A stretch of DNA of 64,000 nt from Amphibalanus amphitrite (lineage: Eukaryota; Arthropoda; Thecostraca; Balanomorpha; Balanidae), in the NCBI RefSeq assembly GCF_019059575.1, contig NW_024881859.1, forward strand, positions 496,001 to 560,000. Reading direction: 5' to 3'. The notes under the pieces were generated by a model that was not told the origin of the DNA, ran no database searches, and saw only the letters and a program-made list of their open reading frames with translations. Made by a program: the position numbers and the translations under genes. The first letter of the stretch is position 1, and every line of letters starts with the position of its first letter. Of the stretch, positions 1-64,000 are shown one piece after another.

Positions 1-835
1 GGATGCAGTTTGGTGGTTTGGTGGTCTAATTCTAACTGGCCCACTATTGCGGTAAATCGGGCTACCACCGGTTGCTAGGGCATTCACGCTTAACTCCGCT
101 TGAATAGCTAGTTGCCTCTCTCTGACTCCAGCTTGGTATTCCTGCGATGTATTTCAACAATAAGATCGCTTTGCTATTTACGCCATTGCCTATTCATATT
201 CGAGGATGGAAACAATCACAAACAATCCTATGTATTTAACTTGAATTTATTTTAAAGAAAATATCAGGCTTTCGTAATTGTTGCACAATCCCATGGTGCA
301 TCACCTTTCGAGTGCTTTTGTTTTTCACCCCTCCAATTTCCGTCTGCCTCATTCCTGGTAAATTCTGGAAAATGAACGCGCCGGTTGCCAGGGCGAAAAG
401 AAGCTTCATTAGTGATATGACGATGTAGGGGTCGAATCGCTGTCATTAATTTCGTAACTGGGGGACCTTTCCATTTCGGTGTGTGGGATATTGTCGCAAT
501 AGTTTTACCCAATATCAGTGATAGGGATCTCCGAGAGATTGGATTCTGCCTGCATTGGTAATGAAACGGGAAGTCGAACGGAAAATTGCGTGTCTCTGCT
601 ACGGAGCAGGATAGACAATTTCAAAGAAATCGATATCAGTAAGCTTCACCGCGATCAGTTTGCTGTTGATTGCTCGCTTGATGCTTTGGTGGGAAGCTAA
701 ACGTTTGCGACGCTTGGCAGTGGAAAAGTTTTGTTTCGTTTCCTGTTTTCAGTTAATTTGACATTATATTAATTCAGCTGATCCTCTTTAAGTTGAGTGA
801 TTACTATGTAGTTCTATTTTTTCAACCATGGGACT
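1..835. other. no recognisable gene (intronic or intergenic)
   Basis: I see no exon, transposon terminus or clear tandem repeat here. Only short open frames without recognisable similarity occur. The macrosatellite begins at its right edge. Confidence 0.5.
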
Positions 836-1539
836 GTTTATCTACTATACTATTTGTAGAATGAAACTCTGTGTGTCTGTCCGTCTGTTTGCACCGTGCA
901 GAGGGGTGCTTTGACGCCGTGCGCAGGTCAAACGGTGCGGTCGATGGGGCTGAAATTTTCGCAGCGTGTTGATGACGTCACGCGCACGTGCAGTGTCGAG
1001 GTTCGAGTCCCGGGGGTGGATGGTTCGCACGTGGCACGCCCTGGAAAAAGGTGCATTTTCTCCAAATTTTGCTCGGATCTCAAGGCATCGGCAGCCGGGT
1101 TCAATGGACTTTGCAACTAAAATGCATGGCAAGCGGCGGCGGGTGCCTCTCATTTGCGGATTGACAGCTTATTTATTTTGATAACCAGAGGCGAATGAAG
1201 GTGTTGATTTTCGATAAACAAAGACAGTTCTTAATACGCTTACACAAATGCACCGCGTTTGCCGAAATGCGCCACATTTGTCTAAAGGCCCCATTTTTGC
1301 CGCAAATTTCACAGCTTTGTCAAATATTGTCCGATAAAGGTGCAATTCGGTGGAAGGATGCATGGCAAAACGACAATTACAAATGCACCACTTTTGTCGC
1401 AATGCGCCACATTTGTCACAAGGCGCCATTCCCATCAAATACGATTAAGAATAATGGAATGACACGAATAGGAGCAGGGTTAGGAACTCTTTTTTTAGTT
1501 CATCAGTTTACCTTATAGCCTGTGACTTCACATGACCCA

Positions 1540-2108
1540 GTGGTAGTGGAAGGTGTAGTGGTAGTGGTAGTGGTAGTAGTAGTGGTAGGGGTAGTAGTAG
1601 GGGTAGTAGTAGGGTAGTGGTAGGTGTAGTGGTAGTGGTAGGGGTAGAAGTAGGGGTAGTGGTAGTGGTAGTAGTAGGGTAGTGGTAGGGGTAGTGGTAG
1701 TGGTAGGTGTAGTGGTAGTGGTAGGGGTAGTAGTAGTGGTAGGGGTAGAAGTAGTGGTAGGGGTAGAAGTAGGGGTAGTGGTAGGGGTAGAAGTAGGGGT
1801 AGTGGTAGGGGTAGTAGTAGGGCAGTGGTAGGGGTAGTGGTAGGGCAGTGGTAGGGTAGTGGTAGGGTAGTGGTAGGGTAGTGGTAGGGTAGTGGTAGGG
1901 GTAGTGGTAGTGGTAGTAGTAGTGGTTGAGGTAGAAGTAGGGGTAGTGGTAGGGGTAGGGGTAGTGGTAGGGGTAGTGGTAGGGGTAGTGGTAGAGGTAG
2001 TGGTAGGGGTAGTGGTAGGAATAGTGGTAGGGGTAGTGGTAGAGGTAGGGTAGTGGTAGAGGTAGGGTAGTGGTAGGAGTAGTGGTATGGGTAGAAGTAG
2101 TAGAAGTG
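1540..2108. repeat. G-rich minisatellite 1, (GGTAGT/GGGGTAGT)n
   Basis: About 570 bp of degenerate GTAGTGGTAGGGG repeats within macrosatellite unit 1. The plus strand is strongly G-rich and has almost no C. It produces long open frames of Pro/Leu/Thr/Tyr repeats on the minus strand, which are artefacts of the repeat. Confidence 0.95.
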
Positions 2109-3121
2109 TGGTACAGGCCGATCCAATGTGACGTGGTGACCTATACGACCTGGCCTGACCGAAGGTGACCTGGCCTGACCCAGTGTGACCAGGGATGACC
2201 ATCTTGACCTGACTTGACCCCGTATGACCTAAAGTTCATCCACCTAAGCCCTCAGAATAGTTATTACATATGTTCAAAATTTTCCTCTGCACGTTTCCGT
2301 CCACAGCTCTGCTTCCAGACGACAGAACAAATTAAATCAAACACCATTCGGAAGCAAATTGGCTGCTCCCGCATTTTCTGGCTACGCCGCGAAGCAAGTG
2401 GCGCAGCCGCTTGTCTACTATACTATTTGTGAAATGAAACTCTGTCTGTGTGTCTGTTTGCACCGTGCAGAGGGGTGCTTTGACGCCGTGCACAGGTCAA
2501 ACGGTGCGGTCGATGAGGCTGAAATTTTCGCAGGGTGTTGATGACGTCACGCGCACGTGCAGTGTCGAGGTTCGAGTCCCGGGGGGTGGATGGTTCGCAC
2601 GTGGCACGCGCTGGAAAAAGGTGCTTTTTCTCCAAATTTTGCTCGGCTCTCAAGCTTGCTTCAAGGCATCGGCAGCCGGGTTCAATCGCCTTTGACAATA
2701 AAATGCATGACGATCGGCGGCGGGTGCCTCTCATTTGCAGATTGGCAGCTTATTTATTTTGCTAAACAGAGGTGAATAAAGGTGTTGATTTTCGGTAAAT
2801 AAAGACAGTTTTCAATGCGCTTACACAAATGCACCGCGTTTGCCGTAGTGCGCCACATTTGTCACGAGGTGCCATTTTTGCCGCAAATCGCACAACTTTG
2901 TCAAATATGGTCCGATAAACGTGCAATTCGGTGGAAGGATGCATGACAAAAGGACAGTTACAAATGCACCACTTTTGTCGCAATGCGCCACATTTATCAC
3001 ATGGCGCCATTTCTATCAAATACGATTAAGAATAATGGAATGACACGAGTAGGAACAGGGTTAGGAACTCTTTTTTTTTTAGTTTATCAGTTTATCTGAT
3101 AGTCTGTGACCTCACATGACC

Positions 3122-3540
3122 CAGTGGTAGTGGTAGATGTAGTGGTAGTAGTATATGTAGGGGTAGTGGTAGTATTAGGGGTAGTGGTAGGGGTAGTGTT
3201 AGGGGTAGTAGTAGGGGTAGTGGTAGGGGTAGTGGTAGGGGTAGTAGTAGAGGTAGTAGTAGGGGTAGTAGTAGGGGTAGTGGTAGGGGTAGTAGTAGTG
3301 GTAGGGGTAGTGGTAAGGGGTAGTGGTAGGGGTAGTGGTAGGGGTAGGGGTAGTGGTAGGGGTAGGTGTAGTGGTAGGGGTAGGCGTAGTGGTAGGGGTA
3401 GTGGTACGGGTAGGGGTAGGGGTAGGGGTAGTGGTAGAGGTAGTGGTAGGAGTTGTAGTAGTGGTAGTGGTAGGGGTAGTGGTAGAGGCAGTGGTAGGAG
3501 TAGTGGTAGTGGTAGGGGTAGGGGTAGAAGTAGTAGAAGT
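3122..3540. repeat. G-rich minisatellite 2
   Basis: About 420 bp of the same GTAGTGGTAGGGG-type repeat in macrosatellite unit 2. It gives low-complexity Val/Gly frames on the plus strand that are not genes. Confidence 0.95.
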
Positions 3541-4535
3541 GTGGGACAGGCCGATCCAATGTGACGTGGTGACCTATACGACCTGGCCTGACCGAAGATG
3601 ACCTGGCCTGACCAAGTGTGACCAGGGATGACCCACTTGACCTGACTTGATCCCGTATGACCCAAATTTCATCCAACTAAGTTATTATGTTCAAAGTTTT
3701 CCTCTGCACGTTTCCGTCCATATCTCTGCTTCCTGACGACAGATCAATTTAAATCAAACACCGTTCGAAAGCAAATTGGCTGCTGCCGCATTATATGGGT
3801 AGGTACGCCGCGAAGCAAGTGGCGCAGCCGCTTGTCTACTATACTATTTGTAGAATGAAACTCTGTCTGTCTGTGTGTTTGCACCGTGCAGAGGGGTGCT
3901 TTGACGCCGTGTGCAGGTCAAACGGTGCGGTCGATTGGGCTGAAATTTTCGCACAGTGTTGATGACGTCACAAGCACGTGCAGTGTCGAGGTTCGAGTCC
4001 CGGGGGGTGGATGGGTCGCACGTGGCACGCCCTGGAAAAAGATGCTTTTTCTCCAAATTTTGCTCGGCTTTCAAGCTTGCTTCAAGGCATCGGCAGCCGG
4101 GTTCAATGGACTTTGCAACTAAAATGCATGACGATCGGCGGCGGGTGCCTCTCATTTGCGGATTGCAGCTTATTTATTTTGCTAAACAGAGACGAATGAA
4201 GGTGTTGAATTTCGGAAAATAAAGACAGTTTTCAATGCGCTTACACAAATGCACCCCGTTTGCCGTAGTGCGCCACATTTGTCACGAGGTGCCATTTTTG
4301 CCGCAAACGCACAACTTTGTCAAATATGGTCCGATAAACGTGCAATTCGGTGGAAGGTTGCATGACAAAACGACAAGTACAAATGCACCACTTTTGTCGC
4401 AATGCGCCACATTTGTCACAAAGCGACATTTCCACCAAATATGATTAAGAATAATAGAGTTTAGTTTGCTATTTATCTGTTTTTTTTTTAGTTCCCACTT
4501 ATTGGATTCAATTAGTCTGTGACCTCACATGACCC

Positions 4536-4858
4536 AGTAGTAGTGGTAGTAATAGTGGTAGGGGAAGTAGTGGGTGTAGTGGTAGTGATAGTGGTAGGAG
4601 CAGTGGTAGTAGTAGGGGTAGGAGTAGTGGTAGTAGTAGTAGGGGTAGGGGTAGTGGTAGGGGTAGTGGTAGTGGTAGGGGTAGGAGTAGGGGTGGTGGT
4701 AGGGGTAGTGGTAGAGGTAGTGGTAGATGTATTGGTAAGGGTAGTGGTAGGTTTAAAGGTAGGGGTAGTAGTAGTGGTAGGGGTAGTAGTAGGGGTAGTG
4801 GTAGGGGTAGGGGTAGGGATAGTGTTTTGAGTAGTTGTATGGGTAGAAGTAGTAAAAG
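4536..4858. repeat. G-rich minisatellite 3
   Basis: About 320 bp of the same repeat in macrosatellite unit 3. It is shorter and more interrupted than copies 1 and 2. Confidence 0.93.
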
Positions 4859-5798
4859 TGTGGTACAGGCCGATCCAATGTGACGAGGTGACCTATCCGA
4901 CCTGGCCTGACCGAAAGTGACCAGGAATGACCAACTTGACCTGACGTGACCCCGTAGGACATAGCAGATGTTCAACAATTTCCTCTGCACGTTTCCGTCC
5001 ATATCTCTGCTTCCACACGACCGATCGATTTAAATCAAACACCATTCGAAAGCAAATTGGCTGGTGCCGCATTTTCTGGCTACGCCGCGAAGCAAGTGGC
5101 GCAGCCGCTTGTCTACTATACTATTTGTGAAATGAAACTCTGTCTGTCTGTTTGCACCGTGCAGAGGGGTGCTTTGACGCCGTGCACAGGTCAAACGGTG
5201 CGGTCGATTGGGCTGAAATTTGCACACGATGTTGATGACGTCACGGGCACGTGCAGTGTCGGGTTTCGAGTCCCGGGGGTGGATGGTTCGCACGTGGCAC
5301 GCCCTGGAAAAAGGCGTATTTCCTCACAAATTTGCTCGGTCTTCAAGGCATCGGCAGCCGGGTTCGATGAGCTTTGCAACTAAAATGCATGGCAAGCGGC
5401 GGCGGGTGCCTCTCATTTGCGGATTGACATCTTATTTATTTTGATAAACAGATGCGAATGAAGTTGTTGATTTTCGGTAAATAAAGACAGTTTCAATGCG
5501 CTTAACCGAATGCACCGCGTTTGCCGCAACGCGCCACATTTGTCACGATGTGCCATTTTTGTCGCAAATCGCACAACTTTGTCAAATATGGTCCGACAAA
5601 CGTGCAATTCGGTGGAAGGATGCATGACAAAACGACAATTAAAAATGCACCAATTTTGTCGTAATGCGCCACATTTGTCACAAAGCGACATTTCCACCAA
5701 ATATGATCAAGAATAGTGGAGCGACAAGATTAGGAGCAAGGCTAGGAACACTTTTTAGTTTATCAGTTTATCTGATAGTCTGTGACCTCAGATGACCC

Positions 5799-6115
5799 AG
5801 TGGTAGTGGTAGGTGTAGTGGTAGTAGTATTGGTAGGAGTAGCGGTAGGGGTAGTGGTAGTATTAGGGGTAAGGGTAGTGGTAGGGGTAGTGTTAGGGGT
5901 AGTAGTAGGGGTAGTGGTAGGGGTAGTGGTAGGGGTAGTAGTAGGGTAGTGGTAGTAGTAGGGGTAGGGGTAGTGGTAGGGGTAGTGTTGGGAGTAGTGG
6001 TAGGGGTAGTGGTAGGAGTAGTGGTAGGGGGTAGTGGTAGTGGTAGGGGTAGTGGTAGGGGTAGTGGAAGGGGTAGTGGTAGGAGTAGTGGTATGGGTAG
6101 AATTAGTAGAAGTGT
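5799..6115. repeat. G-rich minisatellite 4
   Basis: About 315 bp of the same repeat in macrosatellite unit 4, followed by the same GTGTGGCACAGGCCGATCC-type boundary as the other units. Confidence 0.93.
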
Positions 6116-6340
6116 GGCACAGGCCGATCCAATGTGACGTGGTGACCTATACGACCTGGCCTGACCGAAGGTGACCTGGCCTGACCCAGTGTGACCAGGG
6201 ATGACAGACTTGACCTGACTTGACCCCGTATGACCCAAATTTTATCAAACTAAGCCATCAGAATATTCATTTATATATCTGCTTCCAGACGGCTCATCGG
6301 TATGAATTCAAAAGCAAACTGGCTGCTGCGTCTTTTATGG

Positions 6341-7250
6341 CTACGCCGCGAAGCAAGTGGCGCAGCCGCTTGTCTATATTACTATTTGTGGTGACGTAGT
6401 TTCTGTCTGTTACCGAGGTCGCGACATGGTGCTACGTAGCGCGGGTTACAGGTCACACCGTCGCACCTGGCGCGCTGAAATTTGCGCAACTCATAGAACA
6501 AGGATGGACAACGTGCCTTTGAGGGGTCTCAGCCCGATCGGATCGATAGCGAGCGCGTGGCGCGTGTCCGATAAGTGCAAATTCGCGTCATAGACTTTAC
6601 ATGTATAAATCGGCTGGCAAAAACGGGCGAAAATGGCTAAATTTGCCCGACACGGGTCCGGTCCCCGTGCAATATCTCGGTAACCGTGGGTCCGATCGGC
6701 ACGGGGAAAAAAGCATCGTGTAGAGAATCGAACGGGCTATCGAATGGTGTGCGGTGCAGGGGATGGCAAGTGCAACCGTGAGGGCGCTTTTGATTGAAAA
6801 ATTGATGTTTCGGACGGATTTTGGATTTTATCTTATTTTTACGTGACCGTCAGACTGAGAGAGCTAAAACAATGCCTATTGGCAAGGGAAATGTACCGCC
6901 TCTCATAAAAAAAAATTGTGAAAAGCTATTTATCAAAAATAAGATGGAACAAATTGCTGAAGAAAATGGCATTTGTCCGTAATGTGCCACTAAATAATTA
7001 CACGGGATTTGCTGCTTAACCTGATACGCTTGACAATTGAAAATGCTATCATTAGAAAGAGCACTCAATTTCCTCCAAGATCCAATCATCACGTTTGCAT
7101 GACAAGCAACAGTATTCTTAAAAATATAAATGTTTCGAGCCTCTGCAAAACGATCTTTAGCGAAAATTATCTACGCCTTTCATTTGTCATAAAACTACGC
7201 ACCTAAATTATAAAACACATTTGACAGATTCTGAAGTGGAAAGCATGCTT
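6341..7250. repeat. diverged fifth macrosatellite unit / relative
   Basis: It starts with the shared GCTACGCCGCGAAGCAAGTG and GCAGCCGCTTGTCTA segments and then diverges. It keeps GCGCGCTGAAATTTGCGCA and, at 6671-6700, a tATCTCGGTAACCG...GTCCGATCGG motif. Around 6960-7110 it shows weak similarity to the internal part of the other units (CATTTGTCCGTAATGTGCCAC). It has no G-rich minisatellite. Confidence 0.65.
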
Positions 7251-7429
7251 ATCAGACACGGCCACCTCGATGCGGTGGATATTTTTTCCAAACCAAAACG
7301 TTTAGCCGTCAAAAAGCAATCGACCGAAATGGATAGATAACCCAACCGACGCAAGAACAACCAAACACGCGCCGATCGAAAATACCCCTTTTCGCGTTGC
7401 GAAGCACGCGGGTCACCCTAGTCTCCTGC

Positions 7430-7858
7430 TATAGTTCGTTTTTTTTTTTTAAAGTTCGACCCTCACTGTAAACGTCTCTTTGAACACAGCACGAGAATTG
7501 GTAGCTGAATTACTGAGAAATCTCGTTGGCTTACAATGATTTCGCAGACGATCAATTATTGATCAATTGTAACAACATTATTTCTATCTGGCTCCTTTTC
7601 CCAGACTCGCTGCTCGGTATTTACAACCCCACAAGGATCGAGGGCTTGCAAGGAAGTATAACTGAACTAATTAATATATCGCACGCCGTTTAACGTAACA
7701 GTATATAATCGGTGTTAGACACTTATTTTGAAAATATTAGTTCATATCTCCAACGCAAAGTGCGCTAACCAGTTTTCTCAGTAGTTCAGCTAGCATTTCT
7801 CGTGCTGTTTCCAAAAAGATGTTTACAGTGAGGGTCGAACTTAAAAAAACGAACTATA
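7430..7858. mobile_element. MITE with about 95-bp inverted repeats and TA target site
   Basis: The left end TATAGTTCG plus a T run and AGTTCGACCCTCACTGTAAA is repeated inverted at the right end (TTTACAGTGAGGGTCGAACT, A run, CGAACTATA). Similarity continues inward through AACAGCACGAGAA and TACTGAGAAA, about 95 bp in all. TA at 7430-7431 and 7857-7858 fits a TA duplication, as in the Tc1/mariner superfamily. There is no coding capacity, so it is non-autonomous. Confidence 0.85.
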
Positions 7859-8454
7859 CTTTAACAGTGGATGAAATCTCCTTCTCGTTTTGTTTTGTTT
7901 GATTCTAAGACACCGCCTGCCGGCTAATTTTGTGATACTGAAACTCGGACAACAATGCAATGGTGGCCTTGGCCACCTGACCTTGGTGACCCGTTGCACC
8001 GGTATCGAAGGACTGACTTGCGTAGCTTTTGTAACGTCGCCTGTGTCGCAAGCAAAGCAAGGGCAATTAGCGATTCGGTGACGTTCACTGTGTATTGTAA
8101 TAATCCGGCCTCGCCAAGGGTTGGTGTTTTTGTGCTGCTAGCAGGAGTCAACGAATGATAATGATTAATTACGCGATGTTTTGTATTCTTCCAAACATGC
8201 AGCCAGCTGGGGCCGAAAATAGTCGGCAGAAGGCAGTGCGGTGGCTGTTGTTTGCCAAAGCCGGCTGTGTGTGGAACCGCCGCGAACGTTGGGTCTATTT
8301 GTGCGCCGTTTCTGGCTTACTTGTGCGTCATATTGTTCGCCAATGGCGCCGACCGCCGCTGGCTCCATGCCAATTGCGTTGGTGCACTGTAACAGGAAAA
8401 AATGAGCAACGCCTTTTTCTTGCGGGAGGAGGATTGAGAGGGCATCTTGCTGTT
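7859..8454. other. no recognisable gene
   Basis: Unique-looking sequence with short open frames only, none of which resembles a known family. Confidence 0.5.
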
Positions 8455-8559
8455 GACTAAGCCCTCTAGTAGAGGGCTTAGTCTTAGTAGAGGGCTTAGT
8501 AAATGAAGTAAATGAAGTAAATGAAGTAGAGGGCCTCTACTTCATTTACTTCATTTACT
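8455..8559. repeat. paired perfect hairpins plus ATGAAGTAA repeats
   Basis: Hairpin 1: 14-nt arms (GACTAAGCCCTCTA and its complement) at 8455-8468 and 8470-8483 with one base between. A further direct half-arm follows at 8484-8500. Hairpin 2: three ATGAAGTAA-type repeats followed by their reverse complement, arms about 8507-8532 and 8534-8559 around a single G. Both share the AGAGGG core. Confidence 0.85.
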
Positions 8560-8947
8560 TTATCTCTACTCTTTTTTCGCTTTCCTCGTTTTTAAATTAT
8601 GTACTCGTATTGCTTAAAGCGATAAGAATGTCATCACCAAACTAGGGCTACCTCTCGCATCCGTTTTACAGATGCATAGAATTTAAAATCCACGTTCAGT
8701 TGTACGGCTTCTAGCCCACTATAGTCCATCTTTATCCAGCATGTCACGTTGACACAGTTGCGGCCTACCGATTCCGGCACGTGAGCACCTGATTAGCACC
8801 CTGAGAGGGTCGGCCCACCGGGGAAATCGGGTGGCTCTGTGTTCGGCAGGCCTGTCGGTTTGTCAACGTCTCGGCAAAGGGCCGTGACCAGCCTTCCCGG
8901 CAGGCTTAATAATTCTCTCGATTGCTTCGCTCTTGCTCCCTGTCATG

Positions 8948-8982
<35 letters not shown>

Positions 8983-9667
8983 CCTTTCTATCCTCTTTAT
9001 TAGCACGGTCTTCTATTTCATCTTTCCCACACTTTCATCTGCCCAACGTCTCCGCTTCATCACCCATCGCACAGTGTCCTAACCCACCGGCTCTTACGTA
9101 GTCTGTTTTCGTCTTCTTTTCGTGTGCCGACACTTTCGTGACACATCTCCTTCTCTTCCATCTCCTTCCGTCACCTCGTGTGTGCTCCCTTCTCCACACA
9201 GTCCGGTGCACAATGGCCATTGTCGCGCTACCTCGAGGGATAAGGACCCGTCACCTCTCTGCCAGCGACCAGCGTGGAGTTCCCATAGGGAGGGGGATAC
9301 CCATGTCAGCACTCACTCAGGTGGCTTTGCTCCGTACCCAGGGAGCGTCGGTTCTAACTAACCATAACTAGAAATTTCCTCAGGAGGTAATTTCTCCTTC
9401 TTGCCTTCTCTTATTACCTTCTCTCTACTTCTGACGGCACATGGTGGTTCCTTCCAGAGGTACCGGTACGATACATCATACATGACGGTACATACCTGCC
9501 AGAAGTACCAGTATCAGTGTCATGTCAGAGTTTTGCTATCCGTGATGCCTCAAAAATCATTGCTTTTTTATCCCCAAGCACCCAAGCAGTGCCAGACGCC
9601 CTATCCTTTCCTTTCCTTTCCCATGGAGTGGCGGTGTAGCCTGACTGACTTATTCCCCGTTCCTCAG
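8560..9667. other. furry intron end before exon A; no other gene seen
   Basis: Low-complexity pyrimidine-rich DNA that includes the C/CT run at 8948-8983. Just upstream of the exon are a few CAG-plus-GTACC motifs (for example CCAGAGGTACCGGTACGA near 9456) that weakly resemble the start of exon A. I cannot place the preceding exon. Confidence 0.5.
8948..8983. repeat. poly-C followed by (CT)n microsatellite
   Basis: About ten C residues are followed by about thirteen CT units. Confidence 0.95.
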
Positions 9668-9831
9668 GGAGTACCCGTGCGACCACTACACGGCAGTCAT
9701 CAACGTCACGCTGCTGAACACGGGCTGTCCTCGGGCCGAGATCCACCAGACGGCTCTGCAGCTTCTGCAACTGCTGGACAAACGGTTCTTCGGGCGGGAC
9801 GGACGGCACCTGGCTACAGAGAACGAGACAG
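9668..9831 (+). CDS. fry: furry homologue, internal exon A
   Basis: Furry is a very large HEAT/armadillo-type scaffold protein that works with NDR/LATS (Tricornered) kinases in cell and dendrite morphogenesis. The exon follows the acceptor ...TTCCTCAG and ends at the donor ACAG|GTCAGT. Its first base completes a codon. Then come 54 residues ([20 protein letters not shown], then [20 protein letters not shown] and an RDG-rich end) that closely match a conserved segment of the central furry region as I recall it. It ends one base into a codon, which fits exon B exactly (G + AT = Asp). The preceding exon is not identified. The following intron is 24.7 kb and contains the antisense GPCR gene. Confidence 0.92.
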
Positions 9832-10540
9832 GTCAGTCAAAGAACGGGTGTAGTGAGCGGGAGATGTGAGGGTGAGAGGTGAGGGGAGCGTTGCATTTTG
9901 AAGGGGCTATTACTTTTACAGGCGAGTGGATTTTTTGGTGCCAAGTTGTTACGAGCCACGGGGCAGCGTTTGAAAGTCGACAGCTCTCCTAGAAAGACCA
10001 AACCGTAAACATAGATATATCATTTTTTAGCATGTGTTTTAGTTATGCAACTGATTTTCTTGAAGATAAGTTGAGAGTCACAGCTGGGCATCACAAAACC
10101 TTAATATCTCGAAACCTATATTTCGAGCCGTTTCGGTGGCCGCCGAGATAGCCACTGCGGTGGCGGTGGCGGCTTTCAGACAGCGGCAGACGCCTGGCTA
10201 CATCGCGCCCACTCTCCACTGAATCCATGTGCTCTGTCACTGTCAGAAGCAATGCCGACACGGCACAGCGGTGTCCACATCCAACCCTCGCCGGTCAATG
10301 ACCCCGCACCGCCTGGGGCTCTGAGGCTACATGTGGGACCGTGTGCCTGTCTGACTCCACTGACATCCACTATACGGTTGAGCCTTGAGGGTTGGGAATG
10401 TATGCTGGCTAGTAGGACTTCATCGTATCTTTATCCTCTTCCGACATTAAGCGCCTAAAATAGTGACGCGTATTCAGCCGCGGTGCTAGCCTGTCGGATG
10501 GCACAGAAATCCGCCTTATCCTCTGCGAGCGTATATGGAT

Positions 10541-10574
<34 letters not shown>

Positions 10575-11735
10575 CGATTTCTTTTCCCTCACTAATTATC
10601 TTCCTTCCTTTTTCCGCCGAGTACGGCTATGACGTCAGGCGGTCGTCGTCGGGGCTTGCGGCAATACTATGCCCGTTTCACGGAAGTAATCCCATAGATC
10701 ACGGTGCGTCACGGTGGGACGAACGGCGGCCGGCGGCGCGACATTTGCGACACTTTCTGATTACTGGCGGGGAGTCGTGGCATTTCTCCGAGGCTCGTCC
10801 GAGGGAGGTGACGCACGCATGTGTTGATATTGCTGGAGTTCGGCGCTAGTTGGCTGTGGTGGTTTCCTGTACGCTGAGATTTTCGCTGCCTGATTAGCTA
10901 CTTTGACCTTACGGGTATGACCCTTTCTTTCTAGCGTTTGTTAGGAGATGCTCAGTCGCTGGGGACTTGTCTTAATTCCGATGTTTGGTTGAACTCGGGC
11001 GAAACTCTTGATTATGCTAATTACGCACTGAACATTGCGCGCTCTTGCCGCTCAAAGAAGTACATATAAGCCTGGGATTGAACTCCCGGAGGATTCCGGA
11101 GGCATAGTTCAAGATGTTTTCTCTTTGCGAATGCGATGCCCGCTACACACTTCGCGTCCCCTTGCCTTTTTGCAAAATTTGCCTTTCGCACTGATTGGGC
11201 ATTCAGATTTACATGCACATTAGCCTTGTGAAGATAGCGATGTCGAATAACTTTCCCCCAATGGGTAGATCGTCTTTTCAATATGCACAACTTTGTAAAA
11301 GCCACATATCCAAGGATTTTCTTCTCGTGACTACCTGGGACCGATGTAGTCCGAGCGGCTTCTCAATCATAAATGTTTACTTCAAAGTGCATCTGTGCCT
11401 CTCATATTGTAGGGCTCTTGTCGTCATCATGTTGCGTCCAAGTGCAGTCAGGCGTCTCATACCGTCGACAAGAAGTATCGTTCGCGTCATCCAAGTATGA
11501 TAGACGACAGGCTCCATATCACCGGTTTGGATTGCAGCGAACTCATTCAAGATCCTTCGTTTTCGATACCGCTGTTTGTCACACCTTCAGTAAGCTTTCT
11601 TCACGTCACAATATTCAAGTGCGAATTATGAAATAAATGACAAATGGCTTTGACGTCAATGTACTGTATTTTTATGGTGCTCGGCCAGGCAAAACTATCC
11701 ATTTTTTGCTTGTCTCGAATGCTGACGATGTGGAT
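9832..11735. other. start of 24.7-kb furry intron; no gene seen
   Basis: No exon or element terminus is recognisable apart from the TTGC microsatellite at 10541-10574. Open frames are short and without similarity. Confidence 0.5.
10541..10574. repeat. (TTGC)n microsatellite
   Basis: About eight uninterrupted TTGC units. Confidence 0.95.
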
Positions 11736-12399
11736 GATTACGGAGCGAGCGAAGCGAGCGTAGTCTTTCCTTAGATTAACGGAAATTTCTGAGTATGAGC
11801 GGCCGGCCGGCCGGCCGTGGTCACGCTTTTGGGAGGCTTATATCTCAGCAACCACTTGACCGATTTACACGCGGTAATTTTTGTAGGGTAGCTTCATTCC
11901 TTCTACCAAGTATTGGACTATTCCTGATGCATGTGGGTGACCCCTTATGCACGTGCCACGTGCAAAACGAAGAGGTGTCCGTTTTGTAATTGTTGCAATA
12001 TCTCGGTAACTACTTGGCCGATTGCGCTGAAAGTTGGCATGTAGGTAGGCACCCACTAGGCACTGCATATCCATGTGCCACAGTTGGGGTGCTGCTGCAC
12101 GTGCGCACGTGCAGGGGTCGTTTCCAGATCTCGAGAACGGCTCGACCGATTGCGCTCAAATTTGGTACACAGTTAGGGACCAGTTAGTAGGGTGCCGTGC
12201 ACAAGTCAGTTGGGACCCATTTTGCACGTGCGCACGTGCAGGGTGCCGCTTCCAGATCTCGAGAACGGCTGGGCCAATTGTGCCCAAATTTGGCACATCG
12301 CTAGAGACCGGTTAGTAAGGTGCCGTGCACAAGTCAGTTGGAGGTACCCCCTCGCAATTTCGCACGTGCAAGGCCCACCCTCTCGCTCGCTCCGTTAAT
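11736..12399. mobile_element. short-TIR element with internal tandem repeats and CACGTG palindromes
   Basis: Left end GATTACGGAGCGAGCGA is matched inverted at the right end by TCGCTCGCTCCGTTAATC. The inside consists of successive, increasingly similar copies of a unit with ATCTCGAGAACGGCTCGACC-type sequence (near 11839, 11997, 12127 and 12254; the last two are 127 bp apart). The perfect 18-nt palindrome TGCACGTGCGCACGTGCA occurs twice (12096-12113 and 12223-12240). No coding capacity. The superfamily is not identifiable from the termini. Confidence 0.7.
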
Positions 12400-13441
12400 C
12401 GCCCCAAAAGGCGTTATACTGGTAAATACCTACCGAAAAGAGATAGGTCTTCTCATGTGACACCATCACATTATTCGTTATCCGCCCACAGCGTAATATC
12501 AAAGCACCTACACAGCTGATAACCGTCAGTTTCATTATTTAAGATGTGGTCTGGCTTATGATGGCGCCATTCGACGCCCTCTGATGATAGAACCTTCTAA
12601 TGCGTTTTTCTCATCTCCCGCACGAATGCCAAGTTAATTTTGTGAGCAATGCGCAACATGCATTCCTTAGAATCACGGAGCATCCTGGATGTTTTGTGTT
12701 TGTTCAATGTTATCCTCAGTAGCATTGTCCTTGTTCCCGAAATATTGCCTCATCTGGCTGGTGTTTGAAGCAGTCCATTGTCAAATGCCGTCCTATTCAG
12801 AGAGGCAATCGGAAGTGGCTCGTAGTGGGCCGTCGTATCTGAATATGCACGCTGACTTAAGGGCATCCGGCTGAGTCGCTGTCTGGCTGTATGCTCCTCC
12901 GCTGTTCGCTATTTGGCTGAGAGTATTTTTTAGTTCTCAGAGTAATAGGCGAAGCCCGGATTATAGGACATGATTTATGCTGGTGTGACGATGTGGACGA
13001 TATGCCGCTGAGAGTTCCGATTGAAGGCGAGCTAGACGTTAAGCTTTGGGAGGGCAATCCCGTGTTTTTGGGATCTCTGGCACACCGCGGATGATGGACA
13101 GCGATGGAGGTCTTGTTTTATCATCCAGCTTATACAGCTAGACAGCAGCAGCACAGAGTGACCACCGAAAAAGGTCGCGTACCGACGGACCTGGAGCCAG
13201 TGATGCTGCGCGTGCGACTTCAGCCAGTCGCACCACGGGTGTCAAGCAGAGCTTCTGATTGATCAAGGATATGTCATTTGCAGACCCCAGTATTGAAAAC
13301 ACGTGCCGTAGGCCTCTAACTTTTTAAATCTCAGTCGCCACACTTTTTATTAAAGAACAGAAACGTGCTCCCTAAACGCGTCACATAACTTTTGTATCCC
13401 TGCGGAGCGTCCGTCAATTCTGTATCGCTCTCTCGTTCCCA
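12400..13441. other. intron sequence, nothing recognised
   Basis: No exon, inverted terminus or long tandem repeat found by eye. Confidence 0.5.
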
Positions 13442-13735
13442 TTGGCTCCCGCTCGGCTTCTATTGACTCCCGCCAGCTCCACTCGGCTCCCGCTCGGCTT
13501 CTATTGACTCCCGCCAGCTCCACTCGGCTCCCGCTCGTCTTCTATTGACTCCCGCCAGCTCCACTCGGCTCCCGCTCGGCTTCTATTGACTCCCGCCAGC
13601 TCCACTCGGCTCCCGCTCGTCTTCTATTGACTCCCGCCAGCTCCACTCGGCTCCCGCTCGGCTTCTATTGACTCCCGCCAGCTCCACTCGGCTCCCGCTC
13701 GGCTTCTATTGACTCCCGCCAGCTCCCATCGGCTC
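13442..13735. repeat. 41-bp minisatellite, about 6-7 copies
   Basis: The unit contains GGCTTCTATTGACTCCCGCC followed by AGCTCCACTCGGCTCCCGCT. Repeats start at 13455, 13496 and so on at 41-bp spacing, with a G/T variant in alternate units. The open frame it gives on the minus strand is an artefact of the repeat. Confidence 0.93.
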
Positions 13736-15225
13736 CCGTTCGGCTCCCGCCGTTCGCCGGCCGTCCCAGAACACTCGGACCGGACTGTTCTGTTCCGCAA
13801 ACACGCCGCCCCGCCGCCGCCGCTGGCTACGATATTGGATTGGCCCGGCAATATGGTGATGCCCCGGGTGCTCTCGGCCCGCTCCCGAAGTGGCTCGCAC
13901 GGGGGTCGTAGTGTCCATCCGTCTGAACGGCCACCTCCCGCCGTGTGAAAGTCGCCGATCGATGTTATTTCTGCGACGGTCACGCTACAGTTTCTGGGAA
14001 AGTATGATTTTTTATTGCGTGGATGTCAGCGACAGGGACTTTGCCATTGCGGCATGCTATTGTGGTTTCCATTGATGTGCACTGTGCTCACTTTTCTGCG
14101 TCTTTCTCACTAATGGCCCTTAAATCGATACTGGTGTCGGCTTTTCCGTACAGGGCGTCTTTGAGATGTCCCGAGCCTTGTGTTAGAAACGATGTCACCT
14201 CAAAGAGCTGCCTGTCGGGTGTCACACCAAAGCCTCGTTTAACGTCATGAAATTGGTGGCCCCTTCTTCGCGAGTTTCAGAATGGTGTTTGGGTTCAACT
14301 GTTTGGCTGGCTCGAAAATCAATAACAGCGCGCTTTTGACGTGTTTACATCGGAAGCTTTTCGTTAAACAATAAACATCTCTTATTTTCTAGATGCTGAT
14401 TTGTTACATACTGGCAGGCATGGGAATTATGCTGATTTTAGCTTAGTCAATTCGATTAGTTTTTTTATTCCTTTTACCACATGCCGAGATATCCCTTTAA
14501 CATTAGCACGTGCATTTGGGAAATGGCTTCGGCCCGCCTCGGCTAATGTTGAAGGTATTTGGGAAACGATTCGGCCCTAGGGCTTTTTGATTTTCCCAGA
14601 CAAAGTTTTACTGAATATTCTGAGCGGAAGAACTAATTTCAAAGAAGATATTTACGGATTGTGTGTTCACTAACAGCAACAGCAAAAGCAAGTGACTGCG
14701 TGTTTACATACTTTTGCTGTCAACGTAATTCAACTAAACAAGGTTATCGTTCCAATGCCAATGTATTTATTGCTGCAGAACATGGTCGGAATAATCAATT
14801 TTTCTACATAATGCACGCAAAAAACGAACAATTTAAATGCGTGAAGCATCTTAACGTGCCACAATGAAACATTTGATATTGTTTCAACTGGGATCCAAGA
14901 CGCGTTTGATTCAGCGTTTCACCCAATTTTTAGTTTTCCTCGCGGTCTCCTCACTCCTGCTGGACTCCATATGATCATATCTTTATTCTAACTTCTGGCG
15001 TTTCACCATCTTCATCCTCAGCTTTTTCAAACCCTAAATAAGGGGGAGTAGGAATTTCATCTTTCATACTCAACGCAGCCTAATAATGAAAAACACAAAC
15101 AAATATCACGGTGACTATAAATATGAACATAGTATTAATATAATATTAACACAATATTAAGATTAAAGTGTAAAATATCAAATGAATATGATATTAACTG
15201 TTGCGCCGGTACGGCATGTGGTAAA
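13736..15225. other. intron sequence, nothing recognised
   Basis: Mixed unique-looking DNA, GC-rich to about 13950 and then AT-richer. No exon or element ends are recognisable. Confidence 0.5.
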
Positions 15226-15444
15226 TCTCTTCCCAACCTTGGGCTGTGAAAATGCAGTTTTGTGGTATGACAGTTTGACGTTTGTGAAAAGCGATAATGT
15301 GAACACATATATATTGCACAAACCGGTTTCGATATCACTTCATCAGTGTGCAAATATATAAATAAAACACACAAAATACAAAACGGAGCCGAAAAAAAAG
15401 TTTTTTCGGCTCCGTTTTGTATTTTGTGTGTTTTATTTATATAT

Positions 15445-15484
15445 TTGCACACTGATGAAGTGATATCGAAACCGGTTTGTGCAA
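15445..15484 (+). other. hammerhead-ribozyme-like motif (also inverted at 15314-15353)
   Basis: Stem I arms TTGCACA and TGTGCAA enclose CTGATGA (15452-15458), then AGTGATATC, then GAAA (15468-15471), then CCGGTT. This is the order of a type-I hammerhead, with palindromic helix III (ACCGGT) as described for the dimer-forming ribozymes of Penelope-like elements. Helix II is not convincing: only the small palindrome GATATC is available and the usual closing G-C pair is offset by three bases. Activity is doubtful. Confidence 0.45.
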
Positions 15485-15488
15485 TATA

Positions 15489-16286
15489 CAGGGTGATCCA
15501 AAAAATTTGGAACCCCTAACTTAAAATGTCTCTAAGTCCGAAAGTATTCACTTTATTGACAAATTGCGAGCACCATTAGAAAGAGCATTAAATCCTCTAT
15601 AAAATCACGTCAAATTGGTGTATGTATGTTGTAAAGCATTGGCACACTTTTAGCTTTTGGAATTAAAGTCAGAAAACTGAGTGAAACGCAATCGCCAAAT
15701 GTTAACAATGCGCTGAAATCCGTTAGCACTCTATCTGTTGTCTTTTTGCGAATAACACCACATCCAAATTCAATTTTATTTCATAAAAGTTAACACAGAA
15801 GCACACAATAGAACAGATACACGCGTCCTAGCTTCTGCAGTTCATCACAGCATGTGCTCAACGCGAGCTCCGGGGGCCGTCGCGAAGGCCTGCAGTTGCT
15901 TGGGGACAGCCCCGACTGCGCGGGCCAGCAGTCTCTGGGGGACAACTGGTCCCAGCAGGCCGTCAGCCTTTTCTTTCCTTACAATAGCACGTGAATGAGC
16001 TATTTTTATTCATGAACCTCCAACAAGCGACATGGTCAGAACAGCAAACCGTCAATCACTGATTCGCGCATAGAATGTTTAAAACCGTTTCACTGAGTTT
16101 CGTGACACAAATTTTATAGGCATATGTCTAGGGCAATATTTATAATAATAAGTAAGTACAATCAACTTGGTTTGATAGAGAATTGAACGCTCTTTCTAAT
16201 GGTGTTTGCAATTTGTCAATAAAGTGAAAAATTTCTGAGTTACAGAAATTTTAAGTTAGGGGTTCCATTTTTTTTGGATCACCCTG
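15489..16286. mobile_element. mariner-like MITE or decayed copy, 798 bp, TA target site
   Basis: The left end CAGGGTGATCCAAAAAATTT and following GGAACCCCTAACTTAAAAT are mirrored at the right end. Similarity between ends extends about 100 bp, through TTTATTGACAAATTGC and CACCATTAGAAAGAGC. TA lies on both sides (15487-15488, 16287-16288). The other arm of the host palindrome provides an internal empty site: deleting the element and one TA restores it exactly. The GC-rich interior has no intact transposase. Confidence 0.88.
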
Positions 16287-16968
16287 TATATGTGTTCACA
16301 TTATCGCTTTTCACAAATGCAGTTTTATTCACCTCGGTTTTTGCTACGGACCTCGTGCCTACCGGCACTCGGTCCTCCGCACAAAAACCTCGGTGAATAA
16401 AACGCATTTTCCCAGCCCCGGTCGGGAATATATATTATTCAATGCCATCCTTACAAGTTAACATAATGGTTCAATGCTAGAATGAAAATACGGCAAAATA
16501 TCATGCCCTTTTTTTGGTACATTTCGTCTTTGCACTGCACTAGGAAGAGTTAGAGTGAGATGATGTTTTTCGTACTCCAGCGTAGATGGGTAGCCATACG
16601 GCTTCCACGGTTGACAGTGATGACATCAGTCATCTTTTGCAAGCTCGTCAAAGATTTGGGCTGTATGTTTTCTCTCGTCAATGATACCAAACAAGAGTAC
16701 ATTTCGTGGAAATTCATAATGGCATCACTCTCATATGCTTTCTCTCGTTGTCAGTCTCTCACAGCAGATGCTCGAAGTGACCACCTTCGCGAGACAGGCA
16801 CAGAGCGACCAGCCTGGCTGCTGACACGATAGCCCGCTTGTATGGCTCACACAGCCTTGCTGATCGCTCTCTTCAGTTCAGAGGCTTTCTGGACATTCCT
16901 TGTAGACCTGGCCCTTGAGATGATCCCACAGTAAAACATCCATAGGGGTCAGGTCGGATGAGCAGGTA

Positions 16969-18213
16969 GGGGAGAGTGGGGTAATTTGGCCGCTTTTTTT
17001 AGAAAACGATGTAACTAAAAATCGACAACACATTTCTGCATTTTCTCAACGCTGACAGGTGTGGCATACATTTTACTTTCTTGGACAGCAAACTTGAAAT
17101 GATTGAGTAACTACTTATATTGAAATTGTGGCGTATTACAAAGGTCTGCAAAGCGGCCAAATTGCCCCACTAGCAGGGTTATTTGGCCGGGGGTGTGGGG
17201 CAATTTGGCCGGTGTTAGTTTGAGGCCATGATTTTGGTTATAGGCAAGTCAGCTTCACACTCGGCAATGACGCGTGTCCTACGACGCATTTGAAGCATTT
17301 TGGAGGTTGACTCAGCCGTCACAGGGGTCGAAAATAGTCAAAATAGCGGCTCTAGATGCGATGACATTTTTTTACGAATACCTTTTGAAGTAATCAAGTT
17401 AGGCCAAAACTAAAAGTACCATCGTAATTCTCTCCTCATTCCGCATCGAAACATGTATGTGTTGACCTCGAAATGTCAAGGTCAAGGTCAAGGTCAAGGT
17501 TGGCTTCAGGTCACGTTACCTCAGGTCGTTTGACCTCAAGGTTACGTGAGTTTAAGGTCATCATGCATATCATTCGATGCGCCTTGACGAGCTGAACACA
17601 ATGAGACCATTTGCGTGGCTATATCTTTTTTCTGTTAGTTTTTATTAGCAAAAAAGCATTAGGTAACCTTTGATGACGTCACATGCCCTTACAGCCGTCC
17701 AATAGGAAATATGGCATCAAGGTAGTCAAATTTGGTCATTAATTATGTCCTTTATGGTATAATTGACTATGACAATTCGGCCGTCCCAGCATAGTGACCC
17801 TGAGCGCACCGGCCAAGTTGCCCCGCTAGTCCCGGCCAAATAACCCCACGTTGCCATTGTGAAATTTTTTGTCTATAAAGTCGTCATGTTTGTATAGAAC
17901 TAAATGAAATTGCTCTTGGAACCGCTGAACACCCTCAAAAATGGCGCTATAATGTTGGAATTCGTTTACAGCCCAAATACTTCATGTTATACAAATTTTT
18001 AAACGGAAGTAAAAGTTACCATTTTCTAACGTAATTCACCTTTTGTTAATTTTGAATAAAATTAAGAGGGGGAAAGCTTTGACATTTGTTCTCGAGTTAG
18101 TTCTGCCGATGACAAATGAATAGAGACTAAAGTTATTTCATTCACTTTTATCAGCTTTCGTACAGGTGGGGGCGGCCAATTTACACCACCGGCCAAATTA
18201 CCCCACTCTCCCC
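16969..18213. mobile_element. 1.25-kb non-autonomous TIR element, TA target site
   Basis: The ends are perfect inverted repeats of about 24 bp: GGGGAGAGTGGGGTAATTTG (continuing GCCG) and its complement, with TA on each side (16967-16968, 18214-18215). Near 17160-17215 the phrase CAAATTGCCCC and its relatives recur as internal subterminal repeats. There is no transposase frame. It contains an AGGTCA-rich segment at 17463-17600 also found in unrelated elements here. Confidence 0.88.
17463..17610. repeat. AGGTCA-rich module with CATTCGATGCG...TTGACGAG segment
   Basis: (AAGGTC)n is followed by TCAGGTCACGTTACCTCAGG and then TCATTCGATGCGCCTTGACG. A closely related arrangement is found near 25075-25215, 38800-38890 and 63960-63990, inside elements with different termini. 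Confidence 0.7.
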
Positions 18214-18502
18214 TAGGCCAGTTCCGACTGGCACCGCGGGATATCAGCCGGTCACCGAAGTGGTTTTCGATGCACTTGAGCGTTGTTTTTGCGATGTGAG
18301 GAGGCTTGCTGGAACCACATCAGGTCTATAGATGAGGCTGCCATGGTTCGTTTGGACTCGCTCTCAGAACTTCCTCAGTGCCGCCTGGTATGCGCTGTTG
18401 CTTGACGGTCACGGTGTCGCCGCTCCCTTCCTCGAACCAAAGTGGACCCACGATTCCTTTTCCGCTGAGGGCACACCATTTCGGTGACCTTGCTGCTGTG
18501 CA

Positions 18503-18850
18503 GTGACTTCTTTATCATCTCATCTCAAGGGCCAGGTCTACAAGGAAGGTCTCTGTCACCTGAAGAGAGCGATCGTGCCAAGACTGTGTGAGCCATACCA
18601 GCGAACATGTGTCGTCGGGCTATCGCGTCAGCCACCAGACCGGCCGCTCTGTGCCTGTCTCGCGAAGGCGGTCTCTTCGAACATTTGTTGTGAGAGACTG
18701 AAAACGAGAGAAAGCAGATGAGAATGATGCCGTAATGAATTTCCACGAAATGTACTCTCGTTTGGTACCATTTCCAGTCACATGCATGCAATAATGCATG
18801 TTTTATGCGAGTTCAAAATGTTTCCATCCTTTTTGGTCCACCCTGTACAT
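18503..18850 (+). pseudogene. inverted second copy of the transposase 3' end plus terminus
   Basis: Plus-strand sequence CATCTCAAGGGCCAGGTCTA and the following 250 bp match, in opposite orientation, the minus-strand transposase fragment at 16690-16940 (shared CTGAAGAGAGCGATC, CTCTGTGCCTGTCTCGCGAA and AATTTCCACGAAATGTACTC). It ends with CCTTTTTGGTCCACCCTGTA, a typical mariner-type terminus (complement of ...CAGGGTGGACCAAAAAGG). It is broken by stops. The two copies make an inverted pair about 1.6 kb apart. Confidence 0.72.
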
Positions 18851-20795
18851 GTCAAAGACAGGGCCCACAACTACATGTCAGGGTCCGAGGGCGAGGACCG
18901 TGACTACGTGTTATTGACCGAGACCTGAATGTGTCAGAGCCCGAGACTCTGTCAGTGCCCGACACTCCGTGTCAGCCGCCTGACACCCGTGTCTCGGGCG
19001 GTGTCATGTCAGATGTCGAGTGGGTGTCGGTCGGTGGCGGCGATACGTCGATGACGACGATCGGCCGTCGGCGCCGACACGGCCGCGCGTCTCACGGCCC
19101 TGCTGGGAGACGCGCGCTGCTCGGCCGCTCGGACCTTTTTGCCGGTGCCGAGTTGCTAACGTATTTAGCGCCGCTGACTTAGTGATGCGTTCGGCACTCG
19201 AGGGCTTTTGAAGTTTGTGAAGGGATCAAGGAAGACCCTATTGATTGGAAGATGCGTTTAATGGGCCGACGTTAATATCACTAGCATTATTTCAAATTAG
19301 TGTTCCTAAGTTTTTTGTTGTTGTTATAAATTACTTCGTTTTCCTGTTCTCTTATTCGATTGTATTAAAGATGACAACAGCTTAGTGTGACCCCAAACTA
19401 GCCAGCGCCTTCCCTTGAAACTGAGCCTGCTGCATGCTGTTTTTTATCGCCAGAATATCCACAACAACTGTCTTAACGTGTGCATGTTACTAACGTGTGC
19501 GTGTGCATGTGCATGTCCTGTGCATGTGCATGTCAAATGTCCTAGCGTGTGCAAACTGTGCATGTTATACTTAATGTGTGCATGTTAAACGTCTCCTTGG
19601 TTTTCTGTGACTTCTTCATATATTTTGTATATTATTTGTTACTTGACGCGATTTGCAATCACTGGTGCGCAGTGAGGTCATAAAATAACTACTACGTATC
19701 CGTGCAATCAATTTCTTTGAAAGGACGCTAGGATACGTTACAAGAGCCCTTCTTCCATTTCATAATCTTGTCTCGAGATTTTTCCTCTGGGAATCGGTTG
19801 TCTAGCTCAGTTTCTTTTTCCCTTTCTATCTTCCTCTTGCTCCCTGTCGGCTCCCTATTTCGCTGCTCTGTTCGCGCCGGTCATACGCGGGAAGGGTGCC
19901 AAGCTCGATCTGTTTGGCTGACCGGAATTTGATAACTCCAACCATCGACAGGCAGCTGTCATTTCTTTTCAAAAAATGAAATGTGATTTTGTCGGAGACC
20001 GGGGCACTGTCAGCGCTCCATCTTAGCTTTTCGTGCGCGCGTAGTGAATAATTTCAAAACGTCAGTGCTCCATCGGAGCCGGTGATAGCAGAATTTGGCA
20101 TTTCCAATGGTAAAATATGATATACATCGCGGCTGGGCGTTTTTTTTTTTTGCATAAAATTTCCTTTGCTTTCTTCTTGTTGGAATGCTCAAATAAAAGA
20201 AATGTGTTATGTAAAGGGTGCCTGCCATGCACAGACGAACAAGACATTTACTCTTGGCAAGAACGTTCCACAAATTTGCAAAATGTTGTAAACTCGTGGC
20301 TCCTGTGGAGGCTGGTGGCTGGTATATTCTATTGTGTTATTTATATTCCCACCCAACCGTTGCTTGTATGAGCGATCACTGATCAGGGTCGCTGGTTTTG
20401 ATTCGCGATGGCCCTCTTAACAGGCTGGTGTGGCTAGAAGTCCCATCCGGTAAAACATTCATGAACCAACCCAGAAGCAGCGATAAACTAAGCCTGATAA
20501 TTATAACACCGAGAAATGAGAATACAGCTATCTAAATCGACTGGGTGGTATGTCAGCTTGTCGAAACGATATTGCTCTTTCGTAAAAACATCGCCGTGAC
20601 TGGTGCTTTGACCTAGCGACTCAAGGCTGGATTGTGTATCGTTCTGACAGGGCGGGCGTCGTGACCGGCGGTGGAGAGGCGGGGTCGGGTCGGGCCACCG
20701 GCAGAGGCGGGGCAGGCCGTCGCGCCGGTGACGGGCCGGCAGTACGCCACACTGACCCACACGGCCGCCGTCGGTGGGCGTTGACCGATTCATCA
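18851..20795. other. intron sequence; short GTGCATGT repeats only
   Basis: Apart from repeated GTCAGAG/GTGTCAG phrases (18850-19020) and GTGCATGT-type repeats (about 19480-19590), I see no exon or element end. Confidence 0.5.
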
Positions 20796-20800
20796 CACTG

Positions 20801-22509
20801 CACAGTGGGGATTTTTCCGATCTAGCACCTATTTATTCGTAGAGGGCAAACCATAGGTAGAATTGTAGCCAGATTGTGCACAGATGTTGGCTGGTGTGTC
20901 CTGGTGAGAATTTTACCTGTAAATGTGCATAATCAACATAGTATAGGGGGTTCAATTGGACCCCCCGCTCAGCCGTTTGGCCCCTGATCAAGCTAGAGCT
21001 TCGCGGAAAAGTTAAGCGTGCTGCCTATGACGAAATTAGGCCGAATATATCCAATTTCAAAGTCCAAGGTCATAAGCTGACTTTCCAAGTCAGTTTAATG
21101 ACCCAACTAAAGTTGTGAAATCGAGACCTCTTGAAACTTCGCAAAGTTAGGGTGTTACGGGGTATTTTGAGGTGCTGATCACGAATTTCATGTTAGTTTT
21201 GATCACAGACGATGTCTTTATGCATTTAGGCCAGGTCGGGTCAGGTCACGTTAGATCAATTAGTAGGCGTCCTGCCGGCCATCCATAGAAGTGTCACCTA
21301 CTACTGATAGCTTCGTAACATGGAACGAAGGCACTAGAACTACTTCGTAAATATTCAAATGGCTGCTAAAATCGAAATCAGCACCAAAAACTACCCTAGA
21401 AACAAGTAAAACTCGAAAAAGTGAACCAAGGTCATCAAAAGGTCAATGACCTTGACTTGACCTTCACGTGACCTTGACTCCCACCATTATGCATGGCACC
21501 AACATCATTTCACATATTTGAACGTTTAAAACCACAAAAAGACTGGAAACCGCGGATAATGTGAGCTGGCATACGCCGAATCGCGATTCCGGCCAAACAT
21601 GGTCTCGGGAAATATGCCACAGGTCAAAGGTCAGTTGGGTCAGAGTCATGAAATTTTTAGGTTAGATGTAAAATTGATGATCTCGAGGGTACCGAAAGTT
21701 TCGGCGCGATCGGCCGCTTTTTGCGCGAGTAATTTGCGGAAAACCATGGGGTTTTATCCGACCCCTTCCCCCTCCCCCTCCCCACAAGTGCGATGGTTAA
21801 TAAGGTTACGGTATGTATAATTTACGCTTGTCATCCTATTCCTAATGAATGTGTCTCAGAAAATATGCATCATATAAATCACGAAGTAAAATTATTCGCC
21901 TATGTCCGGAACATACCTATATCGTGCTGTTTGCCCTAGCGCTCCTCGAGTGGGGTGTTAAGATACTCTAATGTGAATATTCCGTGTTCAGGCAAGTTTC
22001 GGCAGCCAAACTAGGCGTTGTCTTGTGCAGAAGAAAGTGGCGAATTCGATAGGATATATTTCGGAGTGGAAAAGTGTGGAGAACATTGTTGATTTCCTAC
22101 ATTTATTTAGAATACCATTCCTTCAATATGGTGTCTGTAAGGGTTTTTTGTAAAGGGCATTTTTGTGACCTTAGTAAGGTTGTGGCATACTTTCTGTTTG
22201 CCATTCCATTCCTAATAAAGGTGCCTTTCAGACGATATGCAACTTTAAGACCTCGCAAGATTAAAACCAACAGGACAGGACAATGAAATTGATCTATACT
22301 TTCGGGCCTTGCTGAGCCCATTGAGTAATCACGCATGAGTGTGAACTTTGGGCGCATTTTTCCTAGTTTTGCTGTGGACATACAGATAAAACAATGCCAT
22401 ATATGAAAAATTCAGACATTTTTTAGCCCTACTGACACAAAAAATAAACAAAAATCCAAAAAATATTTTTTGAATTAATAGGCGCTAGATCGGAAAAATC
22501 CCCACTGTG
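20801..22509. mobile_element. 1.7-kb DNA element with 31-bp TIRs
   Basis: The left terminus CACAGTGGGGATTTTTCCGA (continuing TCTAGCACCTA) at 20801-20831 is mirrored at 22479-22509 with one mismatch. CACTG directly outside both ends (20796-20800, 22510-22514) may be a 5-bp target duplication, although the site is itself palindromic, so this is uncertain. The inside carries AGGTCA motifs and two related halves (CCTATGTCC / TTCCTAATGAATGTG and TTCCTAATAAAGGTG). No transposase was recognised. Confidence 0.78.
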
Positions 22510-22514
22510 CACTG

Positions 22515-24504
22515 CACAGACGGGATTTTTTCCCGGACGACACCATTAGTGCAAATGGTGGCATGAATTGGACAAGGCCAAAGGTCGGCTACTTATTGTA
22601 GACATTTATCTGGAATTGGGAGCTGCCTTTCTTATAATTTTGATAATTTATTTCTGACCGTCCACCGCTGCCGAAGTGTCCTCTGCCGCACTCTGCCGGT
22701 CACCTCCGTCCAGAGGGAGGCGCGGCGCGGCGCCGGGGTCTGGACGGACGTTTTTGCCGCTGCCGCCGCCGACCGGCCATTCACCAGAGTGGGGCCGATT
22801 GGCGCCGATTGAGGGCGGCCCGTGATGGGCCTCGCCGCCTCGCCGCCAAATCTAGACTGGTCTGAGACGACTGGCCGCCGTCAGCCATTCGAGCTGCTTC
22901 CAAAGTCAGCAGAAAGTCTCTGGATGTTCGCAGAAAACGTGTCTTTTTAATGCGCCTTTTCCTGCCTTGGCGCTTTCCATCTCACTGTCTTATCAACACG
23001 AACCAGGCATTTAGTGACCGGTGCTCCAGACATACGTGCCAGGTGGCAAGTAAAAATAATTACTCCCTCCCCCCCCCCCGCGTCGGCCGGAGAGAGTGGC
23101 GGTTAGCTTTTCCTCGAAAGTATCAGTTTTGGGTGATTTGTGGTGGTACCTTCTTCTCACGTACTCATTACTTTCAATAATTATCACGTATCGGCAATGT
23201 GAGAAGATGTTTTTGCCTCCTAGGAGACGATATCGCTCTTCGGTCCCCCGCGATAGCTCTTGCCTCTTCTAGCGCTTTCGGCTGAAGCCGCCGGTGTCCT
23301 TGTAGGCCGGCCCGCAATACACGCATGTAGCGCGGCACAGTCTGCCATGCCAGGTAGTCGCTGCGCCGTCTGGAGCTGCCCGGGTGCGCTGTAACGTGGG
23401 GCATTGGCGACAGGTTTGGCAGAAGTGTTATCAACGCAAAACTTCGGATAGATTCTCATTATGCGATATCCATTGATGAAAGCGTGTTTGTTGTTCATTA
23501 CCCAATAGGCTTGGTGAGGTATTCTCGGATCAATCGTCTACGGCCTCCGTGCGCGTACCATGACCGATGTTTGCTATCTTATTTATCTATATACCTAATA
23601 GTTGTCGAATACTCGAAGACCTTAGCTCATGTCTGAACAAATTTGAGGCCTCATTCACCATCGCTTGCATCATAACAGTTTTCCGCGTGGTTATGCGTTA
23701 TATAGTAGCGGTTGAAGTAATGAAGCCATGTAGATTTCAGTTGCATGCGGTCAAACATTGCTTCTATTCATTTGTTCTAATTCGTTCATTTGATTATATC
23801 ATTCAATCGCTTCCGGTTATGTCAAACCTTGTTGATATGAGCTGTTAAGAGTTTCGAAACATTTAAGCCTTTGAAGTGTGAATTAGGTTGGTTCTTCTGC
23901 GACCGGAAATGTTATGAATGTTTATGTAAACACCACTGGATAACTACAGGTATTTCTATATCTATAAATTAGCCAGTATGTCATTCAATGAGCTAGCACT
24001 TTAAGGTCTCAGCTGACGCAGCGGGTGCTGTAGTTTACTGGGAAGCCCCTCTACATATTTCGGAAACAACCTCTTTTTACCTAAATTCAAGAGGGCTTTT
24101 TAATGCCCTTTGAGCGCCAGAATGCTTCAATTGTTAATTTAACGAGGCAGCCATGGCTTACTTTGCAAGTGTTCACCGTCCTTTGAAGCTCACAAGGCAC
24201 GATAATAGCAATTCTGTTTGTTTTTCTTTTGACTTATTTATTCTTAAATTGGATCAGCACCGATTGTATTTCATTATGCGTTGCAGTGACTAAATTAGGT
24301 GAATATATGGCAAAAACTTTTCCGAGTAGCATATAACACCAATAGTGTAAGTTGTTGGCTTTTGTTGAACACTTGATATTGACACTTTCATTTGATGTAC
24401 ATTTTAATAATTTATATATTAACATCAAAAGGCCGGCCGAAGTAGCGTTAGCATAGTATTTTCTTTCGTTCTGGCTTATCAAGCAACTTGAATTATTGCT
24501 TGGC
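22515..24504. other. intron sequence, nothing recognised
   Basis: A GC-rich patch (22670-22900, GCCGCC-rich) and AT-rich remainder. A 92-residue minus-strand frame at 23220-23498 has no recognisable family. Confidence 0.5.
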
Positions 24505-24508
24505 TTAA

Positions 24509-25500
24509 CCCTATTCCTGGCGGGGGGGGGGGGGCCTCAGGAGCCCCCCCCCCTGAGGTTTTTTGGTTATATCTCCCAAACGCGTTGAGCTAGGAAGCTC
24601 AAATTTTCTGACTTTTCCTAAAAGGCTTCTACGCAACATGTGTGAAAATTTTGAGTTGATCTGACCTCAGGTCAGGTCACCAGAGGCGGTTTGGTGACGC
24701 TACCTCAGAAAAGTTTGCAATCACGCCAGAGCTAGAGTTTTTGACCGATCAATTTCTTCTCTTCAGGGTTTAGTTAGGGTACCAGTATGTGCAATTTGTA
24801 TATCTCGGAATTTTGATATCAGTGACCTAAGGTCAGGTCAATTTCGCGACCTCCCCATTATAAGTCAATGGGGGAAAAATCAACTCCCTGTTTTTACCAC
24901 TAAAACGGGTCGGAATGGCCCCATATACCATACATGACTTCATATACGATCAACCTTCACTACCTTGAGGTCTGTTTTGCTGTTGGGCAGCTGTGAGGTC
25001 ATGTGACGTCATCAAAGGTCACCAAAGGTTTTTGGCCAATAACTCCGTACAGGAACAAGATACAGACGCGTGGATGGTCTCATTGTGTTCAGCTCGTCAA
25101 GACGCATCGAATGATATACATGATGACCTCGAGGTCACGTGACCTGAGGTCAACCTTTGACCTTGACCTTTCGAGGTCAACATATATATCATTCGATGCG
25201 GATTGACGAGAGGATCACGATGATGCCCTTAGTTTGTTCCTATCTTGACTAATTCGAAAGTTATTCGAGAAAAACTCTCTCCATATCTAGTGCCGCCATT
25301 TTGACTTTTTCGACCCCTGTGACGTCATCTTTGACCTGACCTGAAAATGACCTTTGTAAAAATTGTAGATCTTGGCCGTGCGTATCCGATGCCGTTTACC
25401 GCTTGTCGCTATCTTGCTTCGTTCTCGAGATCTCAGGGGGGGGGGCCGAATCGGCCCCCCCGCCAGTTTCTTGTCCCGGCGGAGCCCGCCAGGAATAGGG
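24509..25500. mobile_element. piggyBac-like MITE, TTAA target site, about 1.0 kb
   Basis: TTAA at 24505-24508 and 25501-25504 flanks perfect 16-bp termini CCCTATTCCTGGCGGG / CCCGCCAGGAATAGGG. TTAA plus a CCCT-type terminus is the piggyBac signature. Next to each end lie poly-G/poly-C hairpins (24521-24552 and 25436-25462). The interior is rich in AGGTCA half-sites and carries the CATTCGATGCG module. There is no transposase frame. Confidence 0.88.
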
Positions 25501-25504
25501 TTAA

Positions 25505-26623
25505 CACCTCAATACAGTAGCCAGTAGCCACGCCTCAGGTCAGGATGGTTTAGCTCATTGCCATCATGCACTTGTACTGAAGTGTTCTACTCTATCAACT
25601 TTCGATTTTATGTTAGTGTTTATTCGTTGTAGAATGTCGACTACCCCCCGGGTTTAGCCGTGCGTCGCACATCCGGCCGTCCCCGGCGTTAGGCTCCTAC
25701 CCGACCCCACTGAGCGGAGGATGATCGCGCGGGCCATTTTCAGCCTTAGCGGCGTCACAGCCTGCAGGGGTGCCGACCGCCCCTCCCCCTCCCCCTGGAC
25801 CGTTTAGGCCGTCCTCGAGCGTCAGCATTTCGTGTCCTCGCACTGAAATGGGATTTCACCTCCCCGAGATTACTTGGTTGGAGTCTTCTGGATGGATTTT
25901 TACAATATTTTCGCCGTGAGAAGTCCGGAAAAGTGCGGACACATCAGTCTATTCGGGAGGTGTTGTTAATCCGTTTGAGTCATCGCAATTCGCAGGATGC
26001 GCAGTTTTTCGTGCTAGTTGGGTCGGATAGCTCGGATTGGTGTGCGCAGTTACTGTCAACTTCAGAACTTGCATCTGTACTTGTCGATTGGCCGTGGCTG
26101 GGAGCCGTAACTTTTGACCTGGGTTACTTGGATTACCTTCAAATGACGTCATTCAATGCTGACTGCATTTGAGAATACTAACGTCTCTGAGGCATTGCTT
26201 AGAAGCCTGACGATCTGAGCTAATTGCATTCGATAGGTACTGCACCACCCTCTTAGCTGAGGAGTGATTTTCAATTCCTTTGAATGTTTTGGTAGTCGAC
26301 CAAAGCCCTAGCAACGATTTTATCGTTTTATTGGTTTAAGCTCACTTCCGCCCGATTTACAGAATTTGAATAGTTTAATGGTAAATAGTTTCGGTGTGTG
26401 TTAGAGCGGAAGGGCTGTTGTGATGTAACCGGCAACGTAACCTTTACGCAACACATTTATATATCAATGCCCTCAACTGCCGCACATTGATTTGCATGTT
26501 GAACAGTGAACAACATGTATTTAATGCATTTATTATATCAGTAGTGCCACCCTTTTGCTGTTCGTCTCCTTGAACCAGTCCCAACGATTACCGAAGTACG
26601 TGAGGATTTATCATACGTATATG
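25505..26623. other. intron sequence, nothing recognised
   Basis: A GC-rich patch at 25640-25830; no exon or terminus was identified. Confidence 0.5.
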
Positions 26624-26625
26624 TA

Positions 26626-27003
26626 CAGCCCTCAGCAGACTGCGTGGTAGGTATTCTTTTTTCGACAAAACCGGTGATAACTCAAAGGCTATGTTATCAG
26701 TCGGTCGGAACTCACTGCAAATAGATGCGCCATGCTCCACTTCTTCGATTAGGTCCATCACAAGACAAAGTATACGCCTTGTGTGGCAACAAAATGCAAA
26801 AGTCTGTTTTGGGGGCAAATATAAACTTTTGGATTTTGTTGCCAAACTGGATAGAAAATGAACACGATGATAATGCCAATCTAAGGTGCGAAGTCTCGCG
26901 CGTCACTGTTACGATTTCCGAGTGACCGATGGCATAGTATTCGCGTTATTGTCGGTTTTGTCGAAAAAAAAAGAATACCTACCACGCAGTTTGCAGAGGG
27001 CTG
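26626..27003. mobile_element. 378-bp MITE with about 50-bp TIRs, TA target site
   Basis: The left end CAGCCCTCAGCAGACTGCGT and GGTAGGTATTCTTTTTTCG is repeated inverted at the right (GAATACCTACCACGCAGTTT then GCAGAGGGCTG). TA lies at 26624-26625 and 27004-27005. The interior has a second inverted pair around GGCAACAAAAT. No coding capacity. Confidence 0.88.
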
Positions 27004-27005
27004 TA

Positions 27006-29624
27006 CCTACTGTTTCTTTTTTTTCTCAGCTACTATAGCTGCCGAACCGTGATAGATACAATTGGCGTTGACAATGAGATGTGTAGCTGAAAGATTGGAT
27101 GGCTGTTAACATTCGACAGTTGTCATTGATCGCATGCCCGGCTATTCTCCGCAATGGCTGTTTCTGCAAAGCAAGAGAGTCAGGTCAGATTCCGGGTCGT
27201 TTTTTTTTTCGGCTCGTAACATCGTGAGTAAATTGGATGACCTTTATCTATCTGATAACTACCAGTACCGACATTATTCGGAACGAGCATAGTATATGCC
27301 TCTCTGTACTTTATTAAGGCGGACGATTTTTCCTTGCCGCTGTCAAAAATAGTTTCATTAATTATCATCTGCATTATCATTACGATCTTCCCTAAAAATC
27401 CATTAGCCGTTATCGCATAAGCTCACAAGAGCTGGCCTGAGTGCATTATGGGCGTTATGGCACCAATGCGCTGATTCATTTCTCTTTGCTCTAAACGTCT
27501 GATCTGTGAGGAGTTGGTGAAATATGAATGGCAACATTTTCATTTCATTGATTTCCTTTCATGCGTTCACCTGTGTGGATATTTTCCTAGGGCCGAGGAA
27601 TGTATAAGTTCAGTCGTTAAAATCGCACCTCCGCCGCCGCTCGGCACGGCATGTGGCCGGTGGTGTTCTTTTTACCAACAAACGCCGTAGCGCCGTACCG
27701 TCGCTCGTCGCCACCTTCGCCTTGGCTGCGACCATTGCCGTCGTTACCACCATGCCATCGTTTCTTCCATCGCCACCTCCTCCTCCTTCTACGCCACCGC
27801 CGCCACCACCACCGCTGCCACCGCCGCCTGGTACTGCCGCCGCCACCATCACCGCCTGCTGCTGCCGGCGCCGGGATGAGTGATTGTCCGAGAGGACACA
27901 GTTCGCCCGAGTGGCCGGCGTGTTTACACACCGCAACAGGCCCGCGCTGCCCGGGGTGATAGATACGCCATCGAATGTGTACAGCGCCGCCGCCCGTCCC
28001 GCCAGGCTGGGATGGGAACGCCTCGCCGAGTGCCGCCGAGTGCCGAGTCGCAGACTTGGCTGGGAAGAAAAGAATAGCGTTGTCTGTTCGGAGACAGCCG
28101 GAACAGCAGGAGGATATTGTGGTTTGCGGTTTTATGCGTTTTGTTGTGATCTCTAGAGCAGACTCTGGTTGGGTCGTTAGGAAGATGAGCCGCTATGGGG
28201 GCTCCGACGTTGTTATGGCCTTGGTATGTCCGCAGCTCGGTCAGTTGTTTTGTTTTGAAGGTTGTCTAGGGTGAGTGAGCTCATGCAGTCAATGAATCAG
28301 GGTGTTGTAATTTGCATATCACCCTTTTCTTCTACCATAAAGCTATTTGCTAGTCTGGAATTATTATTTTTACTTTTACAAATATATATGATTTTGCCTT
28401 TTACCACAGATAACAGTAGCTTTTACCTATTTTTACTTTTACCTATAACCGTAGTTTGATCAAATGCCATTTTTTTGTTAAATTACTATTTATTATTTGT
28501 TATTCATTACAAAGTTCCTATTGTAAGTCATTCTGAGTATGTTTTACCAGCTTTACGATTATGCTTGTAACAATATTCAACATGCCTATCTGTGAAGTGG
28601 ACCTATTTCATAAAAATCGTCTTTAAACCACCTTTGCGTTTACTACATTGAATTTTTCGTCTCGGCTCGCGTGTGTTCTACGCTGCGCTGCCAACCTCGG
28701 TCCGTCTCCCTGAGGAGTGAGGACCCATTCCGCCTCCCCGCCCTCTCATCTCCCCCACCCCCTCCCTCCCTCCTTGGCTCTGCCGCCGCCTGTAGATCCC
28801 GGTCCGCCTCCCATGTGACGGGCGGACCAGCCCAGCGCGGCGGCGGCTACTCTTGGAGCCCCGGCCGCCGCGGCCGACCGCCGGCCTGCCCCGGGGCGCC
28901 GCGGACGCCTCATTGATTCGCGGGCCATCGCTGTGGTCGTGAGCTGACTGCCCCTCGGGATTCGGCGGTGAGCAATGTCAATCTCAGCGCGGTCAGGTGT
29001 AACACACAGCGGCGGCACGCCTAGCTCTTATTGCGGCCGGCGAGAGCACAGAGCACACAGAGACAGAGACACGACAGAGAGCCCGCGGCGGCGCGCACAC
29101 AGCCTTCACAGAAGACACGGGCCCGGTGACGACGGCCGCCGGCGGCCGCAGCTGGCCGCACAGCGAGCGGTGTGTCACCGAGCACAGCAACAGCGAGCCA
29201 GCGATGAGCGGCGGGAGCGGCCGACATTGAGCCGCCTCCGTTCAGCGTCACAGCGCACAGCACAGTCAGCCGGCGGCAGACACCGGCGCACACGGAACAA
29301 CTCCTTCATCACCGTGACGGCGCCTCTCCTGGCGATCGCTCGCCACTTGTACACGCGATTCTCGAGCCGCTGGCATGTCCTCTCAACGGATGTCACACTC
29401 ACATTGCGTTCGGCTTTGGTTTGCATCACATTCGCATAGTGTCAAATATCGCGATAGTTTCTCGCGTTCACATCTCGCTCACGTCACTTCGCACATCGTC
29501 CGCCTCTGGTCACATCGCGTCCACGCTTTCTCACATGTCCACACCTCATCCACCTCACATCCACCTCACACCCACATCGCGTCCATATCGCGCGCACTCT
29601 GTCCACCTCTCGCCCCGCGGTCAC
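27006..29624. other. intron sequence with CCG/CCA-rich and GC-rich stretches
   Basis: 27630-27880 is a run of CCACCG/CCTCC repeats that gives Pro- or Gly-rich frames on both strands. 28660-29340 is GC-rich and 29370-29620 is a loose TCACATC repeat. I find no supported gene. The part next to 29624 may be the 3' untranslated region of the GPCR, but no poly-A signal was placed. Confidence 0.45.
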
Positions 29625-29849
29625 CTAGATGGGCGAGCCGCGCACCGCGGCGCGCTTGGCGGTACCGTTCGAGCAGACGGCGTGCACGCTGCGCCGGCAC
29701 TAGATGGGCGAGCCGCGCACTACGGCGCGCTTGGCGGTACCGTTCGAGCAGACGGCGTGCACGCTGCGCCGGCACTAGATGGGCGAGCCGCGCACCACGG
29801 CGCGCTTGGCAGTACCGTTCGAGCAGACGGCGTGCACGCTGCGCCGGCA
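29625..29849. repeat. 75-bp tandem triplication of the GPCR 3' coding end
   Basis: Three copies start at 29625, 29700 and 29775 (period 75 bp, 25 codons). The right-hand copy is the real end of the GPCR frame (24 residues plus stop on the minus strand). The other two lie downstream of its stop and keep the same frame and the same terminal stop. Copies differ at only a few bases. Confidence 0.93.
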
Positions 29850-30071
29850 CAGCGAGGTCAGCGGGATGTTCTCGGCCAGCGTGGTGCTGGTGCGTGTGCT
29901 GGCCGGCTGACGGGTGCCGCAGAACAGCGCGCGCACCGCCCGCCGGAAGTTCTGGCCCGACACGCAGTAGAGCAGGAAGTTGATGGCGAAGTTGAGCTGG
30001 AAGAGCAGGTGTGCCACGGCCTGCACCAGCACCAGCCACAGGTCGGAGCGGGTCGTGGAGCGGGTCACAGT
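29775..30071 (-). CDS. neuropeptide GPCR, exon 2 (TM7 and C-terminal tail)
   Basis: The acceptor CCCCACAG lies just before 30071. The exon reads in phase 0 from exon 1. It encodes residues 288-385: TM7 with an NFLLY motif (residues 318-322) in place of NPxxY; helix 8 (SGQNFRRAVRALFC) with a possible palmitoylated Cys338; and a Ser/Thr-rich tail ending NGTAKRAVVRGSPI. INFLLYCVSGQNFR is characteristic of FMRFamide- and thyrotropin-releasing-hormone-receptor-like class-A receptors of invertebrates. The last 24 codons and the stop are part of a threefold tandem repeat. Confidence 0.88.
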   Translation of the reverse strand, partial: TVTRSTTRSDLWLVLVQAVAHLLFQLNFAINFLLYCVSGQNFRRAVRALFCGTRQPASTRTSTTLAENIPLTSLCRRSVHAVCSNGTAKRAVVRGSPI

Positions 30072-32088
30072 CTGTGGGGCAGAGGGGGAGAAGTGTTAAT
30101 GGCAGTCATTCATTTGGAACCTTCTTCATCACCACTTCAGTTCCAACTACTAATCATGTTTGACATGTATGGCTCTTTTTATCATCTACGGTACTGGACT
30201 ATTTCTGACAAAATGACCCCCACTTAGCAGTACTTGCACACTGAGCAATGTGCCGGGACGTCAGTCACGTGTCGTGGCGCGTGCCGGCGCCGCTCGCCAG
30301 TGTTTCCCGCGGTGCAGCTATTCTTAAACTATCTCCTCCACAAAGGCACCGTCAAGTGCGCTGTCATCGTCTGTGAGCGATGACGGATACGAACATTGGT
30401 TCTCGGTACCTTGTTGACGCCTTACATAAGATCGAACGACTGTGCATTTGCGGAATTTGAACGTGACCATCCTGTGACAAGCAGAGCATGAATTTGCAGC
30501 TCACGTCATTTATTTTACCTTATACTGGGACTTGTCGACTATCTCATGCGTGAATCACAAGTGTCTTATCGAGTACATTTTATCTAGTAGATCTTGAAAA
30601 GGCTTCATTCTGCAAGTGTTGCTCAAGACAAATGGAAGCGCAGTAACCGATCGTCGCCATTGCATGGTACGGTGCTTTGATTCTACCAACTGGCATCTGG
30701 TGTTTTTAGAGGGCATCTGACTGAATTTTTTCGATATAAGACCATTGACCGGCCCCGGGATATATTTAGGTAAGACGGACTGTGCTGATCCGGCCCAGCT
30801 CAGCACATCTGACGGACGGAAACACTGATCCGCTGACCGTCTGATGACCAAGTACCGTCCTTTGCTGACTCTCTGGGGCGTATTTCCACCCGTGGAAGTG
30901 CCGTACTTTGTGGATCTTGTTATGGGACGTGATGCCATCATATGTTAGTGTGTAGACAGCAGCAGTCGCTGAGTTTCTCCTGAAGTCCGGGTAGGGTGTC
31001 TGTTGTGCCAAAAGGTAGTCTAACGCGCTGAGGCCGGCGTATTGGCCGTGACAGGTGGAATTGACACGGCTTTCGACTGTTTACATTGGTCAACTGTGAT
31101 CTAAAAGTTCAAAATAGCGAGTGAATCTGGGGCTCAAAGCTGGATATATGGGGAGTGTATCGCATTATTCCTAGTGTAAACAGTCTTGATTAGATGAACT
31201 TGATATAATTACATCAACATTTTTATGTTATACCTACCAGTCCACCCAAGACGATATGTGTGGGCATGTTAAATTGCAACGTGTATTTTGAACTGAAATG
31301 TTTTCTTTTTGTTTTGTTTTTTAATCGCCGTGGCTCCCGCCGTTGACTTTGGCATTACTGGACAGTATTATGTTAAATCAGCGTTCTTTGTTTTCAAAAC
31401 TGTGTCTGTCCCGCCTGAACGCACTTCAATCATCCCACTTCTGTACGATTTGCGTGGTTGGTGACTGAGTGGGAGACCCCGGAGCCGGTCTTAAGCCATC
31501 TATCTATATCAACTTAAGTCCAGCTGTGCTGCTAACCGGTGTAGGGGACGTGGATGGCTGTGTTGCGGTGTTGGTGTTCTAAAATAGTTACCTATCAAAC
31601 AATAGGTAATAGGTATTGCTAAGCAGCATGCCGTGTGCTACGTACACATCTCAACATTCTTTGTATTCAGTTCCCAGACCCCACGCATTCGTCTTGATAA
31701 GTGTGCGTTTGCCTGTGCCCGTAAGTACCGCATCACTTATTTAGCACCCTGGAGTCGCGGCCATAGACACTTTCTGGAAAACTTGTGTGTGCCTTTACCT
31801 ATGTATGAAGATCGATGCATCACTCGAGGATACTGTCATGGCCCATCGACAGGCTCCGAGTATTCCGCCTAGGACTCGCCCCAGAATTTCCCTCGGAAGC
31901 CGGTTATTTGTCCACCTCAAGTAGCTATAATTAATGGTGATCAGTACCTATCAGTTGAATCCATGGTTCCCTACTGAAGTGTCGCATGGGTGGATGTCGT
32001 GAAGGCATCCATTCACGCTCCCTCTTATGAAACTTTATGGGCATGGGAGTACAAGTCGAGATAAGAGGTCGGGGTGGCGCCCACTTAC
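30072..32088 (-). other. GPCR intron (2017 bp)
   Basis: Bounded on the minus strand by GCG|GTAAGT (exon 1 end) and CCCCACAG (exon 2 start), phase 0 on both sides. It separates TM6 from TM7. No further coding segment or element end is visible inside. Confidence 0.85.
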
Positions 32089-32949
32089 CGCAATGAAGGC
32101 CCAGACGCGGATCACATAGGCGGGCAGGTTGAGCAGCAGGAACACGGACGACACGATCAGCAGCATCTTGGTGATCTTCTGCTGGCTGTTGGCGCGCGGC
32201 GTACCGTGCTCGGCCGAGGACACGTACATCATGCGGCGCACCAGCTCCAGACGGCAGATGGCGCGGGCGATCTGCACGTTCAGCAGCACGATCAGCAGGA
32301 AGGGCAGCACCAGCGTGGCCACCATGTCCACCGTGGTCAGCCAGAAGCCGACGGACGGGTAGCGGCCGAAGTCGATGTCGCACACCATCTGGCCGTCGTC
32401 GAGCGGGATCGGCCGGATGATGACCAGCGCGTAGCTGTTGGCCAGTGCCGAGATGGCCGTGAGCGAGGCGATCACCATCTTGGCGCGGTGCACGGTACAG
32501 AAGCTGGGCCGGTGCAGCGGGTAGCAGACGGCCACGAAGCGCTCCACGGTGAAGGCGACGACGAACCAGGCGCTGGTGAAGCTGCAGCAGTTGGCCACGT
32601 ACTGTGTGAGCTGGCAGATGACGGGCTGCAGCAGCAGCGGCAGGTGCACCTCCTCCAGCCAGCCGACCAGCTGCGTCAGCAGGAAGCCCGTGTCGCTGGC
32701 CGCCAGCGCCGACAGGTAGAACGACGACGACTGGCCGCGCAGCTTGGTCAGGAACAGCACCAGCATGGAGGCGATGTTGCCGCAGGCGCCGAGCACCACG
32801 ATCAGCGGCGTGTAGTAGAGCTCCAGCATGTCCAGCACCTGGGTCAGCGTCTGCAGGTCGGTGCGGTTGGCCTCCATGTCGCCGGCGCTGGTGGCTGACC
32901 GGTTCAGCGCCAGGGTCGCCGAGTCGGTGAGGTTCTCCCAGGGAGCCAT
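32089..32949 (-). CDS. neuropeptide GPCR, exon 1 (N terminus to TM6)
   Basis: Encodes residues 1-287 of a rhodopsin-family receptor for a peptide ligand, placed in the plasma membrane and coupling to G proteins. Visible features: N-glycosylation sites at N6, N16 and N28; TM1 with GN (N58); TM2 with LAASD (D86); conserved cysteines C112 and C190 for the extracellular disulphide; VERF (135-138) in place of DRY; PSFCTVHRAK in loop 2; NLP (274-276) in TM6. This pattern fits FMRFamide/TRH-receptor-like orphan receptors. The ligand cannot be told from sequence. The start at 32949 is the first Met before TM1 with a short glycosylated N terminus. The gene lies antisense inside the first furry intron. 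An overlapping 372-codon frame is a shadow of this exon. Confidence 0.9.
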
Positions 32950-34309
32950 CGGAACGGTCCCAGAGGTACTCGGCAGCGGAGAGCGGCGCTCCGGTCGCAG
33001 AGGGACGTGGAGGAGCGGACAGGGACTGGTCTGCCGCTGGTAGCGCCAAGTGCCCGACTGGTTGAGCGGGGTGTCAGGTGACCGTCGACCAGGTGGGAGG
33101 TGTCTGAGACGCCGCTACCGACGCCGCTCGAGCCGCGCGTCTGACCGAGGCCGCCGCCGACAGAGCAGTGCCGCCCGCCGGGACCCCGGTCGGCCGAACA
33201 CCGGCGGCGCCGTACCCGGCGCGGCGCGCAGACGCCCCTGCCGTCCCCGCCGCCGCCGCCGCCGACCGGAGCTAGAGTCAGTGTACCGCCAGACGGCAGA
33301 CACTCTTGTCGCCTGTTGGACCGTCCTCCCGCCGGCCAGACACCTGTTGGGCCTGCGGCAGAATAGTAGAGCATGTTCAGAGGGCGGGCGGGGTCGATTT
33401 CATATGGTCAGCGAAACATCTGGACTTTATCCATTGAATGTGGAGATGCATGTCACTAGACACTTCGCATTATAGCTATGGAACACTACCACTGGCACAC
33501 TATAAAAGTACTATACTATACTATAACTCTACAATAAATATAATACTATACTATAGAAATTGTGTAATGACAAAATACAGTTAGTGAATTTAGTAGAAAT
33601 ACCCAGCCCGAGTCATAAAGATTCATGGCGCATTCGGTGACTCAGGATCAACAGTTGTACCCTTTGTGGTATACACCTTTTCTCAATGTTTGCCTTCTTG
33701 CATTTAATATCTGAAGCTTTTTATGGGATAAGTCTTAAGCTGATCTTGACCACTGATGATAAAAAGCCCGTTTCTAATGATTATGTTTTATCATAAATTG
33801 TCAACCAAACAGCCAAACGATAGACGGATGAGCATACTGTTCCGATAAAGCTCGTCCCGAGTGCGCGGTGTTTCAACTATCGAACTTCTCTGGATGGTTT
33901 TACGGCTCCGCAGCATCGCCGACAAACTCCGAGATCGTAACATGTCTCCGATTGCCGAGCGACATATTGTGGCCGGGCGTTTACGAGACGTCCGGATGGC
34001 AGGCTCGATGGAGTGGCGGCTTTAAACCAGCGTGCCGTATCGACATCGGCAAACGCAACGGTCGATGGCTTCCGGCCGAGATGTATGGTAGGGGTGGGAC
34101 GGGAGAGGGGTATTGTGTTGTGTGTGGTTGCTGTTACGATCGTGCTGTGCTCAATGCTCAATGCCCGTATGCATTGAGCGACTTCACTCCCCAGCACTGG
34201 CATTAGAGTTGGTCGTTTCGTCCCTTCTTGCGTTTTGTCCCTGCGTACGAAGCCCCGCCTCATTCCGTACCTTGCCATCTCTGTATAACCGGTGGTAAGC
34301 GCGTGATCC
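32950..34309. other. GPCR upstream region, GC-rich then AT-rich
   Basis: 32950-33380 is GC-rich and may hold the 5' untranslated region or promoter of the minus-strand GPCR. 33480-33560 is AT-rich with ACTATA repeats. No TATA box or start site can be assigned. Confidence 0.4.
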
Positions 34310-34513
34310 TCTTCCTTCCGACCCCGTACGGTATCCTCTGTTGCCCCCCCCCCTCCCCGCCTCGTACCGTGCTCTCTGTGTGACCCGTCTCCCCGACCCG
34401 TACCGTGTCCTCTGCTGACCCCCCCTCCCCGCCCCGTGCGGCCGTGCCGTGTCTTCTGTGGCCGTGCCTCCTGTGTGACCCGCTGACCCGCCTCCCGCCC
34501 GGTTCGCCCGCAG
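34310..34513. repeat. degenerate tandem repeat leading into exon B acceptor
   Basis: Phrases like CCCGTACCGTGTCCTCTGCT recur near 34320, 34365, 34400 and 34445 with CTGTGTGACCCG between them. They provide a long pyrimidine-rich tract before the acceptor CGCCCGCAG. Confidence 0.6.
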
Positions 34514-34645
34514 ATGCTGAGAAGGAACGCCGCGAGCAGGGAACGCTGGACGCTCAGCTGGCCGCCTCCTACTGTCGGTCGCAGATGTTCCTCTCCAAGC
34601 AGCTGGCGCAGCTGCATCCGCACCTCACCATGCCCATGTTCTCAG
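34514..34645 (+). CDS. fry: furry homologue, internal exon B
   Basis: Acceptor CGCCCGCAG, donor TCAG|GTACGT. The first two bases complete the Asp codon begun by exon A. Then 43 residues follow: a variable charged start ([16 protein letters not shown]), then the conserved block [20 protein letters not shown] and FS. The LSxQLAxLHPxLTMPMFSE signature is typical of furry/FRYL. It ends one base into a codon (G), completed by exon C as Glu, giving MFSE. Directly downstream a copy of its last 31 bases is found. Confidence 0.93.
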
Positions 34646-34657
34646 GTACGTACCGCC

Positions 34658-34693
34658 ATCCGCACCCACCATGTCCATTGTCCATATTCTCAG
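34658..34693 (+). repeat. duplicated tail of exon B in the intron
   Basis: CATCCGCACCCACCATGTCC, then ATTGTCCATATTCTCAG, copies the exon B end at 34615-34645 (CATCCGCACCTCACCATGCC, CATGTTCTCAG). Junction to junction is 48 bases. At the copied junction GT has become AT, so it is not a usable donor. The reading frame stays open across it. Confidence 0.8.
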
Positions 34694-34699
34694 ATATGT

Positions 34700-36214
34700 C
34701 CGGCATACGATGTTTGCGAGGTACGAACCGTACGAACCGCCACGGGCGGCGGATTCGGTTGTTCGTGATCTTGTGGCGTGTCTCTTTTGCATGAGCTTGT
34801 TTAGGGAAATGTTTATCTGATATTCTAATGCCGCAGTTGTGCATATTAGTGACGCATGAAATCACACAGCTAGCTCAGTTGTTTTTGCACTAACCCCGCA
34901 GATATTGAAATAATATAATTATTGGCACAGTACCCATGCAGCTACTGAAGTTCTCTTACCCACGCAGCTACCGGCTACAGAAGTTCTTTCTCTCCCTTGC
35001 GTGGCTTTTTGATTACAGTAAAAGCAAAAACATATGTTCTTTTCACTACCGACGCTACGCTGCGCACAGAGTGCCACTCCTGAAAATTACTGCTTCCGAG
35101 AGCAGCACACTTGCAAAACATGTTGTTGATCAGGCTTTCTGACAGTTCTGCTGCTCGATATCTTGTATGCAAATTCGATATCTTAAATGTACTTATATTT
35201 TCATTGTATAAGCTTATACAGTATACACCCACCAGTTTTCTTTATAGGGCGTGAAAATCGTGATATGTGAATGGCTAAGTGCATTTGCGTTAGTTAGGAA
35301 CACCTCGCTCTAAACAGGTCTCTGCATCCTTTTCCGGGGATCGGTATTCAGTATCGTGTGGACTGTCCCTTTTATTTCTTTGAAAAGCGAAGTGTTGATT
35401 TTTCACGGCTTCGAACGCCACTGATGATATTTCATTCTCATCATTATTGCAATATTTGCTTTCCGGCGTTTTCACTCCTGGCAAGGTTTATAGCATTTAT
35501 TCAGTGATGACAGCAATCTCAGTTGACGTTTGAATCGTGAAATTTTCGTTGCATACGTCACGTATTTGCTCCCAAGACCGGCTATTCACTCGCGAGTTGC
35601 GTGGTTTTTAGGTCCGCCAAACCGAGGCTCATCAGGCGGGACAAAATAGACCAGCGACATAATGGCTAGGCTGTAAATTCACTGGTTAATGCCAGTAATG
35701 GGTAGTTCATGTCCAGGCTAGCCGATGAATCAGGGTGTGCCATCATGAAACCACATATAGGCTGTTTTAGCTGCGGTGCGGCTGCACATTTCCGATTGGC
35801 TTTGCAATGCTCACGGATCCACTGGCATTATGCAGGAACAACATTCCTCGTTTCAATCACTGGATGAAAAACACAATCACGTTAACCCGAGCATCCAATT
35901 GGAAAGCACGCATACACATATGACATGACATGTCGGCTTCAAGGCACATTGAACGCCAGAAACGAACACCTATGCACATTTAAAACGTGCTGTACCTATT
36001 TCAGTTTTTGTTACGTGCTGTCCAGCCTTGCATTGTATAGCAGGATTATCCTCAGAGATACCAGCCTAAGGTCGATGACAGATGCCACCGTTTTTACTCC
36101 AGTGTGCTATCATCCCTGTTGACGGGTTGCGTGCTGAAGCCGACGTGTCACGCACCTGCTGCTGCAGCATATTATGAATGAATGCTAGTACATCTCCAGT
36201 TGGTATATTTTTGA
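34700..36214. other. intron sequence, nothing recognised
   Basis: No exon or element end was identified up to the TTAA at 36215. Confidence 0.5.
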
Positions 36215-36900
36215 TTAACCCGGCAGGCGGTGGGCCTCCCGGCCACCTTCCGCGCGGTGGGGGGGGGGGCATTTTTTGCCCCCCCCCCCCCGTATCTCCG
36301 AAACTACTAGACGGATCCGGAAAATTCAAACGGCGTTCGCTAGCCCTGTCAAATTTGTCGAGAGAGACCAAATTTCATTGACCTCGGGTCACCGATGACG
36401 TCACAGGTCAGGTCAAAGATAAAATGTTTCACCATTCACGGCGCTTCTTGGGAAAGCGCTATAACACCGAGTAAAACGCATTTTGTCGAAAATCAGCGAT
36501 AGGGCATCAGTTGTCTAGTACATATGTTGCTATTAGAGGTCACTGGTCATACCAGGTCAGGTCACAGGTCAGGTCACTAAAGGTCACCAAGGGTCACCAC
36601 ATGAACCCAACTTTACTAAGGTTGTGCGATGCATGTTTTATGGCCAGTTTTTCATTTCCAACTCAATGGTGTTGGTTATAAGACCATCAGGTACGGTTTA
36701 GGTCACTTTCTGGTGGAGGTGAGGTCAAGGTCATGTAAAAAAGGTCAAATTTCAAAGTTGATATTTTTGCATAAAATGGGTATTGATCCGATGCAGCTTG
36801 TCACGGGGAGTCTAATGGTGGTCTTTGTTTTGCGCTACGAGGTCTAGAATTGCTAAAAATTGAGTTTGAAAATTTGACGTCATCAATTTTGAAGTTTTTT
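36215..36900. mobile_element. partial TTAA element related to the piggyBac-like family
   Basis: TTAACCCGGCAGGCGGTGGG at 36215, followed by a poly-G/poly-C hairpin (36259-36292), the motif TATCTCCGAAACTACTAGAC and repeated CAGGTCAGGTCA. It has the same architecture as the element at 24509. I did not find a matching right end, so the right limit is approximate and it may be truncated. Confidence 0.6.
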
Positions 36901-36929
36901 TTCGCTATAACCTGGCCAAAAAAAGCAAT

Positions 36930-38064
36930 AACGAAGCTGTTACATACTAGTATTCATGCCACAATTCATTTCGATTTACCGTCCTCCATTGGGCTTTCCA
37001 GTACAATAGCTGGATCAATATGAACTACAAGTAAAGAAACTGCCTTCAGGACCGGTCCTTATCATGTTACATTGCTCTATTAGCATATTTGTCTTCAAGG
37101 TTCCTTATATTTCATATTAAAGGTCTTCAATGGTGGCTCTATTTGCGACATATATTTTCTTTGTCATTGCGATTTTTGCATTTTCAAGTAATTTCCAAGT
37201 AGGTAAGTCAAGTAATTGCAGCTCATGTGTGAGTGTAGGATGTTATAATGCACCAATAAAGTTATGCAAGTCCAATTATCATAGCTGATCAAGCTGCGCA
37301 GTCTTTATAATGGTCTGTGTCATCAAATGTTGGACCTCTTTGACTGCAACTATCCCGTTACAAGCCCCTCAGGCGAGTGGAACTAGTGTATCCATAATAG
37401 CTGGTATTGACAATTCCCTATTTGGCGTCGATTTTGACGCCGTTCCCATTAGGCTTTTGCACAGCCCATAGCACTGTCTGTGAAAGAACTATTGTCGGGA
37501 CTTATGGCCAATTTCTGAGAAGGCAATGCCGTAGGTAGGAGTAAAGCAGCAATGGTGAATGCATTTTTCGTGTTGTATTTGTTGGGAGCCTTTCTTCTCT
37601 ACTCGAATTTCTTGGTGATGACAATGACGGGTCCGTGCTTTGAAAGTAATTGTTGATACTTAATTACTGATGCCGTTTGGAACATAACTATGTGTTCTGT
37701 GCTTCTGCGGAAATCACATTTAACTCTATTACAGTTTCATATCCACTGCTTGTGAACCTTATCGGTGTTCTGACGCCACTCCCTGCTCTTTTTTTTTCAC
37801 GTCATTTATTTTTGCTGACGCACTAGATATATTTACCGGTAGGTGCAAATGTTCACTGCTCAGCTAAAGGCGCCGCCTATCAAATCTATCAAATATATTT
37901 AAGGTTCAGGCTGCTAATGCTAAATACCCGTTTCACGATAATTCAGTTTGTTTTAATAAAAAACGCAATTTAATGAGCATTGGTTTAAACCATTGAACAC
38001 AAACCTTTGGCTTCTGTGCCCATTTGTAAGGTGATTTAGTGTAGCACTCCCCGCCATATACACC
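36930..38064. other. intron sequence, nothing recognised
   Basis: AT-rich, with no exon or element end identified. Confidence 0.5.
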
Positions 38065-38068
38065 AGTT

Positions 38069-39635
38069 GGGGCGTTCCACGACAAATCGACAAGTGCCCT
38101 GCACCCTCATATTTTATTTTTTGCTTAAAATTGGTCTAATGGGTTGTGATGGGCGGGGAAGCCAGCTGTGGCAAGGATTTTTTTCTTCCAACAACGGTTT
38201 CCGAGATATAGCCTCGGGCAATTCTTGGAGTTTGCGCTGCAGCCCTATGTTTGGCGGCCTATAACTTAGAAACTATTGGCTTTTTACGATAAAACTTTAT
38301 ATGGTTCAACTCCCAATCAACCAACAAACATTTTGGCTATCTCGGATTTTCAATTTTTGAAAATTTTGATCACGTGACCTTTTGTCCTATTTTTCGAAGA
38401 GTGACCTTGATATTTTCCCCACTGAAAGTTACAATTTTGTCTGATGACGATTAAAGCCTTATCAATTTTCATTCATATGCGATAATAAAAAAAAGTGGTT
38501 TTCGCCCTGCGTTGACCTCAGGTCAGGTCATTTTTATGACCTGTCCATTATTACGAGCGGGAGCGACAGCGAGATCTCGAGAATAAAGCAAGATAGCGAC
38601 AAGCGGTAAACGGTAAAGGGTACACACGGATAAGGTCTATAATTTTTACTGAGGTCATTTTCAGGTCAGGTCAAAGATGACGTCACAGGAGCTAAAAGAA
38701 AGTCAAAATAGCGGCACTATACATATATATGAAGTTTTTCTCGAATAACTTTCAAGGTATCGCAGCTAAGAACAAACTAATAGCACCATCGTGATCCTCT
38801 CGTCGATCCGCATCGAAACATATGTATGTTGACCTTTCGACCTTTCGAGGTCAACATACATACGTTTCGATGCGGATCGACGAGAGGATCACGATGGTGC
38901 TATTAGTTTGTTCCTAGCTGGGATACCTTGAAAGTTATTCGAGAAAAAACTTCATATATATGTAATAATATGTATAGTGCCGCTATTTTGACTTCCTTTT
39001 AGCTCCTGTGACGTCATCTTTGACCTGACCTGAAAATGACCTCAGTAAAAATTATAGACCTTATCCGTGTGTACCCTTTACAGTTTACCGCTTGTCGCTA
39101 TCTTGCTTTATTCTCGAGATCTCGCTGTCGCTCCCGCTCGTAATAATGGACAGGTCATAAAAATGACCTGACCTGAGGTCAATGCAGGGCGATAACCACG
39201 GCTTTTATTATCGCATATGAATGACAATCGATAAGGCTTTAATCGTCATCAGACAAAATTGCAACTTTCAGTGGGGAAAATATCAAGGTCACTCTTCGAA
39301 AAATAGGACAAAAGGTCATGTGATCAAAATTTTCAAAAATTGAAAATTCGAGATAGCCAAAATGTTTGTTGGTTGATTGTGAGTTGAACCATATAAAGTT
39401 TTTATCGTAAAAAAAACAATAGTTTCTGGGTTATAGGCCTCCAAACATAGGGCTGCAGCGCGAACTCCAGGAATTGCCCGAGGCTATATCTCGGAAACCG
39501 TTGTTTGAAGAAAAAAATCCTTGCCACGGCTGGCTTCCCCGCCCATCACAACCCCTTACACCAGTTTTCAACGAAGAATAAAATATGAGGGTGCAAATTT
39601 AATTTTTTATTTGTCGATTTGTCGTGGAACGCCCC
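38069..39635. mobile_element. 1.57-kb near-perfect palindrome (foldback element), AGTT direct repeats
   Basis: The termini are GGGGCGTTCCACGACAAATC and its inverted complement. The whole left half (38069 to about 38845) is repeated inverted in the right half with few differences. The centre is at GTTGACCTTTCGACCTTTCG / AGGTCAAC. AGTT flanks both ends (38065-38068, 39636-39639). The arms contain AGGTCA motifs and the GACGAGAGGATCACGATG segment also present near 25205. There is no open reading frame of note. A transcript would fold into a long double-stranded RNA. Confidence 0.88.
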
Positions 39636-39639
39636 AGTT

Positions 39640-42600
39640 TGCTTTGTTGTGTGTCGCGCAGTATATGTGCTAGATGTGGACAGGGCTCAGCTCAGCTGCC
39701 AGCTGGTGTTCGATGGTGACGTTTGTGGCGCCCCCTGGAGACGTGTGACATTTGTGGCGTCCCGCCGAGATGTGCGACATTACTGACGCCCCGGGGATCA
39801 CACCTGTTGACTCGGGAATAGCCCGGACGGCCGGGTGTCTAGGAGAGGCAGAAAGTTCGCAGCATCACTGCATGCCTATGTGAAGATAGTGCTCGCGATG
39901 TGTGCACAGGGGACGGCCTAGATTTAATCTGGCAATAGTGACATACTTAGGCGGCTATCCGGAGATAATATTCAAAATTATATAGCTGCTCACTCATTAT
40001 TTTGGATTATGTCGAAAAGCGTAGTTCAACTAACATTCATTTTAGTTTGGTAATGGTATACCTACCATAAATTCAGAGAATCTTGTTGTTTTGACTTACA
40101 GGATTGTTTTTTTCCCTCAGAAACTTTTGTTGCCTAAACATAAACTTCAACCTGAATTCTGAAATAAGAAGTTCAAGTGAGTTTTGTGGGCTGATCCCGA
40201 AGATGTGCTGGAAGGAATTCCAACATATCTGATACCCTTGTTATATTCCGTCAGCCTCAGGAGGAGTTTCCGGGCCTAGTTTTCGGAATGCCACTTATTC
40301 TTTTATACAACTTTGCATACCTTCATGTGCTTGTGCATTCCTTTAAAAGAACCCTGGCTGCCAACGGATGCATGTGCATTGTTGTTCAAGATTCAGAGTT
40401 ACCGGTGCTTTCCCTTACGAATAATGTCGTCTATTTTGGTTGAATCTCCTTTAGAGCGCAGTACCGGCGCCATCATGCTCCTTTATCTGCGCCTCTCGCG
40501 TCCCGGGGGAGACACTAAGCTGTACATACGGTATACGGCCCGGCCGCAGTGTCCCGGGCCGGGAGGGCCTAGCCGAGCGTCATTACCCGCGTCATCGGCC
40601 GGTCTCGGCCTCTTCGTGCTCCTCCTGCGCTCGGGCGTGGCTCCTCCTGTATTCCGGCCCTGTTTGGGCTCGGCTAGGCTCCGTGACGCTCCAGCACGGC
40701 TCCGCTGAGACTGGCTCAGCTCAGCCGTGCTCTGGCTCTGCACTGGAATGGTCCAAATCCATCCCAGGCTCGTCTCTACTTAGTACAGTCATTTCTCAGT
40801 GGCTAGGTTCCGTGTTTACTCTGGCTCAGCTCCGGCTCCAGCTCAGTCCCGACCCCAGGTCAGCTCCGATTCCAACTCAGCTCAACTCTGATTCCAGGTC
40901 AGTTCACACTCCGACTCCAGCTCATGCTCCGACTCCAGATCAGCTCCGATTCCGACTCCAGCTGCAATTCAGCTCCGACCCCAGCCCAGCTCACCCGTCA
41001 GCCAGCCAGTCCCTCAGACCCCGTTCTGCCCGGCCGCCGGACTGGACCGCCCTGTACCCGGGCGGCACGCCATCGCGGTGATGGAGTGACCATGTCGGCC
41101 TCAGAACTCTGCCCGCGTCACAGCCTGATGCAGCCACCCATCACACAAACGCCGTCCGTGGCACGGCATGGTACGGTACGGCACGGCCCGTGTTGCGCAG
41201 TTCGGTACGGTGCGGTACGGCCCGTGACGGCACTCCTAGCAGGACACGGCCTGGGACAGAGGCAGGCTGTCGTCATTGGTTCAGATTTTGTTGGGGACCG
41301 TTTGAATTCGGTGTGATTGGGTGTTGAATTACGACAGGCTGTCGGCTGCGCTTTGCTGATGTGGTAATATTGAGATTGGACTCGTGGGTACGCTGGAAGC
41401 GGGTGTCAGTCTAGGCAACAATGGAAATTCTGACGGAACGGTTTTCGGAGTATGTGTCTGCAACGGGGACGATCTACAGCAACTTCAGATGAATGGATAT
41501 TACGCTATCAGCATTCTCGCGCTCCTGCTTCGCCGTGTGGCTGAAGCCGATTGATACGTTTTACGACCACGTTCATTGAGCATGTGAGTTGGATTTGTGT
41601 ACCTCACGAGCTGCACGCGCCTACGATCTTACCAACGTTCAGCAATGGCTTATAAATGCAGCGCGCTCGTTAATCGCGGTCCGCCGTTCAGCTCTGCCTG
41701 GTCGCCTTTCGCCGCGCGCCTCACCATAGAGTCCTGTATGTGTCACACCCAGTCCTCTGCCGGTAACAGCTGACTATGCCCTAGCAGCGGCGGGCTTCTG
41801 CGTCTGACAGAATGGTCCCAGCGGCACTCTACATAGGCGATTTGCCTGGCAGGAGCGGCCCGATGGCTGGGAAGGCTGCGTTCAATAAATTGGCGGAGCC
41901 TGCCCTAGTTGGTGTCACTTCAAGCGTTCAGTTCAGGAGGCGAAGAGGGCTGATAGTGTCTGAGGGTGGCTGAAAGGTTGAGGGCGCGCCAGCTGAACTG
42001 TGAAGAGAATGGAATTCGGTAATACATCCGTATCTGATGGCTTTGAACCCGAAGAAGTGGCAGATCGGTTCGGAGTTTGCAAATGTTCCCATTGATTGTC
42101 ACTGCAAACTTTATTGTTTTCTCTAAAGAATGATACGCCAGTGTCGTAAAAGTGTCATAGTCTCATGGCGTCGGTCAGTCTGGCCAACTTATTGAAAAGA
42201 AATTTGAATGTATCGTGGTTCGTTTATCAAACTCTTGCCTGTCGAAAAAAAAACGTGCCCTGACAAGAAGTTTAGGAGGACAAGTGCAATTATTTTATCG
42301 AATCCTGCTTCATGAATCTCATGCATTTTATGATATTTGGTTTACGTTGTTCCTGATCCAGCACTCCTCGAGAGCTGTTCCGCTGTTTTCCAGCTATTTT
42401 TAGGAGATACAGACATCCATAGCCGCACCCATCATGCCCGTTGGGTCAGCTGCGACTAGTCTATCGCCGAGGGCCGTTTTTCGTGTCGCCGGCCCATCCC
42501 GGTCATTAGGTGACAGTGGTAAGTGTCGAACACCTCGCTGGCGACCCCCTTAGCTGCTAATCCCCCGAAACGAGCACCTGCCGTCGGCCGACGGGCGGCG

Positions 42601-44310
42601 GCACGCACGCACCGGGAGCGGCACTTGATTTATGACCCGGGGAGGGGATAGGACGACCGCCGGTATACCCAGGTAGGCCGGGCTTAGGTCTGTTGGCGGA
42701 GTCGTTGTTGTTGTGCTTTGTGGATGGTTGTGGTTTCTATTTGATTGAATTGTTCCATGTCAGGTGTAGTGTGCACGATCATAATGCGTTGGCAAACTCT
42801 ATCCCCATGGATGATGAAATATTCTTTGGCTGTCCTTAGAGTCGTAAAAAGGATATGTAATGTAAGTTTGCGTGACATGTTATATTTGAAAATTACAGTG
42901 TCAAGTCGGAAGGAAAATCGGCTTTAGAAGGACAAGGTCACGCTCACCCAAAGCGCTCACATCTCGCCCGCCATTTTCGCCGTTATGTATCAGCCTTTAT
43001 CCCCTCGCCAATACTTTCCATCGCGGCTTTTTCGGGGACACTCGCTTTTTTCGCCCCGGGATCGACCTCTCACTCCGTTCCCGTCAGTCATGATTACCTC
43101 TACTGCCAGTGGGACATCCCGTGAGGGTCCTGCTGTCTCTCCTTTGTCAACCTGGCTTCTCCGTCGGCTGGGGCTCACGACAAGACCCGTCTCCGCTGTC
43201 TCTCTATTATCGTCCTCAGAAGACCAGCTGGCCGCTAACGGTATTGATTGCTGGACCTTCCCGGCACCTCAGTCCTGTGCACTGGGCCGACACTTTCCGG
43301 CTGATTTTGTCGCCGGCAGCGCTGGAAGTCGGCGGGCGTTTTCCGGTCGGAGGGTTTGATTACCCGTGAGTGGCCGGCTTTGACCTTCTGCCAATATACC
43401 TCGGGGCAGGTTATTGGTCCGAGTACTCTGCTGGGTGGCTGGATATATTTGTGCTTTCGTCGCGTTACAGGTCTGAAATGAACAGAGAATGTGCTGCTGC
43501 GTTCGAAGCATCTTATCAAACTAGTGACTACTTTTTGTTTTGGGTTTTTGTTTGTTTGGTTTGCTTATTAAAGCAAGTTGGGCCGAAGCCGCTCCTAAAA
43601 TTTCAAGCTTATCGAGCACCGTGCACTCCGCATGATTAACTTGCGATAACTTTTTTGCTTACCTTATGGCGTTTCCCGAGAGAAACACATCAACATATTG
43701 TATAACTTTCAGTGTTCGCAGGGCTGTTGGGAAATTTCTGGAATGTTTGTGCACACACGTCTTCGTATTTGATCGCTGCCCTTTTCAGTCGACTTTCAAC
43801 CTACCGTGCGTTTAGCCCGCCATGAATCTGAAATCGCTCCGCACGTCTGACATTTATGTCTGTCACTACATATCCGAGACCTTACCTTTATAAATTATTA
43901 TGACAAAGTCCTAATTTATCATTTTTGTCCACCCTCTCGTCTGAGCAATGTCATTGGACGGTTTAAGAGATGTGCATTTGATGTCCATATGCGTTTCTGA
44001 CGAATGCCTCTAATGGCTTGTTTATTTCACCTTCTATTCCCGGGCAGCTGTGTACATACGCGTAGTTCCAGTTTTCTACCCGCATTGGCGTTTCATATAT
44101 GTGTTTTGTTTCATAGTTGAATGTTGTTTGACCTTATGTCTGAGATGTGCCTATTTATGGTGATTATGTCCGTGTAATGAGGCCCGGGGAGCCCACCTAT
44201 GTATGTAACTAATAATAAACAGCTCAAATATGTACAATTAAGTAATGTGCGCTGCATTGCAAATAGACCACTTGATGTGGTGTGTTCTATGTCATGTGAC
44301 CTCCCGTTCC
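39640..44310. other. intron sequence; one degenerate minisatellite, otherwise nothing recognised
   Basis: GC-rich between 40430 and 41330, including GGTACGGT repeats near 41165-41220. Elsewhere AT-rich. No exon or terminal repeat was identified. Confidence 0.45.
40800..40990. repeat. degenerate CAGCTCCGACTCC minisatellite
   Basis: Repeats of CAGCTCCGATTCCAACT and CATGCTCCGACTCCAG type, about 15-18 bp, poorly conserved. Confidence 0.7.
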
Positions 44311-44317
44311 CTCCGCG

Positions 44318-44618
44318 AAAGTCACCTGCAGCTTGACGTGACACGTTATCTGACCTTTGACCTCTCCCTTCGGCAGAAGTCACCTACCATTTGACATGAC
44401 GTGTTGGCTGACCTCTGACCTCTGACGTCTCCGGCATAGGTGACCTGTCGCTCGACATGACGTGTTGGCTGACCTCTGACCTTCGGTCTCTCTCTCCGGC
44501 AGAGGTCACCTACCGTTTGACGTGGCGCGTTACCTGACCTCTGACCCTTCTCTCCATCAGAGGTGACCTACCGTTTGATGTGCCGCGTTAACTGACCTCT
44601 GACCCTTCTCTCCATCAG
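44318..44618 (+). repeat. tandem array of decoy 3' splice sites before exon C
   Basis: The exon C boundary (YAG|AGGTGACCTACCG) is repeated upstream. Copies begin at about 44318, then 44377, 44440, 44503 and 44561, and the real exon begins at 44619 (spacings 63, 63, 58 and 58). Four copies (44377, 44440, 44503, 44561) end in a YAG preceded by a pyrimidine tract. The first has lost the AG. The copied exon part (GTGACCTACCGTTTGA) diverges after about 15 bases. Use of any decoy would shift the frame (extensions 58, 116, 179 and 242). Confidence 0.9.
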
Positions 44619-44752
44619 AGGTGACCTACCGGCTGCAGACGGCCCGCCCGATGATCCGCCAGCGCCTACTGCAGTACCTGCTACCCTGGCTCTACAACAT
44701 GGAGCTGGTCGACCCCAAGATTCAGCCCATGAGTCCGCTGGCCAAGTTTCAG
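44619..44752 (+). CDS. fry: furry homologue, internal exon C
   Basis: Acceptor TCTCCATCAG, donor TTTCAG|GTGAGA. The first two bases complete Glu. Then 44 residues include RQRLLQYLLPWLYNMELVDP, the most recognisable furry block, followed by KIQPMSPLAKFQ. It ends in phase 0. The upstream intron carries the array of duplicated acceptors. A Penelope-like element begins 52 bp downstream of the donor without touching the splice signal. Confidence 0.95.
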
Positions 44753-44891
44753 GTGAGAACCTATTCTGTTCGAGGAGATGCGACGCTAAAACACCCGTAG
44801 ATACGCGTATAGGAAGGCCTTAAATTAATTATTGTTCATTTGTTTTAAATTAAGACTAAAGCTAATGTTTAAAAATTGAGTTTTTTTTTTC

Positions 44892-44926
44892 GCCCGACGT
44901 TTCGCGTTTATTGCTTATTCATGGGC
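44892..44926 (-). other. hammerhead-like motif in the left PLE arm
   Basis: Inverted copy of the motif at 48231-48265, in the left arm of the element. Confidence 0.4.
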
Positions 44927-45089
44927 TAATGCTAAAACATAATTTCGTCGACATACATATCAAAAATTCAAATAACATCATTGACAGCACGCTTCACTAT
45001 AAACATTGTCTTTCGCTAAAAGATATCGTATCCGTTCGATCGATCGATTGCGTTCCTTCGTATACATACGTCCATGCATCCGTTCATAT

Positions 45090-46084
45090 CTATCGCATGT
45101 CTTTGATCTGGGATGCTATAATATCATGTAGTTTGAAGAAGCCTGGCGATACGTTTATCACTTTTTCTGTGGAAATGTAAGCGGCCTCTATCAGCCACCG
45201 ACGTGTTTTCGTTAAACCTGTGTGTATGGCCTGTGCTTCGTTCCAGTTTGGTAGATGTCCTTCTTGATCTGCGTGAATGACTAATGCCTTGGATGTTCTG
45301 TGATTACGTAAGTCATTTTTGTGCTCTTGAATACGTTTTCTTAGACCTCTCCCCGTTTCTCCGAAATACGATTTATCACATTTGCTGCAAGGGATTTTGT
45401 ACACAATACTGTCTGAATCTACTTCCTTTGGCTTTTTTCTAGCAAGTATCTGCCCGACCTTCTTTCCCGAAGCTGATACTACTCTCAGATCAGGCGCCAG
45501 CATCTTTGCTATTTGATCAGTTGTCTCACTATTTGGTGCAATAAAATATGCCCTTTTCTTGTCTTGTGCATCCCTCTCTGTCCTGGGCCTGTGTCTGATC
45601 TGTTTTGCTTTTTTCTGTAACTCGATCAGTAGAGACTCGGGGAATTTCAACGCCATGAATGCTTTCTTAATGTAATCTAGCTCGTCCTGTAGGAACTCAG
45701 GAGAGCAGATACGGTAGGCTCGCAAAAAGAAACCGATGACTATGCCTGTCTTACTTCGCAAGCTGTGTGCCGAAAAATAGTGCACGAAATCATCTTTGTT
45801 AGTTGGTTTCCTATATACAGAGAACTTAAACCCTTCTTCAAATCTCCTGATGACTACATCAAGGAACGGAAGTTTTCCGTCCTTCTCCTGCTCTAACGTA
45901 AACTGGATGGCTGGTTCGACATCATTGAGTTGTTTTAACAGGTCTTCCACACTACGTTCATTGGGGATGAAAGCTACTATATCGTCTACATATCTGTAAA
46001 CTGTTGTATCTTCCCCGAAGATAGAAAGGAAGTGCTCCTTTTCAAGCAGCTCCATGTATAAATTGGCCAAAACTGCACTCAATG
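45090..46084 (-). pseudogene. inverted 3' half of the PLE polymerase gene
   Basis: The minus-strand frame is identical in protein to the last 330 or so residues of the plus-strand ORF (from SAVLANLYMELL to QIKDMR). It lacks motifs A and most of B of the reverse transcriptase, so it cannot make a working polymerase. Its reading frame is uninterrupted, which supports a very young age. The upstream codons in that frame (46085-46136) are unrelated flanking sequence. Confidence 0.92.
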
Positions 46085-46096
46085 TGTTAACATAGG

Positions 46097-48067
46097 ATGG
46101 ATCTAGATAGGAAGCTAGACAAGTTATGCGATTCAAGTGATTGGAACACAGCAGGAAACATGTCTCTGGTCACGAACTTATCCGACCGTGTACTTACTAA
46201 GACAGAAATAGCAGTGCTATCGCTCGGTTTAAAGTTCGATGTGGGTGGCCCAAGCAAGCATTTACAGGAATTTGTGATAAGAAATCATAGATTTGGAGAT
46301 TCGGACATAGAGAAGGGTTTCAAGCAAGGTGTCTCTGCGTGTTTAACAGCAATGGCCAAGGACCAGACAGTTACTGTTCCTAAGCGGTTTGTGCAGGCTC
46401 TGGACTCACTGAAAAAGGACCGCAGCATAATCATCACCACCGCTGACAAAGGGGGCGGAGTGGTTGTCATGAACTCAAAAGATTACGAAGCCAAAATGAA
46501 GACACTGCTACAAGACGGGAACACTTACCAGAACGAGGCGCCAGGCACATCTAAGAAAAAGTCCACTTCTTTTTCCAAGGAGGCAAGGAAAATACTGCGG
46601 AACTCAGAACCGGGAAAAAAGCTGCAATACCTGCTAGAAGAAAAGCCCAAGACACCGTCCATGAGGGGACAGCCCAAGATACATAAGACGGACGTGCCGA
46701 TGCGGCCCATCACATCAGGTGTCGACAGTGCACCGCACAGACTTGCCAAACATCTAGCCAAACCACTCTCACAATGTCTAGGAAAAATGAGTCCAACACA
46801 CTTAAAGAATTCTGCAGACCTCTTGGAAAGAATTCAGACAGTAGACCACACAAAACACATGGTAAGCTTCGACGTAAAATCACTTTTTACAAATGTTCCA
46901 ATTGATGGAGCCATGAGGGCCCTTCATGAGGTACTAGATCTAGTGGACGATGTCCAACTTCCGGTCCCAAAAGATGATTATATTAGATTAGTTGAACTCT
47001 GCATAAGATTTGGAAGTTTTGAGTTTCAAGGGGAGGAATTCACACAAATCAACGGACTAGCAATGGGGTCTCCATTGAGTGCAGTTTTGGCCAATTTATA
47101 CATGGAGCTGCTTGAAAAGGAGCACTTCCTTTCTATCTTCGGGGAAGATACAACAGTTTACAGATATGTAGACGATATAGTAGCTTTCATCCCCAATGAA
47201 CGTAGTGTGGAAGACCTGTTAAAACAACTCAATGATGTCGAACCAGCCATCCAGTTTACGTTAGAGCAGGAGAAGGACGGAAAACTTCCGTTCCTTGATG
47301 TAGTCATCAGGAGATTTGAAGAAGGGTTTAAGTTCTCTGTATATAGGAAACCAACTAACAAAGATGATTTCGTGCACTATTTTTCGGCACACAGCTTGCG
47401 AAGTAAGACAGGCATAGTCATCGGTTTCTTTTTGCGAGCCTACCGTATCTGCTCTCCTGAGTTCCTACAGGACGAGCTAGATTACATTAAGAAAGCATTC
47501 ATGGCGTTGAAATTCCCCGAGTCTCTACTGATCGAGTTACAGAAAAAAGCAAAACAGATCAGACACAGGCCCAGGACAGAGAGGGATGCACAAGACAAGA
47601 AAAGGGCATATTTTATTGCACCAAATAGTGAGACAACTGATCAAATAGCAAAGATGCTGGCGCCTGATCTGAGAGTAGTATCAGCTTCGGGAAAGAAGGT
47701 CGGGCAGATACTTGCTAGAAAAAAGCCAAAGGAAGTAGATTCAGACAGTATTGTGTACAAAATCCCTTGCAGCAAATGTGATAAATCGTATTTCGGAGAA
47801 ACGGGGAGAGGTCTAAGAAAACGTATTCAAGAGCACAAAAATGACTTACGTAATCACAGAACATCCAAGGCATTAGTCATTCACGCAGATCAAGAAGGAC
47901 ATCTACCAAACTGGAACGAAGCACAGGCCATACACACAGGTTTAACGAAAACACGTCGGTGGCTGATAGAGGCCGCTTACATTTCCACAGAAAAAGTGAT
48001 AAACGTATCGCCAGGCTTCTTCAAACTACATGATATTATAGCATCCCAGATCAAAGACATGCGATAG
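46097..48067 (+). CDS. Penelope-like reverse transcriptase with GIY-YIG endonuclease, 656 aa
   Basis: Copies element RNA into DNA at a nicked target. Order of parts: N-terminal PLE motif NLSDRVLTKTEIAVLSLGLK (27-46); GGGVVVMNSKDY (119-130); PKIHKTDVPMRPITSG (193-208); motif A SFDVKSLFTNVP (257-268, catalytic D259); motif B INGLAMGSPLSAVLANLYME (318-337); motif C YVDD (357-360); LPFLDVVIRR (397-406); YRKPTNKDDFVHYFS (416-430). The C-terminal endonuclease has VYKIPCSKC (553-561), YFGETGRGL (565-573), R576, H580, HADQEGH (596-602) and E625. The C-x2-C plus His pattern fits the Zn-binding GIY-YIG of Penelope-type elements. An in-frame stop just upstream and the junction at 46084 limit the start. 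Family members often have a longer N terminus, so this copy is probably 5'-truncated, though otherwise intact. Confidence 0.95.
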   Translation: MDLDRKLDKLCDSSDWNTAGNMSLVTNLSDRVLTKTEIAVLSLGLKFDVGGPSKHLQEFVIRNHRFGDSDIEKGFKQGVSACLTAMAKDQTVTVPKRFVQALDSLKKDRSIIITTADKGGGVVVMNSKDYEAKMKTLLQDGNTYQNEAPGTSKKKSTSFSKEARKILRNSEPGKKLQYLLEEKPKTPSMRGQPKIHKTDVPMRPITSGVDSAPHRLAKHLAKPLSQCLGKMSPTHLKNSADLLERIQTVDHTKHMVSFDVKSLFTNVPIDGAMRALHEVLDLVDDVQLPVPKDDYIRLVELCIRFGSFEFQGEEFTQINGLAMGSPLSAVLANLYMELLEKEHFLSIFGEDTTVYRYVDDIVAFIPNERSVEDLLKQLNDVEPAIQFTLEQEKDGKLPFLDVVIRRFEEGFKFSVYRKPTNKDDFVHYFSAHSLRSKTGIVIGFFLRAYRICSPEFLQDELDYIKKAFMALKFPESLLIELQKKAKQIRHRPRTERDAQDKKRAYFIAPNSETTDQIAKMLAPDLRVVSASGKKVGQILARKKPKEVDSDSIVYKIPCSKCDKSYFGETGRGLRKRIQEHKNDLRNHRTSKALVIHADQEGHLPNWNEAQAIHTGLTKTRRWLIEAAYISTEKVINVSPGFFKLHDIIASQIKDMR

Positions 48068-48230
48068 ATATGAACGGATGCATGGACGTATGTATACGAA
48101 GGAACGCAATCGATCGATCGAACGGATACGATATCTTTTAGCGAAAGACAATGTTTATAGTGAAGCGTGCTGTCAATGATGTTATTTGAATTTTTGATAT
48201 GTATGTCGACGAAATTATGTTTTAGCATTA

Positions 48231-48265
48231 GCCCATGAATAAGCAATAAACGCGAAACGTCGGGC
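48231..48265 (+). other. hammerhead-like motif in the right PLE arm
   Basis: GCCC / GGGC stem ends enclose CATGAATAAGC...GCGAAACGTC. GAAAC-GTC with the palindrome ACGT as helix III matches the minimal type-I hammerheads reported in Penelope-like elements. However, the CTGANGA core is changed (extra A, and T in place of the essential G8), so self-cleavage is unlikely in this copy. Confidence 0.45.
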
Positions 48266-48391
48266 GAAAAAAACCTCAATTTTTAAACATTAGCTTTAGT
48301 CTTAATTTAAAACAAATGAACAATAATTAATTTAAGGCCTTCCTATACGCTCAGCAACACTTGTCAATTTATATACTTAACCCGTAGATAC

Positions 48392-50779
48392 ATTGCATGG
48401 TGGTCTGTTTCGGTTACTGGTTCGGTGCATTGAAGTAGGCGGATGCAGTGAATTGAATGTGAATTAGAGAATATATTCATTTGTTTTTGTGCGAGAATAG
48501 TACCTCTTTTTACTTTTCACATCATTCCTCAGAACAGAAGCTGAACAGCATCTTACCCATGATTAGTGCAGGGCAAGGATAAATATGCAAGATCATCTAA
48601 TTCCAACCGCGTTCTATGTATCGTCTACGGCTTACGCAAGTTCGTTTATCAAAATGTGATCTGTACAGTGAGAGTACAATAACTATACACGACATTGCCA
48701 GCGCCGCCTCTCTCCGGTCACTCTCGTCTGATAAGGTGTCCGCATCATCCAGAGCTCACACTCTACTTCCATCCGCGTGAGCCACCAATCTCTGGGCCCA
48801 CGCTCAGGTTAGCCACATCCGCTTACCCTTTTGACCGTGCGTCACCACTATTTGGCCGCCCTCTCGCTGTTTTTGTAGACACAGTGTGGCGTCAGTAGCT
48901 CTTCGAAGCTCGACAGGTTATTGGTTGTGATTTATGTGACCGGGGGGGGGGGGGGCATAGAGCCCACCAGAGCCGCTCCCTGGTTGGTTGAGGCTCCGGC
49001 GCTGTCAGGATTGGAAGTCGATAGTGTGGCGCAGTTTTGAGTGGCAAGAAAATATGGTAAGGAAGATATGTATTTTTGGTTAACACATGCTATGTCCCCT
49101 GTGAAGTTCCAAGCTGTGAGTTGTTGTGATGGCATAATCCGAAATAAGCTCTTCGGCTGCGTAGTAGAGCCCGGGGTATGGCGCAGTTGGTTCGTTTCGT
49201 GGACATGACCGGTGAGCACAGAGCCTCCTTTCGGGCCCATTTGCCGGTAATGGTGGGGACGACGTGCGCTGTCCCGGTCACTTTGAGCGCTAACCATGAT
49301 TGGAGAGGGCCGCCGGCCGTCGGCGGGGCCGTCGGGACCTCCGCCGCGGTCAGACGAGTACCACCGGCAGTCAGACGAGTATCGCACCCCCGGCCGGCCG
49401 GACCCCCCGGCGGTCCCAGTGGATCTTTCGAGCTGAACACGACGCTGTAGCGCTTTAACGCTTTATGATCTCGGTTGAAATGGCGTTTTCAGGGCTGCAG
49501 CTTTGTTAGTGCTTTCAGTATGATGTTATCGTTGTTGATGAGTTAATTAAGTGTCCTTTTCGTAGAGGCAGCCTCATTCAACAACCTCATTCCGCGATTT
49601 TATGTTTGCTTTTGAATCGATCTTGCTTATCAATCCCGGTGGAATATAAACCCATGATTGAATGACTATTTACCGTTCTGATCACCAGAACAATGCATTT
49701 TACTGCAGCTAGTTGATCGATAACTCAAACAGCTGTGTCCTGGAATCGTATGAAAGACAATCTAGCCGTAGCGGAGTTAGGCAATGCATATGAAGACCGT
49801 GGCATCAGGCACGGACGGGACGTAAAGGTCAAACAGAGGCTCACGTGACAGCGCGATCAGTTAGTTTCTGGGTGATGGTGCCCCCAGACAGCGTGCCACT
49901 TGTGCTGTAAAAAGGAATAAACGCGATTTGCATGATATATTAGGGAATGAATGACAGCGTATGTGCACAAGTGTACTGCTTGATTCTTATCATCGGCAGC
50001 GTCGATCGCCATTTACGTAAACAACTCTTGATGCTTTTAATTACGGCGCTTAATTAGTTGGAGTTAAATGTCGCGCGTCATTTCGAGTGGATTGACCCGT
50101 TGCAGTCTTAACTTCTATGATCCAATTAGGAGTTGCCGGAAGTGATGAGCGCCTCCAACCGCCGGCTGACATTTGGGGATCAGAGCGTGCCGACTCCCCC
50201 TGTCTGTGTCGGAAAGGGCCCGGGGACTCCGCCACCACCTCAGGCTGGCCTACGCACCTCCATGACCCGTGACTTGTGACATGTGACTGGCCGGGTGTAG
50301 TGCGCTAACCCGGACCTCACCCCGCGACTTGCGACCGGCCGAGTGGACCAGGGAACTCAACTTTGTCCACTGACCCCGGCGGCCGGTGGTCGGGACAACT
50401 TTGTTCGTTTGTTGCGGTCGCCGTCGCCCTCCTGTAATGCACAACCTGTGGCGACGCCTTTGATCGCGTCTTTGATCTTGCCTCCCCGATCCCCGTGTCG
50501 CATGACATGGGCGGCAGCCAGACTCGCTGTGCAAACCGCCCGCCCGCTATTCTGCAGTTTCGCGGTAATGAATCAGGAAGTGTGGTGTTGACGTAAATGC
50601 TCGACGCCTCTCTGTGGTGCGAGATGTGTCCATTATTTTTTTTTTCACTGAGCCTTAGTAGTTTGTACTGGCAGCTAGTCCTGTTATTTCTGGTTTCTGT
50701 TTCTCGTACACTCCCATTATGTCTTTTTAGTGCCCTATTCTGCGCTGGTTTTCCTCACATATCGGCCTCTGTGTTTCAG
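48392..50779. other. furry intron between exons C and D, right part; nothing recognised
   Basis: Includes a poly-G tract at 48942-48955 and GC-rich DNA near 49300-49420 and 50100-50560. No additional exon or terminal repeat was identified. Confidence 0.5.
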
Positions 50780-50890
50780 TACTTTTCTCAGATTGAGGCG
50801 TCGAGCGCGGCCCAGCAGCGCAGGGAGGGCTGGGGCTCGGCGGAGGCCACCGAAATGGTTATCAACAACCTGCTCTACATCACGGCAAAG
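50780..50890 (+). CDS. fry: furry homologue, internal exon D
   Basis: Acceptor TGTGTTTCAG, donor GCAAAG|GTCAGT. Phase 0 at both ends, 37 residues: YFSQIEASSAAQQRREGWGS then AEATEMVINNLLYITAK. The GWGS-EATEMVxNNLxYITAK block is strongly conserved in furry/FRYL proteins. The N-terminal half (QIEASSAAQQRR) is the variable insert that precedes it. No duplicated junctions were seen around this exon. Confidence 0.95.
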
Positions 50891-53150
50891 GTCAGTCCCG
50901 CGCCGCCGACCGCCGCCACTCGCAGCCGACCGCCGCCGCCGCCCTGTCGTGTCACGAATTAGGGTGTCGTTAAATTGGCATGGTGTCTGTCTGTTGTGCA
51001 GAGAAGGGAAATTGCTTTTTTTGTGACGACTTTAGTAGTCATTTTCAGGAAGATGCTGGTATTTTGATTTGTGCTGTTTTAGCTGCAGATACCCAGTGAA
51101 CTGTGTGGTGTGATTCTGGTAAGAGCTGCTTTTTAATGGCATATAACCAGTGGGCTGTGTGACGGGATGATAATGTATGCTCGTAAGTGTAGTGCATTGC
51201 AGTTATTTATGGCCCGTTTGGCTTAGCACTTATTTGGGGATGACCTTGCGGGCTGCGGCCTTCGACGATTGAATGACGTCTGCACGTAAAGAACATGACG
51301 AAATATGCGACTACATTTGCCCCATGGCTCCCATGTGACTGTCATTAATGGCTACTGGGGCATCTGAACAGACGCTGTGTGGTCGGATCTCCGGTGAATT
51401 CCTTGTTATGCGCGTTACGGCTCACTACAGCGATGGTGATATCGCCCACGGACCATCTCATAATCCACACACCATTCTGGCTATATTTGCGACTTTGTCT
51501 CGACTCGGCATTCCGTCTTTGCACACTGCCTCTTGTTCTCCGCCTTCCACATCCGTAAGACGGTTCGTACGATCCTAACCTCTCGTCTCCTTCGCACCCT
51601 CCCCTCTCCCCCCTCCGTCACGCCTCCCTCCCCTCCCGTCCGCTCCCCGTCGCCCCGCCGGACTGCGAGCTCGCCAGTGCCGGGATTGGCGCGGCCCGAA
51701 CGTCCGCTGCTGTCGGCTCCGGCGATCAATGAACAGATGATGACGGATCACGAACGTCGACCGCCCTTCCAAGGGGCCGCGAACGGTTTCCGTCGACTGG
51801 CCTTCGCAGCTGGGCCGCGGAGACCACCTGCACCCGCCGCCGGCACACCGCGCGGCAAAGAATTATCGCCGCCAAATCGCCACTAAGTTGTGATAAATCG
51901 CTGCGAAGACAGCGCCTCGCCTATGACCTATAGCGAGTTAGCGGGCGACATTTTGCCGACCACGTGTTAGCGGAAAGGTCTGGCCAGTCGGATTCGTTCC
52001 GGGAAATTCGGGTTACATGTGAAGCACGATCACATGGGAAATGGATGTCCACCGAGTTCAAAGCTGAAAAAGATTCCGCACTTATAGCGTCATGTGGTGT
52101 TTAACGTACTTTGCTTCGTTGACCTTATGCTTCGAGCTTTATGATCTTCTTTGAAGCCATCAGATAAATTTTGAACCATCTTTAGCACCCAGTGCATGCT
52201 CACTCGGGGGATGCGCATTGCGCAGCATGTTTGCTGACGTGTTACGCATAAACTTATTGAAACCGGCAGCCAGAAGACGCACATGTCTCCGTGTGTGCGC
52301 ACGGGCCAATGGCTCGCACAAACACTACGCGAGCACGCTCCCGTCTGTCCGGCCTGTGGGACGCACGCGACCGGTGGCAGATCTGTCATCGCGTGTCATC
52401 GGTGCGGTGACAGCTGTCATCGCGTGCGACCGTCACCTACGACTCGGTCACGCCACGGGAAACACAGCGACGGCGGCTCTCCACTCCGCCATTGTTGCCA
52501 GTTTCTAAGCTTTACGCGCACAGATTGTCTGGCTGGCTTTATCTTATTCCGCGTCTGTCTGCTAGCTGAAATGGCCTCATTTGCTAGACTGCCTAATGAC
52601 TCGTGGAAGGCGTTCCGTTCACAGCTTGGGGAATTCTAAATGTGCCCAGCTGTTGCCGCAGACGTTTTCGCCAAGGAGCTGGCTCACACTGGGGTTAGAG
52701 GGGGAGAGGGATGAGGGCGAGGGCAACCGGACCTGTCTCCAGTCTGTGTGATGTAAGCGCACAGAGCTCAGTAGGCTGATCGTTCCCCGAAACGGATGTC
52801 TCCAGCCCAGTAACAGGGGTTCTAGGATAGCTAAAAACGGGCCCTGCTCTGATGTGGGATTGTCGGTTTACCGGCTGGAGTGAGGCCAGAGCTAGGATGA
52901 AAATGCATTAGCTGTTGGAAACGGTTGTGAGTTAATCTGTCAATTTAGTGCGTTGTCGGGCGTGAGTTATTTCTAGATGCGACCTGGACTGACGTTGAAG
53001 GATATGTCCTTGTTTGTAGCCAGGAGCCCGCCACTAATATAGAGTTGACGGTCCGATACACCATCTTTGAAGATGACCCTTGGATGATCTGGCCCAAATT
53101 CATAATCGTTAAATGACTTTGCCCTCACCTGGAAACTCATCTGACCCTGA
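50891..53150. other. intron sequence, nothing recognised
   Basis: GC-rich patches at 51590-51870; no exon or element ends found. Confidence 0.5.
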
Positions 53151-53335
53151 CACTGAGCCTGACTTGACCTGACACTGACCTGACCTGACCTGACCTAACC
53201 ATAACCCAACTTGACCATGGCCCAATCTGACCCTGATAGCATGGGACATGACCTGGCCATTGCCCGACCTGACCCGACCTGGCCCGGACCCGACCCGATC
53301 TGACCTGTCCTGACCCGACCTGACCTGCGATGGCG
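53150..53335. repeat. (CTGAC)n-type repeat up to exon E acceptor
   Basis: Repeats of CTGACC, CTGACCTGAC and CCGACCCGAC fill the region before the acceptor. They supply its pyrimidine content and end within about ten bases of the exon. Confidence 0.85.
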
Positions 53336-53339
53336 GCAG

Positions 53340-53474
53340 ATTGGCGACGACCACCCGAAGGAGCTGGAGGACCTGTGGGCAGCACTCTGCTCCTGCTGGC
53401 CAAACAACCTCAAGATCATCCTGCGCAGTCTGTTCATCCTCTGTGGAATGGCGCCCAATGAACTGCTGCCCTAC
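53340..53474 (+). CDS. fry: furry homologue, internal exon E
   Basis: Acceptor GGCGGCAG, donor CCCTAC|GTAAGT. Phase 0 at both ends, 45 residues: IGDDHPKELEDLWAALCSCW, PNNLKIILRSLFILCGMAPN, ELLPY. The GDDHPKE.E.LW..LC.CWPNNLK and GMAPNELLPY blocks are diagnostic of furry. The exon's 3' end with its donor has been copied several times into the following intron. Confidence 0.95.
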
Positions 53475-53494
53475 GTAAGTACCGGGGTTAGTAG

Positions 53495-53690
53495 GATAAT
53501 GTCCAACGAACCCAGTAGGATGCCCACTGCCCAGTAGCCTTATTTGAGTACTGGGATGGGGATGGCGCCCAACGAACTGCTGCTCTACGTGACCGAGTAC
53601 TGGGACCGGTGGGGTCCAAATGAGTTGCTGCCCTATGTGAGTACTGGCATTAGTAGGATGGCGCCCAACGAACTTATGCCCTATGTGAGT
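53495..53690 (+). repeat. tandem copies of the exon E tail with decoy 5' splice sites
   Basis: Copies of ATGGCGCCCAACGAACTGCT-type sequence followed by a GTGAG-like junction end at 53588, 53636 and 53684 (48-bp steps), with a more degraded copy near 53500-53545. Two junctions (53636 and 53684) keep a strong donor, TAT|GTGAGTAC. All are in the frame of exon E and keep the peptide MAPNELxxY. An in-frame TAG at 53535-53537 would stop any product that used them. Confidence 0.9.
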
Positions 53691-53699
53691 ACAACTATT

Positions 53700-54488
53700 T
53701 TGTCGACGACCGTCAGTTTTCGGTACCACTTCCACGTGAGTTTGCTCAGCGTCTGTGTCTCCGTACTTGTGCGTTTGACTGGATAAATCGTCCTGTGTTT
53801 GCACTAAGTCTTTTACGTCAGAAGCGAGAGGGGTCATAAGGACAAGCTAAAATTCTCGTCATCCATTGGTGTTCATCTGACCGTGACATAACAGATAGCG
53901 TATGAGCACTCGTGCATTCAGCAGCACGTGTGCACATAAGACCTTGCTCAAATACAGATGGACATCACGCTTTCATGTAGTTCGTTTTTATTATATAACT
54001 AGGTGTCCAGCATTACGCGCAGCGTAATGAATCAATTTTCATTAAAATCGGCCCAGTAGCGGCCGAGTTATTGCCAGAATGAATATTGCGTCTCCTCTTG
54101 GCCGGCGGTGCTCTGTTCCGTTATTCATTGCCAAAGGTCAGTGACCTTCCGGCTCTGATTTCACCCAGTTTTGCAAGCGAAGAAACTGAGCCTAAGGCGC
54201 GTGCCGTCTGCTCGAAGCCGGCCGCGGCCCAAAATCCCACAAAGATGCGCCCGCCACGTGCAAACCGTCGAACCCACCCCCTCCAAAATTTAATACAACA
54301 AACAGATGCACGCGTCCGACTTAAGTCGAAAATATCACCCCCGTAGCCCGCACCGTTCCGGAGCAATAGCCCGTCAAGCGTGACTGACGCGTCACATACG
54401 GACATTTTGATTTTTATATATGTAACAATGCCTTTGTAGCCGCACAGTCGGTGCTTTTTTCGTCCGTTGGACACTTGCGGCCTTTGAC
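53700..54488. other. intron sequence with one recurrent module, minus strand
   Basis: At 54034-54073 the minus strand reads ATAACTCGGCCGCTACTGGG then CCGATTTTAATGAAAATT, the module seen in many elements in this window. No exon and no clear element limits. Confidence 0.5.
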
Positions 54489-55456
54489 CCGAGCCCCGGT
54501 CACACATACACGACGCACGGCCCGCGCACCAAAAATTCATTCATTTAGGCCAGTGCGTCATCCTGCGCTATGCATTCGTTACTCGTTCGTCGAGTGCGCT
54601 GGGCCAACGGTATCATGCGTCGTCATTCGTTGCGTGCGTCGACAATTTTTGTGCATGCTCAAAAATGTGCGTTGAGCTCGACGCACGAAGACGAACGCCA
54701 GACACACGTGGAACACACGCTGGGTATTCGTTGTGTGCTCGTCGGCTGATGCGTAGCGAATACCTAGCGCGGACATAGCGTGCCTCAAACGCATGTCTAA
54801 CGGATGCGCATAGACTATAAAGGCGTGGTAAACAAGAGCTGAACGAGTCTGCAGCGCGCACAGCGTTCGTCTGGCGTATGTCATACGGTCCCGCCCTACC
54901 TCCTCATTTCTCCTTCTACCCTCATGGGTAACTCTTCTGCGTCATTGCTGCATAGTGCACAGGCTCCTTTCAATTCCTCCTGCTCTTGATGCCAGAATTT
55001 AGTGTTTTTCTTCGTGCAGGTCGCCTTTCGTCCCTTTGCCTTGGGAGACATCTTGATATCCCTTCAAATTCCATGGAGGGCCGATGAGGATGTACCCTCC
55101 TTGGCGTCCTAGTCCTACTGATATGACAACAGGCAAGACGGACCACTGCGCCGCTGCAAAGTGAAGTTCGCTGACTGTGCGTTGAATGCGCGGTGTACGC
55201 GCGATCCCTGCGTCCCGTGCGCTAGCAACCCGCTGTGCATCCGTTGTGTGTGCGCGCTTTATGCGCTCTGTATTCGCTGTGTAGGTGCCCTGTATACGCC
55301 CGGCGCGCTGGCAAAGCGCTTGTAGCGCGTTGTGCATTCGTTGTAAAGTTGCTATTTCCTGCTGACTCTTGACAAAAGTTGGTCACACATCAACGCACGA
55401 CGACGCACTGGTCTTTTTGCAATGCGCCGGCCGTACGTCATGTATGTGTGACCGGG
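54489..55456. mobile_element. TIR element, about 970 bp, 8-bp target duplication
   Basis: CCTTTGAC directly flanks it (54481-54488, 55457-55464). The termini share CCGGTCACACATACACGACG / inverted CATGTATGTGTGACCGG, continuing to ACGGCC, about 35 bp with a short left extension. Eight-base duplications fit the hAT superfamily but the ends do not prove it. The interior is made of repeated GTGTGCG/GCGTGCGT phrases with no transposase frame. Confidence 0.8.
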
Positions 55457-55464
55457 CCTTTGAC

Positions 55465-55864
55465 GGCCGGACCCAAAGGGCTCGGCGCCGTCTCCGATGT
55501 TAAAGACACGACGAGAGAATGCAGTGTGGGACCGGACACCGGGGACCGTCTCCCCGGTGGGAGAGAGCGCGCGTGACTCCCACGGCATTGACTATTGCGC
55601 AGCGGTTTTTTAGTAGAAGGTGTTCGGTGAAGAGTACTGCGATGGAAATCGAACGTTTTGATCTGATGATAGCATGCGTGAGAGGCAGGCGCTGTTTTTC
55701 ATGGGACGGACGGGGCACCATGTGATATTAGATTGTTTGATGACAAATATTGTAGTACGTATTGGCGGATCTCTATTGTGACGAAGATGTTGCCCTGAAA
55801 GTCGGACAGCTCCCACTGATCGGCGATTAAACATGTGTTCACCATCTGCCCACTGCGCCTCAGA
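55465..55864. other. intron sequence, nothing recognised
   Basis: No exon or terminal repeat seen before the 29-bp array. Confidence 0.5.
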
Positions 55865-55981
55865 TAGCGGCAGTGAGGCCCCGTGTCCCTGTATAGCGGC
55901 AGCGACGCCCCGTGTCCCTGTATACCGGCAGTGACGACTGGTGTCCCTAAGTAGCGGTGATGCCGCCCCTGTTCCCCGCAG
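55865..55981 (+). repeat. 29-bp tandem array ending at the exon F acceptor
   Basis: Four units start at 55865, 55894, 55923 and 55952 (TAGCGGCAGTGAGGCCCCGT and relatives, each ending near CCCTGTA). The last runs exactly into the acceptor CCCCGCAG. The first bases of exon F (GGCCGGCGGGTGGCG) resemble the start of a unit (TACCGGCAGTGACG), as if the exon boundary were part of the array. Confidence 0.85.
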
Positions 55982-56147
55982 GGCCGGCGGGTGGCGGTGT
56001 ACATGGCCCGCGTCCGTCCCGACCAGCTGGTCGAGGAGATGATGACCGAACTGCAGACGGTCGAGTCGATGAACTACACCATCGAGCGGACAGAGACGCC
56101 GCCATTCTTCCGTATCACGTCGCTGAGGAAGACGTCCAGTCACTCAG
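55982..56147 (+). CDS. fry: furry homologue, internal exon F
   Basis: Acceptor TTCCCCGCAG, donor CTCAG|GTGCGT. It starts in phase 0 and encodes 55 residues: [63 protein letters not shown]...[17 protein letters not shown] is a conserved furry block. It ends one base into a codon, completed by exon G as Val. The upstream intron end is the 29-bp array. Confidence 0.95.
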
Positions 56148-57300
56148 GTGCGTGGGCTGGGGCTGTGGTCGGATTGTTGCGATGGTCCTGTGGGGCTGAG
56201 CTCGTTGGGGTTCGTGAACACTGCGATATGGAAGATTTGGTGGCCTTTGATGGCGCCTGAAGAGGTGACAAGGTGTTATTTTATGACGTAGTATTTGTTT
56301 TGATGTTAGGGATGTTTTTGCACCTTGGGTCGTTGTGAGTTTTTAACTTGAAACCGGTAGAATTTACACTATTTAGAGTACGTTTTAACGATATAGGGGT
56401 TAAAATGATCCGTTATTATTTTTTAGAAACACTTATATTTACCATGGTGTGCTATCAAACTCGCGATGGTCTTTGTGTCCAGACAAAATTTGCATGAAAA
56501 CGAAGTTAGTATGGTTCCTAGCTGCTAACGATGCCCGAAGTACTCAGAGCATTCGGACTAAGCTCACCGTAGGATAAACTGTCTGGGTGGGAGAGCGGGC
56601 ACAGTTGGAGCACAATTTCAGCGCCGTCACAGGCAGCTCCGGTCGTTTGTCTTTCCACGACGTGCCGTTTAGTTCCACTAATCGCTCTTGATGACAATGA
56701 TGAGAGGTGTGCTGAGTTTGCGCCAGCTAGGCGACCCGAATAAATGTACGGAATTAAACTGTTAGGCGCCGGAGACTGGCCAGACGGGCAGTTAGAAGTT
56801 TGCTCATTACAGGCGCTTTGGTCATTGGTAGTGCTTTGATGCCATTATGGTGTGGCTTCAGAAGTGCTGCCGGGCTTGAGCTGTTGCTGACAGCAATCAT
56901 AGTGTTTTGGTGCTCTGTAGTATTTACAGGTATTTACAGTGGCATAATTGCCCTACCGGTTAGCTACATACCAGTCTGTACTTTGTCAATGTCACTCTAC
57001 TAAGTAATCGCCACACACCTCATCGTGTTTACTCCCTCTTCTATCCTTTGTATCCCGTTTTCTCCCCGTCACCTCTAACCCGTTCTCGGAGCGGTCTATG
57101 GCCGGCGCCGTATGTTGGTCGGTCGGACGGCCGGTGGTCGGTATATTTCCGGGCGCGGCCGCAGATGGTGCGATTTGGGTGAGTTGTGGCCGACCCGGAG
57201 TGGCACACCCCCCTGCCCCCGACGGAGCCCCGGCGGGGCGACGGAGGGAGTCTGGCTGGAGCAGCGCCCGGGCAGTGCAGCGCCCAACGCTCAGGATGTA
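56148..57300. other. intron sequence, nothing recognised
   Basis: No exon or element ends identified. Confidence 0.5.
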
Positions 57301-57309
57301 GCGAGCGCA

Positions 57310-57490
57310 GGCTCACCGGCTGAGCTAACTCCTAGTCGTTTAACGACTCAGCCAACTCAGTCCGTCACCGGCTCAGCCAGCTGAACTCACTCTACGACTC
57401 AGCCAATTCTCATATTCACTCAACGACTTACCCAATTCATATGTATTCACTGATCGGTTCAGCCAACCCATAGCCACTCACCGATCACTA
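57310..57490. repeat. degenerate CACTCAACGACTCAGCCAA repeat
   Basis: Loose repeats of CTCAGCCAACTCA and CACTCACCGATC type, about 30-35 bp apart. Confidence 0.55.
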
Positions 57491-58200
57491 GCATTTTCGC
57501 TGCACCGCTAGTGTGTCCTTCGGTCTAGCCAGACCCGTTCCCATCGAACGTCGCCGTCTGGACGGATCAGATTCCGCTGAGGAAATCGAGCGGCGCTCTC
57601 TCGGTACCCGCACGGAGTCGTTACCACAGCCGTAGATTGGGCCGTCACCGCTGAAAGGCCGTCTGGCAGTCTCAGAGTCGGGCGGTGACACTGAGTGGCG
57701 TGCACCCGACACCCGAGCAGGGCGGTACCGTTTGGGCCTGCCTGGGTGGCCAGGGAGGGGGCGGTCGGTAGACCGTGGGATGGTTCTGGCAAACCTGACG
57801 GCCCCGCCCGTGTGTAGGGGTGGCAGGTAAATGTAACCAACTTCTTAGTTTTTTATCAATACCGACCGGTGAATAGTCCTGGGCGTCAGTCGTTGGTTTC
57901 TATTTTACACCTTGAGTGATCGATATGAACAGATCGGTAGCCTCGTTTGGTTTTAGCTGCTAAACACGGACCATGTCTGATAGCTCTTCATGTGTGACTT
58001 TATGTGTGACGTTGTAACTTCTGAGGAATCCAAATGACGGGCTATCGTGACCCTGTGTCACGTTTTGTGACCCCGTACCGCGTGCGACATTTTTGTTCAC
58101 CCGTGATCTTTTGTAACCTAATGTCCTCTTTTACTACCATTCACCGAAGATACTTCTGTGTGACCTAATTGTGACCCCGTGTGACCCGTCTGACCTCCAG
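57491..58200. other. intron sequence before exon G
   Basis: GC-rich to about 57830. The last 170 bases contain recurring GTGACCCCGTGTGACC phrases that lead to the acceptor. Confidence 0.5.
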
Positions 58201-58309
58201 TGACGGAGTGTGGCGGCAGCGGCCAGCAGGACCCGGCGCCGCCGCCAGCCGCCGAGAAGGGCACTCTGCACACCAAACGGCACAGCGGCGAGGAGATGCT
58301 CCGAGACAG
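58201..58309 (+). CDS. fry: furry homologue, internal exon G
   Basis: Acceptor TGACCTCCAG, donor GACAG|GTGGGT. Two bases complete Val, then 35 residues: TECGGSGQQDPAPPPAAEKG, TLHTKRHSGEEMLRD, ending two bases into a codon. GTLHTKRHS...EE is a known conserved island in an otherwise variable, probably disordered linker of furry. The Gly/Pro-rich first half is typical of this linker. The next exon is not found before 64000. Confidence 0.85.
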
Positions 58310-59930
58310 GTGGGTGCCCACAGCCTCTCCGTGGGCCAGTGTTTCTGTCGTCCTGCTGACTGCTCTGGGGCAATCTGCTGCGAATTTTGTCACAGTTGAC
58401 CGTTTTGAAGGCGATGTTTTTGTTTCTTTGTATTCAAGCCTAATATATAGAAGTTTCCATCCTTCCCCTTTAATTTTTTCATAACTGGATTTAATCAGGT
58501 TTTTGACAGTCGAGATCTTCTATTTTTTAACCTGCTTGGTTACCGTTTCAGTTCTGGAAAATGTCGGTTGTTTTGCAGCGTAGTTGTTACTTGTAATTGC
58601 TTGAGGTGGCTCACAAAATGTGAACTTTCCAGTAAACATCGTAAAGTTTTCCGTTATAATCACTTCCATCGCTGGCATTTGTTTATTTTGATGCACATTT
58701 TACATTGTTTGCCGGCTCACTTATCTGTCTTCAAGGGGCGCCCTCCGGGTGTAGTCTGCTCGCATCTCCTTCTTTTCGGAGCTGGGGGATATCCCTTTCG
58801 GGCTGTTCACGGGAGATTTAATCCGCATCATTGACCAGTCAACCCTATCCGCTATCTCTGTCCCGTATCCGCCCACCGTCTTAGTTTGCCCTATCTTTCC
58901 CTAGTTTGAAACGCTTGTCGAATGCCGTTTGGCCGTCTCTGCTGTCATCGGTCCCTCGTCTGCAAATGTCGTCTCCCGTCTCCCGTCTCCATCCATCGTT
59001 TCCGTCCTTCCTGTCCCCCCTCCCCCCTTCCGCCGCTCGCACATCGTTTGCCATCTCTAATGTTGGGATTCTCCGCCGCTCCTCTGGACCGAACAGCCTC
59101 CCTTTCCCACATCCATCCCTGCCGAACGCCGCGAGTCTCGTTAGCTTGTTTGCGCCGGCCGACCGCGAAGGGCGGTGGTTTCGACGGGCGGAGGGACGTC
59201 AGTTGTGTTCCGCTGATTGGGTTCCGAGTAGCGGGAAGCCCGGCATCGTCTCCTGATGAGCGCCACGTCACCGCGGCCCCGAGACGCCGCGCCGGCCGGA
59301 ATACCTACCGGTGTGGAGGCGGCTGGCAACTCGAGCGCGCACGTGGTAAACAAGCGCCCCGGCCCGTGGCAACTCGCTGCCTGGGATTTCCGCTGGTTAT
59401 TCGGCCGTGACCTACCAATTTCCGTGTAATTATTGGTCTGGCACCGGTCCGCGCTGCTGTGAAAATAATCACTGGTTTGGCTCGTAAGCGCTATCTCGCT
59501 TGATGATGTTATGTGGGACATTGTTTTGCCTTCGGGCTTCGACATTTCCGGTAAAATGTATCTTGTATTTAAGACGCGTTGATGAAGAAGTTATTAATGA
59601 GCTTCTTTTTTTTTAGTAAAGTGACATTTCAATTCAAGGGATCCAACATCCGCGCTGTTGTGTTCATACAAGCGCGCTGCGGGACCACTCCTGTGTCCCA
59701 TCTCCGGCTCTCGTGCACTCGGGCCCACCCAGCCAACCTGTTGCCTCCCCCTCCGCCGCGGCTCTGGGTCCCAAAGGAACGCAGTGGTCCGGGGACAAAC
59801 AAATATTGTTCCGTTGTTATCTCTGTAGCTGGCTGGTGGTCGCAGTGTGCTGTGCAAAGCGGCATTGGAAAATCTGCTTCAGGCGACCGGGGGAAGCGCT
59901 TATTTCAGATAATAGATCAAGGTCAATAAT
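58310..59930. other. furry intron after exon G, nothing recognised
   Basis: Several frames of 80-160 codons occur in the GC-rich part (58900-59410) but overlap one another on both strands and show no family resemblance. Confidence 0.45.
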
Positions 59931-59933
59931 TGC

Positions 59934-60311
59934 CTGTCCCGTAGCTCAGTTGGTAGAGCATCGGACTCCCGGTAGTGAGAGCCCGGGTTCGAGACGCTCC
60001 GGCGCTCGATATATGAGACTCCTGACGGGGATGGTCTGCGGTTGGTGGGAGCAGCCGCAGCCAGTTGAAGTCAGTTGAGTGGGACAGGCCGTGTCCGGCT
60101 TTGAAGGGCACGTTAAACTTTGACATCTAAATTCTCCCGTTACCCGGAACTGCGCGATCGGACGGTAGGGGTCGGGGTCTACGTAACAAGCTCTGCTTAG
60201 CGTGGACTCCGGCTCTGTCAATCCGTCCATTCAAACATTCGAGCTAAATTTATAAAAAAGGTCACAGATGCGACAAGGTATTTGTATTTGTAATTTGTAT
60301 TCGTATTTATA
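59934..60311 (+). mobile_element. tRNA-derived SINE
   Basis: A Pol III A box TAGCTCAGTTGG (59942-59953) and B box GGTTCGAGAC (59986-59995) are spaced as in a tRNA gene, but the anticodon arm does not fold. A tRNA-unrelated body follows (with AAGGGCACGTTAAAC near 60105, a phrase common in invertebrate SINEs), then a TATTTG-type simple repeat tail (60277-60310). CAAGGTCA at 59918-59925 and 60312-60319 may be a short target duplication. Confidence 0.8.
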
Positions 60312-60319
60312 CAAGGTCA

Positions 60320-61731
60320 TGTCAATGTGAAAAGCGGATCGGATCTGCAATGTCCTTTCGCACTTTCAGACGCATCTTTTAAACCGATCCACCTCAAGAC
60401 GCATCACATAGGATGCACTTGTGTTATACGTTTCATCGTGCTAGTCTGTCACGTAATCGGAGACATCGCTTGCTATTGAACATCCATTCATCACTATGAC
60501 CGGCGAACCCTGGCCGCGATCTCGCCATACGATCTGTCGGGTCGGCGGTGGGTCGTCAGTCCGGAGCGGGGATCGTGTGTCGCCGCTCCCGGCGTCCCTT
60601 TATGGCCCTGGTGTCGGCCTGGAGCGCGTCAGTCGTCACCGATGGCGTCCCGCTCCCGTCCGGTGATTCCACGCCGGCAGCGCTGAAAGCTCGGCCATTT
60701 TATGTGCGGGTGCATTGGGTCGACGCTACACTACGGCCAACAGCCATGGTTTGCTGGTTGAAAGGAGTGCAATTAAGGAATAAATTTAGCTGAGCTGCAA
60801 GGGAGTGAACTGAACATGATAAATGCACTAATTGTGTCGTTTCTGCGCTGATGGAACCGGCAGGAGTGGGCCATTTGTTCTCCGGAGTCGGGGTCTGGAC
60901 AGACGTGGCCGGGGTGTGGATTATCTCTCGGTGAGGGCCCGGTGCGGAAGAGCCGGTCACCCGGTGACCTTTTCACGGCCGGTCAGCCGTGAAGGGGTGA
61001 CAGGCGCCGTCTGAACTATCTGGGAGACCATTGTAGTTGACCTCCTCGCTCGCTCACCGGGGAGGGAGAAGGAAGTTGGCTAGATGGCGCTAAGGCGTGC
61101 TAGGCGATGTGTAATGCGCTTCTTTATATAACACCGTTGGCTCTGTATAGTATTGCCTATGCCTTTATATTCAATATTTATAGTGAAGAGGCTTTTAAGC
61201 TACATGAAAATGCATTTCACATACTGAAATGCTTTCAATATCTTAGACGGTTCACGTTCAGGCATATTGCCGTATTGAAGTTCCAGTAATGCGTACAACA
61301 TTTGCCGGATCCCCTGCTGTGACTGAGAGACATACCAAATTACAGATATGCTAGGCTGAACACGAGGTGGGTAGGATAATTTTGGACGGATGAAGATGCC
61401 TGCTCATTCAGAGCTTGAAGGTATAAGCCATAACTAATCAGCTAAAATATATTAAAGCAATGTTTTTTATCCATGATCTGGAAACGAAGCTATGAATTCG
61501 TTCAGCCAGTATGTTCCTGGCACCGTAGCCATAATAACCTGCGCGTCACCTCTACGTAGGCTTGTCTGTAAGAGTTGCCGTTCGTTTTAGTCCTTACGGC
61601 CGTTTTGAGTCTGCGTCGAACTCACTGTGGGGTATGCTGTCCCGCAGTGCAGTGAAGCGCTGCGGTACAGTCTACCTTCCAGTCGCGCTCGCCGGCCGAC
61701 TGGCGCTACATCTGCTTCGCTAACGTTGGAA
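60320..61731. other. intron or intergenic sequence, nothing recognised
   Basis: No furry exon with the expected phase and no element ends were found. Confidence 0.45.
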
Positions 61732-61733
61732 TA

Positions 61734-62704
61734 GGGTGAAGTCGTATAAGAGTACGCACTTAGTGGATTTCTTGCTCTCATTTGTTTAATATTTGAAGGA
61801 AAGAAATCGCTAATAGGGAATATTAAAGTTCATTGAATTAGCCATCAACCCATGGGGCAACGATCCTTCAGCGTAAATGGAAGTGGTCTAAAACTGACAT
61901 TTTCTGAACCGTTGCACTTGCGTACTCTTAACATATGGGGTGTGTAAGAGTACGCACGCCAGGCGGGTGGAGTACGCAAGCATATGAACACACACCTAAG
62001 CAGCTTGCACTGTCCAAATGCTTAACTTCAAACTCAGAAGGCATTTAAGTTAATTCTAGTATCCTAAAAGAAAAACAAAATAAATCTTTCAAGTCTATAA
62101 ATCAGAAAATAATCATGTCGTGTGTTTCTTTTAAAAAAAATGCACAATCAAAAAGGAGAATAACTCGTATTTGGAAGAATTTCGGGTACGCATCTGCATC
62201 ACAGTGCTCCATTGATGATATACTTACAAAACAATCGTCATTGGGCGATAGATGAATAATTCTATATTTCTGTATATTCGATTTAATGTATAATTCTGCG
62301 TACTCTCACCCTCCTGAACAGTGCGTCCTCTTACCGTACATGCAATTCGCGCACAAAACAACCCCGAAACGTTGTGCAAAACTTCGCAAACAGAATATTG
62401 CACTGTACAGTATTTCCCCAGATAACCTCACAAGTTTCCCACAACAATCACGGAAATGTACCTTATCTCAACTGCCAAGTATCAAAATTATTGTACCATA
62501 TCATAATAATATCATAACGCTCGAAAATAATATTCGTCGCCTTAAACTCAACAGCGTCGCCGCTCAACGCCCACGTTCCGTTGGTGACATGCACGCACTG
62601 GCGGCTTCATGTCACTTCATGAACTCGACAAACCCGCGTTGCTAAGCAACCGAAACAGCTGATGCGTACTCTTATCGCCCGCGTACTCTTACCCGCCCTT
62701 ACCC
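61734..62704. mobile_element. 970-bp TIR element with TAAGAGTACGC subterminal repeats, TA target site
   Basis: The left end GGGTGAAGTCGTATAAGAGT (then ACGC) is matched at the right by GCGTACTCTTACCCGCCCTT (then ACCC), with TA outside (61732-61733, 62705-62706). The phrase TAAGAGTACGC or its complement occurs again near 61944, 62299 and 62668. A 119-codon frame at 62286-62645 has no recognisable similarity, so I treat the element as non-autonomous. Confidence 0.78.
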
Positions 62705-62706
62705 TA

Positions 62707-63484
62707 CCCGTTCGGCAGCGGCGTTTAGGTTTATTCTCTTCGCTGTGATTTGGGTTGATTGAGGAAAAATTGTGAAGTTTACGCTAGTACTTGTTTACAA
62801 ATGTCGGGTGCACGTAAACACGGATTGTGTCGGAGCTCACTAGACGTCTAGTTTCGATACCCCCATTATTGAATGTGTTTTCTTTGTTCGCCCTTTTAGG
62901 TCGGCTGGGAACAAACAGCTGCCTTTTGATTATTTTCTTGCACCTGGTTTTTCATGAGGTTCATGAGGATGGTGCACCTGGTGGAAGATGCACCTGATTC
63001 ACATGAATGTGAAACTTGAAAGCTTTTTGCAAAATCGATGAGGCTGTTTCATGTTTATTGTGTCATAAGCTAAACGTGATTCAAAGGAATGTGTGTGTCG
63101 TTAACCGGCGCAAGGTTGGAATTTCCTCTCGTGCTGGAACTCATTTGACCTTGTGTATCTTCTCCATTGGCCTGCCGGGCTCTGTACACAGCTCTAGCAT
63201 ACAGATTATCGATTTGCGACCATGTCACGCTCCCAATGCAGGCCGCTGACGTCCACAGCATAATGCAACTGCATTTACCAGTATCGACAGGAGAGAGACT
63301 ACCATTTATAAGTGCTCCTCAAAGAAAAAAAATATTTTCAACTCAGCGAATGGTCCTTTTTGCGTGGGTCGAAGGTACGCCATCGGGCCAGATCAGCCAC
63401 CTGGTTATGACAACAGCTAACAGCTGTATAGGCTGCCTGTCCGCAATGCGTTCGGCATGCTGTAGTGGCCGATCGTTTTTTACA
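62707..63484. other. nothing recognised
   Basis: No exon or terminal repeat identified. Confidence 0.5.
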
Positions 63485-63488
63485 TTAA

Positions 63489-64000
63489 CCCGCGCCCTGC
63501 TGGGGGTCCTGGATTTCCACGCCCTGCTGGGGGGGGGGGGTGTTTGAACACCCCCCTTCTAACTCGGCTCCTGGGCCACGTAGCGATACGCGGAAGGCGG
63601 CGTTCGAAAGAGCGTCAAAAATAATGAGGAAATCACTTCGGTCAATTTTTTGGTCAGGTCAAAGGTCAGGTCACCAGAGGTCATTGAAGGCAAAATTTCG
63701 CCGATTTCCAGGTCGAATGTCGACAATTTCCAAGAAGCCAACGCATAACTCGGGAACCAATAGAGCTACAGCGCCGCGGAAAAGCGCATTCGATAGCTCT
63801 ATTAACGCCCTTTCTGAATAATTCTCTCAGATTTGACCTAACCTCAACGGTTTTGCCTGCAGGGGGCAAAAACTGCAAAAATAACCGATTTTTTCGGACA
63901 GTTTTTCTGCAATAACTTTTGACCCAAGCCTTGTACGAGCTTACTTTTACCGGCATCGTGTTCCTCTCGTCAAGACGCATCGAATGAACTATAATTTGAC
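63489..64000. mobile_element. TTAA (piggyBac-like) element, left part; runs off the window
   Basis: TTAACCCGCGCCCTGCTGGG at 63485, a G-run/C-run hairpin (63529-63557), repeated GGTCAGGTCA and, near the window end, CTCGTCAAGACGCATCGAAT. These are the same parts in the same order as the element at 24509-25500. The right end is outside the window. Confidence 0.72.

Follow-up and report, generated by a model that had tools for sequence, protein, structure and literature searches.

Why should sequence spanning the exon–intron junctions of one gene be found again, in tandem, inside the adjoining introns? The question is raised by a stretch of 64,000 nucleotides (hereafter the window; C362:496001-560000 in an assembly of 807.55 Mb and 2644 contigs), in which an earlier note had described such copies at several exons of a Furry gene, proposing either a process that acts at exon edges or a tolerance or use of decoy splice sites. 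The answer that we favour, with a probability of about 0.6, is that ordinary local tandem duplication recurs and is tolerated because the extra copies are intronic, with Furry as a hot spot.

The gene itself is recognizable from profile matches. The joined exons B–F match Pfam MOR2-PAG1_mid at 27.8 bits, just above the cut-off of 27, and eight MOR2-PAG1_N matches precede them on this contig in the same orientation (C362:456390-460233). PF14228 searched exon by exon in its own genome gave no match (the joined exons B–F just exceed the cut-off), and no solved structure matched the joined B–F peptide at E 0.001. Further Furry exons were taken from a coding scan trained on the homology-defined exons; those that follow exon F (C362:554201, 566032, 566847, 570262, 571205, 575203, and 578890) have phases that join end to end, and are candidates by coding score, splice sites, and phase rather than by homology. 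The candidate exon upstream of exon B is putatively assigned to Furry, in line with general background on the family. The sequence read on C362 excludes 466301-496000 and 580001-602371. Many genes of the searched families occur on two contigs, as uncollapsed haplotypes would give; the Furry stretches searched have one match each in the assembly, and there is therefore no second haplotig against which the Furry arrays could be checked. The features of the window are collected in Table 1.

Table 1. Furry exons, exon-edge copies, and tandem arrays in the window (positions count from the first base of the window; TRF, called by that program)
Feature	Position	Strand	Basis and remarks
Candidate Furry exon upstream of B	9668..9831	+	Coding scan; without junction copies
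75-base units (three) that repeat the 3' coding end of the GPCR with its stop codon	29625..29850	-	TRF
36-base array that stops about 77 bases short of the exon B acceptor, without exon bases	34347..34437	+	TRF
Furry exon B	34514..34645	+	Coding scan, phase, splice sites; in the joined B–F Pfam match
Copy of the donor edge of exon B (gapped alignment), without its GT	34657..34699	+	0/1000 shuffles
58-base units, about five (5.2 copies), spanning the exon C acceptor	44321..44631	+	TRF; score 74
Furry exon C	44619..44752	+	Coding scan, phase, splice sites; single match in the assembly
Furry exon D	50780..50890	+	Placed by eye; coding scan picked a shorter acceptor, 50792
Array of CTGAC pentamers that stops shortly before the exon E acceptor	53141..53327	+	TRF
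Furry exon E	53340..53474	+	Placed by eye; not returned by coding scans; in the joined peptide
Exon E donor-edge copies, three or four	53495..53700	+	0/1000 shuffles
29-base array ending about 34 (33.5) bases before the exon F acceptor	55864..55948	+	TRF
Furry exon F	55982..56147	+	Coding scan, phase, splice sites
Candidate Furry exon G	58201..58309 (start = C362:554201)	+	Coding score and phase only; without junction copies

Most of the copies described within the window are borne out. The five copies claimed before exon C are clear, each unit holding a branch-like CTGAC, a pyrimidine tract, the AG, and the start of the exon; the best match is 88% identical, and the three upstream copies above a cut of 62% identity all keep their AG. 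The three or four copies claimed after exon E are likewise present, at four offsets and with a best match of 79% identity, GT being kept at +114, +162, and +210 and lost at +69. After the exon B donor a copy does exist, but it is a gapped one: the gapped alignment scores 20, which none of 1000 shuffles matches, and the ungapped score is 14, which 137 of 3610 points inside introns of another sample equal or exceed. At exon F the array is real, but it stops short of the acceptor into which it had been said to run; since 17 of 1000 shuffles do as well as the degenerate last unit that would reach the acceptor, a borderline result, an array that meets the acceptor exactly and carries exon bases is doubtful. 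Exon D has no junction copies (score 5 at the acceptor, none at the donor). The similar event noted at the end of the nested GPCR also stands, and every unit of that array ends in an identical stop codon, so that the edge pattern appears there without splicing. Across the window's own introns, 90 of 1599 points reach a score of 16, many of them within the arrays at issue.

The recurrence within the gene, which the earlier note had seen in the window, extends beyond it. More Furry exon edges carry TRF arrays: for the exon at C362:575203, six copies of its acceptor lie upstream in a 78-base unit, the last copy shortened, and donor arrays with units of 54 and 58 bases lie at C362:571354 and C362:567052, respectively. 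The array at C362:574726-575248, which is 97% alike, is the one most exposed to miscounting. Each junction was scored by its best ungapped self-match that included 8 bases on either side and lay at most 400 bases away, with a limit of at least 16 that was set after the window scores were known and before the outside-window Furry scores were. This limit is reached by 6 of the 41 Furry junctions outside the window (one of which, at 566032, has no copy that passes the stricter 62% identity cut) and by 2 of the 14 inside it. All of these hits fall from C362:461370 on (8/36 junctions, vs. 0/19 before it), a split noticed post hoc, and Furry introns tend to be longer in that part.

Furry carries intronic copies of its exon edges more often than the sampled genes do. 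The controls were chaperonin, dynein, and myosin genes (Cpn60_TCP1, DHC_N2, and Myosin_head), for which 80 introns (160 junctions; the 7 Furry introns of an 87-intron set having been removed) and 138 one-sided junctions, retained only above splice-score limits, gave 298 junctions, or 193 loci once haplotigs were merged; two adjacent exon pairs, on C935 and C802, were dropped for want of an acceptable intron. Nine of the 298 control junctions score, representing 7 of 193 loci, all of them acceptors (7/96, against 0/97 donors); among intron-interior points of the two-sided introns, with the 7 Furry introns included, 109 of 3610 reach 16. Fisher tests, which assume independent junctions, separate Furry from the controls both overall (8/55 vs. 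7/193, p 0.006) and when only the outside-window Furry junctions are taken (6/41 vs. 7/193, p 0.013). The difference is found at donors (3/27 vs. 0/97, p 0.009) more than at acceptors (5/28 vs. 7/96, p 0.10).

Junction duplications are, moreover, live in this genome, as the haplotig pairs of the chaperonin genes demonstrate. The haplotig C222 lacks a 42-base acceptor duplication that is present on its partner C481, and one identity cut yields three copies upstream of an acceptor on C1029 but two on C1931. These differences support live local duplication, and both the occurrence of the same kind of event at other-gene acceptors and the GPCR 3' end, where the pattern needs no splicing, support a duplication process of an ordinary kind. 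Local tandem duplications of the slippage, microhomology, or unequal-exchange type would recur in this genome, sometimes growing into minisatellite-like arrays. A duplication inside an exon would break the protein and be purged by selection, while one lying over an exon edge would leave the extra copy in the intron and a frame-preserving site in place (the 3'-most acceptor or the 5'-most donor), and could persist. Extra copies would in this way build up on the intron side, where the observed copies lie, with their splice cores mostly intact. In this account we infer the mutational mechanism, the passing over of decoys by splicing, and the cause of the richness of Furry. Simple tolerance, however, predicts a junction rate no higher than that of intron interiors, and the GC-matched enrichment of arrays in Furry (below) counts against it, as does the lack of donor events in other genes when Furry has three. 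The Furry hits lie in the longer-intron part of the gene, yet control-gene hits of known intron length fall in introns of 195-526 bases, so that tolerance leaves the richness of Furry unexplained.

It is possible, though unlikely, that a mutational process instead favours duplication at exon edges as such, linked perhaps to transcription, to GC-rich exon borders, or to intermediates of splicing, with Furry as its strongest case. The placement of arrays bears on this. TRF arrays with a period of at least 15 were compared with random new positions that could cover no more than 60 bases of an exon. Of the 19 Furry arrays, 6 overlap a junction against an expected 1.53 (p 0.0015), and 12 lie no more than 100 bases from one (p 0.0002). 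With GC-matched placement the expectation for the same six arrays is 2.25 (p 0.009); GC composition alone was accordingly rejected as the cause, the enrichment persisting with matching. Because Furry was flagged for looking unusual, the tests free of that selection are those outside the window alone; there, five of the 12 arrays cover a junction (expected 1.39, p 0.0047) and nine are no more than 100 bases from one (p 0.0002), although two of the five (463650 and 566158) touch a single exon base. The window by itself gives 1 of 7 overlapping (p 0.14) and 3 of 7 within 100 bases (p 0.007). In other genes, 9 of 34 arrays are no more than 30 bases from a junction (expected 4.1, p 0.011) and 12 of 34 no more than 100 bases (p 0.09); 4 of 34 cover a junction (expected 2.02, p 0.14), each of the four at an acceptor and two of them haplotigs of one locus.

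The contrast between boundaries and intron interiors that the earlier note had proposed as a check is present in Furry and slight elsewhere. Even in Furry, the junction is no richer than the intron beside it: 11 of 66 junction points score, compared with 336 of 1686 points 8-200 bases away, 126 of 992 at 200-400 bases, and 396 of 7008 beyond 400 bases, with the reverse-transcriptase insertion stretch left out of these counts and of the GC-matched placements. The effect in Furry is thus exon-proximal rather than junction-specific. The deep introns may also be made of younger, transposon-derived sequence, of which that one insertion is all that was excluded. A process aimed at exon edges is possible on this evidence; its broader form, in which exon edges are duplication hot spots in this lineage through a transcription- or splicing-coupled process and Furry-like genes build arrays of near-equivalent sites of which one preserves the frame, is at least as tentative and perhaps a little more so. 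If true, exon edges as mutational hot spots would bear on how gene structure evolves.

That the copies are decoys, with exon bases and splice signal together, is true of most: AG or GT is kept in 35 of 39 copies from Furry and the other genes (25.3 expected), the exceptions including the exon B copy and the +69 copy at exon E. Such retention invites the explanation that the decoys are selected for splicing regulation, as redundant signals or as unproductive sites that lead to nonsense-mediated decay, which we consider improbable. When copies are chosen without regard to the core dinucleotide and second haplotigs are excluded, 30 of 33 keep AG or GT against 21.5 expected, and retention is above expectation in 12 of 13 arrays (the count omits 566032, C254, C1021, and C802, which have no copy passing the cut, and the second haplotigs C887 and C1931). 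Branch-site-type CTGAC arrays upstream of acceptors would also suit a regulatory role. However, the columns next to AG or GT, above all those on the exon side, are about equally conserved, and the retention may be a matter of local alignment and of copies that are still young; selection on the dinucleotides was rejected as a separate claim, the excess being inseparable from the conservation of adjacent columns. Presence or copy number also varies between haplotigs of other genes, which argues against a maintained function.

The predicted products of the decoys are informative as well. Among 24 checked Furry decoys, from seven arrays and with four copies that have lost the core uncounted (three of them in Furry), 17 are predicted to cause a frameshift and the remaining 7 to introduce a stop in the called frame. 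An unproductive role for the decoys would be consistent with this, but it also follows that the outer site must be the productive one. Since none of the 24 would give an open in-frame product, useful isoforms are unlikely, and in-frame alternative splicing was rejected on the called phases (one decoy is open when phases are ignored). Of the tolerance or use of decoys that had been suggested, tolerance thus fits best, while use as coding isoforms is unlikely from the predicted reading frames.

An assembly artefact is very improbable: tandem arrays misassemble easily and the searched Furry stretches were found once, without a second haplotig, but the copies have diverged in many arrays, as the best matches at exons C and E illustrate, and comparable arrays are present on both contigs of the chaperonin haplotig pairs.

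Several known systems come close to the arrays in Furry. Minisatellites, or VNTRs, are built of head-to-tail units of about 10-100 bases, and the head-to-tail units here, mostly about 20-80 bases, are of that kind; copy number differs between the chaperonin haplotigs C1029 and C1931, which may be a polymorphism of the VNTR type. Unlike minisatellites in general, these arrays lie at exon edges and carry exon sequence and splice sites. An introner or other dispersed repeat, of which similar copies would be spread over the introns of many genes, was considered and rejected, as the exon C array, the sole array searched, matches only itself in a search that skips very common words. Human introns that reportedly arose from tandem arrays, in work attributed to Zhuo et al. 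in 2007, are said to have the repeats as both boundaries of new, alternatively spliced introns; they share with Furry the tandem direct repeats that contain splice boundaries.

Among the precedents considered, the closest is a potato RdRp gene, in which a duplication spanning an acceptor created a new intron and exon whose splicing RNA reads confirmed (PMC4974935). There, as in Furry, the tandemly duplicated segment includes the last part of an intron, with branch site, pyrimidine tract, and AG, and runs on into the start of the exon. However, the potato copy became a new intron and exon, whereas the Furry copies sit inside introns that already exist, and several of them form arrays. An account citing Gao & Lynch 2009 ranks small internal duplications as a common origin of introns, because they provide splice signals, and tabulates 188 events; those events create introns, while at Furry no intron or exon has been added as far as can be discerned. 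New introns in Drosophila have short direct repeats at their splice sites (PMC2809761). Direct repeats overlap splice sites in both cases, but those of Drosophila are short and belong to novel introns, and those of Furry lie at the exon edges of an existing gene, often as several units. Among the matches listed from the open-access literature, no title or abstract opening describes junction-spanning arrays that recur within a single gene. Arrays of near-identical donors or acceptors, in which the outermost alone preserves the frame, amount to a natural experiment in spliceosomal choice between equal sites, and live, haplotype-variable junction duplications are the raw material that tandem-duplication models of intron gain assume.

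In other genes, branch-site-type pentamers (CTNAC) are over-represented in the stretch 15-60 bases upstream of the acceptor, with CTGAC at 39 of 148 acceptors (13 of 148 in the control stretch) and CTAAC at 22 (2 in the control stretch, 148 each). The Furry sequence covered has four sense CTGAC clusters, each at most 200 bases upstream of an acceptor, and two of these share the array before exon E, at 15 and 145 bases from its acceptor; an antisense cluster at 579769 is not within 200 bases upstream of an acceptor. Three sense CTGAC clusters were found in other genes, of which one precedes a called acceptor by 22 bases.

The intron downstream of Furry exon C carries an inverted repeat whose two arms, each of 1201 bases, match perfectly across a spacer of 988 bases. 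A reverse-transcriptase element, recognized by a match to Pfam RVT_1 and presumably Penelope-like, is present twice and makes up the repeat, which is either an insertion of very recent date or an assembly fold-back.

Repeats and arrays in the window and at other loci (C362, contig NW_024881859.1; L066 and L065, the chaperonin gene on a haplotig pair of contigs)
Feature	Location	Remarks
CTGAC pentamer array	window 53141-53327	just 5' of acceptor (Furry exon E)
CTGAC pentamer array	C362:461330-461354	just 5' of acceptor
GPCR 3' coding-end tandem repeat	window 29625-29850	minus strand
Inverted repeat arms	window 44884-46084 and 47073-48273	intron 3' of Furry exon C
Chaperonin acceptor array	L066 and L065 (C1029, C1931)	three to four units
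AGTGGT/GGTAGG-type short-repeat blocks	window 1539-2087, 3123-3527, 4540-4846, 5799-6100	

The pentamer of both CTGAC arrays matches what appears to be the branch-site consensus. In the chaperonin acceptor array, the units differ more in the pyrimidine tract than in the exon-derived part. Three 75-base units stand in tandem at the 3' coding end of the GPCR gene nested in Furry, with the stop codon inside the repeated part, and GC skew is strong in the short-repeat blocks that open the window.
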